In this document: piece by piece, positions 1-61,864 of the stretch
How positions within the stretch are numbered: position 1 is the first letter of the stretch
Layout of the letters: every line of letters begins with the position of its first letter
DNA from: Spirochaetaceae bacterium 4572_59
GTDB taxonomy: Bacteria > Spirochaetota > Spirochaetia > DSM-2461
Direction: 5' to 3'
Assembly: GCA_002084805.1 (NCBI GenBank)
Contig: NBMC01000011.1
Span: forward strand, 1 to 61,864
DNA length: 61,864 bases
Program-made: the position numbers and the translations under genes
Notes under the pieces: model-generated
The model's input: the letters and a program-made list of their open reading frames with translations, nothing else
What the model was told of the DNA's origin: nothing
Database searches by the model: none

Positions 1-101
1 CTGAGGTCGGTTTTGAAAGTAACAGCTATTTTTCCACCGTGTTTAAAAAACAGGAAGGGATCGGACCAAACAAGTTCCGGGAATATAATTCGCTGATATA
101 A
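1..101 (+). CDS. AraC-family regulator, C-terminal end (partial)
   Basis: The frame is open from base 3 and ends with TAA at 99-101. It encodes 32 residues that include EVGFESNSYFSTVFKK and GIGPNKFRE, the typical last helix-turn-helix of AraC/XylS regulators, where a GF-x-(S/D)-x-SYF-x-x-x-FKK-x-x-G-x-(S/T)P-x-x-(F/Y)R pattern is standard. The rest of the gene lies outside the window, so its ligand, its N-terminal domain and its targets cannot be stated. Confidence 0.85.
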   Translation, partial: EVGFESNSYFSTVFKKQEGIGPNKFREYNSLI

Positions 102-118
102 TGCCTGGTCGGGGATTC

Positions 119-544
119 TTACTCTTTGAAAAAGGGGACTGGCAATCCCAGTGCTTTGGCGCAGCGGTTAAAGCCCCTGTCATAGGAAAAAAGGATTATA
201 GATTCATCCGGCCTTGCATCCCGATAAGCCAGTGCCGAAGAGAGATGAAGGGCGTCAAGGGGTTTCACATGCAGAGGAAACGTTTCGGCCGCCCTTGTTT
301 TGATCTTCGGAGAGAGCCTGAGAAGAGAAAGGCCTTTCATAATCGATTCGATTCTATCCATGGCCTTAAGAAATCCGGAATCATCCAGGATATTCTCCAA
401 CCTGTAGCGGTGAACAACCCGTTTGCACTCTATCTCAAGCAGTTCACTGGAAATCACACTGTCGCATTCAAATACATGATAGATAGCAGAATCTCCCTTT
501 AGTACATGTTCCAGAAGCACCGAGGAATCCAGATAGGCTACCAT
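119..544 (-). CDS. vapC: PIN-domain ribonuclease toxin (VapC type)
   Basis: A 141-residue protein with the PIN fold pattern of VapC toxins, which are Mg-dependent RNases acting on tRNA or rRNA. Candidate metal-binding acids are D6 (YLDSS), E34 or E37, D97 (PLDALH) and D122 (SYDRGF), spaced as in the family, and the length is normal. The gene is downstream of its antitoxin and overlaps it by 7 bases (538-544), the usual translational coupling of such modules. The family is sure; the RNA target is unknown. Confidence 0.88.
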   Translation of the reverse strand: MVAYLDSSVLLEHVLKGDSAIYHVFECDSVISSELLEIECKRVVHRYRLENILDDSGFLKAMDRIESIMKGLSLLRLSPKIKTRAAETFPLHVKPLDALHLSSALAYRDARPDESIILFSYDRGFNRCAKALGLPVPFFKE

Positions 545-789
545 CTGTCAGATCTCTCCTCTTTAATGTCTCTTTGAATATCCTTCTCCGCAGCTATAAG
601 AGGAGGGAGTGTTTTGTACTTATACTTCTTATCCGTCCCTCTGATAAAAAGCTCTTTTTCGTCCTGAAGGGGAACCAGTTCGGCTACAGGATGGTTGTGA
701 TCCAGGATGGTCAGTTTTGTTCCCTGCCGAACCTTTTTAATTTCTCCGCTGAGGTGGGCCTTCAATTCTGAAATAGAAATAGTCTCCAT
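538..789 (-). CDS. vapB: Phd/YefM- or VapB-type antitoxin
   Basis: An 83-residue protein starting METISISELKAHLS, the prevent-host-death style N-terminus that forms the DNA-binding dimer. The middle part (TKLTILDHNHPVAELVPL) matches the same family and the charged C-terminus (KDIQRDIKEERSDRW) is the likely toxin-neutralising tail. It would bind the PIN toxin encoded just downstream and repress its own promoter, which should lie in the 790-900 gap. Phd-type antitoxins paired with PIN toxins are common. The partner gene gives most of the confidence. Confidence 0.85.
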   Translation of the reverse strand: METISISELKAHLSGEIKKVRQGTKLTILDHNHPVAELVPLQDEKELFIRGTDKKYKYKTLPPLIAAEKDIQRDIKEERSDRW

Positions 790-908
790 ATGACCAGTAT
801 AGGACTAATTTTTTCCAATCGCAAGACTGACACTTCCTGTCATTTGAAATAGCCGGTGTAAAGCCTCAAAAAATTATCCGAATCGGGGAATTCCGCCCTT
901 TACAACTC

Positions 909-954
909 TTGTATATATGTATTACTCTTATATTGTACTACTACAATAGTACAA
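909..954 (+). promoter_or_regulatory. Promoter and inverted-repeat operator of the GntR/ABC cluster
   Basis: A possible -35 TTGTAT (909-914) is followed after 16 bases by a possible -10 TATTGT (931-936). An inverted repeat TTGTACT (933-939) / AGTACAA (948-954) with an 8-base spacer overlaps the -10. YtrA-type GntR regulators usually bind such an inverted repeat to repress their own operon. The regulator gene that follows is damaged, so control may be lost. Confidence 0.5.
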
Positions 955-968
955 TTGGGAGTAGAGCA

Positions 969-1269
969 ATGGCTTTGAAAAAAGCAGATATTAAAAAATT
1001 GGACTTTTCTCTGGATCCAAAATGTGGTGTTTCTGGATAAGGGGGAACAACTGCCTACTGTCCGGGGACTGGCGGTGGATATCCGGGTCAATCCCAATAC
1101 GGTAGCCCGCGCCTATAACGAGATGGAAATCCGGGGCATTGTGATAACTCAGCAGGGAACGGGAACCTTTATCAGTAACAAAGAGATCAAACTGGATGAC
1201 GTGGAGAGAGAGAGGGTCCTGGCCCAGATTGTCCGGCCCCTTGTCAGCAAGGCGGGATCAAACCGGTGA
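969..1269 (+). pseudogene. GntR regulator of the YtrA type, broken by a deletion
   Basis: The reading frame opens at ATG 969 after a GGGAG ribosome site (957-961) with MALKKADIKKLDFSLDP, the normal start of YtrA-type regulators, but stops at 1038-1040. The winged-helix part (KGEQLPTVRGLAV, NPNTVARAYNEMEIRG, GTGTFISN) continues in another frame from about 1027 to 1269. The roughly 15 residues that normally link the two parts (the Y-x-Q-I-x-x-x-I helix) are missing, so the gene has both an internal deletion and a frameshift near 1030. The C-terminus is also cut short at about 1257, where it runs into the ATPase gene. A GTG at 1024 could start an HTH-only fragment, but nothing suggests it is functional. 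Confidence 0.8.
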
Positions 1270-1906
1270 TACCGAAGTTAAGGCACTGCGGGGAGTCAAT
1301 CTTAAAATTGAAAGCGGTGAGTTTATTTCTATCGCCGGACCTTCCGGATCGGGAAAGACAACTTTGATGAATCTGATTGGCTGTATTGATACCCTGGATG
1401 AGGGAGAAATCCTTATCGAAGGAAGAGTCGTCTCCGTCCTGTCCAAAGAGGAAAAAACGACATTCCGCCGCGAAAAGCTGGGATTTATCTTTCAGAGCTA
1501 CAACCTGATTCCCGTCCTTACCGCCTTTGAAAATGTCGCTTTTTCTCTGCAGCTCCTTGGTATAAGCAATGGTGAAATAAAAGAGAGAACCATGGCTATT
1601 CTGAAAGAGGTAGGCCTGGAGGGGATGGAAAACAGACGCCCGGGGAAATTGTCGGGCGGACAGCAGCAGCGTGTGGCCATTGCCCGTGCCCTGGTGAAAA
1701 ATCCTGTTATTGTTCTGGCTGATGAACCCACAGCCAACCTGGACTCCCATACGGGAGAGGACATTCTTAAACTGATGGAAGTTATGAATCAGAAGCATGG
1801 AACAACGTTTATCTTTTCAACCCATGACAAAATGGTAATGGATTTTGCCCGCCGGTTGGTCTATCTGCATGATGGAGAGTTTTTTTCCGACGAAAGGAGG
1901 GAGTGA
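1196..1906 (+). CDS. LolD/MacB-type ABC ATPase, N-terminus altered by deletion
   Basis: ATPase of an FtsX/LolCDE-type exporter. It shows Walker A (GPSGSGKTT), the signature LSGGQQQR, Walker B (VIVLADEPTA) and the H-loop STHD. Authentic ATPase sequence starts only at TGDTEVKALRGVNL, about 22 codons into the open frame. The usual first 15 or so residues (first beta strand and A-loop aromatic) are missing, and the frame instead reads back into the GntR gene. A deletion therefore seems to have fused the end of the regulator gene to the ATPase. It could be translated from ATG 1196 with a foreign leader, but there is no good ribosome site. The two downstream permeases look intact. Confidence 0.8.
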   Translation: MTWRERGSWPRLSGPLSARRDQTGDTEVKALRGVNLKIESGEFISIAGPSGSGKTTLMNLIGCIDTLDEGEILIEGRVVSVLSKEEKTTFRREKLGFIFQSYNLIPVLTAFENVAFSLQLLGISNGEIKERTMAILKEVGLEGMENRRPGKLSGGQQQRVAIARALVKNPVIVLADEPTANLDSHTGEDILKLMEVMNQKHGTTFIFSTHDKMVMDFARRLVYLHDGEFFSDERRE

Positions 1907-3153
1907 TGACTTTTCTGCCTTCATTGGCCTTGAAAAACCTTTTCCGCTACAGCAGACGGACTCTTATTACCTCTTCTGCAATTGCCTTTGGAATTATGAT
2001 ATTTATACTGATGGATTCTCTTCTTGTGGGAATCGCGAAGGAGTCGGAGAGGAATCTGATCTGGTATGAAACAGGATCTGCCGCCTTTTTTCATCCCGAG
2101 TACTGGGAAGATCATGAGCTGAAACCTGTGGACCGCTCGATTGAAAATCCCGAGGCCCTTGTGCAGCAGATGGCGTCCCGGGGGATTCCCGCGGTTCCAA
2201 GAGTCGAGTTCGCCGCGGATATGATTGTTTATCAGGATCCTTTTCCCGAATATGGAAATATACAGGTTCAGGTGACCGGGATTGATCCCCGTCACGATAA
2301 TGATGTCTTTCAGTTGAAAAAGACTGTTATCAGGGGCCGCTACCTGGAAGAGGATGAAGAAGGAATTATGATGGGCCAGTGGCTGGCCAATGATCTGGGA
2401 GCTGATGTGGGGTATCCCGTTACTCTGGTGACCCGTACCATGGATGGTTATTATCAGACCATGGACATGGACGTTGTGGCTATCCTTCTATGCGATAATC
2501 CCATGGTAAACCGCTATGGTCTTTATGCCCCTCTGGATACGGTTCAGTACGCTCTGGATATGAATGGTTATGCCAGCGCCGTGTATACCTCTCTCCCCAT
2601 GGGGAAGGGGGAAGGGGAAGGTATTGAGCAGATGATGGAAGTTGCGGAACCCCTGGGACTTGAAGTCCTGGACTGGCGTGTTATGGGTGCCGACTTTGTA
2701 GCCCTGGCTGAGGCAAAGGCAGAGGGTAGTTCCACCATCCTCTTTCTGGTTTTTCTGATTGCGGCTGTGGGAATCTCCAATACGATCCTTATGTCCATTA
2801 TGGAGCGGGTGAGAGAACTGGGAATGATGCGGGCCATGGGGATGAAAGATCATCAGATCAGACGGATGTTTTTAATGGAAGCCGCAGGAATCGGATTTTT
2901 CGGTTCTCTGGGTGGTGTGATACTGGGAGCTCTGGCGAATATCTTTATGGTGAACAAGGGAATTGATTACTCCCGCATGATGCAGCAGGGGGATATGGGC
3001 TACCGTTTTGCGGGAATCGCCTACGGCATATGGAATCCCGGGACCTTTGTTACCGCCTTTGTGGTCGGTTTGATCATGGCCGTTATGGTGGCTTGGTTCC
3101 CCACAAGACGAGCTTTGAGAATGGAAATCACTAGCTGTCTCAGGTATGTATAA
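1906..3153 (+). CDS. FtsX-family ABC permease (LolC/E-like), first
   Basis: A 415-residue membrane protein with one N-terminal membrane helix (about residues 15-40), a large periplasmic MacB-like core domain and three C-terminal helices around residues 270-400 (TILFLVFLIAAVGISNTILM, then a GMMRAMGM coupling helix). I chose ATG 1906 over GTG 1903 because AAGGAGG at 1894-1900 then has a 5-base spacer. The gene overlaps the ATPase stop by one base. Together with the ATPase and the second permease it should form a LolCDE-like complex that lifts lipoproteins or another amphipathic cargo from the inner membrane. Confidence 0.88.
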   Translation: MTFLPSLALKNLFRYSRRTLITSSAIAFGIMIFILMDSLLVGIAKESERNLIWYETGSAAFFHPEYWEDHELKPVDRSIENPEALVQQMASRGIPAVPRVEFAADMIVYQDPFPEYGNIQVQVTGIDPRHDNDVFQLKKTVIRGRYLEEDEEGIMMGQWLANDLGADVGYPVTLVTRTMDGYYQTMDMDVVAILLCDNPMVNRYGLYAPLDTVQYALDMNGYASAVYTSLPMGKGEGEGIEQMMEVAEPLGLEVLDWRVMGADFVALAEAKAEGSSTILFLVFLIAAVGISNTILMSIMERVRELGMMRAMGMKDHQIRRMFLMEAAGIGFFGSLGGVILGALANIFMVNKGIDYSRMMQQGDMGYRFAGIAYGIWNPGTFVTAFVVGLIMAVMVAWFPTRRALRMEITSCLRYV

Positions 3154-3157
3154 TGAT

Positions 3158-3191
3158 AAAAAGGGACCCAATGCTTTGCATTTCCCTTTTT
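3158..3191 (+). terminator. Hairpin between the two permease genes (attenuator-like)
   Basis: Arms AAAAAGGGA (3158-3166) and TCCCTTTTT (3183-3191) enclose a second stem AATGC/GCATT with a 3-base loop and a CCC bulge. The T-run is part of the 3' arm. It lies just after the first permease gene, and AGGAGG (3197-3202) for the next gene follows, so it probably lowers but does not abolish transcription of the distal genes. Confidence 0.65.
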
Positions 3192-3208
3192 GATCTAGGA
3201 GGTTTGCC

Positions 3209-4438
3209 GTGAAACTGGGAACAATGGCGTTCAGAAATATATTAAGAAATAAAAGAAGAAGTATCCTTTCCGGGACAGCTATTATGATCGCGGCCATGAG
3301 TATTGTTATGCTCTTCTCCTTTCTGGCAGGGATGAGTGAGGATATACAGGACAATCTTCATACCTATAAGACCGGAGCGGTCCGTATCAGGCATAAGGAC
3401 TTTACAAAGTACGAACGGCTTAATCCCATGCATCTGACCGTAGGCAATACGGGTGAACTGTTAAAGGGAATTCTAAATGAACCGGGAGTTACTATGGTCA
3501 GTCCACGGATCAGCTTTCCCACCAGAATCTACCGGGACGGAGAAAACTTCAATGCCTTTGGCACAGGAGTGGACTTCTCTACTGAAACAGAGTATCAGAA
3601 TCTGGGGCCCGAAGTGGTTCAAAAAGGAAGGATTCCTGAAATGGGGAAGAACGAGGTGCTTATCGGATACAAGCTGGCTGAAAAGGTAGCTGTGGATCTG
3701 GGCGATAAAATCACCATCCTCTCCTCTACGGCAGCCCGGGGAACCAATGCCATTAGTTTTACCATAACAGGACTGGTAGCTTTTCCCATGGAATCCCTGA
3801 ACAATATGACCATACTGGCTCCTCTGGACCGGGTGCAGTACTTTTTGCGGATGCCCGACCAGGTGCAGGAGATTCTCCTGAAAGTTGAAGAAGATGTTGA
3901 TACAACAGCATTGGCCTCGCTGCTTCGTGAAAAGTATGCAGATAATTACGGCCTTGAGATTATGGGCTGGATGGAAATGGAGACCACCTACTCCTGGATA
4001 GAGATGGCACAGGCCGTCTATGACATCTTTGCTCTGTTTTTCTTTGTACTGGGGAGTTCTGTCATTCTGAATACCACCATCATGGTGATCTTTGAGAGAA
4101 TGCGGGAAATCGGAACCATGACTGCCATGGGAATGTCCGGAAAAGATCTGGTTCGTCTGTTCTTTACAGAAGCCTTTATTATTTCTGTCATCGGCTCCTT
4201 TGCGGGGGTACTTCTGGGAATAGGGCTAACACAAATCCTGGGAGTTGTGGGAATTAACTTCGGGAAGGCTATGGAGGGCGTGGATTTTGAGATCTCTTCG
4301 GTTCTCTATCCAAAACTGAATCTGAAATCCACTGTTGTTGTCTTCTTTTATTCAGTTGTGGTTGCTTCGCTGACGGCAATTCTGCCTGCCAGAAAAACCA
4401 GCCGGATCGAAGTGGTGGATGCCCTGAGGGCTGTATAA
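3209..4438 (+). CDS. FtsX-family ABC permease (LolC/E-like), second
   Basis: A 409-residue permease with the same plan as its neighbour: an N-terminal helix (LSGTAIMIAAMSIVMLFSFL), a periplasmic domain of about 220 residues, and three C-terminal helices with the coupling motif EIGTMTAMGMSG. The start is GTG 3209, supported by AGGAGG at 3197-3202. Having two distinct FtsX permeases implies a LolC/LolE-type heterodimer on the shared ATPase. The next gene encodes a LolA-like periplasmic carrier, which supports envelope lipid or lipoprotein traffic over drug export. Confidence 0.88.
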   Translation: MKLGTMAFRNILRNKRRSILSGTAIMIAAMSIVMLFSFLAGMSEDIQDNLHTYKTGAVRIRHKDFTKYERLNPMHLTVGNTGELLKGILNEPGVTMVSPRISFPTRIYRDGENFNAFGTGVDFSTETEYQNLGPEVVQKGRIPEMGKNEVLIGYKLAEKVAVDLGDKITILSSTAARGTNAISFTITGLVAFPMESLNNMTILAPLDRVQYFLRMPDQVQEILLKVEEDVDTTALASLLREKYADNYGLEIMGWMEMETTYSWIEMAQAVYDIFALFFFVLGSSVILNTTIMVIFERMREIGTMTAMGMSGKDLVRLFFTEAFIISVIGSFAGVLLGIGLTQILGVVGINFGKAMEGVDFEISSVLYPKLNLKSTVVVFFYSVVVASLTAILPARKTSRIEVVDALRAV

Positions 4439-4457
4439 ATTCATAAGGAGTTAAATA

Positions 4458-5198
4458 GTGAAAACGGTAAAATCAATAGGCCTGATAGTGTTTTTTTTCG
4501 GAGGATTTACGGCATTGTTCGGAATCACTGCAGAAGATATTGTCCGGGAGATGGATTGGCAGCAGAGTTTTTCCTCCATGAAAAGCAGCGGTTCCATGAT
4601 TACAAAAGACCGTTTCGGGACAAAAACAAGCGATTTTATCAGCTGGTCCCGGGGGAATGATGATTTTCTGATCGAGTTTAGTTCTGTGGCCGAACAGGGG
4701 CAGAAGGTCCTCCGCACAGCTAATGAACTTTATCTTTACTATCCCGATGCGGAAGAGATTATCCGTCTGCAGGGGGCGGCTCTCAGGCAGTCCATGCTGG
4801 GGTCGGATATCTCCTATGAAGATATGACAGAGGGGAACGATACCCTCTCGAAATATGACGTAGAGCTGACGGGAGAGGAGACTGTCGCCGGCAAGGCCTG
4901 CTATGTCATTGATATGATTGCTAAAAGCCGGAATGTTGCCTATCCCAGACAGACGGTCTGGGTTGTCAGGGAAACCCTGATTCCCCGGCAGGTACACTAC
5001 TTCTCTAAATCGGGGAAGCTGCTGAAAGAGATGCAGGTCAATAAGGTCAAGATAATTGGAGATAAGTATGTGATCTCAGAAATGATTCTGGAAGATAAAT
5101 TGAAGAAAAACTCCAGTACCGAATTACTTCTGGATAATATTGAAACCGACGTAGATCTGGAAAGTAACTTTTTCTCTCTGGATAATCTGGCTTGGTAA
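4458..5198 (+). CDS. Periplasmic LolA-like lipoprotein-sorting protein
   Basis: A 246-residue exported protein with a signal peptide (KSIGLIVFFFGGFTALFGITA) and a LolA/LolB-like half-barrel core: a long stretch of beta strands such as TNELYLYYPDAEEIIRLQG, then TGEETVAGKACYVIDM, and ARQ-type pairs like RETLIPRQVHYFSKSGKLLK. This is the outer membrane lipoprotein-sorting protein family often placed beside FtsX exporters. It probably takes cargo from the permease pair and hands it to the outer membrane. The start is GTG 4458 with AAGGAG at 4445-4450. Confidence 0.8.
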   Translation: MKTVKSIGLIVFFFGGFTALFGITAEDIVREMDWQQSFSSMKSSGSMITKDRFGTKTSDFISWSRGNDDFLIEFSSVAEQGQKVLRTANELYLYYPDAEEIIRLQGAALRQSMLGSDISYEDMTEGNDTLSKYDVELTGEETVAGKACYVIDMIAKSRNVAYPRQTVWVVRETLIPRQVHYFSKSGKLLKEMQVNKVKIIGDKYVISEMILEDKLKKNSSTELLLDNIETDVDLESNFFSLDNLAW

Positions 5199-5219
5199 TC
5201 GAAGAGTAGGGGAGGGGGT

Positions 5220-6401
5220 ATGTTGAAAAAGATTATAATCTTAAGTTTAACAGTCTTTATATTCATAAGTTCTGTTTCCCTGCTATGGGGAGAGAGTCAT
5301 CCTTCTATTAGCATGGAGCTGTATAATACGGTTTATAGGGGAGAAGACGACTGGTATTTTGCCGGAAGCGGAAGAGCTTCTCTTCATATGAAATCCGCAC
5401 GGGACCCCAATGTTCAAGGGGCAGTTGTGGTGGATTTTATGCCTTTTGATCTGACAGGAGTTTCTTCCTCTGCTTCGGAATCAACAGTTGATGTGACAAA
5501 AGCCTATGTTAAAGTCCGTTTTCCTGGGATGAAAATGACTCTGGGGAAAACGCGCCTGGCCTGGGGGGACGGAATTGTTTTCAATTCAGGGGATATCCTT
5601 TTCGGTAGCCTGAATCCTCTGCTGGATCTGACACAGAGCGAACTCCGCTCTGAAACGGCCTGGCTGACTGCCATAAATATTCCTTTGGGACCCTTTGCCT
5701 TTCTGGAAATGGTTGCGCTTCCTCCGGGGATTGATATGAGTGATTCAGAGGATCCCGCAGCGGGAGATATAAGTAGGGCTTCAGGGGGGTGCCGGGCCTA
5801 CTTTACTGTTTTGAATACCAAGCTAGAGATCGGATACCTTTATAAGGGAGAAGAGAAAGTAGCGCTGGATGTGATCGGCCACCGTCCCTACCTCAGTATG
5901 CAGGGTAATGTCGGTCCTGACTGGTATATGGCAACGTCGGCGGCTTTTGTGACGGAGCAGCAGCGGAATGAGGGGAATGATGCCGGCTGGGAGGACAGCT
6001 GGAACCTCTCCTTCGGCCTCTTTCATATGCAGGAGGCTGGTCGGAACAATACACTGAATCTCCGGCTGGAAGCCCTTTGCTTTCCTTATCAGAACTGGGA
6101 GGATCAGGGGGGCAGACACAGTATTTACGGTCTCTACCTCTATCCGGAGCTTACCTGGCTGCAGGGTAGCAGCCTGAGCTATTCCCTGAGGTCCGTTATC
6201 TCTCCCCTGGACGGCTCGGCCATGATTACAGGGGGGGCCTGCTGGAATATCTTTCAGGGACTGATTCTGCAGGCCTATGCCTCCTTTTTTACGGGGGATG
6301 AAACGGATACCTATGCCTGGGACAGGGGCAGTGTCTGGGATGATGATCTGGATAGGATTCAAGGTGCCTCCTTTATGATGGGGGCCCGCTATACCTATTA
6401 A
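5220..6401 (+). CDS. Predicted outer-membrane beta-barrel protein, unknown family
   Basis: A 393-residue protein with a signal peptide (IIILSLTVFIFISSVSLLWG) and then alternating polar/aromatic strands rich in Y, W and G, ending in an aromatic residue (GARYTY), which fits an outer-membrane barrel. Strand-like pieces include FAGSGRASLHMKSA, MKMTLGKTRLAWGDGIVF and LQAYASFFTG. It follows the LolA-like gene by 21 bases with a strong GGAGG site, so it belongs to the export operon and may be its receptor or cargo. I do not recognise the family, and the function is inferred from position only. Confidence 0.7.
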   Translation: MLKKIIILSLTVFIFISSVSLLWGESHPSISMELYNTVYRGEDDWYFAGSGRASLHMKSARDPNVQGAVVVDFMPFDLTGVSSSASESTVDVTKAYVKVRFPGMKMTLGKTRLAWGDGIVFNSGDILFGSLNPLLDLTQSELRSETAWLTAINIPLGPFAFLEMVALPPGIDMSDSEDPAAGDISRASGGCRAYFTVLNTKLEIGYLYKGEEKVALDVIGHRPYLSMQGNVGPDWYMATSAAFVTEQQRNEGNDAGWEDSWNLSFGLFHMQEAGRNNTLNLRLEALCFPYQNWEDQGGRHSIYGLYLYPELTWLQGSSLSYSLRSVISPLDGSAMITGGACWNIFQGLILQAYASFFTGDETDTYAWDRGSVWDDDLDRIQGASFMMGARYTY

Positions 6402-6441
6402 AAAAACGGATATTCCTGTTAATCATTTGAAGGAACATCCG
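6401..6441 (-). terminator. Intrinsic terminator of serA
   Basis: On the minus strand an 11-bp stem (6441-6431 with 6417-6407, one A-C mismatch, 13-base loop) is followed directly by TTTTTT (complement of 6406-6401). It lies 30 bases beyond the serA stop. The T-run overlaps the stop codon of the convergent barrel gene. Confidence 0.65.
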
Positions 6442-6470
6442 CCTGTAAGAGGAAACTGTACCAATTAAAA

Positions 6471-7658
6471 TTATTTTAAAGCAATCTGAATGACATTTTT
6501 AATACCACGTACCTTTTCCAGTATGCTATCTGAAGGGCTTGCATCCAGCTTTAAAGTACAGACTGCCGCTTGTCCTCCGGAAAAAACGGAATTTTCCATC
6601 TCTTCAATATTGATGTTAGCAGTTCTCAGTTCGTCCAGAACCCCGGCCAGTACACCCACTGTGTTGAAATGACGTACAACCAGATTGATAATACCGCTGC
6701 TTTTTTCCTGATGATTCACCTGATGAAGGGGTTTTCCCGTTTCCAGATAGGCTTTGACAATATTGACCACTTCTCCTGCAATGGCGTCGGAGGACTGATC
6801 TGTAGAGGCACCGATATGATGGGTTCCTGTTACAAGAGCTGCCAGTTCGGTATCGGTGAATTCCTTGTCGGAGGCACCGGGTTCATTTTCGTATACATCA
6901 ATGGCAACCTTTAAACCTTTTGATTTAATGGCCTGCTTCAGAGCGGCCGTATCAACGACTTCACCACGGGATGTGTTCACAAGGATAGAACCATCTTTCA
7001 TGGCATCCAGGATCTCTTTGTCTATGAAATGTTTTGTAGCCTTTCCTGCTGCCAGATGAACGGACAGGGCATCTGCCCGGGAGGCTGCTTCTCGCGGGGT
7101 GGCACAGTATTCCACCCCCCATGCTTCAGCTTTTTCGGGGGTCAGGCTGCGTGACCAGGCGGCTACATTCATACCGAATGCCTTCGCTCTTTCCGCACAT
7201 CCCCGGCCTATGGATCCCATTCCGATAACAGAGAGGGTTCGTCCTTTCAGTCCGGCTGCTTTTCCGTACAGTTTTTTGTTCCATACGCCGTTTCGGAGGT
7301 CCATGGTTCCATCTGCAATCCGCCGGTCTGCTGCGATCATAAGACCCATTGCCAGTTCGGCTACGGCATCGGCATTTTTACCGGGACAGTTGGCTACATG
7401 AATACCTCTGGAAGAGGCCTCTTCAAGGTCGATTGTATTAACACCTGCTCCTGCTCTGATAATGAGTGAGAGGTTTGCACCCTTGTCGATGGTATCGGCG
7501 GTAACTTTTGTTGATCTTACTATCAGTATTTCCGCATCAGCGATTGCACCGGGAAGATCTCCCGCGCCTAATCCTGGTTCAAAGGTGATTTCTGCTCCAA
7601 GGGATCCTAGATCCTTCAGAGCTGTGTCGGATAATTTGTCAGCTATTAATATTTTCAT
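6471..7658 (-). CDS. serA: D-3-phosphoglycerate dehydrogenase
   Basis: A 395-residue NAD-dependent dehydrogenase for the first step of serine synthesis. The dinucleotide-binding motif is VIGMGSIG (G146, G148, G151). The catalytic triad is R231 (NTSRGEVVD), E259 (VYENEPG) and H281 (GTHHIGAST). Residues from about 320 to 395 form a C-terminal ACT domain (LAGVLDELRTANINIEEMEN), which commonly gives serine feedback. The length fits the short bacterial type, as in Clostridia and spirochaetes. It stands alone with its own terminator. Confidence 0.93.
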   Translation of the reverse strand: MKILIADKLSDTALKDLGSLGAEITFEPGLGAGDLPGAIADAEILIVRSTKVTADTIDKGANLSLIIRAGAGVNTIDLEEASSRGIHVANCPGKNADAVAELAMGLMIAADRRIADGTMDLRNGVWNKKLYGKAAGLKGRTLSVIGMGSIGRGCAERAKAFGMNVAAWSRSLTPEKAEAWGVEYCATPREAASRADALSVHLAAGKATKHFIDKEILDAMKDGSILVNTSRGEVVDTAALKQAIKSKGLKVAIDVYENEPGASDKEFTDTELAALVTGTHHIGASTDQSSDAIAGEVVNIVKAYLETGKPLHQVNHQEKSSGIINLVVRHFNTVGVLAGVLDELRTANINIEEMENSVFSGGQAAVCTLKLDASPSDSILEKVRGIKNVIQIALK

Positions 7659-7769
7659 AAATTCAGAATAATATTGAAAATTCGGGTTGTAAAGTAATAT
7701 TTGATCAGTTCAGACATCTGTATTTGATTAAAATATCAAAGTTGACTGAATAATCAATATTGCTGACTG

Positions 7770-7798
7770 TTGTATGGAGTTCAAAGGCCCTGTATAGT
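7770..7798 (+). promoter_or_regulatory. Promoter of the TrhA gene
   Basis: TTGTAT (7770-7775), a 17-base spacer and TATAGT (7793-7798), followed by AAGGAGG (7807-7813) and the ATG at 7822. The boxes match the sigma-70 consensus at 4 and 5 positions. Confidence 0.5.
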
Positions 7799-7821
7799 GA
7801 TTAAAAAAGGAGGCATACTAA

Positions 7822-8496
7822 ATGCAAACTATCGGAGAGTGGCTTGAATCACATATCACACTGCATAATAATGATACGCGGAAAGAGGAGCGGATGAACA
7901 GTTTGACTCACGCCATTGCGGCTGTCCTTTCTCTGCTGGGTCTTGTTGTTCTGTTGATCAGAACGGTTCCTTCCGGAAACCCCCGTTTTATCATCGCTGC
8001 TCTGGTATTTGGTCTTACCATGATTCTCATGTATAGCTCCTCTTCCATATACCATATTATTCAACCATCCAACTTGAAGCGGGCTTTAAGGATAATGGAT
8101 CATGTCAATATCTATCTGCTTATTGCCGGAACCTATACCCCTATCTGCCTGGGTATGAACAATTCTTCCGGTCATGTCCTGCTTCTGCTGGTCTGGACCG
8201 TTGCTGTTCTGGGAATTATATTTAAACTTGTTTTCTGGGGAAAGGTAAAGCCTCTTCATACCATCATCTATATTCTTATGGGTTGGCTTGTTGTTTTTTT
8301 CTTTGAAGATCTTAAAGAAAGTATTCCTGCAGATTTTCTTCCCTGGATTTTCAGTGGAGGTATTGCTTATACGCTTGGTACTGTTTTTTATGCTATGAAA
8401 AAAATGCCTTACTATCATGCTGTCTGGCATTGTTTTGTTATAGCGGGGAGTGCCTGTTTCTATTTTGGAATTTATCTACATATTCTGGTGGTCTGA
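7822..8496 (+). CDS. trhA: TrhA/hemolysin III-family (PAQR) membrane protein
   Basis: A 224-residue protein with seven predicted membrane helices. Conserved PAQR features are the N-terminal NSLTHAIAA, SSSIYH after helix two, DHVNIYLLIAGTYTPICLG in the centre and a final H-x-x-x-H-type motif (YYHAVWHCFVIAG). These His and Asp residues form the predicted metal site. The family is annotated as hemolysin III, but in bacteria it is linked to membrane-lipid homeostasis rather than to proven hemolysis. The gene is monocistronic, with a promoter at 7770 and a terminator at 8511. Confidence 0.9.
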   Translation: MQTIGEWLESHITLHNNDTRKEERMNSLTHAIAAVLSLLGLVVLLIRTVPSGNPRFIIAALVFGLTMILMYSSSSIYHIIQPSNLKRALRIMDHVNIYLLIAGTYTPICLGMNNSSGHVLLLLVWTVAVLGIIFKLVFWGKVKPLHTIIYILMGWLVVFFFEDLKESIPADFLPWIFSGGIAYTLGTVFYAMKKMPYYHAVWHCFVIAGSACFYFGIYLHILVV

Positions 8497-8510
8497 TAAT
8501 CCTGATTCTA

Positions 8511-8555
8511 TCCCTCATCTTCCTTCATACAGAAAGATGAGGGAAGGATAATTTT
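8511..8555 (+). terminator. Terminator after trhA
   Basis: An 11-bp stem TCCCTCATCTT (8511-8521) / AAGATGAGGGA (8534-8544) with a 12-base loop, followed a few bases on by TTTTT. It lies 15 bases after the trhA stop codon. Confidence 0.6.
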
Positions 8556-8589
8556 TCCAAACTCCTGTCGGGCTGTCCCCGGGACGGAG

Positions 8590-10002
8590 TTATCCTCTTC
8601 TAAAAGAGAATTTACATAGATTCTGAATGAATGAACTTTTCATTTTCTTCATAACCCAAACTTCGGCAATTCTTTTACTAAGAAAGCCCATTGTTGGAAA
8701 AGAGTGTGCAAGAAAAAGTACGCTGCTCAGTTTTATTTTCTTCTGAATTATCAGGGCCCATTCATTTATCATTTCTCCGGATCCCTCGCCGATTATACTG
8801 ACACCGAATACCTTGCCCCGGGAGTTTGTAAATACTTTTACAAAACCTTCCCCGACAAATTCGGCAATAGCGGCACCATAATCACCATATTTTACAGAGT
8901 GGGTTTCGTACTTGATTCCTTTCTTAATCAATTCGGATTCTCTCATTCCCACATATGAAATCTGTGGTTCTGTAAATACTGTCCAGGGAACAACATAGTT
9001 GTTAAACTTGAATGAAGAGTAGGGACTAACGGCATTCATAATAGCAATCATACCCTCATGCATAGCTGCGTGAGAAAGCATAATCCCTCCATTGCAGTCT
9101 CCAACGGCATAAATGTGCTTTTTTGAAGTTCTGAATTTTGAATCAACTTCTATCCCTCTGCGGCTGTATTTAACTCCGGCTTTTTCAAGATCCAAGCCTT
9201 CCAGAGCAATTCTACGGCCAGCTGCCATAAGCAGTTTTTCAGATTTAATAGATAGTCCGTCATCAGTATGAAGTACTGAATAATCCCCGTCTTTCTCAAT
9301 TTTTGTTATTTTTCTGGAATTATATACATCTACATTCTCCTTTTTAAGGATTTCTTCAAGCAATTCTCCAGCTTCTCTGTCTCCAACGGGTACCAGAAAA
9401 TCGTCCATTTGTACAATCGTACATTTTGTACCGAGTCTTGAGAAAGCCTGTGCCATTTCGCAACCGATTGCTCCTCCTCCGACAATTGTCATGCTTTCCG
9501 GTATTTTGGAAAGATTGAAAATATTGGTATTATCCAGAATTTCCACATCGCTTATTCCCGGAATGGGAGGAATCATCGGCTGAGTTCCGGTGGCAATAAA
9601 TATTTTTGTACCTGTTATTGTTTTATCTCCAACCTTAACGGTATGGGGATCTATGAAACTTGCAGATTCATCACTGTTCAGTAGTGTAACCTTATCAAAC
9701 ATTTTCATAGTTTTTTTATCCAGAACATACTTTAATGATTCAGCAATATTGGAAAAAGGTGTTTTTACTTTTGTTAAACCCTCTTCCAGTAATCCTTCAG
9801 TCTCGAGTTTTTCTGCAGAATATTTTAATTTTGATATTCTGAGTAATGCCTTACTGGGAATACACCCGACATTCATACATTCTCCACCGATCTTATCCTT
9901 CTCTACGGCACAGATATTAAGTCCCATTTCGGCACCCATTGCAGATACAGCCATCCCTGCCGGACCGAGTCCAATACAGATGATATCATAATCATATTTC
10001 AT
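8590..10002 (-). CDS. Pyridine-nucleotide disulfide oxidoreductase (Lpd/MerA superfamily)
   Basis: A 470-residue flavoprotein with the FAD motif (IGLGPAGMAVS), the redox disulfide GGECMNVGCIPSK near residues 39-51, an NAD(P)-binding motif (VGGGAIGCEMAQ) and the second FAD motif (YAVGDCNGG). In true lipoamide dehydrogenases the C-terminus carries an H-P-T-x-x-E catalytic dyad. Here the segment reads HSFPTMGF, so both the catalytic His and the Glu appear replaced by Phe. No 2-oxoacid dehydrogenase genes are nearby. It is more likely a quinone, metal or unknown disulfide reductase than a pyruvate dehydrogenase E3 subunit. Confidence 0.85.
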   Translation of the reverse strand: MKYDYDIICIGLGPAGMAVSAMGAEMGLNICAVEKDKIGGECMNVGCIPSKALLRISKLKYSAEKLETEGLLEEGLTKVKTPFSNIAESLKYVLDKKTMKMFDKVTLLNSDESASFIDPHTVKVGDKTITGTKIFIATGTQPMIPPIPGISDVEILDNTNIFNLSKIPESMTIVGGGAIGCEMAQAFSRLGTKCTIVQMDDFLVPVGDREAGELLEEILKKENVDVYNSRKITKIEKDGDYSVLHTDDGLSIKSEKLLMAAGRRIALEGLDLEKAGVKYSRRGIEVDSKFRTSKKHIYAVGDCNGGIMLSHAAMHEGMIAIMNAVSPYSSFKFNNYVVPWTVFTEPQISYVGMRESELIKKGIKYETHSVKYGDYGAAIAEFVGEGFVKVFTNSRGKVFGVSIIGEGSGEMINEWALIIQKKIKLSSVLFLAHSFPTMGFLSKRIAEVWVMKKMKSSFIQNLCKFSFRRG

Positions 10003-10274
10003 AATTATCTCCCTTGATTTACTTGTTTTGATAAATACATATTTAAAAATCTATATACATATATCTATATAATACTATCTATATAGTATTTATTATTGTT
10101 ACTACAGTCAACATAAATAATTCATAATAAAGCGAATTATTTTATTCTTTATTCTCTATTTCCAGATTTAGATTCGCATTTCCGAGATGTAGTTTCTCCA
10201 ATTTCCTTTCTGAAGAATAACGGACGGAAAGACTGGATTTTTTCAAAGATTCAGACTATCCTCCCTATCTGAAT

Positions 10275-10646
10275 ATGAAATTTGAAATTCCCTATAAAAC
10301 AGTGTTTCTCTACTTTCTTTTTTTTCTCTTTCAGTGGGGGGGGCAAATGGCTGCGGCAGCCGCGGCCGGAGAAGGGCTGTCTTCTTTTCTTTTTCTGATC
10401 CCGCTCTATTTCTGCTTTATTTCCAGAGGATTTCTCTGGCTTTTTATCCTGCGGGATATGAAGCTGGGACTGGCCTACTCCCTTTCAAGTCTGGGTTATC
10501 TGGTGATCCCAGTCCTGTCATTGTTCGTATTGGGAGAACCTTTTAAGGGAAGCTTTATTCCCGGGGGAATACTTATTCTGGCAGGGATTACTTTATACGG
10601 TGTGGCGGAACAGAGTCTGGCCACTTCAAAAAGGAGAGAACCCTGA
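10275..10646 (+). CDS. EmrE/ArnE-like half transporter, first of a pair
   Basis: A 123-residue protein with four predicted membrane helices, of the small multidrug resistance/EamA half-size type. The last part (GLAYSLSSLGYLVIPVLSLFVLGE, then IPGGILILAGITLYG) has the conserved GE and the closing helix of this superfamily. Next to a second half-size gene, a GT2 transferase and a GT39 transferase, the ArnE/ArnF undecaprenyl-phosphate-aminoarabinose flippase is the best model. The ATG at 10275 has no clear ribosome site, so the true start may be elsewhere. Confidence 0.75.
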   Translation: MKFEIPYKTVFLYFLFFLFQWGGQMAAAAAAGEGLSSFLFLIPLYFCFISRGFLWLFILRDMKLGLAYSLSSLGYLVIPVLSLFVLGEPFKGSFIPGGILILAGITLYGVAEQSLATSKRREP

Positions 10647-11005
10647 TGTCTCCTTTTTTATCTGCCTTTTTATTGATGATTCTTATGGGGATTATGACAG
10701 CAGCTGGACAGGTCCTGATCAAACTGGGAATGCTGGGATCTGAGAGTCCTTCGGGAATCTCTGCTATGGTTCGTGTCTGTTTGAACTTCCGCATTATCAC
10801 AGGTTTTATGCTGGCACTCAGTGCACCTCTTGTGTATATACAGGCTTTGAAGTTTTTAGGATTAAGCGCTACCTATGGTTTGAACGGACTGAGCTATATT
10901 TTTGTATTTGCCTTTTCCCGTATTTTTCTGGGAGAGAGAGTTTCAGTTCTGCATCTGGCAGGACTTGTTCTGATTGCCGGGGGGGTAGCCGTCTGGTCAA
11001 TCTAA
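10646..11005 (+). CDS. EmrE/ArnF-like half transporter, second of a pair
   Basis: A 119-residue, four-helix protein of the same superfamily. It keeps the TAAGQVLIKLGML helix, typical of EamA/SMR proteins, and a C-terminal ATYGLNGLSYIFVFAFSRIFLGE followed by LAGLVLIAGGVAVW. The start overlaps the stop of the first half gene (TGATG), so the two are translationally coupled and should form a heterodimer, as ArnE and ArnF do. It is predicted to flip a lipid-linked sugar made by the next gene's product. Confidence 0.8.
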   Translation: MSPFLSAFLLMILMGIMTAAGQVLIKLGMLGSESPSGISAMVRVCLNFRIITGFMLALSAPLVYIQALKFLGLSATYGLNGLSYIFVFAFSRIFLGERVSVLHLAGLVLIAGGVAVWSI

Positions 11006-11007
11006 GC

Positions 11008-11751
11008 TTGGTTATTCCAGTCTATAATGCAGTGGATCATCTGGAGAATTTTCTCTCCCTGATCCTTCCTCATCTGGATGGATTAAACAGGTCCTGGGAA
11101 ATCTTTTTTGTGGATGATCACAGCGGGGATGGGAGTTTTGATCTCATCACTAGGCTTCATAAGAGGGACCGACGCATCCGCGGATGCCGTTTGAAAGAGA
11201 ACCGGGGGCAGCAGAATGCCCTTTTCTGCGGTCTTTCATCCTGTTCGGGAGAGTATATTATTACAATGGATGATGATGGTCAGCATCCCATCTCCCTGCT
11301 TCCGGATCTTCTGGCAGAGCTGGAAAAAGGATGGGATGTGGTCTATCTGGTGAACAGGGAGAAGAGAAGGCATGGTATTCTCCGCTTCGGGACAGCTCTG
11401 ACAGATCTGTTCTTCGAATTATTCTGTGGAAAACCCTCTTCTGTGGAGATCGGTAGTTACAGAATTCTGCGACGGGAGCTTGTTGAGAGTTTTGCGGAGT
11501 TTCCGGGACGATTCGTCTATATTTCCGCTCTCATATTCCGCAGCCACCCGAAGCCACGGGTTTGTTCTATGCGCTATACTCCCGGGGGTAAGGCCGGACT
11601 GAGAGACAGTCGCTTCTCCTTAGGGAGACGCTTGAAAGTTTTTCTACTCCTTTTTCTTTACTATGGACCTTTCCGGGGGATTGTCAGAGGCATAGACAGG
11701 GTAGGGGGACACGGGCAGAAGAAACCCTGTGAAATTAAGGAGGTTCTATGA
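11008..11751 (+). CDS. GT2 glycosyltransferase (DPM1/ArnC-like)
   Basis: A family 2 transferase of about 247 residues. VIPVYNAVDHLENFL is the first strand, FFVDDHSGDGS carries the nucleotide-binding aspartates, MDDDGQHP is the DXD-type metal site, and the acceptor region (EIGSYRILRREL) is as in polyprenyl-phosphate sugar transferases. It lacks the C-terminal membrane helices of ArnC/GtrB. The family usually begins x-LSLVIPVYN, and the codons before TTG 11008 (from CTG 10993) supply VNLSL and lie 7 bases after a run of seven Gs (10979-10985). The start may therefore be a rare CTG. It would load a sugar onto a polyprenyl phosphate. Confidence 0.85.
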   Translation: MVIPVYNAVDHLENFLSLILPHLDGLNRSWEIFFVDDHSGDGSFDLITRLHKRDRRIRGCRLKENRGQQNALFCGLSSCSGEYIITMDDDGQHPISLLPDLLAELEKGWDVVYLVNREKRRHGILRFGTALTDLFFELFCGKPSSVEIGSYRILRRELVESFAEFPGRFVYISALIFRSHPKPRVCSMRYTPGGKAGLRDSRFSLGRRLKVFLLLFLYYGPFRGIVRGIDRVGGHGQKKPCEIKEVL

Positions 11752-13007
11752 TTATCCATATGCTGGGAGGTGGTCCTGCCCAAGTAAGTCTGATCCGCCG
11801 TGCAAAAGATCTTGGCTATAAGGTCGTTGTTTCCGATTTGAATCCTCAGGCTCCCGGTCTGAAGGAGGCGGATTATCCCTCTCTGGCTAGCACCTTTGAT
11901 GAGGAGGCGGTCTTAAGGGATGCCCGTAAATTCCATTCGGATTTTCTGGTAACTGCCGGAACGGATCAGCCTGTTCTTACTGCCGCCCGAGTTTCTGCCG
12001 CTCTGAATCTACCCTATTTCCTGACTCCCTCTCAGGCCCTGGTCGTAACCAATAAAAAAGTGATGAAACAGGCTTTTCGCGGTCATGGTATCCCCACAAT
12101 GGACTTTACTTTCCTTAAACCGGGATTCCATGATAGTGAACTGGAGGGGCTGCATTTTCCCCTGGTGATCAAACCCCTGGACAGTCAGGGGCAGAGGGGT
12201 GTACTCCGTGTGGAAAATTGTGAGGAAATCCGGCGCAATATTTCCATCGTACTGAGTTTTTCCCGGCAGGAGGAGATCCTAGCGGAGGAGTACTACCCGT
12301 CCATTGAACTCACCGTCAGCGGTTGGGTAGAGAAGGGTAGAGCCCATATTTTCTCCATTACTGACAGGGTTACCGTGGATAACGGTCCCCATCTGGGAGT
12401 CTGTGTTTCCCATCGCTATCCCTCCCTCTGTCATGGGGACTGGGATGAGCTGGAGGTTTTAACTGCAAAAATCACTGCTATGATCGGTCTGAAAAACGGA
12501 CCTCTTTATTTTCAGATTCTTTCGGGAGACCGTGGTTATAGAGTGAACGAGATTGCCTGTCGTCTGGGAGGAGCCTATGAGGATGAGTTTCTGCCATGGC
12601 TTTGCGGTGTTCCTCTTCTGGACCTGATGATTGAAATGACCGCCGGAAGTGATTACAATTCAGATTATCTGAACCATCTCTCCCGCATAAGGGAGGGGAA
12701 GTATCTCTCTCTGCAGATGTTTTTCAGCCGTCCCGGCAGACTATGTTCCCGGGAGGGGATGGAGAAGGTTGTTCAATTAGAGAATATCCTGAACGGTCGA
12801 TTTTTACTGCCTGCAGGAACGAAAATTTTTTCCAGGGAGAATTCCACCCAGCGTGCAGGATATTTTATTGCCTGCGGACAGAATCCGCATGATTTGAACC
12901 GCCTTATCCGGGAGTCCTATGATCTGCTGCATCTCAAAGGACAGGATGGACGGAACCTGATACAATTTTATGAAAGGATGTTGTTTCCCTATGAAGAAAG
13001 TTATTAA
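11748..13007 (+). CDS. ATP-grasp ligase (carbamoyl-phosphate-synthase-like fold)
   Basis: A 419-residue protein with an N-terminal Rossmann-like preATP-grasp part (MLGGGPAQVSLIRRAKDLGYKV), then an ATP-grasp domain with FPLVIKPLDSQGQRGV as the ATP-binding Lys and flexible loop, EEILAEEYY as the hinge, and the Mg-binding RVNEIACRLGG. About 100 C-terminal residues resemble the BL00235/ATP-grasp C-terminal cap. Such enzymes join a carboxylate to an amine through an acyl phosphate. It overlaps the GT2 gene by 4 bases (ATGA), so it should act in the same pathway, but the substrates are unknown. Confidence 0.82.
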   Translation: MIIHMLGGGPAQVSLIRRAKDLGYKVVVSDLNPQAPGLKEADYPSLASTFDEEAVLRDARKFHSDFLVTAGTDQPVLTAARVSAALNLPYFLTPSQALVVTNKKVMKQAFRGHGIPTMDFTFLKPGFHDSELEGLHFPLVIKPLDSQGQRGVLRVENCEEIRRNISIVLSFSRQEEILAEEYYPSIELTVSGWVEKGRAHIFSITDRVTVDNGPHLGVCVSHRYPSLCHGDWDELEVLTAKITAMIGLKNGPLYFQILSGDRGYRVNEIACRLGGAYEDEFLPWLCGVPLLDLMIEMTAGSDYNSDYLNHLSRIREGKYLSLQMFFSRPGRLCSREGMEKVVQLENILNGRFLLPAGTKIFSRENSTQRAGYFIACGQNPHDLNRLIRESYDLLHLKGQDGRNLIQFYERMLFPYEESY

Positions 13008-13926
13008 TGCTCTTATTATTTTATGTCTGATCCCCTTCCTTTTCACGGGATGCCGTAAAAAGGAAGAGCAACCCTCTATTACCATTGCAGAACAGTACGG
13101 CCTGGCCTATGCACCTCTGCAGATTATGAAAGAGAAAAAGTTCCTGGAGACCATCAGCCCCGGTACAGAAGTCCAATGGGTTCGTCTTGCTAACACCGCA
13201 GCCATAAGAGAAGCCGTCCTCGCCGATGAACTGGATGCCGGATTTATGGGGATTCCTCCTTTCCTGCTGGCCAGGGATAAAAAAATGCCCTGGAAAATTG
13301 CTACTGCTTTGTCACAGGCCCCACTGGGACTGGTTGTGAATGACGCGTCTATCAGGACGCTGAATGATTTTACACCCCAGACTCGTCTTGCTCTGCCTCA
13401 GCCGGGCAGTATTCAACATATTCTGCTCTGTATGGCTCTGGAAAAACAGAAAGGAGATTCTACTGCACTGGACAGTGTGCTTGTTTCTATGAAGCATCCT
13501 GACGGCATGAATGCTCTTTTAAGCGATTCACTGGAAGGACATTTTACATCTCCCCCCTATATTTTCCAGGAAGAGGATCAGAAGGGCTTTTCTCTTCTAC
13601 TTTCAGGTGAAGAAGCCATGGGTGAATCATTCTCTTTTATTGTCGGTATGGTTACAGAAGATTTTTATCGGAGTCATCCTGATCTGTACATTGATTATTT
13701 AAAGGCCCTGAAACAGTCTGTAGATTTTATCAATGAGCAGCGGGATGAGAGTATTGAGATTCTGTCGGAAGTTTATGATATGGATCCTGAGATCCTGAAG
13801 GATTATCTTTCCAGGCCCGGCATGGTTTTTGAAACAGAAATCCGCGGGCTGCAGCAGTTTATAGATTTTATGACAGCCACTAATATGATTGAAAATATTG
13901 AAACTGCCGGAGATGTTATTTTTTGA
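12991..13926 (+). CDS. NitT/TauT-type ABC substrate-binding lipoprotein
   Basis: A 311-residue SsuA/NMT1-like binding protein with a lipoprotein signal peptide (LIILCLIPFLFTGC, where the lipobox Cys is about residue 20). Recognisable segments are AEQYGLAYAPLQIMKE, DAGFMGIPPFLLARD, and FSFIVGMVTEDFYRSHPDLY. The ATG at 12991 starts the signal peptide. An upstream in-frame ATG (12970) would add seven residues and is less likely. It overlaps the ATP-grasp gene by 17 bases. The ligand is not predictable. The family covers sulfonates, nitrate, thiamine pyrimidines and aromatic acids. Confidence 0.85.
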   Translation: MKKVINALIILCLIPFLFTGCRKKEEQPSITIAEQYGLAYAPLQIMKEKKFLETISPGTEVQWVRLANTAAIREAVLADELDAGFMGIPPFLLARDKKMPWKIATALSQAPLGLVVNDASIRTLNDFTPQTRLALPQPGSIQHILLCMALEKQKGDSTALDSVLVSMKHPDGMNALLSDSLEGHFTSPPYIFQEEDQKGFSLLLSGEEAMGESFSFIVGMVTEDFYRSHPDLYIDYLKALKQSVDFINEQRDESIEILSEVYDMDPEILKDYLSRPGMVFETEIRGLQQFIDFMTATNMIENIETAGDVIF

Positions 13927-14687
13927 AATACCTGGCCCGTTTTATCTGGGGTGTTGCCTTTTTCCTGTTCTGGCAGGGACTATACTCTCTTCAGCTCTTT
14001 CATCCCCTGATACTGCCGTCTCCTCTGGAAGTCTTTGAGAAAATAATTTCTGATATGGCATCGGGTGAGCTTCCCATCAGCCTGTATTATTCTCTGTATA
14101 TGATCATCGCTGCCCTGGTTCCGGCAGTTTTGACAGCCTTTCTTATGGCTGTCGCCGGGAGGCGGTGGAATAAAATCGATCAGTTCTGGGAAGCCCTGTC
14201 CGCCCTGGCTCATCCCCTTCCGGGAATCGCCCTTCTGCCTCTTCTGATTCTCTGGACGGGTCTGGGAACACATATCATAGTTCTGATTGTCTTTCATTCC
14301 GTTCTCTGGCCTTTCTATATCAATCTCCGCAGCGGCTTCCGGGGAGTCTCTTCCCTCTGGTTGGATCTGGGAAGAAATAATGAGCTGCAGGGATGGGAAA
14401 ATTTTGTATATATACTCCTCCCCGGAGCCTATCCCTCTCTTTTGGCGGGACTTAAGATCAGCTGGGCCCGTGCCTGGAGGGCTGTAATCAGTGCCGAAAT
14501 GATCTTTGGAACTATCGGGAATGCAGGTGGCCTGGGTTGGTACATTTTCGATAAGCGGACTTTTATGGATACTCCTGGAATGTACAGTGGCATCCTTATC
14601 CTTATGCTCATAGGCATTCTTGTGGATGATCTGATTTTCCGGAAACTGGAATCCCGCATGAACCTGCGCTGGGGGAGAATATCATGA
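13923..14687 (+). CDS. ABC permease (SsuC/TauC-like)
   Basis: A 254-residue inner-membrane permease with six predicted helices and the BPD_transp_1 coupling loop with EAA-type sequence (LQGWENFVYILLPGAYPSLLAGLKISWARAW). The start is TTG 13923, overlapping the binding-protein stop by 4 bases (TTGA). It pairs with the binding lipoprotein and the ATPase on either side as a complete importer. A conserved late segment (FGTIGNAGGLGWYIFD) matches nitrate/taurine-type permeases. Confidence 0.88.
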   Translation: MKYLARFIWGVAFFLFWQGLYSLQLFHPLILPSPLEVFEKIISDMASGELPISLYYSLYMIIAALVPAVLTAFLMAVAGRRWNKIDQFWEALSALAHPLPGIALLPLLILWTGLGTHIIVLIVFHSVLWPFYINLRSGFRGVSSLWLDLGRNNELQGWENFVYILLPGAYPSLLAGLKISWARAWRAVISAEMIFGTIGNAGGLGWYIFDKRTFMDTPGMYSGILILMLIGILVDDLIFRKLESRMNLRWGRIS

Positions 14688-15466
14688 GCCTGCTTACTGC
14701 GGAGAATCTTTCCTTTTCCTATCCTCTGGATGAGGGGAAAAAACTGGATATCTTTCACAATTGGAATCTAAAGGTTCAGGAGGGAGAAATCCTCTGCCTT
14801 CTGGGCCCATCAGGCTGTGGAAAAAGCACAGTTCTGAAACTCCTTGCGGGATTTCTGGCGCCTTCATCTGGTTCGGTTTTCTACCGGGATAATCCGGTCC
14901 GGGCACCTTTTAAAATGGGGCAGATGATTTTTCAGGATCCCTCTCAGCTCCTTCCCTGGTTGACAGTACGGGAGAATGTTCTTTTTCCGAATATCCGGCG
15001 GATGCCGGCAAGACGACGCAAAGCAACATTGAGAAAAGAGCCGGATGAACAGCTCCAGCAGATTCTAGGCTTAAGCGGTATGGAGGAGTATGGGGATTTT
15101 TATCCCAGCCAGTTGTCCGGAGGGATGAAGCAGCGCTGTGCCCTGGCCCGTTCCCTCTATGCGAATCCAGAGATCCTTTTTATGGATGAACCCTTTGTCA
15201 GTTTGGATGCACCCTCCAGAAATTCCCTGCAGAAACTGGTTTTAAAGCTTTGGGAAGAGAAAAAGAAAACAATTCTTTTTGTGACCCACGATATTGCAGA
15301 AGCTCTGCTATTGGCGGATCGTTTGATGATTTTGAGCACTTTAAACGGAGCTGTGAAGATACAAGAGAACCCTCTCTCCCGGCCGCGGAGACGGCAGAAT
15401 CCTGACTTTCTGAAACAGGAAGCCCGTCTCTATTCCTATCTTGAGTCTTCCGAGATGACCCTGTAA
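14684..15466 (+). CDS. ABC ATPase (SsuB/TauB-like)
   Basis: A 260-residue ATPase with Walker A GPSGCGKST, Q-loop (MIFQDPSQLLPWLTV), signature LSGGMKQR, Walker B ILFMDEPFVSLD and switch His (FVTHDIAEAL). These are the hallmarks of the nitrate/sulfonate/taurine subfamily. The start overlaps the permease by 4 bases (ATGA). The last 31 bases (15436-15466) overlap the 3' end of the convergent GT39 gene, so both stop codons lie within the other gene's coding strand. Confidence 0.92.
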   Translation: MSLLTAENLSFSYPLDEGKKLDIFHNWNLKVQEGEILCLLGPSGCGKSTVLKLLAGFLAPSSGSVFYRDNPVRAPFKMGQMIFQDPSQLLPWLTVRENVLFPNIRRMPARRRKATLRKEPDEQLQQILGLSGMEEYGDFYPSQLSGGMKQRCALARSLYANPEILFMDEPFVSLDAPSRNSLQKLVLKLWEEKKKTILFVTHDIAEALLLADRLMILSTLNGAVKIQENPLSRPRRRQNPDFLKQEARLYSYLESSEMTL

Positions 15467-17025
15467 ACCGATACGGTCCAGGGCTTCCTGTTTTTATAGG
15501 CTTCGATCCGTGTTCCATAGCTTGGACTTTCAAAGCTTCCTGTCAGTACACAGTTCTTTTCCAGAAACTCTTCCATTTGGGGATACCAGTGGGCTGTGTT
15601 TCCATAGAGGGCGTTCCAGCTGGGACGGTTTTTATATACATAGTCGATTTCTGAGGGAATAATGATCATATTGATGTTTCTTGAGTGTATATAGGAGGCA
15701 AAGGGAGATTTTTCTTCCTCTTTGCTCTCCTGAGGCAGGAATGCCAGGTTCCGCCAGTTGTAAAGGTTGCCTCTCTCCAGGTAATACTCAAGGTTCAAAC
15801 TGCCCAGAACCCGGCTCTCTTCCGGAACAAGAGTCCTTATCTGTTCTAAATACTCATCGTAGCTTTCAGCAGAGGGATCCAGCTCTCCTTTTATCTCCTG
15901 AGCAGACAGAAGGAGAGTGAGCGGAAGGAGTATTAAAATCAAAAGAAGCTGCAACTGTCCCGATATTTTTTGCATACCCACTAGTAATGCGGCCCCTGCC
16001 AAATAGTAAAAGGGAATCAAAAAAATCACAGAGGGCTGACTGTATTTCCCCAGAATCATAATTCCCAGGTTGATTCCGATCAGTCCTGCGGGAATAATTC
16101 CTTTTCTGCCTGAACTCAGAGGCAGAAACAGAAGAAAGAGGGGAAGGGAATAAAATTGCCAGCGAATATCCGGCAGGTAGTAGGTTCCTCCGACTTGGTG
16201 AAAAATTTTTGAATAGAAGAGAGGCCATTTGAGGATTTTCACATCGCTTGCATCCATTACACCTAAGGGTTCACCATAACTGAGATAATCCTGAACAAAG
16301 GAGGGATTAAAATGGAAGCTGAGGCTCACAAAGAGGGTCGCTGTAAAAGCAGCAGTCAGTAAAAAGGCCATTCCCGACAGGAAAGACCTTTTCCTCGTGA
16401 CCATCTCTCTCAGCAGAAGGAGTCCCGCCGGCCAGGCGATTAGAAAGGCATTAGGATGAAAGCCCGCTGCTAAACCGATGATACAACCCGTCAGGGCTCC
16501 ATGAGCCGTGCTTTTTCCATCCAATGTCAGGATCAGGGAGCTGAGCATCAGGGCCAGCATTATAATTTCCTGCCTGGCTGTATGAGCGGCATATATAAAC
16601 TGTACATCCCAGGACATCCAGATAACGACCAAAAGAGGGAAATAGAACAACCTTGAGTGGTGAAAAACTGATTTTAGCAGTTGAAACATAAGGTAGAGAC
16701 ATAAAACTCCTCCCAGCAGGGAGAGAAGGCGCAGGCTGAACAGAGAGTATCCGAATATCTGAATAAAGAGAATCTGAAAGAGATGATAGAGAATTTTGAT
16801 GGCATGGGGATGGCGTTCGTACAGATCATAAAAGGGTTCTGTAACATCCAGCCTGCCCTCTGCAGACATATGGCGGCTTAAACCGCTTAACCAGGCCTCA
16901 TCGCTGTGCATCAAAGGGAAATCTGTCAGGAACAGAAGGTTTAACAAAAACCAGAGAAGGAGGTATCCCCAGAGGATTACTTGTGGATTGAACGTCCTGT
17001 GCTTTGTAACAATAGTCTGCTGCAT
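15436..17025 (-). CDS. GT39/ArnT-like integral membrane glycosyltransferase
   Basis: A 529-residue protein with about 11 membrane helices. The first periplasmic loop carries the GT-C acidic motif (FPLMHSDEAWLSGL), as in dolichyl-phosphate-mannose mannosyltransferases and ArnT. A soluble C-terminal part follows (NLEYYLERGNLYNWRNLAFL, then IIIPSEIDYVYKNR). It would move a sugar from a polyprenyl phosphate to an envelope acceptor, completing a set with the convergent flippase halves and GT2 gene. Its only ribosome site (AAGGGG) is inside the stem of the upstream gene's terminator. Confidence 0.83.
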   Translation of the reverse strand: MQQTIVTKHRTFNPQVILWGYLLLWFLLNLLFLTDFPLMHSDEAWLSGLSRHMSAEGRLDVTEPFYDLYERHPHAIKILYHLFQILFIQIFGYSLFSLRLLSLLGGVLCLYLMFQLLKSVFHHSRLFYFPLLVVIWMSWDVQFIYAAHTARQEIIMLALMLSSLILTLDGKSTAHGALTGCIIGLAAGFHPNAFLIAWPAGLLLLREMVTRKRSFLSGMAFLLTAAFTATLFVSLSFHFNPSFVQDYLSYGEPLGVMDASDVKILKWPLFYSKIFHQVGGTYYLPDIRWQFYSLPLFLLFLPLSSGRKGIIPAGLIGINLGIMILGKYSQPSVIFLIPFYYLAGAALLVGMQKISGQLQLLLILILLPLTLLLSAQEIKGELDPSAESYDEYLEQIRTLVPEESRVLGSLNLEYYLERGNLYNWRNLAFLPQESKEEEKSPFASYIHSRNINMIIIPSEIDYVYKNRPSWNALYGNTAHWYPQMEEFLEKNCVLTGSFESPSYGTRIEAYKNRKPWTVSVYRVISEDSR

Positions 17026-17070
17026 ATTAAAAAACCCCTTAGAGAAATCCGGAAAGGATTAGCTAAGGGG
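17026..17070 (-). terminator. Terminator of the rhodanese gene that also holds the next gene's ribosome site
   Basis: An 8-bp outer stem CCCCTTAG (17035-17042) / CTAAGGGG (17063-17070) and a 5-bp inner stem AATCC/GGATT with loop GGAAA. On the minus strand the 3' arm CTAAGGGG is followed by TTTTTTAAT and then the ATG (17025) of the GT39 gene. It fits as an intrinsic terminator for the rhodanese gene 29 bases upstream. AAGGGG in the arm is the only Shine-Dalgarno candidate for the GT39 gene (9-base spacer). Confidence 0.75.
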
Positions 17071-17098
17071 AATTATACATTTTTTTAGGACTTAGTTC

Positions 17099-18016
17099 TT
17101 ACTGAACAACGGGGAGGCCTTCATTTCCCCAACCTGTAGCACCAGTTCCACTGGTTCCCATACCACTTTTAACAGAAGCAGCATCGATACCGAGGAGTCT
17201 CATAATACCAACAGTCTGACCGGCAGTCTGGCCTGAGTAGCAGTAAACAAATACTTTCTTATCTCTGGGCAGTTCAGCAAAAGCAGCCTGCATTCCATCA
17301 CCGAAGGGGATGTTAATGGCACCTTCGATGTGACCTTTGGCGTAATCATCATCCTTTCTGACCGATACAATTAGCATATCGTCTTCAGCATCCAGTTTTT
17401 CTTTCAGCTTTTCAGCAGCAATGAGATTACTGGGGGTTTCGGGATCAGAATTCAGGTTATTGAAATAATCCAAAACAGCAGTTTTGATTTCCGCATCAAT
17501 TTTAACACCGGAGGATTCAGGAGATGCATTGGCAGCAGTTTCAATATAGTCTTCATAGCCTTCAGTTTTGGCAATACCCAGTTTCCATCCGTATTTGATG
17601 GATGTTACATCAAAACCGGCTGTATTCAGTACGGCTGTGGCTTGTCCGGCAGTCTGTCCGGAGTAGCAGTTAATATAAATGGAAATATCATCGGGCAGCC
17701 AGTTAATGGCTTTTGCCAGCTCGGGTCCCCAGGGAGCGTTTACAGCACCTTTCAGGTGACCGGCAGCATAATCATCAGCTTTTCTGATATCAAGGATAAA
17801 CATGTCAGCTTCCATATCCATCATTTCAAAAACTTTGGATGCGGGTGCAATTCTGGAACCGGGGTAATCGGCGAAATAAGAATTGGCTGCTTCTTCAAGG
17901 GCGCTTACCGTTACAACAGCAGCTTCTTTGGTTTCAGTTGTTTTTACAACAGTCTCAGTTTTCTGACATCCGGCAAATAAAGCCACTACCATAAACAGTG
18001 TTAGAAATCTTTTCAT
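17099..18016 (-). CDS. Lipoprotein with two rhodanese domains
   Basis: A 305-residue protein with a lipoprotein signal (MKRFLTLFMVVALFAGC; Cys 17). Two rhodanese domains follow, at about 60-150 and 195-295. Both have the same active-site loop, CYSGQTAGQ, with the catalytic Cys, plus the conserved DIRKADDYAAGHLKGAVNAP and SVRKDDDYAKGHIEGAINIP segments. Unlike most tandem rhodaneses, both Cys are retained. It probably transfers sulfane sulfur or acts as a thiol sensor at the outer face of the membrane. The promoter should lie within 18017-18110, which is very A+T rich. Confidence 0.88.
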   Translation of the reverse strand: MKRFLTLFMVVALFAGCQKTETVVKTTETKEAAVVTVSALEEAANSYFADYPGSRIAPASKVFEMMDMEADMFILDIRKADDYAAGHLKGAVNAPWGPELAKAINWLPDDISIYINCYSGQTAGQATAVLNTAGFDVTSIKYGWKLGIAKTEGYEDYIETAANASPESSGVKIDAEIKTAVLDYFNNLNSDPETPSNLIAAEKLKEKLDAEDDMLIVSVRKDDDYAKGHIEGAINIPFGDGMQAAFAELPRDKKVFVYCYSGQTAGQTVGIMRLLGIDAASVKSGMGTSGTGATGWGNEGLPVVQ

Positions 18017-18403
18017 TTCATTTTCTCCTTATTTTCGGGATCATGAATTATCCCGATACTTGACTCATTCACAAATTATAAAAGGAATTGAGTCATATTT
18101 CATATAAACTTCAGGAATCTTTCGGTAAAAAACTATAAATATATTTTTACCTAATTAATGCCTAAACCTTAATATTCAAATACATGCTATGTCAACTAAA
18201 ATATCATAAAATGTAAAAAACAGTATCAACTTCTTTTCTTATATACAGATAATGTTCTTTTAGGATGCAGAAAGCGGACTTCTGAAGGCTTGTATATGAA
18301 ATGTTGAATGTGTTTTTTGTGTGTGCATATGCATGAAACACTGTTACTTCAAATTAGAAAGTAGCAGTGTTTAAGACCTTATATTTTTCCGGACTGATTC
18401 TGA
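18017..18403. other. Long intergenic region with a hairpin
   Basis: 387 bases without a gene between the rhodanese and beta-galactosidase genes. It is A+T rich, has no open frame worth calling, and must hold the rhodanese promoter on the minus strand. At 18336-18349 / 18359-18372 there is a 14-bp stem (one G-U pair, 9-base loop), AAACACTGTTACTT with AAGTAGCAGTGTTT, just past the beta-galactosidase stop. It lacks a T-run on that strand, so it may be a weak terminator or an RNA-stabilising stem. TGCATATGCA (18324-18333) is a perfect 10-bp palindrome next to it. Confidence 0.5.
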
Positions 18404-21345
<2,942 letters not shown>

Positions 21346-21412
21346 AAAAGCCTCCCTAATTAAGCTATTTGATATTGATAACATCTGTCAGAGCCTTGAA
21401 AAATGGGCGTAC

Positions 21413-21443
21413 TGGTATATCTTATATTGGTAAATGGTATATC
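21413..21443. repeat. Direct repeat TGGTATATC, candidate operator
   Basis: TGGTATATC at 21413-21421 and 21435-21443, 22 bases apart (two helical turns), with a related TTGGTAAAT between. It sits about 70-100 bases upstream of the beta-galactosidase start, where a regulator of that gene could bind. Confidence 0.35.
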
Positions 21444-21590
21444 CGGGAATTGACAAAATCAAGGAACAACTTTCATTTCGTTCTGTGGGAGGTCAGGTGA
21501 ACAGGCCGTTTTCACAGTGTATACAAGAGAGAATTTGTCATATTACCTAGGCATTTCCTAATAAATATTTTTTCAAATGGGATTTCCTAC

Positions 21591-21618
21591 TGGAAAAACT
21601 CTCCCCTTTCTATATAAT
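21591..21618 (+). promoter_or_regulatory. Promoter of asnA
   Basis: A perfect -10 box TATAAT (21613-21618) with a weak -35 TGGAAA (21591-21596, 16-base spacer). It is 32 bases before the asnA start. Confidence 0.55.
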
Positions 21619-21649
21619 AAGAAAAACCAAAATACAAAGGATGACTGCC

Positions 21650-22687
21650 ATGAGCGCCGAACATTATTATCCCCATGAGTATAAATCTCTTCTCTCTCTG
21701 GAAGAAACTGAAAAAGCGATTGCCGGGATAAAAAGTTTTTTTCAGACTTATTTTTCCGCTCAGCTTAAGCTGAGACGTGTAACCGCCCCTCTTTTTATTG
21801 AAGCCGGTACAGGAATTAATGATGATCTCAATGGTTTTGAAAAACCTGTTTCCTTCCAGCCTAAAGGGATGGGAGTGACCGCTGAGATTCCTCAGTCTCT
21901 GGCCAAGTGGAAAAGAATGATGCTGGGTGATTATAAAATAGACCTGGGTTACGGCCTTTATACAGATATGAACGCTATCCGTCCCGATGAAGATCCCGAT
22001 AACCTTCATTCCTACTATGTAGATCAGTGGGACTGGGAGATGGCTATCTCCTCGGAGTCTCGGAGTCTGGATCTTCTTATGTCAGTTGTAAAAAAGATAT
22101 ATGCTACTCTGAAAGCAACTGAGTTTATGGTCTATGAAAGTTATCCCGAAATTACTCCCGTTCTTCCCGAAGATATAAAATTTATTCATGCGGAAGAATT
22201 GTGCAAAAAATATCCCGACCTATCTCCGATGGAAAGGGAGTCCAGGGTTGCCGAAGAGTTCGGTGCTGTCTTTATCATTGGAATAGGAGCCGTCCTTTCC
22301 GACGGAAAGGAACATGACGGACGTGCACCTGATTACGATGACTGGAGCAGTGAAAACAGTGATGGTTATAAAGGATTGAACGGAGATATCATTCTCTGGA
22401 ACCCCGTTTTGGGCAGAACCTTCGAGATATCATCCATGGGAGTTCGTGTTAACAGAGAAGCTTTAGAGCGGCAGTTGATTATACGTGGGAGTGAAGAACG
22501 CAAGGAACTTCTCTTTCATAAAAGACTCCTGGCGGGAGATTTTCCCGAATCTATCGGTGGGGGTATCGGACAGTCCCGTTTATGTATGTTCCTGTTGAGA
22601 AAGGCACATATCGGAGAAGTACAGGCCAGCCTCTGGCCTGAAGAGGTCAGATCGAATTGCGCTGATAAGGGCATTTTTCTGATGTAG
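21650..22687 (+). CDS. asnA: Aspartate-ammonia ligase (asparagine synthetase A)
   Basis: A 345-residue class II tRNA-synthetase-like enzyme that makes asparagine from aspartate, ammonia and ATP through an aspartyl-adenylate. Family motifs are visible: VTAPLFIEAGTGINDDLNG near the N-terminus, PKGMGVTAEIPQSLAKWKR, the VDQWDWE strand and the C-terminal SIGGGIGQSRLCMFLL. I prefer ATG 21650 over 21641 because AAAGG (21636-21640) is then 9 bases away. A strong hairpin follows the gene. Length and all blocks look complete. Confidence 0.94.
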   Translation: MSAEHYYPHEYKSLLSLEETEKAIAGIKSFFQTYFSAQLKLRRVTAPLFIEAGTGINDDLNGFEKPVSFQPKGMGVTAEIPQSLAKWKRMMLGDYKIDLGYGLYTDMNAIRPDEDPDNLHSYYVDQWDWEMAISSESRSLDLLMSVVKKIYATLKATEFMVYESYPEITPVLPEDIKFIHAEELCKKYPDLSPMERESRVAEEFGAVFIIGIGAVLSDGKEHDGRAPDYDDWSSENSDGYKGLNGDIILWNPVLGRTFEISSMGVRVNREALERQLIIRGSEERKELLFHKRLLAGDFPESIGGGIGQSRLCMFLLRKAHIGEVQASLWPEEVRSNCADKGIFLM

Positions 22688-22703
22688 TTTCTGCTCCCTT
22701 AAT

Positions 22704-22763
22704 CTTCATCCTGATCCGGTTTTCTTTACCGGGTCGAGGTGAAGAGTTCTCATCCCTTTTTTT
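22704..22763 (+). terminator. Terminator after asnA
   Basis: A 16-bp stem (22704-22719 with 22729-22744) containing one mismatch and three G-U pairs, a 9-base loop, and a T-run (about 22757-22763) some 13 bases later. It lies 16 bases past the asnA stop. Confidence 0.5.
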
Positions 22764-22823
22764 ACTCCTGTTCCAATCCAAATAGTCTTTTATTTTAAAA
22801 TATGAAAAAACGGGAAATATTAC

Positions 22824-22858
22824 TTTACAAATCTCTCATGTCCTATTATCATACAATA
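22824..22858 (+). promoter_or_regulatory. Promoter and GntR-type operator of the transaldolase operon
   Basis: TTTACA (22824-22829), a 17-base spacer and TATCAT (22847-22852). The sequence CTATTATCATACAATA (22843-22858) covers the -10 box. The same 16 bases occur inverted at 27855-27870 before the GntR gene, and the 15-base core occurs with one change at 33917-33931 before iolB. A repressor bound here would block RNA polymerase. Confidence 0.7.
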
Positions 22859-22913
22859 CGACAATAAGAAAATATAATATACTTATAATATGAAAATAAT
22901 CAGGAGAGTAATG

Positions 22914-23987
22914 ATGAGTGAAGTAATGAGTCATTTGAAGAAATCTGTAAATCTGTGTGATATGGAAATATGGAATGATTCCTGTTCCATAGAGGAATTG
23001 AACTATGCCATTGGCCATGGTGCTTCCGGTGCAACTACCAACCCCGTAATTGTTTTGAACGTTCTGAAACAGGAAATGCATCTGTGGAAAGACAGAATTC
23101 TTGAAATCATCAAAGATGAGCCCAAAGCGTCTGAAGTTGATATCTCCTGGAAAGTTATCGAAGAGATGGCCGTTAAGGGTGCTTCTATTCTGAAACCTGT
23201 TTTTGATGAAACCAAAGGTAAAAAAGGTAGAATCTCCATTCAGACCAATGCTCAGCTCTACCGCGATGCTCAGGCCATGACAGAACAGGCTATCAAGTTC
23301 AACAAACTGGCTGACAACATGATGGTGAAAATGCCTACAACCGCAGCCGGGATCAAAGCTTTCGAAGAAGCTACATACAATGGTGTTAATATCAATGCTA
23401 CCGTTAGTTTTACTGTTCCTCAGGCGGTTCAGGTTGCTGAAGCCGTAGAAAGAGGACTGAAAAGAAGAGAAGCTGAAGGAAAAGACATCTCCTTTCTGAC
23501 TCCTGTTTGTACCATCATGGTAGGCCGTCTTGACGATTGGCTGAAAATTGTTGCTGCCAGAGACAAAATCGCTGTTACTCCCGGTGTTCTTGACTGGGCC
23601 GGTGTTGCTGCCTTTAAAAATGCCTACAGAATCTACAAAGAGAAGGGTTATAGAACCAGACTTCTTTCTGCCGCTTACAGAAATCACCTGCACTGGTCTC
23701 AGCTGATTGGTGATGATATTGTTCAGACTATCCCCGCTAAATGGCAGAAACTGTACAATGCCAGTGATATCGAACCTGAAGTAACCATCAACAAGCCTGT
23801 CGATCCTGCTATTATGGATGAATTGACAAGGCTCTTTCCCGAATTCGTAAAAGCTTACGAACCTGATGGAATGACTCCTGAAGAATTTGTCTCCTATGGT
23901 GCTACCGCAAGAACCCTGAGAGGATTCCTTGCCGGTTATTCTGAACTGCTCGCAGTTGTCAGAGACCTTATGGTCCCCAATCCCTAA
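22914..23987 (+). CDS. Transaldolase-family protein, proposed to cleave 2-deoxy-5-keto-gluconate
   Basis: A 357-residue TIM-barrel protein of the transaldolase family. I chose ATG 22914 because GGAG (22903-22906) is 7 bases away. Aligned by eye to E. coli TalB, the Schiff-base Lys is K139 (VKMPTT), the first Asp is D22 (IWNDS), TTNP is at 41-44, N161 and T163 match N154 and T156, and R205 (MVGRLDDW) matches phosphate-binding R181. TalB E96 is replaced by Q110 (RISIQTN), as in fructose-6-phosphate aldolase (FSA). F178 is replaced by M202. It heads an operon with an acylating aldehyde dehydrogenase and a carboxyltransferase, under the operator shared with iolB. I infer that it splits DKG from IolB into malonate semialdehyde and a dihydroxyacetone unit. 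A housekeeping pentose-phosphate role is possible but fits the context less well. Confidence 0.85.
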   Translation: MSEVMSHLKKSVNLCDMEIWNDSCSIEELNYAIGHGASGATTNPVIVLNVLKQEMHLWKDRILEIIKDEPKASEVDISWKVIEEMAVKGASILKPVFDETKGKKGRISIQTNAQLYRDAQAMTEQAIKFNKLADNMMVKMPTTAAGIKAFEEATYNGVNINATVSFTVPQAVQVAEAVERGLKRREAEGKDISFLTPVCTIMVGRLDDWLKIVAARDKIAVTPGVLDWAGVAAFKNAYRIYKEKGYRTRLLSAAYRNHLHWSQLIGDDIVQTIPAKWQKLYNASDIEPEVTINKPVDPAIMDELTRLFPEFVKAYEPDGMTPEEFVSYGATARTLRGFLAGYSELLAVVRDLMVPNP

Positions 23988-24018
23988 GCATAAGAAAAAA
24001 AACAGGAGTTAGATAAAT

Positions 24019-25398
24019 ATGTCAGATTATATTAATGGCTTAATGGCTAGAGCCCGTAAGGCTCAAGCTGAAATAGAGTTTTTATCCCAGGAAAAAGTAG
24101 ACCAGATTTGCGAGACCATCGCCTGGGATGCCATTCAGGAACCCTTCGTTACGGAACTGTGTGAGTTGGCTGTAGAAGAGAGTGGAATGGGTGATTTCAA
24201 AAGTAAGTACAGCAAAATGATGAATAAAAGCCGTGGCGGCTGGTTTGATATGAAAGGCAAAAAGTCTGCTGGTGTTATCGAAGAAAACAGTGAACTGGGA
24301 CTGATTAAAATAGCTAAACCTGTTGGTGTTATCGGTGCCATGGTACCCTGTACCAACTGTGAAGCAACACAGGTTCTCAAATCCATGAGTGCTCTGAAAA
24401 CACGGAATGCTATTATTCTTGCACCCCATCCCCGGGGAATCAAAACTAACAAAATGGTTATTGACAGAATGCGCTCTGTTCTGAAATCCATGGGCTATCC
24501 TGAGGACCTGATCATACATATGGCAGAGGTTACCATGGACAACTCACAGGAACTGATGAAACAGTGTGACCTCGTTCTGGCAACAGGCGGAGGCGGACTG
24601 GTAAATGCTGCTTATACAAGTGGAACTCCCGCTTATGGTGTTGGTGCGGGTAATGCTGTAACCATCATCGATGATACACAGGATCTGGCAGAAGTTGCCG
24701 ATCAGATCAAACGATCCAAAACTTTTGATCAGGCCACCAGCTGTTCCGCAGAGAACGCCTGTCTGATTCAGGAAGAAATTTATGAAGATATGCTGAGGGC
24801 TCTCGAAGCTGAAGGCGGATACCGCTGCAGTGCCGAAGAGAAAGCAAAACTCCAGAACGCCATGTGGCCTGATGGAAAAGCGCTTAATCGTGCTATCGTT
24901 GCTCAGCCTGCTGCAACAATCGCCTCTATTGCAGGAATCGATATTCCAGAAGGTACATGCTTCTTTTTTGTAGAGGAAACAGGAATCGGAGCAGATTTTC
25001 CTTTTTCAGGTGAAAAATTGTCCGTTGTAACTACCATTTACAAATGGAGCAACTTTGATCAGGCTGTAAAAATGGTAAATGATATAACCACCTACTCCGG
25101 TGCGGGACACTCCTGTGGTATTCATACCACTAAAAAGGAAAGAATCCTGCAACTGGCAGAACAGGTTAAGGTTTCCCGCGTTATGGTTAACCAGCCTCAG
25201 TGTCTGGCAAACAGCGGTGCCTGGACCAATGCCATGCCTGTTACCCTAACTCTGGGATGTGGTTCCTGGGGAGGAAATATCTCTAGTGAGAATATCACCT
25301 GGAAACACTTGATGAATACAACCTGGGTATCCTCTCCTATAGCGAACCGTCAGCCCTCTGACGAGGAGTTATTCAGTGAAAGTGTTAGAAAAGCCTAA
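24019..25398 (+). CDS. CoA-acylating aldehyde dehydrogenase (PduP/AdhE-N type)
   Basis: A 459-residue NAD- and CoA-dependent dehydrogenase that turns an aldehyde into an acyl-CoA. The N-terminal Rossmann part has the acylating-family block KPVGVIGAMVPCTN, LKTRNAIILAPHPR and the cofactor glycines LATGGGGLV and GVGAGN. The catalytic Cys is C242 in ATSCSAEN. It is not an IolA/MmsA-type decarboxylating enzyme, which has a different nucleotide-binding region. It follows the transaldolase gene by 31 bases, behind an AGGAG ribosome site. I infer that malonate semialdehyde is its substrate and malonyl-CoA its product. Sulfo- or hydroxy-aldehydes are alternatives. Confidence 0.88.
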   Translation: MSDYINGLMARARKAQAEIEFLSQEKVDQICETIAWDAIQEPFVTELCELAVEESGMGDFKSKYSKMMNKSRGGWFDMKGKKSAGVIEENSELGLIKIAKPVGVIGAMVPCTNCEATQVLKSMSALKTRNAIILAPHPRGIKTNKMVIDRMRSVLKSMGYPEDLIIHMAEVTMDNSQELMKQCDLVLATGGGGLVNAAYTSGTPAYGVGAGNAVTIIDDTQDLAEVADQIKRSKTFDQATSCSAENACLIQEEIYEDMLRALEAEGGYRCSAEEKAKLQNAMWPDGKALNRAIVAQPAATIASIAGIDIPEGTCFFFVEETGIGADFPFSGEKLSVVTTIYKWSNFDQAVKMVNDITTYSGAGHSCGIHTTKKERILQLAEQVKVSRVMVNQPQCLANSGAWTNAMPVTLTLGCGSWGGNISSENITWKHLMNTTWVSSPIANRQPSDEELFSESVRKA

Positions 25399-27013
25399 TA
25401 TGAAAAAACGTTCCAGATCGGAGAATCGGTCTGTTCCTGAAGAAGATAAACGGGAAATTCCAAAGGCTCACAGGGATGCTGTAGCCCATCTGGTCAAAAA
25501 GAAAGAATCCATGCTGGCCGGAGGGGGAGAGTCCCGTCAGGCTAAGCAGAGGGCCAAGGGAAAGAAAACCGCTCGAGAGAGAATTCATTTTCTGGCAGAT
25601 AAAGGCAGTTTTGTAGAGAATCAGCCTTATGTTAGCAGTCGGAGCGATGATTTCGGAATGGATAAAAAGAAGTTTTCCGGTGATGGAGTTATTTCAGGGA
25701 GCGTTCTTATTGAGGGCCGTCAAATTTGGCTGACCTCTCAGGACTTCACCGTCCTGGGTGGTTCTCTGGGAGAACAGCATGCAGAAAAGATAGCCAATGC
25801 ACAGATGAATGCCCTGAAAACAGGTAAACCCTTTGTGCAGATCAATGATTCCGGTGGAGCCAGGATTCAGGAAGGTGTGATGTCTCTGGAGGGTTACGGT
25901 AAAATTTTCAGAGCCAATACACTGGCTTCCGGTGTTATTCCTCAAATCTCTTTGATTATGGGACCATGTGCCGGTGGAGCTGCTTATTCTCCTGCTCTGA
26001 CGGACTTTGTATTTATGGTCGATAAGACCAGTCAGATGTATATAACCGGTCCCGATGTGATACGTGCGGTGACAGGTGAAAATGTTACTGGTGAAGCATT
26101 GGGTGGGGCGGAAGCCCATAACAGTAAAAGTGGTAATGCCCATTTTCGCTGTGCCTCCGAGGACGAGTGCCTGACCACTCTGAAGCGCTTGCTGTCCTAC
26201 CTGCCCTCTTCCAACAGGGAAGCGCCTCCCATTGTGGACTGTACGGATAATCCGAACAGGGACACGGGAGAAATTCTCCATATTCTACCGGATAAGGCGA
26301 ATAAACCCTATGACATAAGGAAAGTGATCGATCTTGTTTTTGATCAGGAGAGCTTTCTGGAGGTTCATAAGGAATTCGCTGCCAGTATGGTTGTGGGATT
26401 TGCCCGCCTGGCGGGACGGACTGTCGGTGTTTATGGAAATCAGCCGATAGTCTTTGCCGGTTCACTGGACAAGGACTCCTCCGACAAGGCTGCACGGTTT
26501 ATCCGTTTCTGCGATGCCTTCGGTATTCCTCTTGTCTCCCTTGTGGATGTGCCGGGTTATATGCCAGGAACGGTTCAGGAATATGGCGGTATTATTCGCC
26601 ACGGTGCTAAGCTGCTTTATGCGGTAGCAGAAGCAACGGTTCCGAAAATTGCCCTGGTCTTAAGGAAAGCCTATGGTGGTGCCTATATTGGTATGGCTTC
26701 TAAGGCTTTAGGTTATGATCGGGTTCTGGCTCTTCCTACGGCAGAAATTGCCGTTATGGGGGCAGCTGGAGCAGCAAATATTATTTTTAGAAATGATATT
26801 AATGCGGCCCGTGATCCTGACTTGATCCGTGAGATCAAAATCCATGAGTATCAGGAGAAGTTTATGAATCCCTTTGCGGCGGCTTCTCAGGGTATTGTTG
26901 ATGATGTTATTGCGCCGGAAGCTATTCGTCAGGAGTTGGTCCGGTCTGTAGAAATGATGGCGGGTAAGATGGAAGATCTGCCCCGTAAAAAACACGGGAA
27001 TATACCCCTTTAA
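25376..27013 (+). CDS. Biotin-dependent acyl-CoA carboxyltransferase subunit (MmdA/PccB family)
   Basis: A 545-residue carboxyltransferase with two crotonase-like halves. Landmarks are GKKTARERI near the N-terminus, FVQINDSGGARIQEGV, MGPCAGGAAYSPALTDF (first oxyanion hole), LVDVPGYMPGTVQEYGGIIRHGAKLLYA and AYGGAYIGMASKALGYD then LPTAEIAVMGAAGAANI (second). GTG 25376 follows GAGGAG by 7 bases and overlaps the dehydrogenase gene by 23 bases. ATG 25400 is the other candidate. These subunits move CO2 between biotin and acetyl-, propionyl- or methylmalonyl-CoA. Here it may decarboxylate malonyl-CoA to acetyl-CoA. Biotin-carrier and membrane or acceptor subunits are not in the window and must be shared from elsewhere. 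Confidence 0.9.
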   Translation: MKVLEKPNMKKRSRSENRSVPEEDKREIPKAHRDAVAHLVKKKESMLAGGGESRQAKQRAKGKKTARERIHFLADKGSFVENQPYVSSRSDDFGMDKKKFSGDGVISGSVLIEGRQIWLTSQDFTVLGGSLGEQHAEKIANAQMNALKTGKPFVQINDSGGARIQEGVMSLEGYGKIFRANTLASGVIPQISLIMGPCAGGAAYSPALTDFVFMVDKTSQMYITGPDVIRAVTGENVTGEALGGAEAHNSKSGNAHFRCASEDECLTTLKRLLSYLPSSNREAPPIVDCTDNPNRDTGEILHILPDKANKPYDIRKVIDLVFDQESFLEVHKEFAASMVVGFARLAGRTVGVYGNQPIVFAGSLDKDSSDKAARFIRFCDAFGIPLVSLVDVPGYMPGTVQEYGGIIRHGAKLLYAVAEATVPKIALVLRKAYGGAYIGMASKALGYDRVLALPTAEIAVMGAAGAANIIFRNDINAARDPDLIREIKIHEYQEKFMNPFAAASQGIVDDVIAPEAIRQELVRSVEMMAGKMEDLPRKKHGNIPL

Positions 27014-27132
27014 TTTTCTGGTTTTAACGTTGTCAGCCCAAACTGCAGAGAGATCCTCCCGGGCGGGCAGCGGTTTTTTTTTACACTTAGAGCAGACGAA
27101 ATATGCCACTCTTTTTGCATATCATTAGCTAT

Positions 27133-27843
27133 TTATTTATTTATCTGAAGTCTGCTCTTTATATTCTCAATATGAGAGCTGAAGGTCTCGATGGAATGGT
27201 TTACCTGTCCATTTACAATGGTATCGATAATCTGCTGATGTTCCTTTACAATTTCACCGGGATCATTGTAATCACTCTGTGACTGAACAATCTCTTCATA
27301 CATAAAAGACTTAAGGGTTTTATAGATAGAGTAGAAGAGGCTGTTTTCCGTACTCTTAACAATTATATTATGGAAGTTATAATCCGCTTCTACCAGGTTC
27401 TCAGGTTTTCCCGAATCAAGGCTTTTTTTCATATGATTTACCTGATCCTGCAGTTCTGCAATAACTTCTGTATTACTCTCCGGATTTTCATTCTGTAGAT
27501 GGGTGAGAGTCATAATACTCCAGAGCTCTATGGCTCCTCTGGTTTCTATCAACTCCTGCTGTTCATCCTTACCAAGAAGAATAGACCAGGAAAGGGCTTC
27601 TGTTGATATATTGGCTCTGTCTGAAAGGAAGGTCCCTTTGGCAGCCTTGGATTCCAGTACGCCCAGGTAGTTGAAAATTTTTATGGCCTCTCTGATGGAG
27701 GAGCGACCAATTCCAAATCGCTCGGCAAGTTCGTTTTCTGTTGGAAGCTTATCTCCCGGTTTATATTTACCAGAAGTAATTAATTCTTTTATATGTTCCA
27801 TGACCTGTTCTACAACAGTTTTTTGCTTAATCTTTTTTACCAT
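27133..27843 (-). CDS. FadR-subfamily GntR transcriptional regulator
   Basis: A 236-residue regulator with an N-terminal winged helix (ELITSGKYKPGDKLPTENELAERFGIGRSSIREAI in pieces) and an all-helical FCD effector domain (about 90-230) whose D/H positions include EADYNFHNIIV and EHQQIIDTIVNG, the usual metal and carboxylate ligands. FadR-type regulators usually sense an organic acid or sugar acid. The gene converges on the carboxyltransferase gene and its own upstream region carries two tandem copies of the operator also found before the transaldolase and iolB genes. It is the best candidate for regulator of the lower inositol pathway. Confidence 0.92.
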   Translation of the reverse strand: MVKKIKQKTVVEQVMEHIKELITSGKYKPGDKLPTENELAERFGIGRSSIREAIKIFNYLGVLESKAAKGTFLSDRANISTEALSWSILLGKDEQQELIETRGAIELWSIMTLTHLQNENPESNTEVIAELQDQVNHMKKSLDSGKPENLVEADYNFHNIIVKSTENSLFYSIYKTLKSFMYEEIVQSQSDYNDPGEIVKEHQQIIDTIVNGQVNHSIETFSSHIENIKSRLQINK

Positions 27844-27854
27844 AAGAGTCCTCT

Positions 27855-27886
27855 TATTGTATGATAATAGTACATTATGATAATAG
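27855..27886 (-). promoter_or_regulatory. Tandem GntR operators upstream of the regulator gene
   Basis: On the minus strand two 16-base units follow each other: CTATTATCATAATGTA (27886-27871) and CTATTATCATACAATA (27870-27855). The second is identical to 22843-22858. They end 11 bases before the ATG, next to the AGAGGA ribosome site, so binding should give autorepression. The motif resembles a degenerate FadR-type site (TTGT-N3-AYAA read on the other strand). Confidence 0.65.
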
Positions 27887-27999
27887 AGTATTTAGAAGAA
27901 TTGAACAATAAGAAACATAGTTTTATGGAATAAAATTACGAAAGAATAATAGTTGATATCTGGAAATCCAGTTAAGCCATCGTCTTTGTGAAAACTACG

Positions 28000-28009
28000 C
28001 AAACGTTTG
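28000..28009. promoter_or_regulatory. LacI-type operator, upstream copy
   Basis: CAAACGTTTG is a perfect 10-bp palindrome with a central CG, typical of LacI/PurR-family sites. It sits about 200 bases upstream of a pair of related sites at 28201-28230, a distance that suits DNA looping. Confidence 0.5.
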
Positions 28010-28157
28010 TAGTAATACTACTAAATATTTATCGATAAATATAATTACTAATGGGATAAAGAAATTTATTATTACGACAACAGATATCAGCCGTAACTAT
28101 GTAAATAATTATCATTGAAGTAAATATGTAAATAATACCAATTTCAAAAAAAGAATC

Positions 28158-28230
28158 TTGACAGATTTGAAATTCAGGTACAATAATAAGATTATCATCG
28201 GAAACGTTTGCGTAAATACGCAAACGTTCC
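28158..28230 (+). promoter_or_regulatory. Promoter and paired LacI-type operators of the inositol ABC operon
   Basis: A perfect -35 TTGACA (28158-28163) precedes a possible TACAAT (28179-28184, short 15-base spacer). Downstream, GAAACGTTTGCGTA (28201-28214) and TACGCAAACGTTCC (28217-28230) form a 14-bp inverted repeat with one mismatch and a 2-base centre. Each arm contains an AAACGTT core, so two LacI-family dimers could bind side by side just downstream of the start of transcription. The likely regulator is encoded at 32852 at the end of the same operon. The rest of the 448-base gap (27844-28291) is A+T rich with no gene. Confidence 0.65.
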
Positions 28231-28291
28231 TATTAGAAAAATGACCCGGCAGGGGAATGCCGGTATTTGCCATTCGGCAGGAGGAGAATCT

Positions 28292-29230
28292 ATGAGAAAA
28301 TTTTTAGTATTGTTGATGATGATGACTCTTTTAACAGGAGCGGTATTTGCAGAAGGACAGCAGGAAGACGATGGTTTTAAAGTAGGTTACGTTTGTAATA
28401 ACTTTAACGATACCTTTCAGACTTATGTAATGGATGCAGCAGAAGCGTATTTCAATGGTATTGATGATTTTGAAATTGTGCTTCAGGACTCTGTAGAAGA
28501 TGTTATTCGTCAGCAGGATCTGGTTAATACATTGATTGCACAGAAAATTGATGCATTGATTGTTGTACCTGTAGACACAAGTGCTATGGGACCCATTGTG
28601 CGAGCAGCTGATGAAGCTGGAATTCCCCTTTGTTTTGTAAACAGAAACCCCTATGCAGATAAAACACTTCCTGAAAACGTATATTACGTTGGGTCTCAGG
28701 AAGTCATCGCTGGTCAGCAGCAGATGGAATACATGGGTGAGCTCTTGGACGGAAAAGGTGGAGTTGGTATTCTTATGGGTAAACTTGATAACGAAGGCGC
28801 TCTGAAAAGAACTGAGGGAAATGAATCCGTTATTGCAGATAAATACCCCGGAATCAAGATTCTTGCAAAAGAAACCGGTAACTGGCAGAGAGACCAGGGG
28901 ATGACCCTGACCGAAAACTGGATAACCGCATATGGTTCTGATCTGAATGGAATCCTGGCAAACAATGATGAAATGGCTCTTGGCGCTGTTGAAGCTTTGA
29001 AAGCCTCAGGAAGAGAAGATATCTTTGTAATGGGTGTTGATGCCATTCCTGATGCAAAAGGTGCTGTTGGAAACGGTACTCTGTCTGCAACTGTTTTGCA
29101 GGATGCTGTAGGACAGGGAGAAGGCGGAGCTAAAGTAATCCATAGTGTTCTTACAGGAAGTACTCCCGAAGCTATTACCTGGGTACCCTTTGTTCTTATC
29201 ACACCGGAAAATCTGGCTGATTTTCAGTAA
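28292..29230 (+). CDS. Sugar ABC periplasmic binding protein (inositol-binding, IbpA/RbsB-like)
   Basis: A 312-residue type I periplasmic binding protein with a signal peptide ending FAEGQQ. Typical segments are VGYVCNNFNDTFQTYV, QKIDALIVVPVDTSAMGPIV, AGIPLCFVNRNPY, LNGILANNDEMALGAVEAL and VMGVDAIPDAKGAV. ATG 28292 follows AGGAGGAG (28279-28286). A leader stem CCGGCA/TGCCGG (28246-28263) lies in the 5' untranslated region. It is first in an ABC operon that also encodes an IolG-like dehydrogenase and a LacI regulator, so inositol or an isomer is the likely ligand. This is inference, since the fold alone does not separate inositol from ribose. Confidence 0.88.
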   Translation: MRKFLVLLMMMTLLTGAVFAEGQQEDDGFKVGYVCNNFNDTFQTYVMDAAEAYFNGIDDFEIVLQDSVEDVIRQQDLVNTLIAQKIDALIVVPVDTSAMGPIVRAADEAGIPLCFVNRNPYADKTLPENVYYVGSQEVIAGQQQMEYMGELLDGKGGVGILMGKLDNEGALKRTEGNESVIADKYPGIKILAKETGNWQRDQGMTLTENWITAYGSDLNGILANNDEMALGAVEALKASGREDIFVMGVDAIPDAKGAVGNGTLSATVLQDAVGQGEGGAKVIHSVLTGSTPEAITWVPFVLITPENLADFQ

Positions 29231-29240
29231 TTGAAGATCC

Positions 29241-29270
29241 AAGGGAAAGAGCCTGAGGGCTCTTTCCCTT
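29241..29270 (+). terminator. Strong hairpin after the binding-protein gene (attenuator)
   Basis: A perfect 13-bp stem AAGGGAAAGAGCC (29241-29253) / GGCTCTTTCCCTT (29258-29270) with a 4-base TGAG loop and more Ts. It sits between the binding-protein and ATPase genes of one operon. It should stop most transcripts, so the binding protein is made in excess over the membrane subunits. Confidence 0.8.
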
Positions 29271-29285
29271 TTTATGGAGGGATTT

Positions 29286-30803
29286 ATGGCAGAGGAAAAA
29301 TACATCCTTGAGATGACGGATATAGTTAAAACCTTTCCGGGTGTTAAGGCTTTAAAGGGTGTACAGCTAAAAGTACAAGCAGGGGAAATCCATGCCCTGA
29401 TGGGTGAGAACGGAGCAGGAAAATCCACGCTTATGAACTGTCTGGCAGGAGTTCATGGGCAAACTGCGGGAACCATCCTTTTTGATGGAGAAGTAAGAGA
29501 AAATTATAACACAATTCAGGCACTTGAAATGGGAATCTCCATGATTCACCAGGAACTGAGTCCTGTTCTTCACAGGCCTATTATGGAAAATATCTGGTTG
29601 GGAAGAGAACCTCTGAACAGATTCGGTCTGGTTGATCATCAGAAAATGTATGACATGAGTGTCAAGGTTCTGAAAGAGATCGATCTTGATGAAGATCCCC
29701 GAACCGAGATGGTAAACCTGACCGTTGCAAAAATGCAGATGATCGAAATTGCCAAGGCGGTATCCTTTGATTCTAAACTGATCATTATGGATGAACCTAC
29801 ATCAGCCCTGGCGGATAAAGAGGTCAAACAGCTTTTTACCATTATGCGAAAGCTTAAAGAAAGTGGTAAAAGCATTATATATATTTCTCATAAACTGGAT
29901 GAGGTTTATGAAATTACCGATAGGATCTCCGTATTCCGTGATGGTACGTATATCGGAACGGAAGATACGATAAAACTGAGTGAGGACAAACTTATTCAGA
30001 TGATGGTTGGGCGGGAAGTTAATGAACTGTTTCCCAAAGTCGACTGTCCTATCGGTGACGTAAAAATGGAAGTGAAGGGTCTGACCCACAACAGGTACTT
30101 CAAGGATGTCTCTTTTACAGTAAAAAAAGGGGAGATTCTGGGTATTGCCGGTTTGATCGGTGCGGGGCGGACTGAGGTTATCGAAACGATTTTCGGTATT
30201 CGTGAAAAGGTTAGCGGAGAAATCCTGATTGATGGCAAAGTTGTTAATATTGAGTCTCCCCGGGATGCTATTGCAAATCATATGGCTCTTCTGACAGAAG
30301 ACAGACGGCAGTCAGGTATTTTTCCCATGCTGTCAGTCCGTTTGAATATGGCTATTACCAACTTTCCAAAGTTTCTGAATAAGTTCGGTTTAATCCGGGA
30401 CAGAGACGTGAAGAAAGAGTGTGATGATTATGTAAAAAAGATTCAGGTTAAGACTCCCAGCTTAAATCAGAGAGTGGAAAATCTTTCCGGTGGAAATCAG
30501 CAGAAGGTTCTGGTTTCACGCTGGTTGATGACTAATCCTGAAATACTTTTCCTTGATGAACCCACAAGAGGTATTGATGTGGGTGCTAAATCTGAAATCC
30601 ACAGCTTAATTACACAATTGGCTGGTGAAGGAAAATCTATAGTGATGGTTTCTTCCGAACTGCCGGAAGTAATGGGAATGAGTGACCGTATCATGATAAT
30701 GCATGAAGGCAGGATCACCGGAATTGTTGAGAACCGGAAAGATCTGACTCAGGAAGAATTGATGACCTATGCTACTGGAAAAGCAGGGAAGAAGGGGGCG
30801 TAA
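29286..30803 (+). CDS. Sugar ABC ATPase, duplicated type (RbsA/MglA-like)
   Basis: A 505-residue protein with two fused ATPase domains, as in ribose, galactose and inositol importers. The first domain has MGENGAGKSTLMNCLAGV, a short signature region and LIIMDEPTSAL. The second has the degenerate Walker A GLIGAGRTEVIETIFG, then LSGGNQQKVLVSRWLM and LFLDEPTRGIDVGAK. I chose ATG 29286, which follows GGAGGG (29276-29281). An in-frame ATG at 29274 overlaps that site. It energises the importer with the adjacent permease. Confidence 0.93.
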   Translation: MAEEKYILEMTDIVKTFPGVKALKGVQLKVQAGEIHALMGENGAGKSTLMNCLAGVHGQTAGTILFDGEVRENYNTIQALEMGISMIHQELSPVLHRPIMENIWLGREPLNRFGLVDHQKMYDMSVKVLKEIDLDEDPRTEMVNLTVAKMQMIEIAKAVSFDSKLIIMDEPTSALADKEVKQLFTIMRKLKESGKSIIYISHKLDEVYEITDRISVFRDGTYIGTEDTIKLSEDKLIQMMVGREVNELFPKVDCPIGDVKMEVKGLTHNRYFKDVSFTVKKGEILGIAGLIGAGRTEVIETIFGIREKVSGEILIDGKVVNIESPRDAIANHMALLTEDRRQSGIFPMLSVRLNMAITNFPKFLNKFGLIRDRDVKKECDDYVKKIQVKTPSLNQRVENLSGGNQQKVLVSRWLMTNPEILFLDEPTRGIDVGAKSEIHSLITQLAGEGKSIVMVSSELPEVMGMSDRIMIMHEGRITGIVENRKDLTQEELMTYATGKAGKKGA

Positions 30804-30806
30804 AAA

Positions 30807-31814
30807 ATGTCTGCAAATAAAAATATTCTAAAGTTTGAAAGTGCCGGATCAAAAGAGATCCTGCAAAAATATGGAATCGTCTTTGTTCTGATTTTGATGA
30901 TTATCGGGATCAGTATCCTGGAACCTGCTTTTTTGAGTAGTTACAATGTCTTTAATGTACTGACCCAATCGGCTATATTCGGAATTATGGCTTTGGGAAT
31001 GACTTTTGTTATTATTTCCAAAGGAATCGACCTTTCAGTAGGATCAGTTCTGGCCTTAGCGGGAGTTGTTCTGGCAAGTCTGGCTCAGACAGCCGATGCT
31101 ACCGGGAAATACTTTCCGAATTTGGCTGAGATGCCGGTTTTCTTTCCTATTCTGGCTGCCTTAGCTGTTGGTGCTCTCATGGGAGGTTTTACAGGACTCT
31201 TGATTGCTAAAACTCACATACCTGCCTTTATCTCTTCTCTTGGAATGATGACAGTAGCAAGAGGTTTTGCCTTGATCTATTCCGATGGTAAGCCTATTTC
31301 TACCCTGGTTCCTTCTTTGACAAGGTTGGGTGGTAAATTATTCGGTTTTCTACCCATTCCAGTGATCATTTATTTTATTATGATTGTTATCAGTGCTGTT
31401 CTGTTGAATAAAACCCGCTTCGGTAAGAGTGCCTATGCCGTTGGTGGAAACATCAAAGCTGCGGAAGTTTCAGGAGTCAATGTTAATCAAACCCTTATTG
31501 CTATCTATGCTTACTGTGGTTTGCTGGCTGGTCTGGCTGCTGTTGTATTTGCCGGACGTGTTGGTTCTGTTCACCCCGGTGCAGCGACAGGTTACGAACT
31601 GACTGCTATTGCTGCAACCACTATTGGTGGTACCAGCCATTCCGGTGGTATCGGAACTATCTGGGGTGCCTTTGTGGGAGCGCTCATACTGGCTGTACTC
31701 CGTAACGGTCTGACTCTTCTTGGTGTTGATGCTTACTGGCAGCAGGTTACAGAAGGTGTCATCATTGTTGTTGCGGTAATCATCGACATGCGAAAAAACG
31801 CCACGAAAGATTGA
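30807..31814 (+). CDS. Sugar ABC permease (RbsC-like)
   Basis: A 335-residue permease of the BPD_transp_2 type with about ten membrane helices. Conserved parts are LTQSAIFGIMALGMTFVIISKGIDLSVGS (in pieces), GLLIAKTHIPAFISSLGMM, ARGFALIYSDGKPI and ELTAIAATTIGGTSHSGGIGT. Only one permease gene is present, so it must act as a homodimer, as in RbsC. It starts 3 bases after the ATPase stop with GGGGG as the ribosome site. Confidence 0.92.
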   Translation: MSANKNILKFESAGSKEILQKYGIVFVLILMIIGISILEPAFLSSYNVFNVLTQSAIFGIMALGMTFVIISKGIDLSVGSVLALAGVVLASLAQTADATGKYFPNLAEMPVFFPILAALAVGALMGGFTGLLIAKTHIPAFISSLGMMTVARGFALIYSDGKPISTLVPSLTRLGGKLFGFLPIPVIIYFIMIVISAVLLNKTRFGKSAYAVGGNIKAAEVSGVNVNQTLIAIYAYCGLLAGLAAVVFAGRVGSVHPGAATGYELTAIAATTIGGTSHSGGIGTIWGAFVGALILAVLRNGLTLLGVDAYWQQVTEGVIIVVAVIIDMRKNATKD

Positions 31815-31838
31815 TAGTTGAGAATAAGGTAAAGAATT

Positions 31839-32852
31839 ATGAAAAAAATTAAAATAGGTTCCGTCGGCCTGGGCCGGCTGGGACTGCAGCATGCTGAAAA
31901 TATTGCCACAAGGGTTATGAATGCAGAGCTGACAGCCCTGTGTGATCTGAATGAACCCCTTTTAAACGAAACCGCCGACAGGCTTGCTGTTACCCATCGC
32001 TGTAAAAGCTTTGAAGAGCTACTTGCTATTGAAGAACTGGATGCAATATCCATTGTATCTCCTTCAGGGCTCCATACCAGTCAAATTTCCGCTGCCTTAG
32101 CCGCGGGAAAACATGTTTTTTCCGAAAAACCTCTTGGTATAACAGTCGAGGAGTGTAAGGAAGCGGAAAAAGCTGTTGAAAAGTACTCGGAAAAGGTTTT
32201 TATGCTGGGTTTTATGCGCCGTTTCGATCCTTCCTATATGTATGCTCATAAAAAAGTAATGGCTGGAGAGATCGGTACACCCATTCTTTTCCGCTCCTAC
32301 AGTCAGGATCCCGAAAAGGCTATTGATGGAGCTATCGCTTTTGCCGGGCATAGCGGTGGTCAGTTTTTGGATATGGCTGTGCATGACATCGATCTGGCCC
32401 GCTGGTTTCTCCAGTCGGAGCCGGAAAATGTCACAGCCATGGGCGGCTGTTATGCTCATCCCGAGTTTGCCGAGTATAAAGATGGCGATAATGTCTCCTG
32501 TTTGATGAAGTTCAAGAATGATGCTATGGTCTTTCTGTTTGCAGGCCGGACGGCACCTCACGGTTACAATGTAGAAACTGAAATTATTGGAACCAAGGGT
32601 ATTCTCCGCATTGCTTCTGTCCCTCAGAAGAACCTTGTCGAAATCCTTGATAACAACGGGGTACGCCGGGAATGCAGCGAAAACTTTCTGGAACGTTTTG
32701 AGAGTTCCTATGTAAATGAGATGCAGGAATTCGTGGACTGTATTGTGGAAGGCCGGAAACCGAACGTTAGCGTTTATGACGGGACCAAGGTGTCCGAAAT
32801 TGCCTACAAATGCAAAGAGTCCTTCGAGACCGCTGTCCAATTGAGGTTTTAA
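31839..32852 (+). CDS. GFO/IDH/MocA oxidoreductase (inositol dehydrogenase type)
   Basis: A 337-residue NAD(P)-dependent dehydrogenase. The dinucleotide motif is GSVGLGRLGLQHA, the family EKP motif is FSEKPLG (Lys), and the catalytic Asp/His pair is in DMAVHDIDLARW. In the transport operon, one gene before the LacI regulator, it probably oxidises an inositol isomer taken up by the importer (for example scyllo- or D-chiro-inositol) to an inosose. A second enzyme of the same family is encoded at 37721. Which of the two acts on myo-inositol cannot be read from the sequence. Confidence 0.85.
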   Translation: MKKIKIGSVGLGRLGLQHAENIATRVMNAELTALCDLNEPLLNETADRLAVTHRCKSFEELLAIEELDAISIVSPSGLHTSQISAALAAGKHVFSEKPLGITVEECKEAEKAVEKYSEKVFMLGFMRRFDPSYMYAHKKVMAGEIGTPILFRSYSQDPEKAIDGAIAFAGHSGGQFLDMAVHDIDLARWFLQSEPENVTAMGGCYAHPEFAEYKDGDNVSCLMKFKNDAMVFLFAGRTAPHGYNVETEIIGTKGILRIASVPQKNLVEILDNNGVRRECSENFLERFESSYVNEMQEFVDCIVEGRKPNVSVYDGTKVSEIAYKCKESFETAVQLRF

Positions 32853-33877
32853 TGAAAAGCACCCAGGTCACCATCAAAGATATAGCGGAAATCGCCGGAG
32901 TCAGTTTTTCTACGGTTTCCCGTTCTCTCAACGGCAGTTCTCAAGTTTCTGAGAAAACCAGGAAAAAGATCTGCCAGATTGCGGATGATCTGGGATTTGA
33001 ATTCAATGCCGGTGCGAGGAGTATGATTACAAGCCGTGCCGGTACCGTGGGAATTATTCTTCCCGAACAATACACCCAGGTAAATGTTAATGTGTATCAC
33101 GGCATGCTGATGAACAGTCTCAGAACTTATCTGGAAAAAGCGGATGTAGATCTGATTGTCAGCTATCAGGAGAATCACTACAGTAAACAGAATAATATCA
33201 GACGTCTTATTAGCAGAAAAAAGGTAGACGGTTTTATTCTTCTTGTGGAACAGCTGAGTTCAGAAACTCTGGAAATTCTGAACTCCAGGGATTTCCCCTT
33301 TGTGTGTACTCACTTTCCTCCGGAAGCGGAAGTAAAAGATCAGGATGTTATCTTTTCAGATAACTATGTGGGTGGGCAGCTGGTTGCCGAGCATCTGCTG
33401 GAGCAGGGGAAAACGTCTTTCCTGCTGCTGGCAATGGAAGAACGTCATACTGAGTTTGAACTGAGAGAACGGGGATTTACGGAGACAGTGGAAAAGGCCG
33501 GTTATAAAGTATGCAGAATTAGCAGTAATTCGACATATGATGATGCCCGACTGAAGATGAGGGAAAATATTGCAGAAGCCCGGGGGAGTGATGCTCTGTT
33601 CGCAATCAATGATCTTATGGCCCTGGGAGCTATGCGTACCTTAAAAGAGGAAGGATTCAATATGCCCGGGGATATAGCCATAGTCGGTTATGATGACATT
33701 GAATTCGGTCGCTACAGTCATCCAGCTCTGACATCAATACATCAGCCCAGGGAAGAGCTGGCTCACATTTCCTGCGACAGACTCTTTATGCAGATGGAGA
33801 AAAATAAATTGGAAGAGGGATACCTTAAAAAACGCATCAGCATTCAGCCGGTTCTGATAAAACGGGAATCCTCATAA
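32852..33877 (+). CDS. LacI-family transcriptional regulator
   Basis: A 341-residue repressor with the LacI helix-turn-helix (VTIKDIAEIAGVSFSTVSRSLNG) followed by a sugar-binding type I PBP core (VGIILPEQYTQVN, ALFAINDLMALGAMR, IAIVGYDDIEFGRYSHPALTSI in pieces). ATG 32852 shares its A with the TAA of the dehydrogenase gene (TAATG), so the two are coupled. The likely sites are the AAACGTT palindromes at 28000 and 28201-28230 before this operon. An inositol-like sugar would be the inducer. Confidence 0.92.
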   Translation: MKSTQVTIKDIAEIAGVSFSTVSRSLNGSSQVSEKTRKKICQIADDLGFEFNAGARSMITSRAGTVGIILPEQYTQVNVNVYHGMLMNSLRTYLEKADVDLIVSYQENHYSKQNNIRRLISRKKVDGFILLVEQLSSETLEILNSRDFPFVCTHFPPEAEVKDQDVIFSDNYVGGQLVAEHLLEQGKTSFLLLAMEERHTEFELRERGFTETVEKAGYKVCRISSNSTYDDARLKMRENIAEARGSDALFAINDLMALGAMRTLKEEGFNMPGDIAIVGYDDIEFGRYSHPALTSIHQPREELAHISCDRLFMQMEKNKLEEGYLKKRISIQPVLIKRESS

Positions 33878-33894
33878 TTGGAGATAGAATTTAC

Positions 33895-33933
33895 TTGACA
33901 ATTAAACAGTATGCTTTATTATCAGACAATAAG
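33895..33933 (+). promoter_or_regulatory. Promoter and GntR-type operator of iolBDEG
   Basis: A perfect -35 TTGACA (33895-33900), a 16-base spacer and TATTAT (33917-33922). TATTATCAGACAATAAG (33917-33933) overlaps the -10 and differs by one base from the operators at 22844 and 27853-27869. More AAGATAATA repeats follow to 33946. Confidence 0.7.
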
Positions 33934-33969
33934 ATAATAAGATAATGAAATATAGTAAGGAGTTTAAAA

Positions 33970-34782
33970 TTGGTAGTACGAAATGAAAATAACTTCAAAT
34001 CCGCTTATACAGCCATCACAGAAGAAAATGGAAAACATGCGGAAATGCTGTTGGACTTTGGTCTGCTTAATTTAAAAGCAGGTGAAACCTGGAACTGTGA
34101 TGAGCAGAAAGAGAGAGCCTGGCTTCTGATTAAGGGGGAAGCAGTTGTTGAATGGGAAGGAAAAAACGAAACAATTAAACGGATTTCCTGTTTTGATGAA
34201 AGTCCTTCTGTACTTCATGTCCCCCAGGGTGTTTCTGTTAGCATCAAAGCAGTGAAAGATTCAGAATTTGCCGTAGAGAAAAAGATGAATACCAAACTTT
34301 TTGATTGTAAGCTCTACCGCCCGGAAGATGTCCGTAGTGATGTATTCGGTGCGGGAGTTATGAATGATACTTCCAGAAGAACTGTCCGGACAGTTTTTGA
34401 CGGTGAGATTGCACCCTATTCCAATATGGTAATGGGAGAAGTTATCAATCATCCCGGAAAATGGTCCAGTTATCCTCCTCACGATCATCCTCAGCCCGAA
34501 ATCTACCACTACAGACACTTTCCAGAGCAGGGATTCGGAGTTTCACTGATAGATGAGGACCCCTTTTTTGTTAAGAATGGTGATACCACACTTGTTCCCC
34601 CCAATAAAACACACTCTCAGGTAGCGGGAGCAGGTTATGCCATGTATTACATCTGGATGATACCTCATCTGGAAGATGATAGATGGCTCCCTTCAACACG
34701 CTACTTCAGAGAGGATCATAAATGGCTTACAGATCCGGATGTTAAAATCTGGCCCGAGCTAAAATACGGAGAGAAAAAATAA
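33970..34782 (+). CDS. iolB: 5-deoxy-glucuronate isomerase
   Basis: A 270-residue double-cupin enzyme that converts 5-deoxy-D-glucuronate to 2-deoxy-5-keto-D-gluconate. The metal-binding cupin motif is in the second half: [20 protein letters not shown] with two His and a Glu, then [20 protein letters not shown] with the last His. The start is TTG 33970, fixed by AAGGAG (33957-33962) with a 7-base spacer. It is the first gene of the iolBDEG operon and overlaps iolD by one base. Its product would be the substrate of the proposed transaldolase-like step. Confidence 0.93.
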
Positions 34783-36716
34783 TGGGAACAATAAGAATGA
34801 CCGTTGCCCAGGCTCTGGTAAAATTTTTGAATCAGCAGTATCTGGAGTTTGACGGGGATGAACACAAATTTGTAGAAGGAATATTTACTGTTTTCGGACA
34901 CGGCAATGTTCTTGGTCTGGGACAGGCTCTGGAAGAGGATCCCGGTACTTTAAAAGTTCATCAGGGAAGAAATGAACAGGGAATGGCTGCGGCAGCAATG
35001 GGATTTGCCAAACAGAATCACCGCCGTAAAATCTTTGCAGCGACCTCCTCTGTCGGACCTGGTGCCGCCAATATGGTAACTGCCGCCGCAACAGCCACAG
35101 CCAATCGGATTCCTGTACTCTTCCTACCGGGAGACACCTATGCAACAAGACAGCCCGATCCGGTTCTTCAACAAATGGAGCAGTTTCATGACCTGACGCT
35201 GACAACCAATGATGCCTTCCGTGCCGTAAGTAAGTACTGGGACAGAATCAACCGTCCCGAACAGCTTATGACTGCCATGATCAGTGCCATGCGGACTTTG
35301 ACCGATCCTGCTAATACCGGTGCTGTTACAATCTGTCTGCCTCAGGATGTTCAGGGAGAAGCCTACGACTATCCCGATTACTTTTTCCAGAAAAGGGTTC
35401 ACCGACTGGAAAGAACAGCACCGACCGATGCCATGATTACAGAAGCTGTCGCCATGATAAAGAAGAAGAAAAAACCCCTGCTTATCTGCGGTGGAGGTGT
35501 CCGCTACTCTGAAGCCGGACAGGAGCTGTTGAAATTCGCTGAAGAGTTTAATATCCCCTATTCTGAAACTCAGGCCGGAAAGAGTGCCACCCTCTACTCC
35601 CATCCTCTGAATGTCGGCGGGATCGGAACAACCGGTTGTCTGGCTGCCAATACACTGGGACAGGAAAGCGATCTTATTATCGCTGTGGGAACCAGATATA
35701 CAGACTTTACAACAGCATCAAAGTGGCTCTATCAGAATCCTGATGTGGATTTCGTTAATATCAATATTGCAAGCTTTGATTCCTATAAAATGGATGCCGT
35801 TCGTGTAACTGCCGATGCCAAAGCAGCCCTTATAGCTCTCCGGAAAGCTCTCAAAACGGAAAATTACAAATCCTCCTATACCACTGAGATTAAAGCTGCC
35901 AAAGAGGCATGGGATAAGGAGCTGGACCACCTTTTCAATCTGAAATATACAGGTCCCGGATTTCAGCCGGAAATCAATGACAGTCTGAATGATGCCATTG
36001 AAGAGTACAGCAAGTTTCTGGGGACAAAAATGACTCAGACCAGAGTTCTGGGAATTCTGGATGAAGTTCTGGATGACAGCAGTATCTGTGTCGGTGCCGC
36101 TGGTTCTCTTCCGGGAGACCTTCAGAGAGTTTACCGGGCGAAAAGCGAACGTTCCTACCATATGGAGTACGGTTACTCCTGCATGGGCTATGAAATCAAT
36201 GCCGCTCTTGGTGTCAAAATGGCCGAGCCGGAGCGTGAAGTTTACGCTTATGTGGGGGACGGTTCTTTTATGATGCTTCATTCCGAACTGGTGTCATCCA
36301 TTCAGGAGGGAATGAAAATCAATGTCATCATTTTTGACAATGTTGAGTTTGGCTGTATCAATAACCTGCAGATGGAGAGAGGACAGGGGAGTTTCGGAAC
36401 AGAAATGCGCCGCAGAAACAGCGCTTCAGGTAAGCTTGACGGAGAACTCCTTTATGTAGATTTTGCCAGAATTGGTGAGGGATACGGCTGTAAAAGCTAT
36501 ACAGTCAAGAATGAAGAGGAACTGAAATTCGCTTTGGAAGATGCAAAGAAGCAGACAGTATCCACGGTTATCGATGTAAAAGTTCTACCTAAAACAATGA
36601 CACACGGTTACGAAGGTTTCTGGCGATGCGGACAGTCTGAAGTGGCAAAGAATGCTTCTATCGTTGAGAAGACAGAAGAGATGAAAGCTGAACTGCATAA
36701 GGCAAGACAGTACTGA
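34782..36716 (+). CDS. iolD: 3D-(3,5/4)-trihydroxycyclohexane-1,2-dione hydrolase
   Basis: A 644-residue thiamine-diphosphate enzyme that opens the ring of the diketo-inositol to 5-deoxy-glucuronate. The N-terminal domain has the catalytic-Glu region ([20 protein letters not shown] in pieces), and the C-terminal domain has the ThDP motif GDGSFMML ending NVEFGCINN. The length is normal for IolD. It starts at the TAATG junction with iolB. The full set of blocks, including [18 protein letters not shown], makes the call firm. Confidence 0.95.
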
Positions 36717-36784
36717 TGTTGAAATAATATGATTTGAATCTCCCGGGATTACGTCGGAGAGCTTAAAAAATTGAGAGGAAAAAG

Positions 36785-37678
36785 ATGAATAAGGATTATG
36801 TAAAACTGGCCATGGCTCCCATAGGCTGGACCAATGATGATATGCCCGATCTGGGTGCTGAAAACACATTCGAACAGTGTGTTAGTGAGATGGCTCTGGC
36901 CGGTTATACCGGTTCTGAAGTGGGGAACAAATATCCAAAAGATCCATCTGTCTTGAAAAAGTATCTGGATATCCGGGATATACAGATTTGTAATCAGTGG
37001 TTCAGTTCTTTCCTGGCATCTCAGCCCTTTGAACAGGTTGAGAAGGACTTCAGGTCTCAGCTTAGCTTTCTGAAGGCTATGGGGGCGGATGTTATCGGAC
37101 CTTCCGAACAGACACGTTCCTGTCAGGGACAGCTTGAAGTTCCCATCTTTTCCGGTAAAGCCACATTCAACAGCGATGAGTTTCGAAGACTGACCGACGG
37201 TATGAACAAACTGGGGAATATTGCCAGGGAAGAGGGCATGAAACTTGCCTTTCATCACCATATGGGAACTGCTGTGCAGACCATGGAAGAGACCGAACGT
37301 TTCCTCAATGATACGGATCCCGATAAAGTCTACCTGCTCTTTGATTCCGGGCATTTCTCTTTTTCCGGTGAAGATCCCGTTAAGGCTCTAGAGAAATTCA
37401 TCAGTCGTGTCGGACATGTTCATCTGAAAGATATGAGAGATGATGTGTATGCAGAAGTTCAGAAGAAGAACTCTTCTTTTCTAGATGCGGTAAGAGATGG
37501 TGTTTTTACAGTTCCCGGTGATGGAAATGTAGATTTTCCTTCCATCTTTAAAATCCTTGAAGACAATAATTACAAGGGATGGATGGTTGTAGAAGCGGAA
37601 CAGGATCCAGCCAAGGCTAATCCTTTCGCTTATGCAAAAATGGCACGTGGTTATATTCGAAAACATACAGGAATCTGA
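36785..37678 (+). CDS. iolE: Inosose (2-keto-myo-inositol) dehydratase
   Basis: A 297-residue xylose-isomerase-like TIM barrel that dehydrates 2-keto-myo-inositol. IolE features are APIGWTNDDMPDLG at the N-terminus, AGYTGSEVGNKYP, the metal-site strands LAFHHHMGTAVQ and LLFDSGHFSFSGEDP, GHVHLKDMRD, and EAEQDP near the end. It lies 68 bases after iolD with GAGAGGA as the ribosome site. It supplies the substrate of IolD. Confidence 0.95.
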   Translation: MNKDYVKLAMAPIGWTNDDMPDLGAENTFEQCVSEMALAGYTGSEVGNKYPKDPSVLKKYLDIRDIQICNQWFSSFLASQPFEQVEKDFRSQLSFLKAMGADVIGPSEQTRSCQGQLEVPIFSGKATFNSDEFRRLTDGMNKLGNIAREEGMKLAFHHHMGTAVQTMEETERFLNDTDPDKVYLLFDSGHFSFSGEDPVKALEKFISRVGHVHLKDMRDDVYAEVQKKNSSFLDAVRDGVFTVPGDGNVDFPSIFKILEDNNYKGWMVVEAEQDPAKANPFAYAKMARGYIRKHTGI

Positions 37679-37720
37679 CCGCATCAGAACCTAGAAATAA
37701 AATAAAATGGGAGATTATTT

Positions 37721-38734
37721 ATGAAAAAACAATTAGTAATGGGAATTATCGGAGCTGGAAGAATTGGCCGGGTCCACGTAGAAAGTATCTGTACAAAAAT
37801 ACCGGGAGCCCGGGTTAAAACTCTGGCAGATCCCTTTATGAATGAAGAAACATCTCAATGGGCCGCATCCATGGGTGTGGGGAGCACAACAAAGGATTAC
37901 AAAGAAATCCTGAGTGACAGTGAAATCGATGCTGTTCTAATCTGTTCGCCCACGGATACTCATGCGCCAATTATTCGGGAAGCAGCTCTTGCTGGAAAAC
38001 ATATTTTCTGTGAGAAGCCTATCGATCTGGATATAGCGCGGATCAAAAAAACCCTGGAAATCGTCGAAAAAGCCGGAGTTAAATTCCAGATTGGATTTAA
38101 CCGTCGTTTTGATCACAACTTCAGAGCTATCCGCAACGCAGTTGAGGCCGGTAAAGTTGGTGAACCCCAAATTATTTCGGTGAAATCACGTGATCCTGAG
38201 CCCCCTTCAGCTGAATATGCCGCTGCCTCTGGAGGTATCTTTGTAGATATGACTATCCATGATTTTGATATGGTCCGTTATCTGAGCGGTAGTGAAGTTG
38301 AGGAAGTTTATGTACAGGGAGCCGTACTGGTAGATCCTGCCATCGGTGAAGCCGGAGATATTGATACCTGTATTATCTCTCTCAAGTTTGCCAGTGGTGC
38401 TATTGGTGTAATTGATAATTCCAGAAAAGCGGCTTATGGATATGATCAACGGGCGGAAGTATTCGGAAGCAAGGGATCTGTTGCAACAGCTAATGATAAT
38501 CCTTCCACTGCTGTCCTCAGTACCGCAGAAGGAATCAGTAGTGAAAAACCGTATTTTTTCTTTCTGGAACGCTATATGGAGTCTTTCACCCAGGAGATGA
38601 GAGAGTTTATTGCAGCTGTTCAGGATGATACTGAAACACCACTTGGTGGAATAGATGCTCTCAGGCCGGTTCAGATTGCTATGGCTGCCGGGGAATCTCT
38701 GAAAACAGGAAAACCCGTAAAAGTTCAGTATTAA
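37721..38734 (+). CDS. iolG: myo-Inositol 2-dehydrogenase
   Basis: A 337-residue NAD-dependent dehydrogenase, closer to classical IolG than the copy at 31839. It shows MGIIGAGRIGRVHVE (NAD motif), ICSPTDTHAP, FCEKPIDLD (EKP Lys) and GGIFVDMTIHDFDMVRY with the catalytic Asp and His. It is last in the iolBDEG operon, 42 bases after iolE, and is followed by a strong terminator. It catalyses the first step, myo-inositol to 2-keto-myo-inositol. Confidence 0.94.
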   Translation: MKKQLVMGIIGAGRIGRVHVESICTKIPGARVKTLADPFMNEETSQWAASMGVGSTTKDYKEILSDSEIDAVLICSPTDTHAPIIREAALAGKHIFCEKPIDLDIARIKKTLEIVEKAGVKFQIGFNRRFDHNFRAIRNAVEAGKVGEPQIISVKSRDPEPPSAEYAAASGGIFVDMTIHDFDMVRYLSGSEVEEVYVQGAVLVDPAIGEAGDIDTCIISLKFASGAIGVIDNSRKAAYGYDQRAEVFGSKGSVATANDNPSTAVLSTAEGISSEKPYFFFLERYMESFTQEMREFIAAVQDDTETPLGGIDALRPVQIAMAAGESLKTGKPVKVQY

Positions 38735-38755
38735 GTATCTGAATAGGAATTAATT

Positions 38756-38795
38756 AAACATGCCCCCGGTGACGGGGGTATGTTTAGTCATTTTT
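38756..38795 (+). terminator. Terminator of iolBDEG
   Basis: A 13-bp stem AAACATGCCCCCG (38756-38768) / CGGGGGTATGTTT (38773-38785) with one G-U pair and a 4-base GTGA loop, followed by TTTTT a few bases on. It lies 21 bases past the iolG stop. Confidence 0.85.
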
Positions 38796-38815
38796 CAGGT
38801 TAGAACAATAAAAGA

Positions 38816-39446
38816 TACTTCATGGAATCTAGCTTTAAATGAAGCGGTCAGAGCCTTTAATTCAGACTGGAGGTTCCGTTTGTGGACAACATCCCACGGG
38901 GCTTGTATGTTCCGGTCTCACAGACTACAGCCGCAGAAGAAAAAGTACGTTTAAACCTGTCTGTCTGCATACTATCATAGATGATTGTCTTGGTATTCTT
39001 GAGAACTCAATCGATAAGAAAATCCCTATTATTCTATTTTCGGCAGTGGTGAAATCAATGTCACAAGCAGAAACATTCATTATGATGAGTCTTTTACCGT
39101 TTTTTTTGCCTTGAATGTAAACGCGGGGGAGTACTGCGAACTGGAAGTCCGCGATACAGGTTGTGGAATTACAGAGAAGGATCTCCATAAAATATTTGAG
39201 CCATTCTATACAAGTAAAAAAGCAGGTGAAGGAACAGGGCTGGAGCTGTCAACGGTTTACACTGTGGATGGGAGAGAGACATTTCTCAAACTAAGGGAAA
39301 TTGATCCAGACTGCAAGGTGATTCTGTCATCAGGCTATACTAAGGATAAGAGTATAGACGAACTATTGGGTAACAATCTGAATGGTTTTATTAGCAAACC
39401 CTATAGTCTTTCCCAACTAAGCCATATTCTGCGATCAGTAAATTAA
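38816..39446 (+). pseudogene. Remnant of a hybrid histidine kinase
   Basis: Pieces of one sensor kinase gene lie in order but in different frames. They are a DHp-side stretch (LTDYSRRRKSTFKPVCLH, then LENSIDKKIPI, about 38920-39030), then GSGEINVTSRNIHYDESFT and the ATPase-domain core EVRDTGCGITEKDLHKIFEP with GEGTGLELSTVY (to about 39265), which is joined directly to the end of a receiver domain (KVILSSGYTKDKSIDELLG, GFISKPYSLSQL) ending at 39446. The N-box region and the first two thirds of the receiver are missing, and no sensor part is left. The gene has decayed by several deletions. Confidence 0.8.
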
Positions 39447-40087
39447 AAATACACTTTCCCATAGCGGTTTTTATATTCAGCTAGAAACTGATGATACAAA
39501 TTTTTCCATGTATCCAGTTGGAAGCTTGCCTTTTGGGGACTCATAATCCGGCAGATGGAGACGGGTGATTCGTGATTCCGGAAATTCCAGGTCTTCATCA
39601 GATTCTTTCCGGAAGAGAAATTCTCTCCTGCTGATCCGCCCATGGTGGGAATATTATCAAATACCTCATGGCTGAATATCACAATAATTTCGGGTTCTAG
39701 GGAAAGAATGACATGTTTGAATATTTCCTGAGACTGTTTCCACATTTGACGGGAGGGTATCGCGTAGGGTTCATCCAGTATCCCCTGCAGGAATTGGTGG
39801 TAGGCAACACTGTTCCAGAATTTTTTGAGGTCCAAGCTGATTTTCCCGCCGAAGTTTTTTTTCCAATGCTGTTTGTCCGAAATAATCAATTCTGCCGCAT
39901 TGAAGAAGGGATCTTCTTTTCCAGTCTTAATAAGGGTCTTTATATAATCGGGAATGGTATGGTTTTCATAGTGTGCATCATAGTAGCATCTACCAATAAT
40001 CAATATGCGAGTGGATTCTTTTGCTCCGTATGCACTGCCTACCCAGGGAGGGTAGTTGACAGATTCTTTAAACGTGTATTGTCCCAT
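39443..40087 (-). CDS. Conserved hypothetical protein, possibly uracil-DNA-glycosylase-like fold
   Basis: A 214-residue soluble protein. The order of blocks ILIIGRCYYDAHYE, then FWNSVAYHQFLQG, then EPEIIVIFSHEVFDNIP and a C-terminal DTWKNLYHQFLAEY resembles unannotated members of the uracil-DNA-glycosylase-like superfamily, where the first block holds the GE-x-PG-like loop. The match is weak and no catalytic residues can be assigned. Its last codons overlap the kinase remnant by 4 bases. It stands alone, and its function is unknown. Confidence 0.7.
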   Translation of the reverse strand: MGQYTFKESVNYPPWVGSAYGAKESTRILIIGRCYYDAHYENHTIPDYIKTLIKTGKEDPFFNAAELIISDKQHWKKNFGGKISLDLKKFWNSVAYHQFLQGILDEPYAIPSRQMWKQSQEIFKHVILSLEPEIIVIFSHEVFDNIPTMGGSAGENFSSGKNLMKTWNFRNHESPVSICRIMSPQKASFQLDTWKNLYHQFLAEYKNRYGKVYF

Positions 40088-40258
40088 CTACTTTCACTCC
40101 TGTGTAGTAAATTCTAATGCTGTATAGGCATATGTCAACTATTTTCTTTTTCATACTATAATTGATTACCCGCTGTATGATCACTTGAGCAGGATAAGGA
40201 AATCTTTCATAGACGTTTAATTGTTCTATGGCTATATTGTATTCATGGAGGCTTAATT

Positions 40259-40870
40259 GTGACAAAAGGAATTAAAACAGGACTGATTGTCCTGATTGGA
40301 ATAATAATACTAGGGATGATGGGATGTTCCTCTCTTTCTCGTACTTATAATAATATGGTAAGCATGGAAGAAGCTGTTACGGCTAACTGGAGTCAGGTTG
40401 AAAATGTTTATCAGAGACGTATGGATCTAATTCCCAATCTGGTGGCAACTGTTAAGGGCTATGCCTCTCATGAACAGGAGACTTTTACGCAAATTGCCGA
40501 TGCCCGTTCCAAGGCCGGCGGTACCATGCAGATTTCCGATGAGGTTTTGAATAACCCAGAGAGTTTTCAGCGTTTCCAGCAGGCTCAGGGGGAACTGGGA
40601 ACTGCTTTGCAGAGGTTGATGGTGGTTTCCGAAAACTATCCGGAGCTTAAGGCGAACCAGAACTTTCTGGCATTGCAGGATCAGCTGGAAGGCACAGAAA
40701 ATCGTATTAGCGTGGAGCGTAAGCGCTTTAACGATACGGTCAGAGTCTACAATACCTATATCAAACAGTTTCCCCGAATTTTTATAGCCAATATGGCCGG
40801 ATTTGACGAGAAAAACTACTTTCAGGCAGCAGAAGGATCTTCAATAGCACCTTCTGTATCCTTCGAATAA
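40259..40870 (+). CDS. lemA: LemA-family membrane protein
   Basis: A 203-residue protein with one N-terminal membrane helix (IVLIGIIILGMMGCSS) and the LemA helical domain: YNNMVSMEEAVTANWSQVENVYQRR (in pieces), DLIPNLVATVKGYASHE, LMVVSENYPELKANQNFLALQDQLEGTENRI in pieces and the end part YNTYIKQFPRIFIANMAGF. The Cys in MMGCSS may be lipidated. GTG 40259 follows GGAGG by 7 bases. The gene heads a LemA-TPM-TPM cluster, a common arrangement of unclear cellular role. Confidence 0.93.
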   Translation: MTKGIKTGLIVLIGIIILGMMGCSSLSRTYNNMVSMEEAVTANWSQVENVYQRRMDLIPNLVATVKGYASHEQETFTQIADARSKAGGTMQISDEVLNNPESFQRFQQAQGELGTALQRLMVVSENYPELKANQNFLALQDQLEGTENRISVERKRFNDTVRVYNTYIKQFPRIFIANMAGFDEKNYFQAAEGSSIAPSVSFE

Positions 40871-40880
40871 GGAGAGTTGT

Positions 40881-41555
40881 ATGGCGAAAACCTTTATTAA
40901 TGAAAAGGAACAGGAGAGAATCTCTGTTGCGGTAAAAGAGGCTGAAAAATCAACATCAGGTGAAATCGCAACGGCTCTGATCGGGGAGAGTTCCGATTAT
41001 GCCCTGTACGAACTGGTCTTCTCTCTCTGCATAGGGTTTGTATATTTTTCCAGTCTTTTGTTTTTCTATCCCTCTGTTTCCGTATGGCTGGGAAATCTGT
41101 TCTGGGATGCTCCTGAATGGTATGTAACAGCTTTTTACGGAATTTCAACAGTTCTTGTTGTTGGTCTGGTTTATTTTTTCAGTAATATGTCCTTTGTTGA
41201 TAGGCTTATTATACCCCGGAAGGTTCTGAGGGAAAAAGTCCGTAATCGTGCTCTGCGTTACTTTACGGAATCCGGTGTTTATTCTACCCGGGATCATACG
41301 GGAATTCTGATTTTTGTCTCTCTTCTGGAAAAGAGGGTAGAGGTCCTGGCAGATCAGGGTATAAGTGAAAAAATACCCCAAAACGAGTGGAATGAACTGG
41401 TTGCAGCTCTTTCCCGGGCTATGAGGGACGGACAATTGGCCGGTGGACTCTGTGCGGCTGTAGAAAGCTGTGGAAAAAAACTCTCAAAGCATTTTCCCAT
41501 TAAGAGCGATGACAGCAATGAGCTGTCCGACTCGGTGGATATTCTGGAGTCATGA
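40881..41555 (+). CDS. TPM-domain membrane protein
   Basis: A 224-residue protein with two central membrane helices (about 42-65 and 80-105) and a split TPM domain (AVKEAEKSTSGEIATALIG at the N-terminus, DHTGILIFVSLLEKRVEVLADQGI later). It belongs to the class that accompanies LemA and the YgcG-type protein. It starts 10 bases after lemA with AAGGAGAG and overlaps the next gene by 4 bases. Confidence 0.85.
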   Translation: MAKTFINEKEQERISVAVKEAEKSTSGEIATALIGESSDYALYELVFSLCIGFVYFSSLLFFYPSVSVWLGNLFWDAPEWYVTAFYGISTVLVVGLVYFFSNMSFVDRLIIPRKVLREKVRNRALRYFTESGVYSTRDHTGILIFVSLLEKRVEVLADQGISEKIPQNEWNELVAALSRAMRDGQLAGGLCAAVESCGKKLSKHFPIKSDDSNELSDSVDILES

Positions 41556-42340
41556 TGATGAAACATGTAAAACTGACAGTTATATTACTTGTTCTGCTAC
41601 CCTTCTCATTGACCGCATTGGATGTTCCTGCTTTAAAGGGTAGAGTCAATGATACGGCGGGTGTTCTGAGTTCTTCCCGTGAAAAAGAGCTTGACCAGTA
41701 TCTGCTGGCCCTGGAACAGTCTACGGGAGCACAGGTCGCCGTTTTAACCATCTCTTCTCTGGAGGGGAATGCCATTGAGGATTATTCCATTAGAGTGGTG
41801 GATGAGTGGAAACTGGGGCAGAGTGGAAAAGATAAGGGTGTTTTATTCCTTGTCAGTCTAAATGAAAGGAAGATCCGCCTGGAAGTCGGTTACGGTTTGG
41901 AAGGGTCGCTTACAGATGCGAAAAGCGGGTTTATTATCCGGAATCAGATTATTCCCTACTTCAGAGAAGGAGACTATGCTGCGGGTATTATGATGGGGAT
42001 TCAAGCCGTGGGGGGCGTGCTCAGCGGTTCTGAGGATATCTCTCCCCAGCAGTTGCAAAAGAGTTCCAGCTCTTCCCGCTCCACCCGTTCTCTTCCCCTT
42101 AACTTTATCATTATACTATTTGTTCTGCTCCTCAACTCCTTTGGTCGTATGGGGCGCCGGGGTGGCCGGGGTGGTTTGCTCCAAATGCTCTTCCTGGGGA
42201 GTCTGCTTAGCAGTACATCCCGTAACCGGGGTGGTTTTGGAGGAGGTGGGTTCTCCGGCGGTGGCGGTGGCTTCGGTGGAGGTGGATTCTCCGGCGGTGG
42301 CGGCGGCTTTGGTGGCGGTGGAGCTTCAGGAGGCTGGTAA
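41552..42340 (+). CDS. YgcG-like TPM-domain protein with Gly-rich tail
   Basis: A 262-residue exported protein. It has a signal peptide (LTVILLVLLPFSLTALD), a TPM domain at about 27-150 (GRVNDTAGVLSS, GAQVAVLTI, SLNERKIRLEVGYGLEGSLTD), one membrane helix (FIIILFVLLLNSFG) and a C-terminal tail made of GGGGFSGGGGGF repeats ending GGW. The TPM fold has been reported as phosphatase-like in plants, but here it is simply the partner of LemA. It overlaps the preceding gene by 4 bases (ATGA). Confidence 0.9.
   Translation: MMMKHVKLTVILLVLLPFSLTALDVPALKGRVNDTAGVLSSSREKELDQYLLALEQSTGAQVAVLTISSLEGNAIEDYSIRVVDEWKLGQSGKDKGVLFLVSLNERKIRLEVGYGLEGSLTDAKSGFIIRNQIIPYFREGDYAAGIMMGIQAVGGVLSGSEDISPQQLQKSSSSSRSTRSLPLNFIIILFVLLLNSFGRMGRRGGRGGLLQMLFLGSLLSSTSRNRGGFGGGGFSGGGGGFGGGGFSGGGGGFGGGGASGGW
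42242..42337 (+). repeat. 36-base tandem repeat coding for the Gly-rich tail
   Basis: Two 36-base units (42242-42277 and 42278-42313) differing at only a few bases, plus a partial third unit to 42337. Each encodes a GGGGFSGGGGGF-type dodecapeptide. The repeat is prone to length change by slippage. Confidence 0.75.
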
Positions 42341-42345
42341 GGCTT

Positions 42346-42798
42346 CTACCATCCATACTCACTATAGGAGATGCCCGCTCTGATATAGTTCAGGGCATCC
42401 CTGATATAGGGAATGGTTTTTTCTGGAAGATCTTCCAGAAAAAACCAGGATAAATCACTGCATTTTTCGGGTTCTCTGTTTTCCAGGGTTCCCTTCCAGC
42501 TCTCAACAGTAAAAAACACATCCATCCGGACGGAATCGTCTGAGTTTCTGTGCATCATATGGGAAACCTTGATCTTTTTCGGATCCAGTTCAAGACCTGC
42601 TTCTTCCCTGGCTTCTCTGACAGCAGCTTGGGTGAAGGATTCCCCCTTATCTGCATGACCGGCTATAAAGCTGTACCAGCCATCCATAAAACCTGTATTT
42701 TTCCGTTGTAGCAGCAGGACCTTAGCATCCTTAATAAGGACGAGGTATGAGGCAGGAATATTTGTATTTCTCTTTGGCAGTATGGTATTTGTACTCAT
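42346..42798 (-). CDS. Nudix hydrolase
   Basis: A 150-residue protein with a complete Nudix box (GHADKGESFTQAAVREAREEAGLEL), in which the REAREEAG core binds Mg. Such enzymes cleave nucleoside diphosphates linked to another group. The start overlaps the CHR transporter gene by 4 bases, so it is third in a chrA-chrA-nudix operon. The substrate is unknown. The small size and the SYLVLIKDAKVLLLQRKN start suit an MutT or NTP-cleaning role. Confidence 0.92.
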   Translation of the reverse strand: MSTNTILPKRNTNIPASYLVLIKDAKVLLLQRKNTGFMDGWYSFIAGHADKGESFTQAAVREAREEAGLELDPKKIKVSHMMHRNSDDSVRMDVFFTVESWKGTLENREPEKCSDLSWFFLEDLPEKTIPYIRDALNYIRAGISYSEYGW

Positions 42799-43355
42799 AA
42801 GAAAATCACACCCAGAATCGCACCGGCGACAATATAGAGGGCCGGATGTTTTTTGAAGTAAAGATAGCTTGTCAGGATAACAACAAATATTCCCAAACGG
42901 GCGGGATCAAAGAGCTCGGACAGAAGGCCGCTCTCTTTATAAAGATACCAGGGAAAGACAGCCACTAATAAAACATTGAAGGCTGCCGTGGCTATCAGCC
43001 CGGTGACGGCCGGCCGTAATCCCAGAAAGGCTGAGCGTACCAGGGGTTTTTCATTAAAGTGAAAGAAAAATTTTGCGACTAATAGGATGATAATTACAGA
43101 AGGGCATACCAGACCCGCTGTAGCAACAATACCACCGATCAGACCGACAGTTTCGAAACCCACATAGGTAGCCATATTGATTCCGATGGGCCCGGGAGTG
43201 GACTGGGATACCGCCACCATCTGGAAAAACTGTTCCAGAGTGAACCATCCGTGAGTCATGGCTGCATCCTGCAGTAGGGGGAGTGTTGCCAGACCGCCAC
43301 CGATTGTAAACAAACCGATTTTAAAAAACTCAAAGAAGAGGGCCGCAAGGCTCAT
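42795..43355 (-). CDS. Chromate-transporter family (short-chain CHR), second half
   Basis: A 186-residue membrane protein, one half of the two-gene CHR type. The family motif is FFKIGLFTIGGGLATLPLL, followed by VSQSTPGPIGINMATYVGF. It overlaps both its neighbours by 4 bases. Proteins of this family export chromate in some bacteria, but many short-chain pairs have unknown substrates and no chromium link is visible here. Confidence 0.9.
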   Translation of the reverse strand: MSLAALFFEFFKIGLFTIGGGLATLPLLQDAAMTHGWFTLEQFFQMVAVSQSTPGPIGINMATYVGFETVGLIGGIVATAGLVCPSVIIILLVAKFFFHFNEKPLVRSAFLGLRPAVTGLIATAAFNVLLVAVFPWYLYKESGLLSELFDPARLGIFVVILTSYLYFKKHPALYIVAGAILGVIFL

Positions 43356-43912
43356 CCTTTCATCCCCTTCCGGATAAAGTGCATCACAATTCCTGCCGTG
43401 ATAGAGAGTAGGACAATGGGGATGGGAGACCAGCCGGCGAATATGATGAGAGAAAAAGAGAGCAGACAGATTATCATCCCCGTTTTATCCAGAATTGATT
43501 TAACTCCGAACTTATAGACCGAGGTCAACAGTAGTACCGCTACGCTAATGTTGACACCCCTGAGGGCTTTCTGTACATAGATATTTTCACTGAAAGTTTT
43601 CAGAAAGGCTGCAATAAAGGTAATTATAATTAGTGAAGGGGTCACCATCCCTGCGGTTGCCGCTAGGGCTCCGGGAATTCCGGCTGTTCTGTATCCTACA
43701 AATGTCGCCGTATTGACAGCAATAATTCCCGGTGTGGACTGGCCTATGGCATAGAAGTCCAGCAGTTCCTCTTCACTGACCCACTTTCTGGTTTCGGCCA
43801 GCTCTCTCTGTAAAATAGGGAGCATGGCATAGCCCCCGCCAAAGGTTATGCCACCCATCTTGAAAAAAAGGAAGAAAAGTTCACTCAGACGGGGTTTTTT
43901 CTGTTTGTTCAT
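43352..43912 (-). CDS. Chromate-transporter family (short-chain CHR), first half
   Basis: A 186-residue homologue of the next gene, with the motif FFKMGGITFGGGYAMLPIL and IGQSTPGIIAVNTATFVGY. The two halves probably insert in opposite orientation and work as a heterodimer. It is first in a three-gene operon. The promoter must lie in the 147-base gap shared with the divergent GGDEF gene. Confidence 0.9.
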   Translation of the reverse strand: MNKQKKPRLSELFFLFFKMGGITFGGGYAMLPILQRELAETRKWVSEEELLDFYAIGQSTPGIIAVNTATFVGYRTAGIPGALAATAGMVTPSLIIITFIAAFLKTFSENIYVQKALRGVNISVAVLLLTSVYKFGVKSILDKTGMIICLLSFSLIIFAGWSPIPIVLLSITAGIVMHFIRKGMKG

Positions 43913-44059
43913 ACTGGTCCTGATTGCTTATTTTTATCAAGAATATCCGAACAGGACTTCTCTGTAAATGGATTGCTGTATTCTCTTTTTTTACAAATTT
44001 ATGTTATCTTAATGATATTTGTGAATTAACTGAGTTAATGACCGGCCTGAGGAGTGCTC

Positions 44060-45115
44060 ATGAATGATACAGATAATATTGAACAGATAAACGACTTGGT
44101 TAAGCTTTCTTTTTTTTCGGAAATAGGAAAGGCAATCAGTCGTGCAAAAACATTAAAACAGACTCTGGATGCCGTAATGGAACAGGTGGGAGTTATTTTT
44201 GCCCCCTCCTATTGGTCTCTTCTGCTGCGAAATCCTAAAACAGGAGATCTGAAATTTCATGTAGTTGTGGGAAGCGGTGTTGATAAACTTAAGGGTATAG
44301 TTATTCCTCGCGGGCAGGGTATCGCAGGCTGGATAAGCGAGAACGGGGATCCTCTGATTATTGAAGATGTCAGTAGAGACCCTCGCTTTTCTCCGGAGAT
44401 GGATAAGATAAACGGCTTTAAAACGGAATCTATCATCGGAGTCCCCCTGAAAAATGGGGAAAAAGTGTTCGGAGTCATAGAACTGATCAATAAGTTGGAT
44501 GGTAAGCCCTTTACTGCGTTTGAACTGAAGTTGTTAACAACCATTGCCGATTTTGCCGGAATAGCCATAGAAAAAGCCTACTATCTGAAAGCTCTCAAGA
44601 GAATTGCCACCTTAGATCAGCTCACAGGCTTATACAACCGGCGCTCTTTTATTCAGTATTATGAGAAGGAATCCGACCGCTGTAAAAGAACTGGTCACAG
44701 TTTCTCCCTTATGATGATAGACCTGGACGGATTTAAGAAAATAAATGATCAGTATGGTCATAATGAGGGAGATCTCACCCTTAAACGGGTTGCCATTCTT
44801 CTTTCTGAACAGCTGCGTGCCGCCGATTTTCTCTGTCGTTATGGCGGGGATGAATTTGCTGTCCTTCTACCGGAAACAAACCGTGAAGAGGCGGAAAATC
44901 TTAAAAAACGGCTGTTGGATCAGTTAGATGTTGATAACAGCCGTGAGAAAATTCAAATTGGCCTCAGTATCGGAATCCATGAGGCTGAAGGGAATGATTT
45001 TACAGAGGTTATGCATCAGGCCGATTCTGAAATGTATAGAGAAAAGAGCCATAAAACAGAAATGACCATTTCCGATATGCCCGAAAATATTCAGAATCTT
45101 ATGGATATGGAATAG
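44060..45115 (+). CDS. GAF-GGDEF diguanylate cyclase
   Basis: A 351-residue cytoplasmic protein with a GAF sensor domain (about 15-170, including GIVIPRGQGIAGWISENGDPL in pieces and GVPLKNGEKVFGVIELINK) and a GGDEF domain (from LDQLTGLYNRRSF). The active site is RYGGDEFAVLLPE, and RAAD five residues before GGDEF is an intact I-site for product inhibition. It should make cyclic di-GMP in response to a ligand of the GAF domain. ATG 44060 follows GAGGAG by 5 bases. A GTG at 44054 is less likely. Confidence 0.93.
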   Translation: MNDTDNIEQINDLVKLSFFSEIGKAISRAKTLKQTLDAVMEQVGVIFAPSYWSLLLRNPKTGDLKFHVVVGSGVDKLKGIVIPRGQGIAGWISENGDPLIIEDVSRDPRFSPEMDKINGFKTESIIGVPLKNGEKVFGVIELINKLDGKPFTAFELKLLTTIADFAGIAIEKAYYLKALKRIATLDQLTGLYNRRSFIQYYEKESDRCKRTGHSFSLMMIDLDGFKKINDQYGHNEGDLTLKRVAILLSEQLRAADFLCRYGGDEFAVLLPETNREEAENLKKRLLDQLDVDNSREKIQIGLSIGIHEAEGNDFTEVMHQADSEMYREKSHKTEMTISDMPENIQNLMDME

Positions 45116-45266
45116 ACGTTCTGCTGATCAGATAGTATCGGATGTGGGATCAAGGAGTTTTAGAGTCTGTCTGCAACGGCTTAGAGGACTGCAGTATCCC
45201 CTTGTAAAGGAAATGACCCTCAGTATTTCTCTTGTTTTTTTTGTGTAACTTTTAAGAATCTCCCCC

Positions 45267-45272
45267 TATAAT
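45267..45272 (+). promoter_or_regulatory. -10 box placed for a possible leaderless transcript
   Basis: A perfect TATAAT whose last base is 7 bases before the A of ATG 45279. Transcription would start at or next to the start codon. The -35 region (TTGTGT at 45241, 20-base spacer) is weak. No Shine-Dalgarno sequence lies before the ATG. Confidence 0.45.
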
Positions 45273-45278
45273 TGGTAT

Positions 45279-46403
45279 ATGAGCATACGATTTTTATCTG
45301 GTATCCACTCAGTTCTACCGGGACTGGAAGAACATTACAGGTCAGAAAATAACAGTTATAACAATCAGCAGATGAAACTGGGAGTTCTCTTTATTCTGCC
45401 GGGTTTTGTGATTCTGTTATGTCGTTATTTTATGAGAGCTTCGGCTAACATTCCCCATGATTTGTCTGGATTCTATCCGTATATTTACAGCGCTCTGATT
45501 TTTGCAGGACTAATTATGCTGTTATTGAGGAGAATCCTGCATCATAAACTATCTCTGATAAAATCAGCCCGTCTTCAAATGTTTTTTATTGTTCTTTATG
45601 CTTTTCTGCTCATGGCCCTTGCCGTTCTGAACACAATCCTGCAGCAGGAGTTGTATGCTTATTTGCTTCTTATTCTTTTTCTCAGCGTAGCTGTCTGGCT
45701 TAATATCAGAGTTTATTCACTTCTGTCCCTGTTGACCCTTGGATTGATGCTCGCTGTGATTACTCAGGCCGGACTGGATCCTGATCAGTTTTCTGTTAAG
45801 ATTTTTCAGATGCTTCTCTATTATGCTGTAGGCTGGTTTCTGTATCTGAGTCTGACTTCTCTTCTGATGGAGAACTTCTATAACAGAATGTCCCTAGAAG
45901 AACAGTATCAGCAGTTGGCAACCGAGAGTATTACCGATCCTCTGACCGGATTGTATAACAGAAAATCCCTACAGGAGGATCTGAAAAAGGAGTGGGCCAA
46001 GTGTCAGAGAAAGGATGTTCCTTTTTGTATAATCATGCTGGATATCGATAATTTCAGGGATATCAATGAAAGCTTCGGACATACCATGGGAGATCAACTG
46101 ATACGGGAACTATCCTCCATGCTCCGGAACGCGGTTCGTCTCTCCGATAAGGTCTACCGTTATGGTGGGGAAGAATTTCTGATTCTGTTACCAGAAACCG
46201 CCATAGAGACAGTAAGCGTTGTGGGAGAGCGAATACGTGAATCTGTTGAGAATCAGCACTTTAAGGGGATCCATAAAACTGTAACTATCAGTATGGGGAT
46301 TGCTCAGAGTGAAGAGGATATCAATATTGATATCCTCGTTAACCGGGCTGATCAGAATTTGTCTAAAGCGAAAGAAAACGGCCGTAACCGGGTGGAGTTA
46401 TAG
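45279..46403 (+). CDS. Membrane-bound GGDEF diguanylate cyclase
   Basis: A 374-residue protein with six predicted membrane helices (about 30-205) and a C-terminal GGDEF domain starting at TDPLTGLYNRKSL. The active site is YRYGGEEFLILLPE, and the RLSD five residues before it is an intact I-site. The helix bundle has no recognised sensor signature. It makes cyclic di-GMP. The start ATG 45279 has no ribosome site, and a second in-frame ATG at 45372 is no better. Confidence 0.9.
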   Translation: MSIRFLSGIHSVLPGLEEHYRSENNSYNNQQMKLGVLFILPGFVILLCRYFMRASANIPHDLSGFYPYIYSALIFAGLIMLLLRRILHHKLSLIKSARLQMFFIVLYAFLLMALAVLNTILQQELYAYLLLILFLSVAVWLNIRVYSLLSLLTLGLMLAVITQAGLDPDQFSVKIFQMLLYYAVGWFLYLSLTSLLMENFYNRMSLEEQYQQLATESITDPLTGLYNRKSLQEDLKKEWAKCQRKDVPFCIIMLDIDNFRDINESFGHTMGDQLIRELSSMLRNAVRLSDKVYRYGGEEFLILLPETAIETVSVVGERIRESVENQHFKGIHKTVTISMGIAQSEEDINIDILVNRADQNLSKAKENGRNRVEL

Positions 46404-46426
46404 TTCCCCGGCTTTGATATAAAACT

Positions 46427-47638
46427 TTAAGACTGGGTCTCAATTTTTAATTTCAGATTCTCAATAATAGAAAAAATCTGGTGGTCTTTGGAAAAAACAG
46501 TAGCAAAGGTATTGGCGGCCTTATTCAGTTGTTCCAGAGCCAAGTCCTTTCTGTCTGTCATAAGATAGCTGACTCCCAGGTGATATTGAAGATTTCCCAG
46601 GACTTCCGGGTTTTTTTCATAGGGGGGCATCAGTTTTTCGAAAAAGGGCAGCAGCTCTTCCAGGGCATCAAAGGCGTTGAAGTGATTCATAATGGTCTGG
46701 CAGCTTTCGGGGCTTGCCGGGTAGAGCTCAAAGAAAACCCTGCTGTTCTCCAGGGCGGCTTCTCTGTCATTCATAACAAGATTTACCTGAATCAGTCTTT
46801 CGGGGAAGCGGTAGTCCTCGGGGGCAGTTTTTTTTCCTTCCAGGAGATATGCAAGGGTCTCCTGGCTGTTGTCTTCCATAAGGGCAATGGTTGATCCCAG
46901 AAAAAGGGAATCTGCCTTATAGCTGTCATCTTTGTATAGCTTTAGGGTTTTTCGGATCTCACCATCTGCGGCTACCAGTTGATTATCATTCATAAGGGCC
47001 ATGGCAAGATTATGATGGTAGGCGGGGTTGTCGGGATTTATCTCCAGGGCTTTCCTGAAGTGGAGGATGGAAGAGGACCATTCCTTTATGGTGAGCTCCG
47101 TATAAGCCAGATTGGCCAGGAGTATTTCATCTTTCCAGCCCTTATCCAGGGCCGCACGGTAGTGTTTCACAATCTGGTATTGAAGGTCTTCTTCGCTGAG
47201 ACCGTTTTCGCTTCCGAAGAGATAAAGCTGGTCGAAATAAAATTCTCCCAGCCAGTAATGGAGCTCCCCGTTTTCCGGATCCTTCTCCAGGGCGGTCAGC
47301 AGTCCTCCAGCAGGATCAAAGAGTTTCATATCTTCCATGCTGTTCCGGGTTTTTCTGACATCATTCAGAGTTTCTCCCGCTGCCAGATCAACAAAGGAGA
47401 ACATCTGATGCAGATTTGTTATGGCATAGTAGCGGATACACAGTTCTGTTTTGCTGATCATCATACGGGAAAAATCAATCTGTTCGGCATGTTCGTGGAG
47501 ATAAATCCAGGCGGATTTATAAAGGCCCTGGTCTCTGAGACGGTTTACCTCGGCAATGTGTTCATCCGATGTAGCGGCACTCAGATTCAGCTGAATTATC
47601 AGGGTGAAAAGTAGCATTATCAGATATTTTTTTTTCAT
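46427..47638 (-). CDS. Exported TPR-repeat protein
   Basis: A 403-residue protein with a signal peptide (YLIMLLFTLIIQLNLSAA) and several tetratricopeptide repeats, clearest at LHYWLGEFYFDQLY, ILLANLAYTELTIKEWSSSI, NPAYHHNLAMALMNDNQLVA and LGNLQYHLGVSYLMTDRKDL. TPR proteins are scaffolds. In spirochaetes many sit in the periplasm or on the outer membrane. Neighbours give no hint of partners, and no function can be assigned. Confidence 0.85.
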   Translation of the reverse strand: MKKKYLIMLLFTLIIQLNLSAATSDEHIAEVNRLRDQGLYKSAWIYLHEHAEQIDFSRMMISKTELCIRYYAITNLHQMFSFVDLAAGETLNDVRKTRNSMEDMKLFDPAGGLLTALEKDPENGELHYWLGEFYFDQLYLFGSENGLSEEDLQYQIVKHYRAALDKGWKDEILLANLAYTELTIKEWSSSILHFRKALEINPDNPAYHHNLAMALMNDNQLVAADGEIRKTLKLYKDDSYKADSLFLGSTIALMEDNSQETLAYLLEGKKTAPEDYRFPERLIQVNLVMNDREAALENSRVFFELYPASPESCQTIMNHFNAFDALEELLPFFEKLMPPYEKNPEVLGNLQYHLGVSYLMTDRKDLALEQLNKAANTFATVFSKDHQIFSIIENLKLKIETQS

Positions 47639-47859
47639 CTTATCTCTCCAAATTTTCAGTATACAGAAGCTGTTGTGATAGGACCAGTCCCCCTATTCTA
47701 CAGAAATATAGATTTTTTATTTATATCTGCTTCATATTTTGTTTATCTATTCCGGAAATACTATATTTAAGAACAGAAGATGAGAATCCTCTTACGGCTT
47801 TTCGTTATCAATCTGTTTGTGACTTAATTAAAATGAACCCGGGAACTAAGGAGCCTTTT

Positions 47860-48693
47860 GTGAAAAAGAAACCCCGTATCAGAACTACTGTGCAAATTCT
47901 ATTTTTTATGCTGATTGCTTTAATCGCGGTCAATCACACCCTAGCAGAAAGCGGAAGGGGAATCCCCTTTGTCGCTGAAGCTTCCCTCCATGCGGTCTGT
48001 CCCTTTGGAGGAGTGGTCAGCCTTTATCAGCTGATAACAACAGGAACCTTTGTAAAGAAGGTTCATGAATCAAGCCTTGTTCTTATGATCATCGTCTTTG
48101 TCTCCGCTGTTTTGATGGGTCCTCTTTTCTGTGGCTGGATCTGTCCGTTCGGAACCTTTCAGGAGTTTATGAGCAGGATAGGTAAAAAAATCTTTAAAAA
48201 GAAGTTTAATCGTTTCATCCCCTATAAATATGACAGGTATCTGCGTTTTCTCCGCTACATCGTTCTGATCAGAATCATTCAAATGACGGCCAGGTCGGGA
48301 GTCCTGCTCTTTGCCAAAGTGGATCCCTACTATGCTCTTTTTCAGTTCTGGACGGGAGAAGTGGCAATCAGTGCTATTATCATGCTTGTTGTTGTGATGA
48401 TCGCGTCCCTGTTTGTAGAGAGACCCTTCTGCAAATATTTCTGTCCCTTCGGTGCGCTGTTGGGACTGTTTAACCTTATCAGAATATTTCCGCTTAAACG
48501 AAATCCCAAGACCTGTATCTCCTGTGCTAAGTGTGATAGAACCTGTCCTATGAATATCCCTGTCTCCTCTCTTGAAACAGTCCGGAATCATCAGTGTATC
48601 AGCTGTTATCAGTGCACATCCGGAGACGGGGACTGTCCTGTTCCTCATACTCTGGAGTTTAAAACAGGATCTTTTGAGGAGCTGGAAAAATGA
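47860..48693 (+). CDS. NapH/CcoG-like membrane ferredoxin
   Basis: A 277-residue protein with about five membrane helices and four Cys-rich motifs. CGWICPFGTFQ and CKYFCPFGALLG are the paired CxxxCP motifs of NapH/NosR-type proteins. CISCAKCDRTCPMNIP and CISCYQCTSGDGDCPVP are 4Fe-4S sites at the C-terminus. It probably carries electrons from quinol or a cytoplasmic donor to a periplasmic reductase. GTG 47860 follows AAGGAG (47848-47853) by 6 bases, which I prefer to ATG 47833. It is coupled to the next gene by a 4-base overlap. Confidence 0.88.
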   Translation: MKKKPRIRTTVQILFFMLIALIAVNHTLAESGRGIPFVAEASLHAVCPFGGVVSLYQLITTGTFVKKVHESSLVLMIIVFVSAVLMGPLFCGWICPFGTFQEFMSRIGKKIFKKKFNRFIPYKYDRYLRFLRYIVLIRIIQMTARSGVLLFAKVDPYYALFQFWTGEVAISAIIMLVVVMIASLFVERPFCKYFCPFGALLGLFNLIRIFPLKRNPKTCISCAKCDRTCPMNIPVSSLETVRNHQCISCYQCTSGDGDCPVPHTLEFKTGSFEELEK

Positions 48694-49412
48694 TAGTAGA
48701 CGCAAAAAAGGCAGCCCTGATTCTTCCTCTGTTTTTTCTTCTGGGAATCGGATATACCATGATTACAGGTTACTGGCGAACAGACAGTTCCAAGCAGCCT
48801 TCCCGCTATAGCGAGGGAGAACTGGCCGGGGAGTATAATCCCGCAGATATTCGGGGATCCTACTCTTTAGCAGACCTGGAGGCATCCTTTGTCATCCCTG
48901 TGGAAACCCTGGCAAAAGCCTTTGGGGTGGAAGATCATAATGATCTTTCTGCTATAAAAGTAAAAGAGTTTGAAGAATCCATAGGGGACATTGACGGGAA
49001 GGAAGTGGGTACTGACAGCATGCGTCTTTTTGTGGCTCTCTATCTGAACCGCCCCTATACTCCCGAAGAGGGTACAGCTCTGCCGCAACCGGCTTACAAT
49101 ATTCTGAAAAAAGAAGGAGCTGCTCCTGCTGCTCAACTGGCCCTCTTTGAGAACAGGCTTGTTCCCCTGGATACGTTTATTCTCAATGAAGTAGATATAC
49201 ATGAGGACGAAGAAGAGAGTGGCCTTCTGGAAATAAAGGGAAAAACAACTTTTGGCGAGCTTCTGGAAAGTGGAATCTCAGAGGACCAGCTTGTAGATGT
49301 GCTGGGTGGACTGCCCATGGGGGCAACTGCTTTGTCTGTCAGAGATTACTGTAAGGAACAGGGTTTGGAGTTTTCAGCCGTGAAGGCAAAACTGTTGGAA
49401 TATCTGGACTAA
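48690..49412 (+). CDS. Hypothetical membrane-anchored protein paired with the NapH-like ferredoxin
   Basis: A 240-residue protein with one N-terminal membrane helix (AALILPLFFLLGIGYTMIT) and an acidic exposed domain. Two similar helical modules are visible: GSYSLADLEASFVIPVETLAKAFG and GKTTFGELLESGISEDQLVDVLG, both of a form seen beside NapH-like ferredoxins, where an S/T-(L/F)-G/A-(D/E)-(L/I) turn starts each. No Cys cluster is present apart from one Cys in DYCKEQG. The overlap with the ferredoxin gene suggests a joint complex. The function is unknown. Confidence 0.75.
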   Translation: MIVDAKKAALILPLFFLLGIGYTMITGYWRTDSSKQPSRYSEGELAGEYNPADIRGSYSLADLEASFVIPVETLAKAFGVEDHNDLSAIKVKEFEESIGDIDGKEVGTDSMRLFVALYLNRPYTPEEGTALPQPAYNILKKEGAAPAAQLALFENRLVPLDTFILNEVDIHEDEEESGLLEIKGKTTFGELLESGISEDQLVDVLGGLPMGATALSVRDYCKEQGLEFSAVKAKLLEYLD

Positions 49413-49421
49413 TTCCCCTGA

Positions 49422-49733
49422 TCAGTGTGCAATAAGGATCAGCCAGGTCAGTCCTATGGAGGTCAATACCGGGAGAACCAGGCTGTTTCTGATAAACCAG
49501 GCCACCAGTGCCGCAGCTCCTATGGAAAGGAGTCCGGCCAGGGGCATATCAGGGAGAGCCTGAATGGTTCCGGGAAGAAGCAAGGCCCCCAGGGCAGCCA
49601 CAGGCATCATATTCAGTATATTTTTTACAGCATTGGGCATCTTCTGAATGCTGCCTGACAGGAAGGGTAGAACTCTAACCATATAGGTGAGGGCTGCAGT
49701 ACCAAAAAGGATGATTGCCAGATAAGTGTTCAC
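49422..49733 (-). CDS. azlD: AzlD-family subunit of a branched-chain amino acid exporter
   Basis: A 103-residue membrane protein with three or four helices, of the small subunit type. The N-terminus (YLAIILFGTAALTYMVRVLPFL) and the middle NILNMMPVAALGALLLPG are typical. It overlaps azlC by 4 bases. With AzlC it should export branched-chain amino acids or analogues. Confidence 0.9.
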   Translation of the reverse strand: MNTYLAIILFGTAALTYMVRVLPFLSGSIQKMPNAVKNILNMMPVAALGALLLPGTIQALPDMPLAGLLSIGAAALVAWFIRNSLVLPVLTSIGLTWLILIAH

Positions 49734-50434
49734 GCGTATGCTTCCTCTTCTTTTTCTGTTATCACCATGCTGGCGCTGACAGCCGAAATCATCATGGCTG
49801 TCACAAAGGACCAGCCTGCGGGCCAGTGCAGGCCCATGACAAACAGAGAATTCAATCCACCCGCAAACAGGGCCACCAGTAGATTTCTTTTTTCCTTACG
49901 GATTTCCGGAACAAGCAGGGCTGCAAAAAGAGCATAGAGTGCCACCCCTGTGGCTTCCTGAAAACTGGGGGGAAGAACAGAACCGCCTAAAGCACCCGTG
50001 AGGGTTCCTCCGGCCCATCCCAGGTAAGCCGTAATTTGTAATCCGTAGACAAAGGGAACGGGGACTTTTCCCTCCCGGGCGCTGATCACACTGAAGTTCT
50101 CATCTGTGACACAATAGGCTGTAATAAATTTATCTATAGTATGGGGGAAGTCTATTTTAAGGGAGAGGGATGTACTCATAAGCATATAGCGGAAGTTCAG
50201 CAGAAAAACGGAAAACACCGCTTCCACCGGTGAAACTCCGAGCATCATCAGGTTTATGGACATAAACTGTCCCGCTCCAGTTGTGCTGACAAGAGAGAAG
50301 AGGGTGGCTTCCCAGACGGAAAGACCGGCGGTAACCGCCAGCAGGCCAAATGCAATTGATGCAGAAAAATATCCTATAAATACGGGAATACCAGCCTGTA
50401 CCCCCTTTAAAAAAAGATGTTTCCTATTGTTCAC
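49730..50434 (-). CDS. azlC: AzlC-family amino acid exporter, large subunit
   Basis: A 234-residue membrane protein of the AzlC type. GVQAGIPVFIGYFSASIAFG is the usual start, STTGAGQFMSINLMMLG the central pore region, and LNFRYMLMSTSLS the conserved loop. It overlaps both its upstream neighbour (a nucleotidyltransferase gene) and azlD by 4 bases. The link between the exporter and the nucleotidyltransferase is not understood. Confidence 0.92.
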   Translation of the reverse strand: MNNRKHLFLKGVQAGIPVFIGYFSASIAFGLLAVTAGLSVWEATLFSLVSTTGAGQFMSINLMMLGVSPVEAVFSVFLLNFRYMLMSTSLSLKIDFPHTIDKFITAYCVTDENFSVISAREGKVPVPFVYGLQITAYLGWAGGTLTGALGGSVLPPSFQEATGVALYALFAALLVPEIRKEKRNLLVALFAGGLNSLFVMGLHWPAGWSFVTAMMISAVSASMVITEKEEEAYA

Positions 50435-51321
50435 AGTTTTTCAGGATATTGTCCGCCCTCAATGAGGGCTTTTATCTTAGCAATAACATCCGCCTTATCC
50501 TCTTTATAGGTTACGCCGAACCATGCCGCATCTGTTTCCAGTACTTTTACCGGAAGTTTTTCTTCCTGAATAAGGGTGTTAACGATTAGAGGGATATAGA
50601 ACTCTGATTTTGTCTCGTCTCTGTGTTTTTCAAGAAAGTTGATAAAATACTGCTGTGAAAACTGGAATACCTCGGGGCTGAAAGCCCACAGGTTCATGGA
50701 AACCAGGTTGTTGTCGTCCAGTCCTTCACGGTTGGATGCCTGAATCTTTCCCTGTGGGTTCCTGTGGATTTCAAGAATTTCCTCAACATCTATGAGATTG
50801 CCCTCTTTATCGGCAGAACAGACTCCTCTGGCAACAGAGCCATGATTTGATAGGGTATTTTTTAAGTAATAGCCCACAAGTGCGGCTTCCAGTTTTGATG
50901 ATGTAATTCTGTCCAGAAAATCAGCGGCCTTTTTGAAAGCATCAAAACCGTAAAAATCATCGGCATTGATAACAATAAAGGGCTCTTTTACCACTTTTTC
51001 AGCACATAACATGGCATGTCCGGTTCCCCAGGGTTTTGATCTTTCCTGAGGAACGTTAAATCCTTCGGGCAGGTCATTAAGCTCCTGAAAGACATACTCA
51101 ACAGCCACTTTATCAGAAAGGCGGGAGCCTATCACTCTTCTGAACTCTTCTTCAATATCCTTCCGGATAATAAAAACTATTTTATTGAAACCTGCTCTGA
51201 CAGCATCAAAAACGGCATAGTCGATGATTGTCTCACCACCCGGGCCAATATGGTCCAGTTGTTTCAGCCCTCCATAGCGGGATCCCATTCCTGCGGCCAT
51301 AATTAGAACAGTTTTATTCAT
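50431..51321 (-). CDS. Sugar nucleotidyltransferase (GalU/GlmU-like NTP transferase)
   Basis: A 296-residue protein with the nucleotide-binding signature MAAGMGSRYGGLKQLDHIG, in which G-x-G-x-R and the later Lys bind the NTP. FIVINADDFYGFDAF carries the Mg-binding Asp, and KPWGTGHAMLCA follows the usual GTAxA loop. It makes an NDP-sugar or related compound. I chose ATG 51321 because AAGGAG precedes it by 8 bases. It heads a three-gene run with azlC and azlD. The substrate sugar cannot be read. Confidence 0.85.
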   Translation of the reverse strand: MNKTVLIMAAGMGSRYGGLKQLDHIGPGGETIIDYAVFDAVRAGFNKIVFIIRKDIEEEFRRVIGSRLSDKVAVEYVFQELNDLPEGFNVPQERSKPWGTGHAMLCAEKVVKEPFIVINADDFYGFDAFKKAADFLDRITSSKLEAALVGYYLKNTLSNHGSVARGVCSADKEGNLIDVEEILEIHRNPQGKIQASNREGLDDNNLVSMNLWAFSPEVFQFSQQYFINFLEKHRDETKSEFYIPLIVNTLIQEEKLPVKVLETDAAWFGVTYKEDKADVIAKIKALIEGGQYPEKL

Positions 51322-51513
51322 ATACGATACTCCTTTTTTCATAAATATAATAACTCCTCTGTTGAATGAATGGCAAGAGCGTCTTGAATCTGATTCTGAC
51401 AGCTGCTGTTAAAATCTGAAAATATCAAAATTGTCCTAATTATTGAAAATATGTCTCATAGTGTTTAAGGAAAATACCGGTCATAATCAACTGATAAATA
51501 ATTGGAGGAATAA

Positions 51514-52815
51514 ATGAAGAAATCAGTAATTTTATTGATGATCGTTCTGATGACACTGTCTTTCAGTCTCAGTGCCAACGGTCAGCAGGCTAGCGATGAA
51601 AGCGGACCTGTCTCAATTGAGTTTTGGACCCATGAGGATCCCAACCGGGATGCTATTGAAACACGCTATGTAGAAGAGTTTATGGCTTCTCATCCCGATG
51701 TAACTGTTAACAGAGTAACCCACTCATCCAAGAAGATTTTCGAACTGGTACTGACTGCGTTTGCAGCAAATGCCGGTCCAGATATTTTTAACATGCAGAT
51801 CGAACAGGCCTATTCTTACATTGTCAATGAAAGAGTTGCTCCCGTTGATTACATGGCTGCAGGTTATACTGATGCAGCGGATATGCAGGAAAAATATATG
51901 GACGGTTCTCTGGATTCCGTAATGGTTGATGGTGAAGTTTATGGTATCCCTCTGGAACTGAACAACTGGGCTATCTACCTGAACAAGAGAATCTTTGCCG
52001 ATGCCGGTCTGGATGCTGAAAAAGATTACCCTAAAACATGGGAAGAAGTTGCAGACATCTCTGAAAAACTGGTTCTGCGCGATGGTGAAATCATCACTCG
52101 TCGTGGATTTGACTTTCGCTATCCTTACTATTTGATTTCAATGACGCCCATGGTTGAACAGCTTGGTGGAAAACTGGTTAGTGAAGATGGAAAAACCGCT
52201 ATTATCGGTGATGATGCATGGATCAAATTCCTGACTTATATGAGGGAATGGGGACCCAACGGCAGAAACCTCGGTTCTCCCACCTATAAAAATGCCCGTA
52301 AACTTTTCAATATGGATAACAATGATATGGGAATGGCTATGTCCGGTCTTTATCAGGGTGCCCGTATCCGTAATGATAATAAAGAATTTTTCGATAGCGG
52401 CGATTGGATGATTATTCCTTACCCCACCTTCGAGAATGCTGTCAATGATGTTGCCTGTAACTTCTATGGCCAGTACTACATGGTTAACGCTCAGAACTCT
52501 GACAGAGAAATCAAAACTGCCTGGGAACTGACCGGTTATATGATGAGTCATGATGAAGAGTACCTGAAAGCTGTCAACATCGTTCCCCCCACAAAGAAAC
52601 TGATGAGTTCAGAAACCTTCCTGAATATGCCCTATTCTGAAGTATTTGTTAACGATCTGGCAAGAGCCCACGTTGTTTACACCTCTGAAAATGGTGCAAA
52701 AATGGAAGAACTCGTGAAAGAAGCAGTTGAGTCTGTAATGCTCGGCGGAATTGATCCCGTTCAGGCACATGCAACCCTGAAGGCTAAAGCACAGGAACTG
52801 CTGAACGAACTGTAA
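51514..52815 (+). CDS. Carbohydrate ABC binding protein (family 1, MalE/UgpB-like)
   Basis: A 433-residue exported binding protein with a signal peptide ending LSANGQQ. Recognisable parts are VSIEFWTHEDPNRDAIE, GPDIFNMQIEQAYSYI, GEVYGIPLELNNWAIYLNKRI (in pieces) and KTWEEVADISEKLV. It is the first gene of a three-gene importer with two permeases. No ATPase is linked, so a shared MsmK-type ATPase is likely. The ligand is probably an oligosaccharide. GGAGG sits 8 bases before ATG 51514. Confidence 0.92.
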   Translation: MKKSVILLMIVLMTLSFSLSANGQQASDESGPVSIEFWTHEDPNRDAIETRYVEEFMASHPDVTVNRVTHSSKKIFELVLTAFAANAGPDIFNMQIEQAYSYIVNERVAPVDYMAAGYTDAADMQEKYMDGSLDSVMVDGEVYGIPLELNNWAIYLNKRIFADAGLDAEKDYPKTWEEVADISEKLVLRDGEIITRRGFDFRYPYYLISMTPMVEQLGGKLVSEDGKTAIIGDDAWIKFLTYMREWGPNGRNLGSPTYKNARKLFNMDNNDMGMAMSGLYQGARIRNDNKEFFDSGDWMIIPYPTFENAVNDVACNFYGQYYMVNAQNSDREIKTAWELTGYMMSHDEEYLKAVNIVPPTKKLMSSETFLNMPYSEVFVNDLARAHVVYTSENGAKMEELVKEAVESVMLGGIDPVQAHATLKAKAQELLNEL

Positions 52816-52843
52816 GAAATGCAGCTTAGTTGACATTTAATGG

Positions 52844-52871
52844 GAGGTCCGGGATTCCGGACCTCTCTTTT
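52844..52871 (+). terminator. Hairpin after the binding-protein gene (attenuator)
   Basis: A perfect 9-bp stem GAGGTCCGG (52844-52852) / CCGGACCTC (52857-52865) with a 4-base GATT loop and TCTTTT after it. It lies between the binding-protein and permease genes, the same place as the hairpin at 29241 in the other sugar operon. Confidence 0.7.
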
Positions 52872-52913
52872 CGCAGATAAGTGTTTGAAAACTTAATAAG
52901 GAGAAATGCTAAA

Positions 52914-53825
52914 ATGGGAAAAACTGCCCCCACAGGAAAAATTGAGAGAAAGCTGGCCCGCTGGGGACTGATATTTGTGACTCCGGCTATCGTTTTTTTT
53001 TCAATTTTCAGTTTCTATCCAATTCTTACGGCTTTTTATACAAGCCTATTCAAAAAGAACCTTCTATCTCTGAAAAAACCCCCCTTTGTAGGACTGGGGA
53101 ATTATAAATACCTCTTTACATCTTCAGATTTCTGGAACTCTGTGGAAGCCACTTTTATTTTTGCTCTGGGAACATTTCTGCCCCTTCTTGTTCTCAGCTT
53201 AATGCTGGCAGCCTTTATTATGAATGTTCCAAAAGCCAGAAAATTCTTTCAAATGGCATATTATACCCCTGCGGTTATCTCCTCTGTTGTCTCTGCTGCT
53301 ATCTGGCTGTTGATCTTCGATCCCCGGGGACTTGCCAATCAGTGGGCGAATACAATAATGAATACTCCCGGTATCGATCACCGCTGGTTAGCCCATAGTG
53401 TTATGGTTCGCATCTCTACCATGCTTGTGTATTTCTGGAAGTATATAGGTTACTTTGTCATCATATTTATTTCTGGATTAGCCTCAATTCCTCCCAGTAT
53501 GTATGAAGCGGCCCATATCGATGGTGCCAGCCGTTGGGATGCTTTCTGGAAAATCACTTTCCCTCTGCTCCGGCCGACGGTTGTACTGGTATCCATTATG
53601 AGTATGCTTCAGTGTTTAAAGACATTCTCAACCCAGTATCTGTTCACACAGTCCGGTGCACCTCAGGCTCCCATCAATGTTATTACATTGAATATCTATA
53701 ATACGGGAATCAGGGACTTTAGAATCGGCAGGGCCAGTGCCATGAGTATTATTCTTTTTGCATTGATGCTCTTTTTTACCTGGCTTCAGTTCAAGTTCTC
53801 AAAATCAGATGAGACCAGTTATTAA
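52914..53825 (+). CDS. Carbohydrate ABC permease (MalF/UgpA-like)
   Basis: A 303-residue permease with six predicted helices and the EAA loop (YEAAHIDGASRWDAFWKITFPLL). AAGGAG (52898-52903) with a 10-base spacer supports ATG 52914. It pairs with the next gene's product. The N-terminal region before the first helix is rich in Lys and Arg, as expected for the cytoplasmic side. Confidence 0.93.
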   Translation: MGKTAPTGKIERKLARWGLIFVTPAIVFFSIFSFYPILTAFYTSLFKKNLLSLKKPPFVGLGNYKYLFTSSDFWNSVEATFIFALGTFLPLLVLSLMLAAFIMNVPKARKFFQMAYYTPAVISSVVSAAIWLLIFDPRGLANQWANTIMNTPGIDHRWLAHSVMVRISTMLVYFWKYIGYFVIIFISGLASIPPSMYEAAHIDGASRWDAFWKITFPLLRPTVVLVSIMSMLQCLKTFSTQYLFTQSGAPQAPINVITLNIYNTGIRDFRIGRASAMSIILFALMLFFTWLQFKFSKSDETSY

Positions 53826-53837
53826 GGAGCAATGAAT

Positions 53838-54695
53838 ATGTTGAATATTTCTGACTTATATAAAGAAAAAGCCTCTTTGGCTTTGATGTATTTTCTACTG
53901 ATTGTGATGGTGATTTTTACAATTGCACCTCTTCTCTTTATGGCGACGGCTGCCTTTATGCCATCCAGGGATATCGTAAAAATGCCTTACCAGTGGATCC
54001 CAAAAACTTTTCACTGGCCTAACTTCTTTAAGGCTATTGCCGGGAATGATGGGAAATTTATGTTTCCCAGGACTCTTCTGAACTCTCTGATCGTAGCCTC
54101 GACAGTTACAGTGACAACCGTGTTTATAGCCTGTATGACCGGTTACGGACTGGCAAAATTTAAATTCAGAGGAAGAATGATTGTTTTCCTGATGATCATG
54201 GCAACCATGATGATCCCTTTTGAAGCTATTATGATCCCCCTCTATCTGGTTACTACCAAAATCGGGCTTCAGAACAGTTATGGTGGATTGATTATACCCT
54301 TTATGGTGAGTGCTTTCGGGGTTTTTATGATGCGTCAGTACCTGGTTACATTTCCCGATGAATTTCTGGAAGCCGCCCGCATCGACGGCATGGGTGAGAT
54401 GCGGATCTTTTGGACCATTATTTTCCCTAACAGCGGACCGACCATTGCAACCCTTGCCATCCTGTCTTTCCGTGCCCAGTGGGATAACCTTCTCTGGCCC
54501 CTTCTGGTAATACAGTCTGAAAAGATGAAAACGGTCCCTCTGTATATTGTCAAGTTTACAGCGGAAAAACACAGTGATGAGGGAGCTATGATGGCTGTCG
54601 CCCTGCTGGCCAGTGTTCCCATGTTTATTCTGTTTTTCGTATTGTCCGAGTATTTTGTCGGAGGTTCTGCCGTCTACTCTTCCAGGAAGGGTTGA
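53838..54695 (+). CDS. Carbohydrate ABC permease (MalG/UgpE-like)
   Basis: A 285-residue permease with six helices and the EAA loop (FLEAARIDGMGEMRIFWTIIFPNSGP in pieces). AAGGAG (53824-53829) is 8 bases from ATG 53838 but only 2 from ATG 53832, so I use the later start. It overlaps no gene but follows the first permease by 12 bases. The C-terminus (YFVGGSAVYSSRKG) has the family's G-(A/S)-x-K-G end. Confidence 0.93.
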   Translation: MLNISDLYKEKASLALMYFLLIVMVIFTIAPLLFMATAAFMPSRDIVKMPYQWIPKTFHWPNFFKAIAGNDGKFMFPRTLLNSLIVASTVTVTTVFIACMTGYGLAKFKFRGRMIVFLMIMATMMIPFEAIMIPLYLVTTKIGLQNSYGGLIIPFMVSAFGVFMMRQYLVTFPDEFLEAARIDGMGEMRIFWTIIFPNSGPTIATLAILSFRAQWDNLLWPLLVIQSEKMKTVPLYIVKFTAEKHSDEGAMMAVALLASVPMFILFFVLSEYFVGGSAVYSSRKG

Positions 54696-54699
54696 TGCT

Positions 54700-55461
54700 T
54701 TACGGTTTAGGTAATCCGTTCAGATACTGACTCGGGGAAACGCCGATAAATTTCCTGAAAACTCCGCTGAAGTAACTCATATCGCGGAATCCTGTCATTC
54801 TGGCTACCTCATTGATTCGGAGGCTCTGGTTATTCATAATTTCCAGAGCTTTTTTCAGACGGTGGTAACGTAGGTATTCCAGGAACGAGTAGGATGTTTT
54901 CGTCCGGAAAAGACGGGAAAGGTAGCTCTCTGTAATCCCAATGGATCCGGAGGCATCCCTGAGGGATATATCCCGGCTGTAGTTCTCCTTTATATAGTCA
55001 ATGGCCGAGTTTACATAATAATCTTGTTTATCCATCCGGGGCGGCTTGATATATTCCCGGAAGGGAGATGCGGGAAGGGGCTGCTGTTCTTCCTTATTCT
55101 GAAAGGAGTCAGAGATTGACTTTAATGCTTTGAAGAACTCTTCGTCATCTATGGGTTTGACAATATAGTCTTTTACTCCCAGTTTAATTGCTTCTCTTGC
55201 ATAGAAAAAATCACTGTGTCCCGTCAGAATCAGAGCGGCAGTTACAGGGGCATTCTTTAGCATGGAAATACCATCCTGACCGGGCATACGAATATCTGTT
55301 ATTACCAGATCAGGATGAAGGGCTTTGATCATCTCTTCTCCCTCCAGACCATTTTTGGCAAAACCAATGACCTCGCATGAAAATCGCTCCCAGGGAGTTG
55401 TCAATATTAGTTCGTTGCGGAGAAGCTCTTCGTCTTCTATAATGAGTACTTTTATCTTCAT
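54700..55461 (-). CDS. YesN-type response regulator (REC plus AraC domain)
   Basis: A 253-residue regulator with a receiver domain (phospho-acceptor Asp in LVITDIRMPGQDG; Lys in DYIVKPIDDEEF) and a C-terminal AraC domain (SIGITESYLSRLFRTKT and ARMTGFRDMSYFSGVFRKF). It is the second gene after the YesM-type kinase, 1 base apart. It converges with the MalEFG-type importer operon and is probably its activator, since such pairs usually control the adjacent sugar importer. Confidence 0.92.
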   Translation of the reverse strand: MKIKVLIIEDEELLRNELILTTPWERFSCEVIGFAKNGLEGEEMIKALHPDLVITDIRMPGQDGISMLKNAPVTAALILTGHSDFFYAREAIKLGVKDYIVKPIDDEEFFKALKSISDSFQNKEEQQPLPASPFREYIKPPRMDKQDYYVNSAIDYIKENYSRDISLRDASGSIGITESYLSRLFRTKTSYSFLEYLRYHRLKKALEIMNNQSLRINEVARMTGFRDMSYFSGVFRKFIGVSPSQYLNGLPKP

Positions 55462-55462
55462 A

Positions 55463-57163
55463 CTATTCCTCTTTCAGTTCTCCCAGTTGAATTCTGATAA
55501 TACTCTGTCCATCCTGTTTGGTGCAGAACAAACCGGCATCCTCTCCATAGTATAGCTTCAAGCGTTTATTTACATTATAAAGCCCTATTCCATTTGGATT
55601 TGCCAAAGCATCCTGCCATATTTTTTCATTCAGCTCCGTGCCGTTATCCTTTATCAACACGGAGGAGGAAGCCTCCTCGGCTGTAATGACAATCTTTTTC
55701 TCTCCTATCAATTTTTCCAGGCCGTGAATAACGGCATTCTCCACAATCGGTTGAATGATCAGCCGCGGGAGGATAAAATTCTTAAAGGATTCATCGACGT
55801 AAATTTCCCAGTTGAAGCTGTTTCCGAAACGGATTTTCTGTATCTGCAGGTAGCCCTCAACAAGCTCGATGCTTTCAGCAATGGTGCTAAGCTCTTTATG
55901 GCGGCCCATGGCATTTCTGAGCAGTTTGCCTAGTTGTGTAATAATTATCGTGATATCATCGATTCCATGCAGTTTGGAAAGGGATTTTACCGTATTCAGG
56001 GTATTGTAAAGAAAATGCGGATTGATCTGCGACTGCAGGGCATGTCTTTCTGCCGTGTGAAGGGCCTTTTCTCTTTCCAGTCGGGATTCCATCAGATCCT
56101 GTATCTGATGGGCCATATCATTAAAACCGTGAATCAGGATATCAAACTCATCGCCATTGGTTTCTTTCAGCCGAAAATCCAGATTCCCCTTTTCCATTTT
56201 TTTCATGGCAGCTACCAGAGTGCGTAGCGGTTGAGTTATGGTTCTTGCCAGGCTTAAGGCTATCATAGAAGAAAAGACAAGACCTATAATGGAAATAATC
56301 AGGATGATCCGAATAAGCAGTACCAGGTTGTCTGTAACTGTATCCAGTTCCAGGGTTCCCACAAGCATAAGCTCATCTGAATAGAGAGGGGCGTAGGCCA
56401 CAAGAGTTTTATCGTACTTTAGAATGCCTGATTCCCCCGGAGGAACCCGCCAGTCCTGAGCAGAGAAGTTTCCCGATTCGTCCTCTCTGAAAAGGCTGAC
56501 CATTTTCAAACTGATATGGTCCATCAGATAGATATCCGTAAAGAAATCTGCATTTATCTGTTCCAGTGAGTCTGCGATGGGGCCCGTATTCAGATCCATA
56601 ATAAGGAACCCCGATTGCCCGTCTTTTCCTTTCAGTTTGTTGAAGAACGAGATGGCCACTCTTTCTCCCCGGGGGTTGATAAAACTGTCTATCATGGGAA
56701 ACGCGGTCCGGTTTTTTTTCAGCTTTATATAGGTGCTAAGGGATTGGTCAGATGAGTTAGGATTGTAAATGGTCGGAAGAACGTGAGAGGAGAAGAGTCT
56801 CGATCCATTCTGATTTATCAGGTGGATGGAGGCTTTTTCGATATTTCCCGCCAGTTCTTTATAGAGATTCTGATAGAGCCTTGATAACTCTTCCTTTCCT
56901 GGAGAGTCAGGAGAAAACAGGACTTTTGTCTGCTGTTCATCTCTTGAAAGCTGTTTGGATAATTCCCTGTACTCCTGCAGGGTCAGGTTCATGCGGGAAA
57001 CCAGCATTTCCATACGGCTGCTGGACTGCTTGCTGAAGGTTTCTTCTATCATCCTGTTGGAGAAAAGAATGGAAACCATCCCCAGCAGCAACACTTGGAT
57101 AAAACCTGTTAGAAGAAGAGACAGGAATATTTTAGTCTTGAAGCGCTGGGGGACTAAACTCAT
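55463..57163 (-). CDS. YesM-type sensor histidine kinase
   Basis: A 566-residue membrane kinase with two membrane helices (about 12-33 and 275-300) flanking a large extracellular sensor domain, then HAMP (LARTITQPLRTLVAAMKKME), and a His_kinase domain whose phosphorylated His is in LQSQINPHFLYNTLN. The ATPase end is present (VLIKDNGTELN and IGLYNVNKRLKLYYG). It should sense an extracellular sugar with its binding protein. The start overlaps the upstream methyltransferase gene by 4 bases. Confidence 0.93.
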   Translation of the reverse strand: MSLVPQRFKTKIFLSLLLTGFIQVLLLGMVSILFSNRMIEETFSKQSSSRMEMLVSRMNLTLQEYRELSKQLSRDEQQTKVLFSPDSPGKEELSRLYQNLYKELAGNIEKASIHLINQNGSRLFSSHVLPTIYNPNSSDQSLSTYIKLKKNRTAFPMIDSFINPRGERVAISFFNKLKGKDGQSGFLIMDLNTGPIADSLEQINADFFTDIYLMDHISLKMVSLFREDESGNFSAQDWRVPPGESGILKYDKTLVAYAPLYSDELMLVGTLELDTVTDNLVLLIRIILIISIIGLVFSSMIALSLARTITQPLRTLVAAMKKMEKGNLDFRLKETNGDEFDILIHGFNDMAHQIQDLMESRLEREKALHTAERHALQSQINPHFLYNTLNTVKSLSKLHGIDDITIIITQLGKLLRNAMGRHKELSTIAESIELVEGYLQIQKIRFGNSFNWEIYVDESFKNFILPRLIIQPIVENAVIHGLEKLIGEKKIVITAEEASSSVLIKDNGTELNEKIWQDALANPNGIGLYNVNKRLKLYYGEDAGLFCTKQDGQSIIRIQLGELKEE

Positions 57164-58260
57164 TTACGGCACATAAAAATATGGTACTGTTTGTTCTGGG
57201 CAATGGTTATGGCACCCTCAAAGAGTCTTTCCAGTTCACTCTGGTATCCCAGGTGACGGTTGGCCACGATAAAAAGCTGTCCTCCCTTTTTCAGGACACG
57301 GGCGGATTCACGGAGAAAACCGAGTCCTGATTCTACTGATACCCTCTGCTGCTGATGAAACGGGGGATTGCAGATTACCAGATCAGCCGATTCGTTTTCA
57401 ATTCCCTTCAGAATATCAGTATGAATAGTCTCTATTCTTTGACCAAAACCGTTTGCTTCGGCTGAAATCCGGGTGCTTTCCACGGCAATGGCTGAATCAT
57501 CTGTTGCGGTGATGCTGGCTTCCGGCCAGTTCAGGGCTGCTGCCAGTGCAAGGACTCCCGCTCCGCATCCGGGATCAATAATCTTTTCGGGGGCATTAAC
57601 CCTGGGGAAGTGTTCCAGTAAAAACTGTGTTCCCGGATCAATGCGGCTTTGGGAAAATACTCCCGGTAGAGCCGTAATATTCAGATCCTCCCATTTTAGA
57701 ATTATAGTTTCCTGGGGTGATAAACCGGCAGAGCCTTTCGTTTTTCCGCTGTAGAAACGGGCTTTTTTCCAGATTCTGGAGTAGGCAGCATTCTCCGTAT
57801 GATTCTCGAAACTCTCAAAAAAGGAGGGGGGCAGGTTTCTTGAGTGGGCCGCTGCGAGAATAGGAGTGCCTGCGGGAACTCTCAAGCGGATCTTTTCCAG
57901 TTGATATTCGAACATCCCGTTTGATTTTGGAATCTTCATCAGAACTAGATCCGCATCAATTTTTTCATTATTGACCGTTCCACTAAAGTTGGGGAGAGCT
58001 GCTTTGGCAGCAGTGATATTTGCGTTGATACTCTCTCTGGCACAGTAGGAATCATTCCATGAGATAGTACTCCTCTCTCCAAGTGCCGTACCCAGAGCAC
58101 CGAAGTTATCATTTATAATCAGGATTCTTCTGGAATCGGGATAATCCTTCAATTGTTCCAGAAGATATTCATCTCCGGAATCCCAGGGACGAAGGGAATT
58201 ATCATCTGTAGTAATAGTCAATTTGTGTTCTCCCAGAGGAGATTGCCATGTATAAGTCAT
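57160..58260 (-). CDS. rlmG: RlmG/RsmC-like rRNA guanine-N2 methyltransferase
   Basis: A 366-residue S-adenosylmethionine-dependent methyltransferase with an N-terminal pseudo-domain and a C-terminal catalytic domain. KIIDPGCGAGVLALAAALN is the SAM-binding loop and LVICNPPFHQ is the NPPF catalytic motif of the guanine-N2 family. FSQSRIDPGTQFLLEHFP is the family's linker. The length is closest to RlmG, which modifies 23S rRNA, but RsmC is close and cannot be excluded. It is the first gene of an overlapping run with the YesMN pair. Confidence 0.85.
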   Translation of the reverse strand: MTYTWQSPLGEHKLTITTDDNSLRPWDSGDEYLLEQLKDYPDSRRILIINDNFGALGTALGERSTISWNDSYCARESINANITAAKAALPNFSGTVNNEKIDADLVLMKIPKSNGMFEYQLEKIRLRVPAGTPILAAAHSRNLPPSFFESFENHTENAAYSRIWKKARFYSGKTKGSAGLSPQETIILKWEDLNITALPGVFSQSRIDPGTQFLLEHFPRVNAPEKIIDPGCGAGVLALAAALNWPEASITATDDSAIAVESTRISAEANGFGQRIETIHTDILKGIENESADLVICNPPFHQQQRVSVESGLGFLRESARVLKKGGQLFIVANRHLGYQSELERLFEGAITIAQNKQYHIFMCRK

Positions 58261-58340
58261 TCCTTCATTATAGCTGGCAATTCTTTTCCTTTCTATGGAA
58301 TTTCCCCTCTCTTTGATGATATGATCTCAGCCGAGGATCT

Positions 58341-59870
58341 ATGTTTAAACTGAAAATTCCAATCGACAATGTCTCACTCCGGGCTTTCCTGTATCTGATA
58401 GATCTGAGAAACCTGAAAAGTGAGTTAAGCAATACAACAATCTGTGACTATATTCTAGAAACCTTCAAGGATATTTTTACGGCTCGCTATAAGGATATGA
58501 AGTCTTTCCGTTCGGGTTATGCGGGTAATCTGGCTCTGATCTTTGATTCTGATGAAGCCCTGTCGGGGAATATGAATAAATTCACCAAAGTCCTGGATCC
58601 TCTGCTGAAAAAAACTATAGTTAATCTGAAAACAGTCAGGATCCGTCTTGATGGAGAGTTCTGTATTATCAGTCAGATCCCTACAGAAGAGGATTTCCAG
58701 CTCCTCTCGGTTTTTTTCAATCTGAAACCTATCAATGCCATGATCAATCGGAAGGTAAATCTGGCCGAAGCAGAAAAGGGCTGGCTCTCACGGCTATGCG
58801 CTCAGTTCTCTCTTGTGCTGGAAGATATGCCGCCCCATCCTGCCTTTGAAACAGGCCGGGGAAAGACCGGTTCCACTGCAATTCTGAATCGATATACTAT
58901 CTACAATCGGGGGAACATCTGGTTCGATGTATTAAAGCCCAACTATTACAACTTTAAAAATCTCCGTTATAAACTCTACCTGCGAAGTCTTCTCATCGAG
59001 CAGGATAATCTGTTCTACTGTCTTGTCAGAGCCTGTGAGTTTGACTTTGATTTCAAAACAGTCTTTGATCTGGGGATCTCCCTGGAGGATGATACTCCAT
59101 TGCTTAAAACTGCTGCTATCAATGATCTTCTGGAGCTTGATGATGTGATCCTAATCAGTAAGGAAAAGTTAAAGCCTCTGATCATTAATCATGTGGAAAC
59201 TCCGCGAAACTATCAGTATATGTTTACCCTCCTGGATAATTTTCTGGTCTTTCAGGACGGTACTATGATCGATATCTCAGCCATAGCCGTAAAAGAGGCA
59301 TCCGAATTTATGGCTATGGCCAATTTTAATCCTAATATCACCTTCGACAAGGATGCGGAAAATGCTGTAAAAAAGGATCTGACCAGTGAGATTAAAAGGG
59401 ATGTGGATTTTAAACTCCGGCGAATCTCCCGTGCGGGAGAAGAGAGCCATACGGTTATGAAATTTATCGAAAAGAGTAATAAAGGGCTTCTGAAGGTCAA
59501 AGATTACCGTAGAAACCCCGAGGGGTACATCGAGTACGGAGAGGAGAAGACCTGTCTTATCGTATTCAACGGGACTCGCTATCCTGACTTTCTCTGTATT
59601 TTTCTGGAAGATGCGGAAAAAGTAGAGAAACGGGGAGCAAGGACTTACTACGATTATACTACTTATATGCTGTCTGAGAGCGGACGGTTCAGACATCTTT
59701 TCTTTGAGGTAGAGGCAGAATACAATCAGTCCTCTTTTAAATCTCATGATACTTCTGCCGAGAGTCTAATGAAATGCAAGTATATTTTCTGTGAAAACAA
59801 AACTTCTGATCTCTATCAGTCACGTTATAAAGTATCCATACCCGTTGTGGGTATCAGGGAGATCTCATGA
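58341..59870 (+). CDS. Unknown protein coupled to an adenine DNA methyltransferase
   Basis: A 509-residue soluble protein with no membrane segment or signal peptide that I can see. I do not recognise a family. It is rich in beta-strand and Asp/Glu patches, and has segments such as YKDMKSFRSGYAGNLALIFDSDEAL and TCLIVFNGTRYPDFLCIFLED. No nuclease, helicase or ATPase motif is evident. Its stop overlaps the methyltransferase start by 4 bases (ATGA), so the two are probably co-translated. Upstream, GAGGA (58333-58337) is only 3 bases from the ATG. It could be a specificity, regulatory or restriction partner. Confidence 0.75.
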   Translation: MFKLKIPIDNVSLRAFLYLIDLRNLKSELSNTTICDYILETFKDIFTARYKDMKSFRSGYAGNLALIFDSDEALSGNMNKFTKVLDPLLKKTIVNLKTVRIRLDGEFCIISQIPTEEDFQLLSVFFNLKPINAMINRKVNLAEAEKGWLSRLCAQFSLVLEDMPPHPAFETGRGKTGSTAILNRYTIYNRGNIWFDVLKPNYYNFKNLRYKLYLRSLLIEQDNLFYCLVRACEFDFDFKTVFDLGISLEDDTPLLKTAAINDLLELDDVILISKEKLKPLIINHVETPRNYQYMFTLLDNFLVFQDGTMIDISAIAVKEASEFMAMANFNPNITFDKDAENAVKKDLTSEIKRDVDFKLRRISRAGEESHTVMKFIEKSNKGLLKVKDYRRNPEGYIEYGEEKTCLIVFNGTRYPDFLCIFLEDAEKVEKRGARTYYDYTTYMLSESGRFRHLFFEVEAEYNQSSFKSHDTSAESLMKCKYIFCENKTSDLYQSRYKVSIPVVGIREIS

Positions 59871-61543
59871 GTCTTGAACAGCCTTTTTTAAGTAAACAGA
59901 TTATTGCCTATATCGGAAATAAGCGGAAGCTTCTCAATCTGATCTCCCGGGGGATCGACTCCCTGAATCTGGGAGACAGGGCTGGCATAAAATTCCTGGA
60001 TATTTTCGCAGGGAGCGGTGTTGTCTCCCGCCTGGGGAAATCTCTGGGCTTTGAGGTATACAGTAATGACTGGGAGTTTTACTCCTATATCCTGAACCGG
60101 GGATTTATTTTGACAAACTCTTCAGATATTGCCAGGCTGTTCGGGAGTGAGGAGGCCTTTCTGGAAGAACTGGAACGGCTGAATACTCTGCCTGAGCCGC
60201 CGGATGAAGAACGTTATATCGCCCATTATTATGCTCCGGCAACCTTTGATCTACAGGATGTGGATTACAGGACCCAGCGCCTGTTCTATACGCGGCATAA
60301 TGCCCTGGTGATAGATAAAATCCGGAATGAAATCGACAGGGCCTACCCCGGCGGATCGGGGAATCCCGACCAGGAGCAAAAACGGGATCATCTTATAGGC
60401 CTTCTGGTCTATGAGGCGGCTACCCACACCAATACTTCCGGTGTGTTTAAGGCCTTTCATAAAGGATTCGGTGGGCACAGTCGGGATGCACTGACCAGAA
60501 TTCTGGCTCCCATCCGGCTCCGGCCATCTGAACTGATCGATTCGGATTATCCCGTCCATATCTACCGGAAAGATGCCAATGATCTGGTAAAACAGCTGAG
60601 GGGAATGGATATAGCCTATCTGGATCCGCCCTACAATCAGCATCAGTACGGCAGCAACTACCATATGCTGAATACCATTGCCCGCTGGGATAAGATTGCC
60701 GCTCCTCTGGATCTGAATGAAAAGGGAGAACTCAAGGAAAAAGCGGCTATCCGGAAGGATTGGAAGGATACCAGATCAAACTACTGTTATAAGAATTCGG
60801 CAGCCTCAGCCTTTGCGGATCTTCTACAGAACCTGGATGCCAGATATATCCTGATCAGCTATAGTACTGACGGCATAATCCCCTTTGAAGAGATGAAGGA
60901 TATCTGCCGTCGGAAGGGCCGTTTGAAAATCGTTACAAATGAGTATACCAAGTACCGGGGGGGGAAGCAGAGCAACTCCCGCCTGAATACCAATGTTGAG
61001 TTTATTCTGATTGTGGATACCACCGTTCCCTCCACTCCGGCGTCCATGCGTAAGGTGGACCGGGTTATTGGTCAGAACCGCTTGAGGTTGCTCTTTAAAA
61101 ATAACTTCTCCCGGGAGAAACTGCAGGAACAGGCTATGACCATCGGCGATGGCAAGCTGGTATTTAAGCTGATTCATAAGGAGCTTGAAATTACAAGCCG
61201 TGATTATTTTGAACTGATTCCTCCCGATAATCTGGATGATCTGTCCCTTGATGAGATTTTTCTTTTAAGCAGCAAACTGCAAAGCTCTCTCTGTCTGACC
61301 AAAGAGGAGGAGCTGAATGAGATCCTGAGCAAGATTGACGCTGATCCCGACAGAAATCTCTATTTTATCCGCCTCATACCGGATAGACTTAAAAAACTGG
61401 CCCATAAGAAGAACAAAAATCGTTTTTATCATTATCTGGAAGAGATCAGGGCGATAGAATCCCATCACAGGGAGCTCTATTCTCTTATAAAAAAACGTAT
61501 AGACAGTATCGAACAGCTGGCTGAAAAACGATTTACAAATTAG
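59867..61543 (+). CDS. D12-class adenine-N6 DNA methyltransferase
   Basis: A 558-residue enzyme with the D12/Dam-class SAM motif (FLDIFAGSGVVSRLGKSLG) and the catalytic DPPYN in AYLDPPYNQHQYGSNYHMLN, plus a YIGNKRKLLNLI start that matches the class. About 200 extra C-terminal residues (after VDTTVPSTPASMRK) form helical segments of unknown role. It methylates adenine in DNA and could belong to a restriction-modification, regulatory or phage-defence unit with the gene before it. No restriction enzyme can be named. Confidence 0.9.
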   Translation: MSLEQPFLSKQIIAYIGNKRKLLNLISRGIDSLNLGDRAGIKFLDIFAGSGVVSRLGKSLGFEVYSNDWEFYSYILNRGFILTNSSDIARLFGSEEAFLEELERLNTLPEPPDEERYIAHYYAPATFDLQDVDYRTQRLFYTRHNALVIDKIRNEIDRAYPGGSGNPDQEQKRDHLIGLLVYEAATHTNTSGVFKAFHKGFGGHSRDALTRILAPIRLRPSELIDSDYPVHIYRKDANDLVKQLRGMDIAYLDPPYNQHQYGSNYHMLNTIARWDKIAAPLDLNEKGELKEKAAIRKDWKDTRSNYCYKNSAASAFADLLQNLDARYILISYSTDGIIPFEEMKDICRRKGRLKIVTNEYTKYRGGKQSNSRLNTNVEFILIVDTTVPSTPASMRKVDRVIGQNRLRLLFKNNFSREKLQEQAMTIGDGKLVFKLIHKELEITSRDYFELIPPDNLDDLSLDEIFLLSSKLQSSLCLTKEEELNEILSKIDADPDRNLYFIRLIPDRLKKLAHKKNKNRFYHYLEEIRAIESHHRELYSLIKKRIDSIEQLAEKRFTN

Positions 61544-61599
61544 TGAGACTTCTGTAAATAAACCTTCTCTGAGAATTAATATTCCTGAATTCAATTCAT

Positions 61600-61864
61600 A
61601 AGTGCATAGCCCGACCCTGCCTGTTCTCAGTACATATGAGCCTTCATCCTGTTGCTTTTCACCATATTTATTCTCTTTCAACCATTTCAGGTTATCTTTG
61701 GTGGAAATTCCTGCGTCCATGACAATAGTTTTATCACTATCTGCAGACAGGTTCTTTTCCAATGACTTCATCATCAGATCTTTTTTCCTTTGATCTGCCG
61801 TGTTTAGCCTTTGGATTACCTAAAGCCTGCCCTTCAAAATATGAGTTGGTCAGATCAAAAAAAA
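61600..61864 (-). pseudogene. IS1634-type transposase remnant
   Basis: Read from the window edge on the minus strand, FDLTNSYFEGQALGNPKAKH with GRSKEKRSD directly after it, then in another frame MMKSLEKNLSADSDKTIVMD with AGISTKDNLKWLKENKY, then DEGSYVLRT, are successive pieces of an IS1634/IS4-group transposase. About 35 residues between the first two pieces and a larger part before the last are missing, and the frames do not match. The 5' end is outside the window. It is inactive, and its ends and target duplications cannot be seen. Confidence 0.75.

What the first reader, a model, noticed from the sequence alone, without database searches (positions are those of the whole stretch)
22824..38734. 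Possible new inositol pathway with a transaldolase-like step in place of IolC, IolJ and IolA
Seen: iolG, iolE, iolD and iolB lead from myo-inositol to 2-deoxy-5-keto-gluconate (DKG), but no iolC kinase, iolJ aldolase or iolA gene is in the locus. A transaldolase-family gene, an acylating aldehyde dehydrogenase and a carboxyltransferase form an operon whose promoter carries the same 15-bp motif as iolB. Known: transaldolases move the three-carbon dihydroxyacetone end of a ketose to glyceraldehyde-3-phosphate, and the sulfo-TAL sulfoglycolysis pathway uses one to release a C3 acid-bearing aldehyde. Inference: DKG, read from its C6 end, is such a ketose. Cleavage between C3 and C4 would give malonate semialdehyde plus fructose-6-phosphate (or free dihydroxyacetone), removing the need for phosphorylation by IolC. 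I am not aware of a described inositol route of this form.
Basis: partly seen in the sequence, partly recalled or inferred. Interest (0 to 1): 0.93.

Follow-up and report, generated by a model that had tools for sequence, protein, structure and literature searches.

The report
Kinase-free inositol breakdown by transaldolase
A spirochaete inositol gene cluster lacks the usual kinase gene and carries a distinct transaldolase-family enzyme, found beside inositol genes in nine bacterial phyla, that is predicted to split the unphosphorylated inositol intermediate directly; if assays confirm it, this would be a new and widespread way for bacteria to eat inositol.

Summary
In detail: a TAL-family gene, an acylating aldehyde dehydrogenase (ALDH) and an MmdA-type carboxyltransferase (22914-27013) share a promoter motif with iolB. 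The held genome (93.5% complete) has no iolC or iolA over cut-off and no DUF2090. In 80 of 80 relatives the TAL keeps the transaldolase catalytic residues and both phosphate-site arginines, but has Gln for Glu96 and Met for Phe178. It lies beside iolB/D/E in 39 of 80 loci (iolD/E in 31, nine phyla), with iolA in 25 and acylating ALDH in 7, never both, which points to malonate semialdehyde as product. Limits: 7 of 32 TAL genomes also have iolC; 25 of 80 loci show no marker gene; transfer to glyceraldehyde-3-phosphate versus free dihydroxyacetone is undecided. Second result: of 10 iolD-positive Spirochaetota with neither TAL nor an iolC match over cut-off, 9 carry a type II GAPDH-PGK pair, some with split transketolase, malate-racemase-like and malic-enzyme genes, suggesting a third, transketolase-based route. 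I found no paper on either route. All reactions are inferred.

The parts
22844..22858 (+). 15-bp motif TATTATCATACAATA in the TAL operon promoter, likely GntR operator
   Evidence: related sites beside some GntR genes in other loci, 7 of 17 places at or under 5 of 200 shuffles
22914..23987 (+). transaldolase-family protein (DKG transaldolase/aldolase, predicted); K138 Schiff-base lysine, Q109 at TalB Glu96, M201 at TalB Phe178, R204 and R255 at the phosphate site (residues counted from 22917)
24019..25398 (+). CoA-acylating aldehyde dehydrogenase, SauS-like (predicted malonate semialdehyde to malonyl-CoA)
   Evidence: NF047625 530.7 bits, cut-off 600; Aldedh
25376..27013 (+). MmdA-type carboxyltransferase (predicted malonyl-CoA decarboxylating transfer)
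   Evidence: TIGR01117 746.5 bits, cut-off 998.8; Carboxyl_trans
27133..27843 (-). GntR/FCD regulator
27855..27869 (-). 15-bp motif in the GntR promoter
28208..29230 (+). sugar-type ABC substrate-binding protein
29274..30803 (+). ABC sugar ATPase
   Evidence: sequence, by eye; not scanned
30807..31814 (+). ABC sugar permease
   Evidence: sequence, by eye; not scanned
31839..32852 (+). IolG (inositol 2-dehydrogenase)
   Evidence: TIGR04380 370.1 over 355
32852..33877 (+). LacI-type regulator
   Evidence: sequence, by eye; not scanned
33917..33931 (+). 15-bp motif, one mismatch, iolB promoter
33970..34782 (+). IolB-like 5-deoxyglucuronate isomerase (divergent)
   Evidence: Pfam KduI/IolB 182; TIGR04378 93 of 205
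34782..36716 (+). IolD
   Evidence: 946.4 over 715
36785..37678 (+). IolE
   Evidence: 412.8 over 290
37721..38734 (+). IolG
   Evidence: 473 over 355

Best explanation
This cluster encodes the upper inositol pathway (IolG, IolE, IolD, an IolB-like protein) with no iolC over cut-off in the held genome, and its transaldolase-family enzyme is predicted to cleave unphosphorylated 2-deoxy-5-keto-gluconate (DKG) between C3 and C4 through a Lys138 Schiff base, which would release malonate semialdehyde and likely pass the dihydroxyacetone unit to glyceraldehyde-3-phosphate to give fructose-6-phosphate. Malonate semialdehyde would then be turned into malonyl-CoA by the acylating dehydrogenase, and into acetyl-CoA and CO2 through the MmdA-type carboxyltransferase with a biotin carrier, in place of IolA. 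Shown: genes, searches without a hit, conserved residues, repeated linkage. Inferred: substrate, products, acceptor, regulation by GntR. The confidence below is for cleavage of DKG to malonate semialdehyde in either mode; given that, glyceraldehyde-3-phosphate as acceptor has about 0.6 and free dihydroxyacetone (first rival, a variant of the same core) about 0.4.
For: Own genome: no iolC or iolA over cut-off, no DUF2090. 80 fetched relatives: 39 with at least one of iolB/D/E by similarity to the window's proteins, 28 of them within 3 kb; with iolD or iolE 31 of 80, nine phyla (8 of the 39 have only iolB, some by weak matches). Among loci of 15 kb or more, 21 of 33 have iolB/D/E and 26 of 33 have iolB/D/E, iolA or acylating ALDH. 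iolA-like in 25 of 80, acylating ALDH in 7 of 80, both in 0. TIGR01722 over cut-off in 19 of 32 TAL genomes, within about 11 kb of the TAL in 15. iolC-like in 2 of 80 loci. 25 of 32 TAL genomes have no iolC over cut-off. Asp17, Thr33, Asn35, Lys132, Asn154, Thr156, Arg181, Arg228 of TalB conserved in 80 of 80. AlphaFold model mean pLDDT 96; the PDB matches listed are transaldolases and relatives. 16 of 32 TAL genomes hold a further TAL-family hit of about 25-34% identity, so this copy need not serve the pentose phosphate pathway there. Motif shared by TAL, GntR and iolB promoters. Established chemistry (no call): read from C6, DKG is a ketose whose alpha-beta bond is C4-C3, the bond that IolJ cleaves in the 6-phosphate.
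Against: 7 of 32 TAL genomes also have iolC over cut-off; in the genome of L066 the two genes start about 2.2 kb apart, and L047 also has both on one contig. Three of the 25 others (G396, G397, G399) have full-length PfkB hits of 208-228 bits under the cut-off of 300. TAL and iolC are not significantly exclusive in the 22 iolD-positive Spirochaetota (1 both, 6 TAL only, 5 iolC only, 10 neither; Fisher p 0.62). 25 of 80 loci show no iolB/D/E/G, iolA, ALDH or CT, some on short contigs, and the TAL-ALDH-CT unit also occurs without iol genes in the fetched stretch (L032, L046, L087), so other substrates are possible. TalB Glu96 is Gln and Phe178 is Met in 80 of 80, unlike E. coli TalB. It is the only PF00923 match in the window's own genome, so a housekeeping role there is not excluded. 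IolB scores under its cut-off.
Confidence: 0.75

Rival explanations
1. Variant of the same core: the enzyme is a DKG aldolase, not a transferase; it cleaves DKG to malonate semialdehyde and free dihydroxyacetone, which a separate kinase phosphorylates.
For: Gln at TalB Glu96 in 80 of 80 is the residue of fructose-6-phosphate aldolase (Gln59); swapping the residues that organise the catalytic water interconverts aldolase and transaldolase (PMC13259622 passages, citing Stellmacher 2015, which I did not read). Engineered TalB E96Q, TalB E96Q/F178Y and T. acidophilum E60Q/F132Y structures appear among the fold matches. FGGY kinases lie in 5 of 80 TAL loci (two of the five confirmed by Pfam).
Against: No dihydroxyacetone kinase among the recurrent neighbour clusters that I looked at (not an exhaustive scan). 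Met, not Tyr, at the Phe178 position. The Arg pair of the acceptor phosphate site is invariant, though it could hold the DKG carboxylate instead.
Confidence: 0.3
2. It is the ordinary pentose-phosphate transaldolase, placed in the cluster by chance.
For: Only PF00923 match in the own genome.
Against: iol linkage in nine phyla; Glu96 and Phe178 changed in 80 of 80; 16 of 32 TAL genomes hold another TAL-family hit; no NCBIfam transaldolase model reaches its cut-off (best 118.8 of 367).
Confidence: 0.05
3. The TAL serves another keto acid; inositol linkage reflects a side role or several substrates within one family.
For: Loci with the TAL-ALDH-CT unit and no iol genes in the fetched stretch (L032, L046, L087), and 25 of 80 loci with none of the marker genes.
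Against: iol-linked members occur in most parts of the tree; the upper pathway of this cluster ends at DKG, whose structure fits.
Confidence: 0.12
4. A divergent PfkB kinase and the class II aldolase elsewhere in the genome run the classical IolC/IolJ steps.
For: 11 PfkB matches and one class II aldolase exist; about 6.5% of the genome may be missing.
Against: Best iolC score 107 against 362-391 for the six Spirochaetota of the sample over the cut-off; aldolase classed as FBP aldolase; neither lies in the cluster.
Confidence: 0.08

Closest known systems
Classical iol pathway (IolG-E-D-B-C-J-A), Bacillus subtilis, Salmonella
   Same: Same upper steps to DKG; same predicted C3 product, malonate semialdehyde
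   Different: No IolC or IolA over cut-off and no DUF2090 in the held genome; C-C cleavage predicted before any phosphorylation. PMC9430895 (passages) counts iolC among four core genes
IolC-DUF2090 fusion aldolase (PMC9007349, passages)
   Same: An alternative C-C cleaving enzyme for the inositol pathway
   Different: That route still phosphorylates DKG; here another protein family and no kinase found; DUF2090 absent
Sulfo-TAL sulfoglycolysis (SqvA; PMC12890257 passages)
   Same: Transaldolase moves a dihydroxyacetone unit of an anionic ketose to glyceraldehyde phosphate and frees an anionic aldehyde
   Different: Substrate would be the carboxylate made by IolB, not sulfofructose; the window TAL is long (about 357 aa), the PDB chain named BmSF-TAL (8bc3) is 226 aa
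E. coli TalB and FsaA
   Same: Same fold family, Schiff-base Lys, Asp, Asn, Thr
   Different: Mixed active site: Gln as in FSA, Met in place of Phe178, Ala in place of Ser226
SauS sulfoacetaldehyde dehydrogenase (acylating) and MmdA
   Same: Best-scoring families
   Different: Both under their curated cut-offs

Membership tests
Transaldolase/FSA family (PF00923) | family profile over cut-off | tested here: met
   148.6 bits, cut-off 27
Transaldolase/FSA family (PF00923) | Schiff-base Lys132, Asp17, Asn35, Thr156 (TalB numbering) | tested here: met
   window and 80 of 80 loci
Classical transaldolase (TalB type) | Glu96 organising the catalytic water | tested here: not met
   Gln in window and 80 of 80
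Classical transaldolase (TalB type) | NCBIfam transaldolase cut-offs | tested here: not met
   best 118.8 of 367
Classical transaldolase (TalB type) | acceptor phosphate site Arg181, Arg228 | tested here: met
   window and 80 of 80
Fructose-6-phosphate aldolase | Gln59 and Tyr131 | tested here: inconclusive
   Gln kept; the TalB Phe178 equivalent is Met; FsaA Tyr131 is not placed reliably in my alignment
Classical iol pathway | IolD, IolE, IolG | tested here: met
   over cut-offs
Classical iol pathway | IolB | tested here: inconclusive
   Pfam met, TIGR04378 93 of 205
Classical iol pathway | IolC kinase | tested here: not met
   best 107 of 300, genome 93.5% complete
Classical iol pathway | IolA | tested here: not met
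   best 26 of 448.5
Classical iol pathway | IolJ or DUF2090 aldolase | tested here: inconclusive
   no DUF2090; one class II aldolase, classed as FBP aldolase
Sulfo-TAL | activity on sulfofructose with glyceraldehyde-3-phosphate | not testable with these tools
   needs assay
Na+-pumping methylmalonyl-CoA decarboxylase | MmdA cut-off | tested here: not met
   746.5 of 998.8
Na+-pumping methylmalonyl-CoA decarboxylase | beta subunit (OAD_beta) and biotin carrier in the genome | tested here: inconclusive
   one OAD_beta on contig C1 next to an ORF that reads, by eye, as an OadA with a biotinyl end; not beside the MmdA-type gene

The most novel reading that the evidence does not exclude
DKG is a hub with three interchangeable exits in Spirochaetota: kinase-aldolase (iolC), transaldolase (this window) and transketolase. 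In the third, a split transketolase would move C5-C6 of DKG to glyceraldehyde-3-phosphate, giving xylulose-5-phosphate and (R)-malate semialdehyde; a type II GAPDH and a PGK homologue would oxidise that carboxylate analogue of glyceraldehyde-3-phosphate to D-malate with ATP formed, a nickel-dependent malate racemase would give L-malate and a malic enzyme pyruvate. Both kinase-free exits would mirror sulfo-TAL and sulfo-TK.
Probability: 0.55. Interest if true: 0.93.

Novelty: new variant of a known kind. Interest (0 to 1): 0.86.

Why it matters
A large survey treats iolC as one of four core inositol genes, calls three of four a cluster, and puts a missing fourth down to incomplete sequence, assembly errors or frameshifts (PMC9430895 passages); here the gap would be a real alternative. 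A kinase-free cleavage in nine phyla would change how inositol and phytate carbon flow is predicted, would give a function to a large transaldolase subfamily that the listed sources name only 'transaldolase' or 'transaldolase family protein', and would extend the sulfo-TAL/sulfo-TK logic of group transfer to a carboxylated sugar. The acylating ALDH plus carboxyltransferase would keep the energy of malonate semialdehyde oxidation as malonyl-CoA.

Tried and rejected
Paper searches for a transaldolase or transketolase inositol route listed no paper that I could recognise as describing one; only open-licence PMC papers are held, and of the listings I opened only what follows. Passages seen: PMC12130570 (its transaldolase is talB of the pentose phosphate pathway), PMC9007349, PMC9430895 (no occurrence of transaldolase or Spirochaet-), PMC12838507 (none of the five terms asked), PMC3962226, PMC4012138, PMC12890257, PMC13259622. 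One search gave nothing of use; one search gave the engineering papers.

Rejected: ordinary pentose-phosphate transaldolase and hidden iolC (see rivals). A mutual-exclusion test of TAL against iolC failed (Fisher p 0.62) and is not used as support. My first residue table used TalB numbers off by one; one search replaces it.

Motif conservation beside GntR genes elsewhere is mixed: of 17 GntR places tested, 7 were at or under 5 of 200 shuffles (L038, L042, L054, L135, L136, first place in L139 and in L143), one at 6, the other 9 not; L115 and L134 are the same genome as L031.

Results against the transketolase route: split transketolase was seen in the fetched stretches of only 4 of the 9 genomes (G364, G369, G375, G291), LarA-like in 6 of 9 plus a contig-end piece in G074, malic enzyme in 4 of 9; PGK adjoins GAPDH-II in 9 of 9. 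Six of the 15 GAPDH-II genomes have no iolD over cut-off, and one of them (G246) has GAPDH-II, PGK and split transketolase together, so that trio is not tied to inositol alone. G074 has two iolC pieces of 157 and 143 bits at contig ends that may be one broken iolC; counting it as iolC-positive the exclusion of GAPDH-II from TAL-or-iolC genomes still has p 2e-4. G385, G162 and G024 have full-length PfkB hits of 228, 195 and 177 bits under the iolC cut-off, but these match the iolC proteins of the sample only at 87-130 bits. G024 has none of the three.

Full report
What is there. The window (contig C88 of a 3.29-Mb, 93.5% complete assembly) reads: TAL-family gene, CoA-acylating aldehyde dehydrogenase, MmdA-type carboxyltransferase, GntR (reverse), ABC sugar transporter (three genes), iolG, lacI, iolB-like, iolD, iolE, iolG (ATPase, permease and LacI by eye). 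The nearest named TAL relatives are spirochaetal. IolD, IolE and both IolG pass NCBIfam cut-offs; the IolB protein does not (93 of 205) but is KduI/IolB by Pfam. The shared motif is real and also stands in front of the GntR gene, which makes GntR the likely regulator of both operons and of itself (inference).

What is missing. In the genome, no iolC or iolA reaches its cut-off and there is no match to the IolC-fused DUF2090 aldolase. There are 11 PfkB matches, the best at 107 of 300 bits against the iolC model, and one class II aldolase that classifies as fructose-bisphosphate aldolase. The TAL is the only PF00923 match in the genome.

The TAL subfamily. The protein search scored 8000 candidates, its cap, and all passed; 455 relatives were confirmed in GTDB 220 contigs, of which the best 80 were kept. 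Against E. coli TalB and FsaA, Asp17, Thr33, Asn35, Lys132, Asn154, Thr156, Arg181 and Arg228 are conserved in 80 of 80; Glu96 is Gln, Phe178 is Met and Ser226 is Ala in 80 of 80. The model (mean pLDDT 96) matches transaldolases (3clm, TM 0.83 over the query). So it is a Schiff-base enzyme of the transaldolase fold with an acceptor-anion site and an altered acid-base residue. Gln at this place is the aldolase (FSA) letter; the FSA literature ties the residues that hold the catalytic water to the choice between aldolase and transaldolase (passages of PMC13259622), and Phe178Tyr alone gives TalB aldolase activity (passages of PMC3962226 and PMC4012138). Sequence alone therefore does not decide between transfer and free dihydroxyacetone. 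I favour transfer because no recurrent dihydroxyacetone kinase was seen among the neighbour clusters I looked at (not exhaustive) and because the other kinase-free exit proposed below, a transketolase, must use an acceptor.

Linkage. By similarity to the window's proteins, 39 of 80 TAL loci carry at least one of iolB/D/E (28 of 80 within 3 kb): Acidobacteriota 8, Spirochaetota 7, Pseudomonadota 5, Myxococcota 4, Bacteroidota 4, Bacillota 3, Chloroflexota 3, Planctomycetota 2, Fusobacteriota 1, two without an assigned phylum. Leaving out the 8 loci with iolB alone, some of them weak matches, 31 of 80 in the same nine phyla remain. An iolA-like gene is in 25 of 80, acylating ALDH in 7 of 80 and no locus has both. 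In whole genomes, 32 of 47 examined have a TAL at 50% identity or more (25 of them were picked because a TAL locus was known); of these 32, 19 have iolA over cut-off, 15 within about 11 kb of the TAL, and 7 have iolC over cut-off. On a quick tree, the 44 rows labelled iol need 22 changes (shuffled mean 29.5; 3 of 500 shuffles as low), so the label is somewhat clustered but occurs in most branches (one duplicate row was labelled otherwise). That two ways of oxidising malonate semialdehyde alternate beside one TAL is the best indirect evidence that malonate semialdehyde is its product. Against this, 25 of 80 loci show none of the marker genes (several are short contigs), and of the four loci with TAL, ALDH and CT together three show no iol genes (L032, L046, L087).

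Chemistry (established knowledge, no call). DKG read from C6 is CH2OH-CO-CHOH-CHOH-CH2-COO-; the bond between its alpha and beta carbons is C4-C3, the bond IolJ breaks in the 6-phosphate. By Fischer projection the two carbinols match the 3S,4R pattern of fructose. Retro-aldol gives dihydroxyacetone (as enamine) and malonate semialdehyde. With glyceraldehyde-3-phosphate as acceptor the product is fructose-6-phosphate; one ATP is then spent by phosphofructokinase instead of IolC, so the ATP balance is unchanged.

A sample not chosen by TAL. Among 392 Spirochaetota, 21 have IolD over cut-off, and one more (G144) has 629 bits of 715 on a cut contig. Of these 22: TAL only 6, iolC only 5, both 1, neither 10. 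TAL and iolC are not significantly exclusive by themselves (p 0.62). But the ten with neither are mostly not empty: in G369 and G375 a split transketolase sits between a GntR gene and iolG, where G256 has the TAL (families checked on the G375 genes), and others have a type II GAPDH and a PGK homologue after iolE or iolG. Type II GAPDH is over cut-off in 15 of 392 genomes: 9 of the 22 iolD-positive and 6 of the 370 others (Fisher p 4e-9), 0 of the 12 with TAL or iolC and 9 of the 10 with neither (p 2e-5; 2e-4 if G074, which has two iolC pieces at contig ends, is counted as iolC-positive; not corrected for kinship). PGK adjoins GAPDH-II in 9 of 9; LarA-like racemase (best model malate racemase, 399 of cut-off 500, for the one protein tested against NCBIfam) is seen in 6 of 9, malic enzyme in 4 of 9 and split transketolase in 4 of 9; in G291 all six genes stand in a row. 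One GAPDH-II genome without iolD over cut-off (G246) also has PGK and split transketolase beside it. The reading as a transketolase route through malate semialdehyde is my inference; by Fischer projection the semialdehyde would give D-malate, which fits a malate racemase.

Verdict. I found no paper that describes the TAL or the TK route (open-licence PMC only, mostly judged from listings).

Noticed in passing
L135:4135-5972, L136:14286-16126, L146:12371-16493, L178:5150-11748, L138:12521-18302, L141:12400-16059, L145:5057-9000, L132:4331-6777, L176:9986-13839: iol clusters or genomes of Spirochaetota with split transketolase, type II GAPDH, PGK, LarA-like racemase and malic enzyme in varying sets: possible third inositol route.
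   Followed up: partly
L184:8337-12470: Type II GAPDH, PGK and split transketolase together in a 1.4-Mb Spirochaetota genome without IolD over cut-off.
   Followed up: no
L046:5160-11071 and L087:1-5303: TAL-ALDH-CT unit in loci without iol genes, beside zinc-ADH-like genes (by eye), in L046 a split transketolase: the module may serve other substrates.
   Followed up: partly
L042:11940-15960: TAL locus with FGGY kinase, an ADH-like gene and a GatZ/KbaZ-like protein downstream, no iol genes in the locus.
   Followed up: no
window 18404-20758 and 20851-21384: Two adjacent reverse ORFs read like pieces of one beta-galactosidase (784 and 177 aa), possibly split by a frameshift (by eye).
   Followed up: no
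window 38839-39446: Short ORFs that look like remnants of a hybrid histidine kinase (by eye).
   Followed up: no
window 27990-28240: Three copies of AAACGTT in palindrome-like settings upstream of the transporter, possibly LacI operators (by eye).
   Followed up: no
L155:10000-13500 (genome of L066): An iolC gene (682-aa frame, long enough for an IolC-DUF2090 fusion, not tested) lies close upstream of the TAL: both routes side by side.
   Followed up: partly
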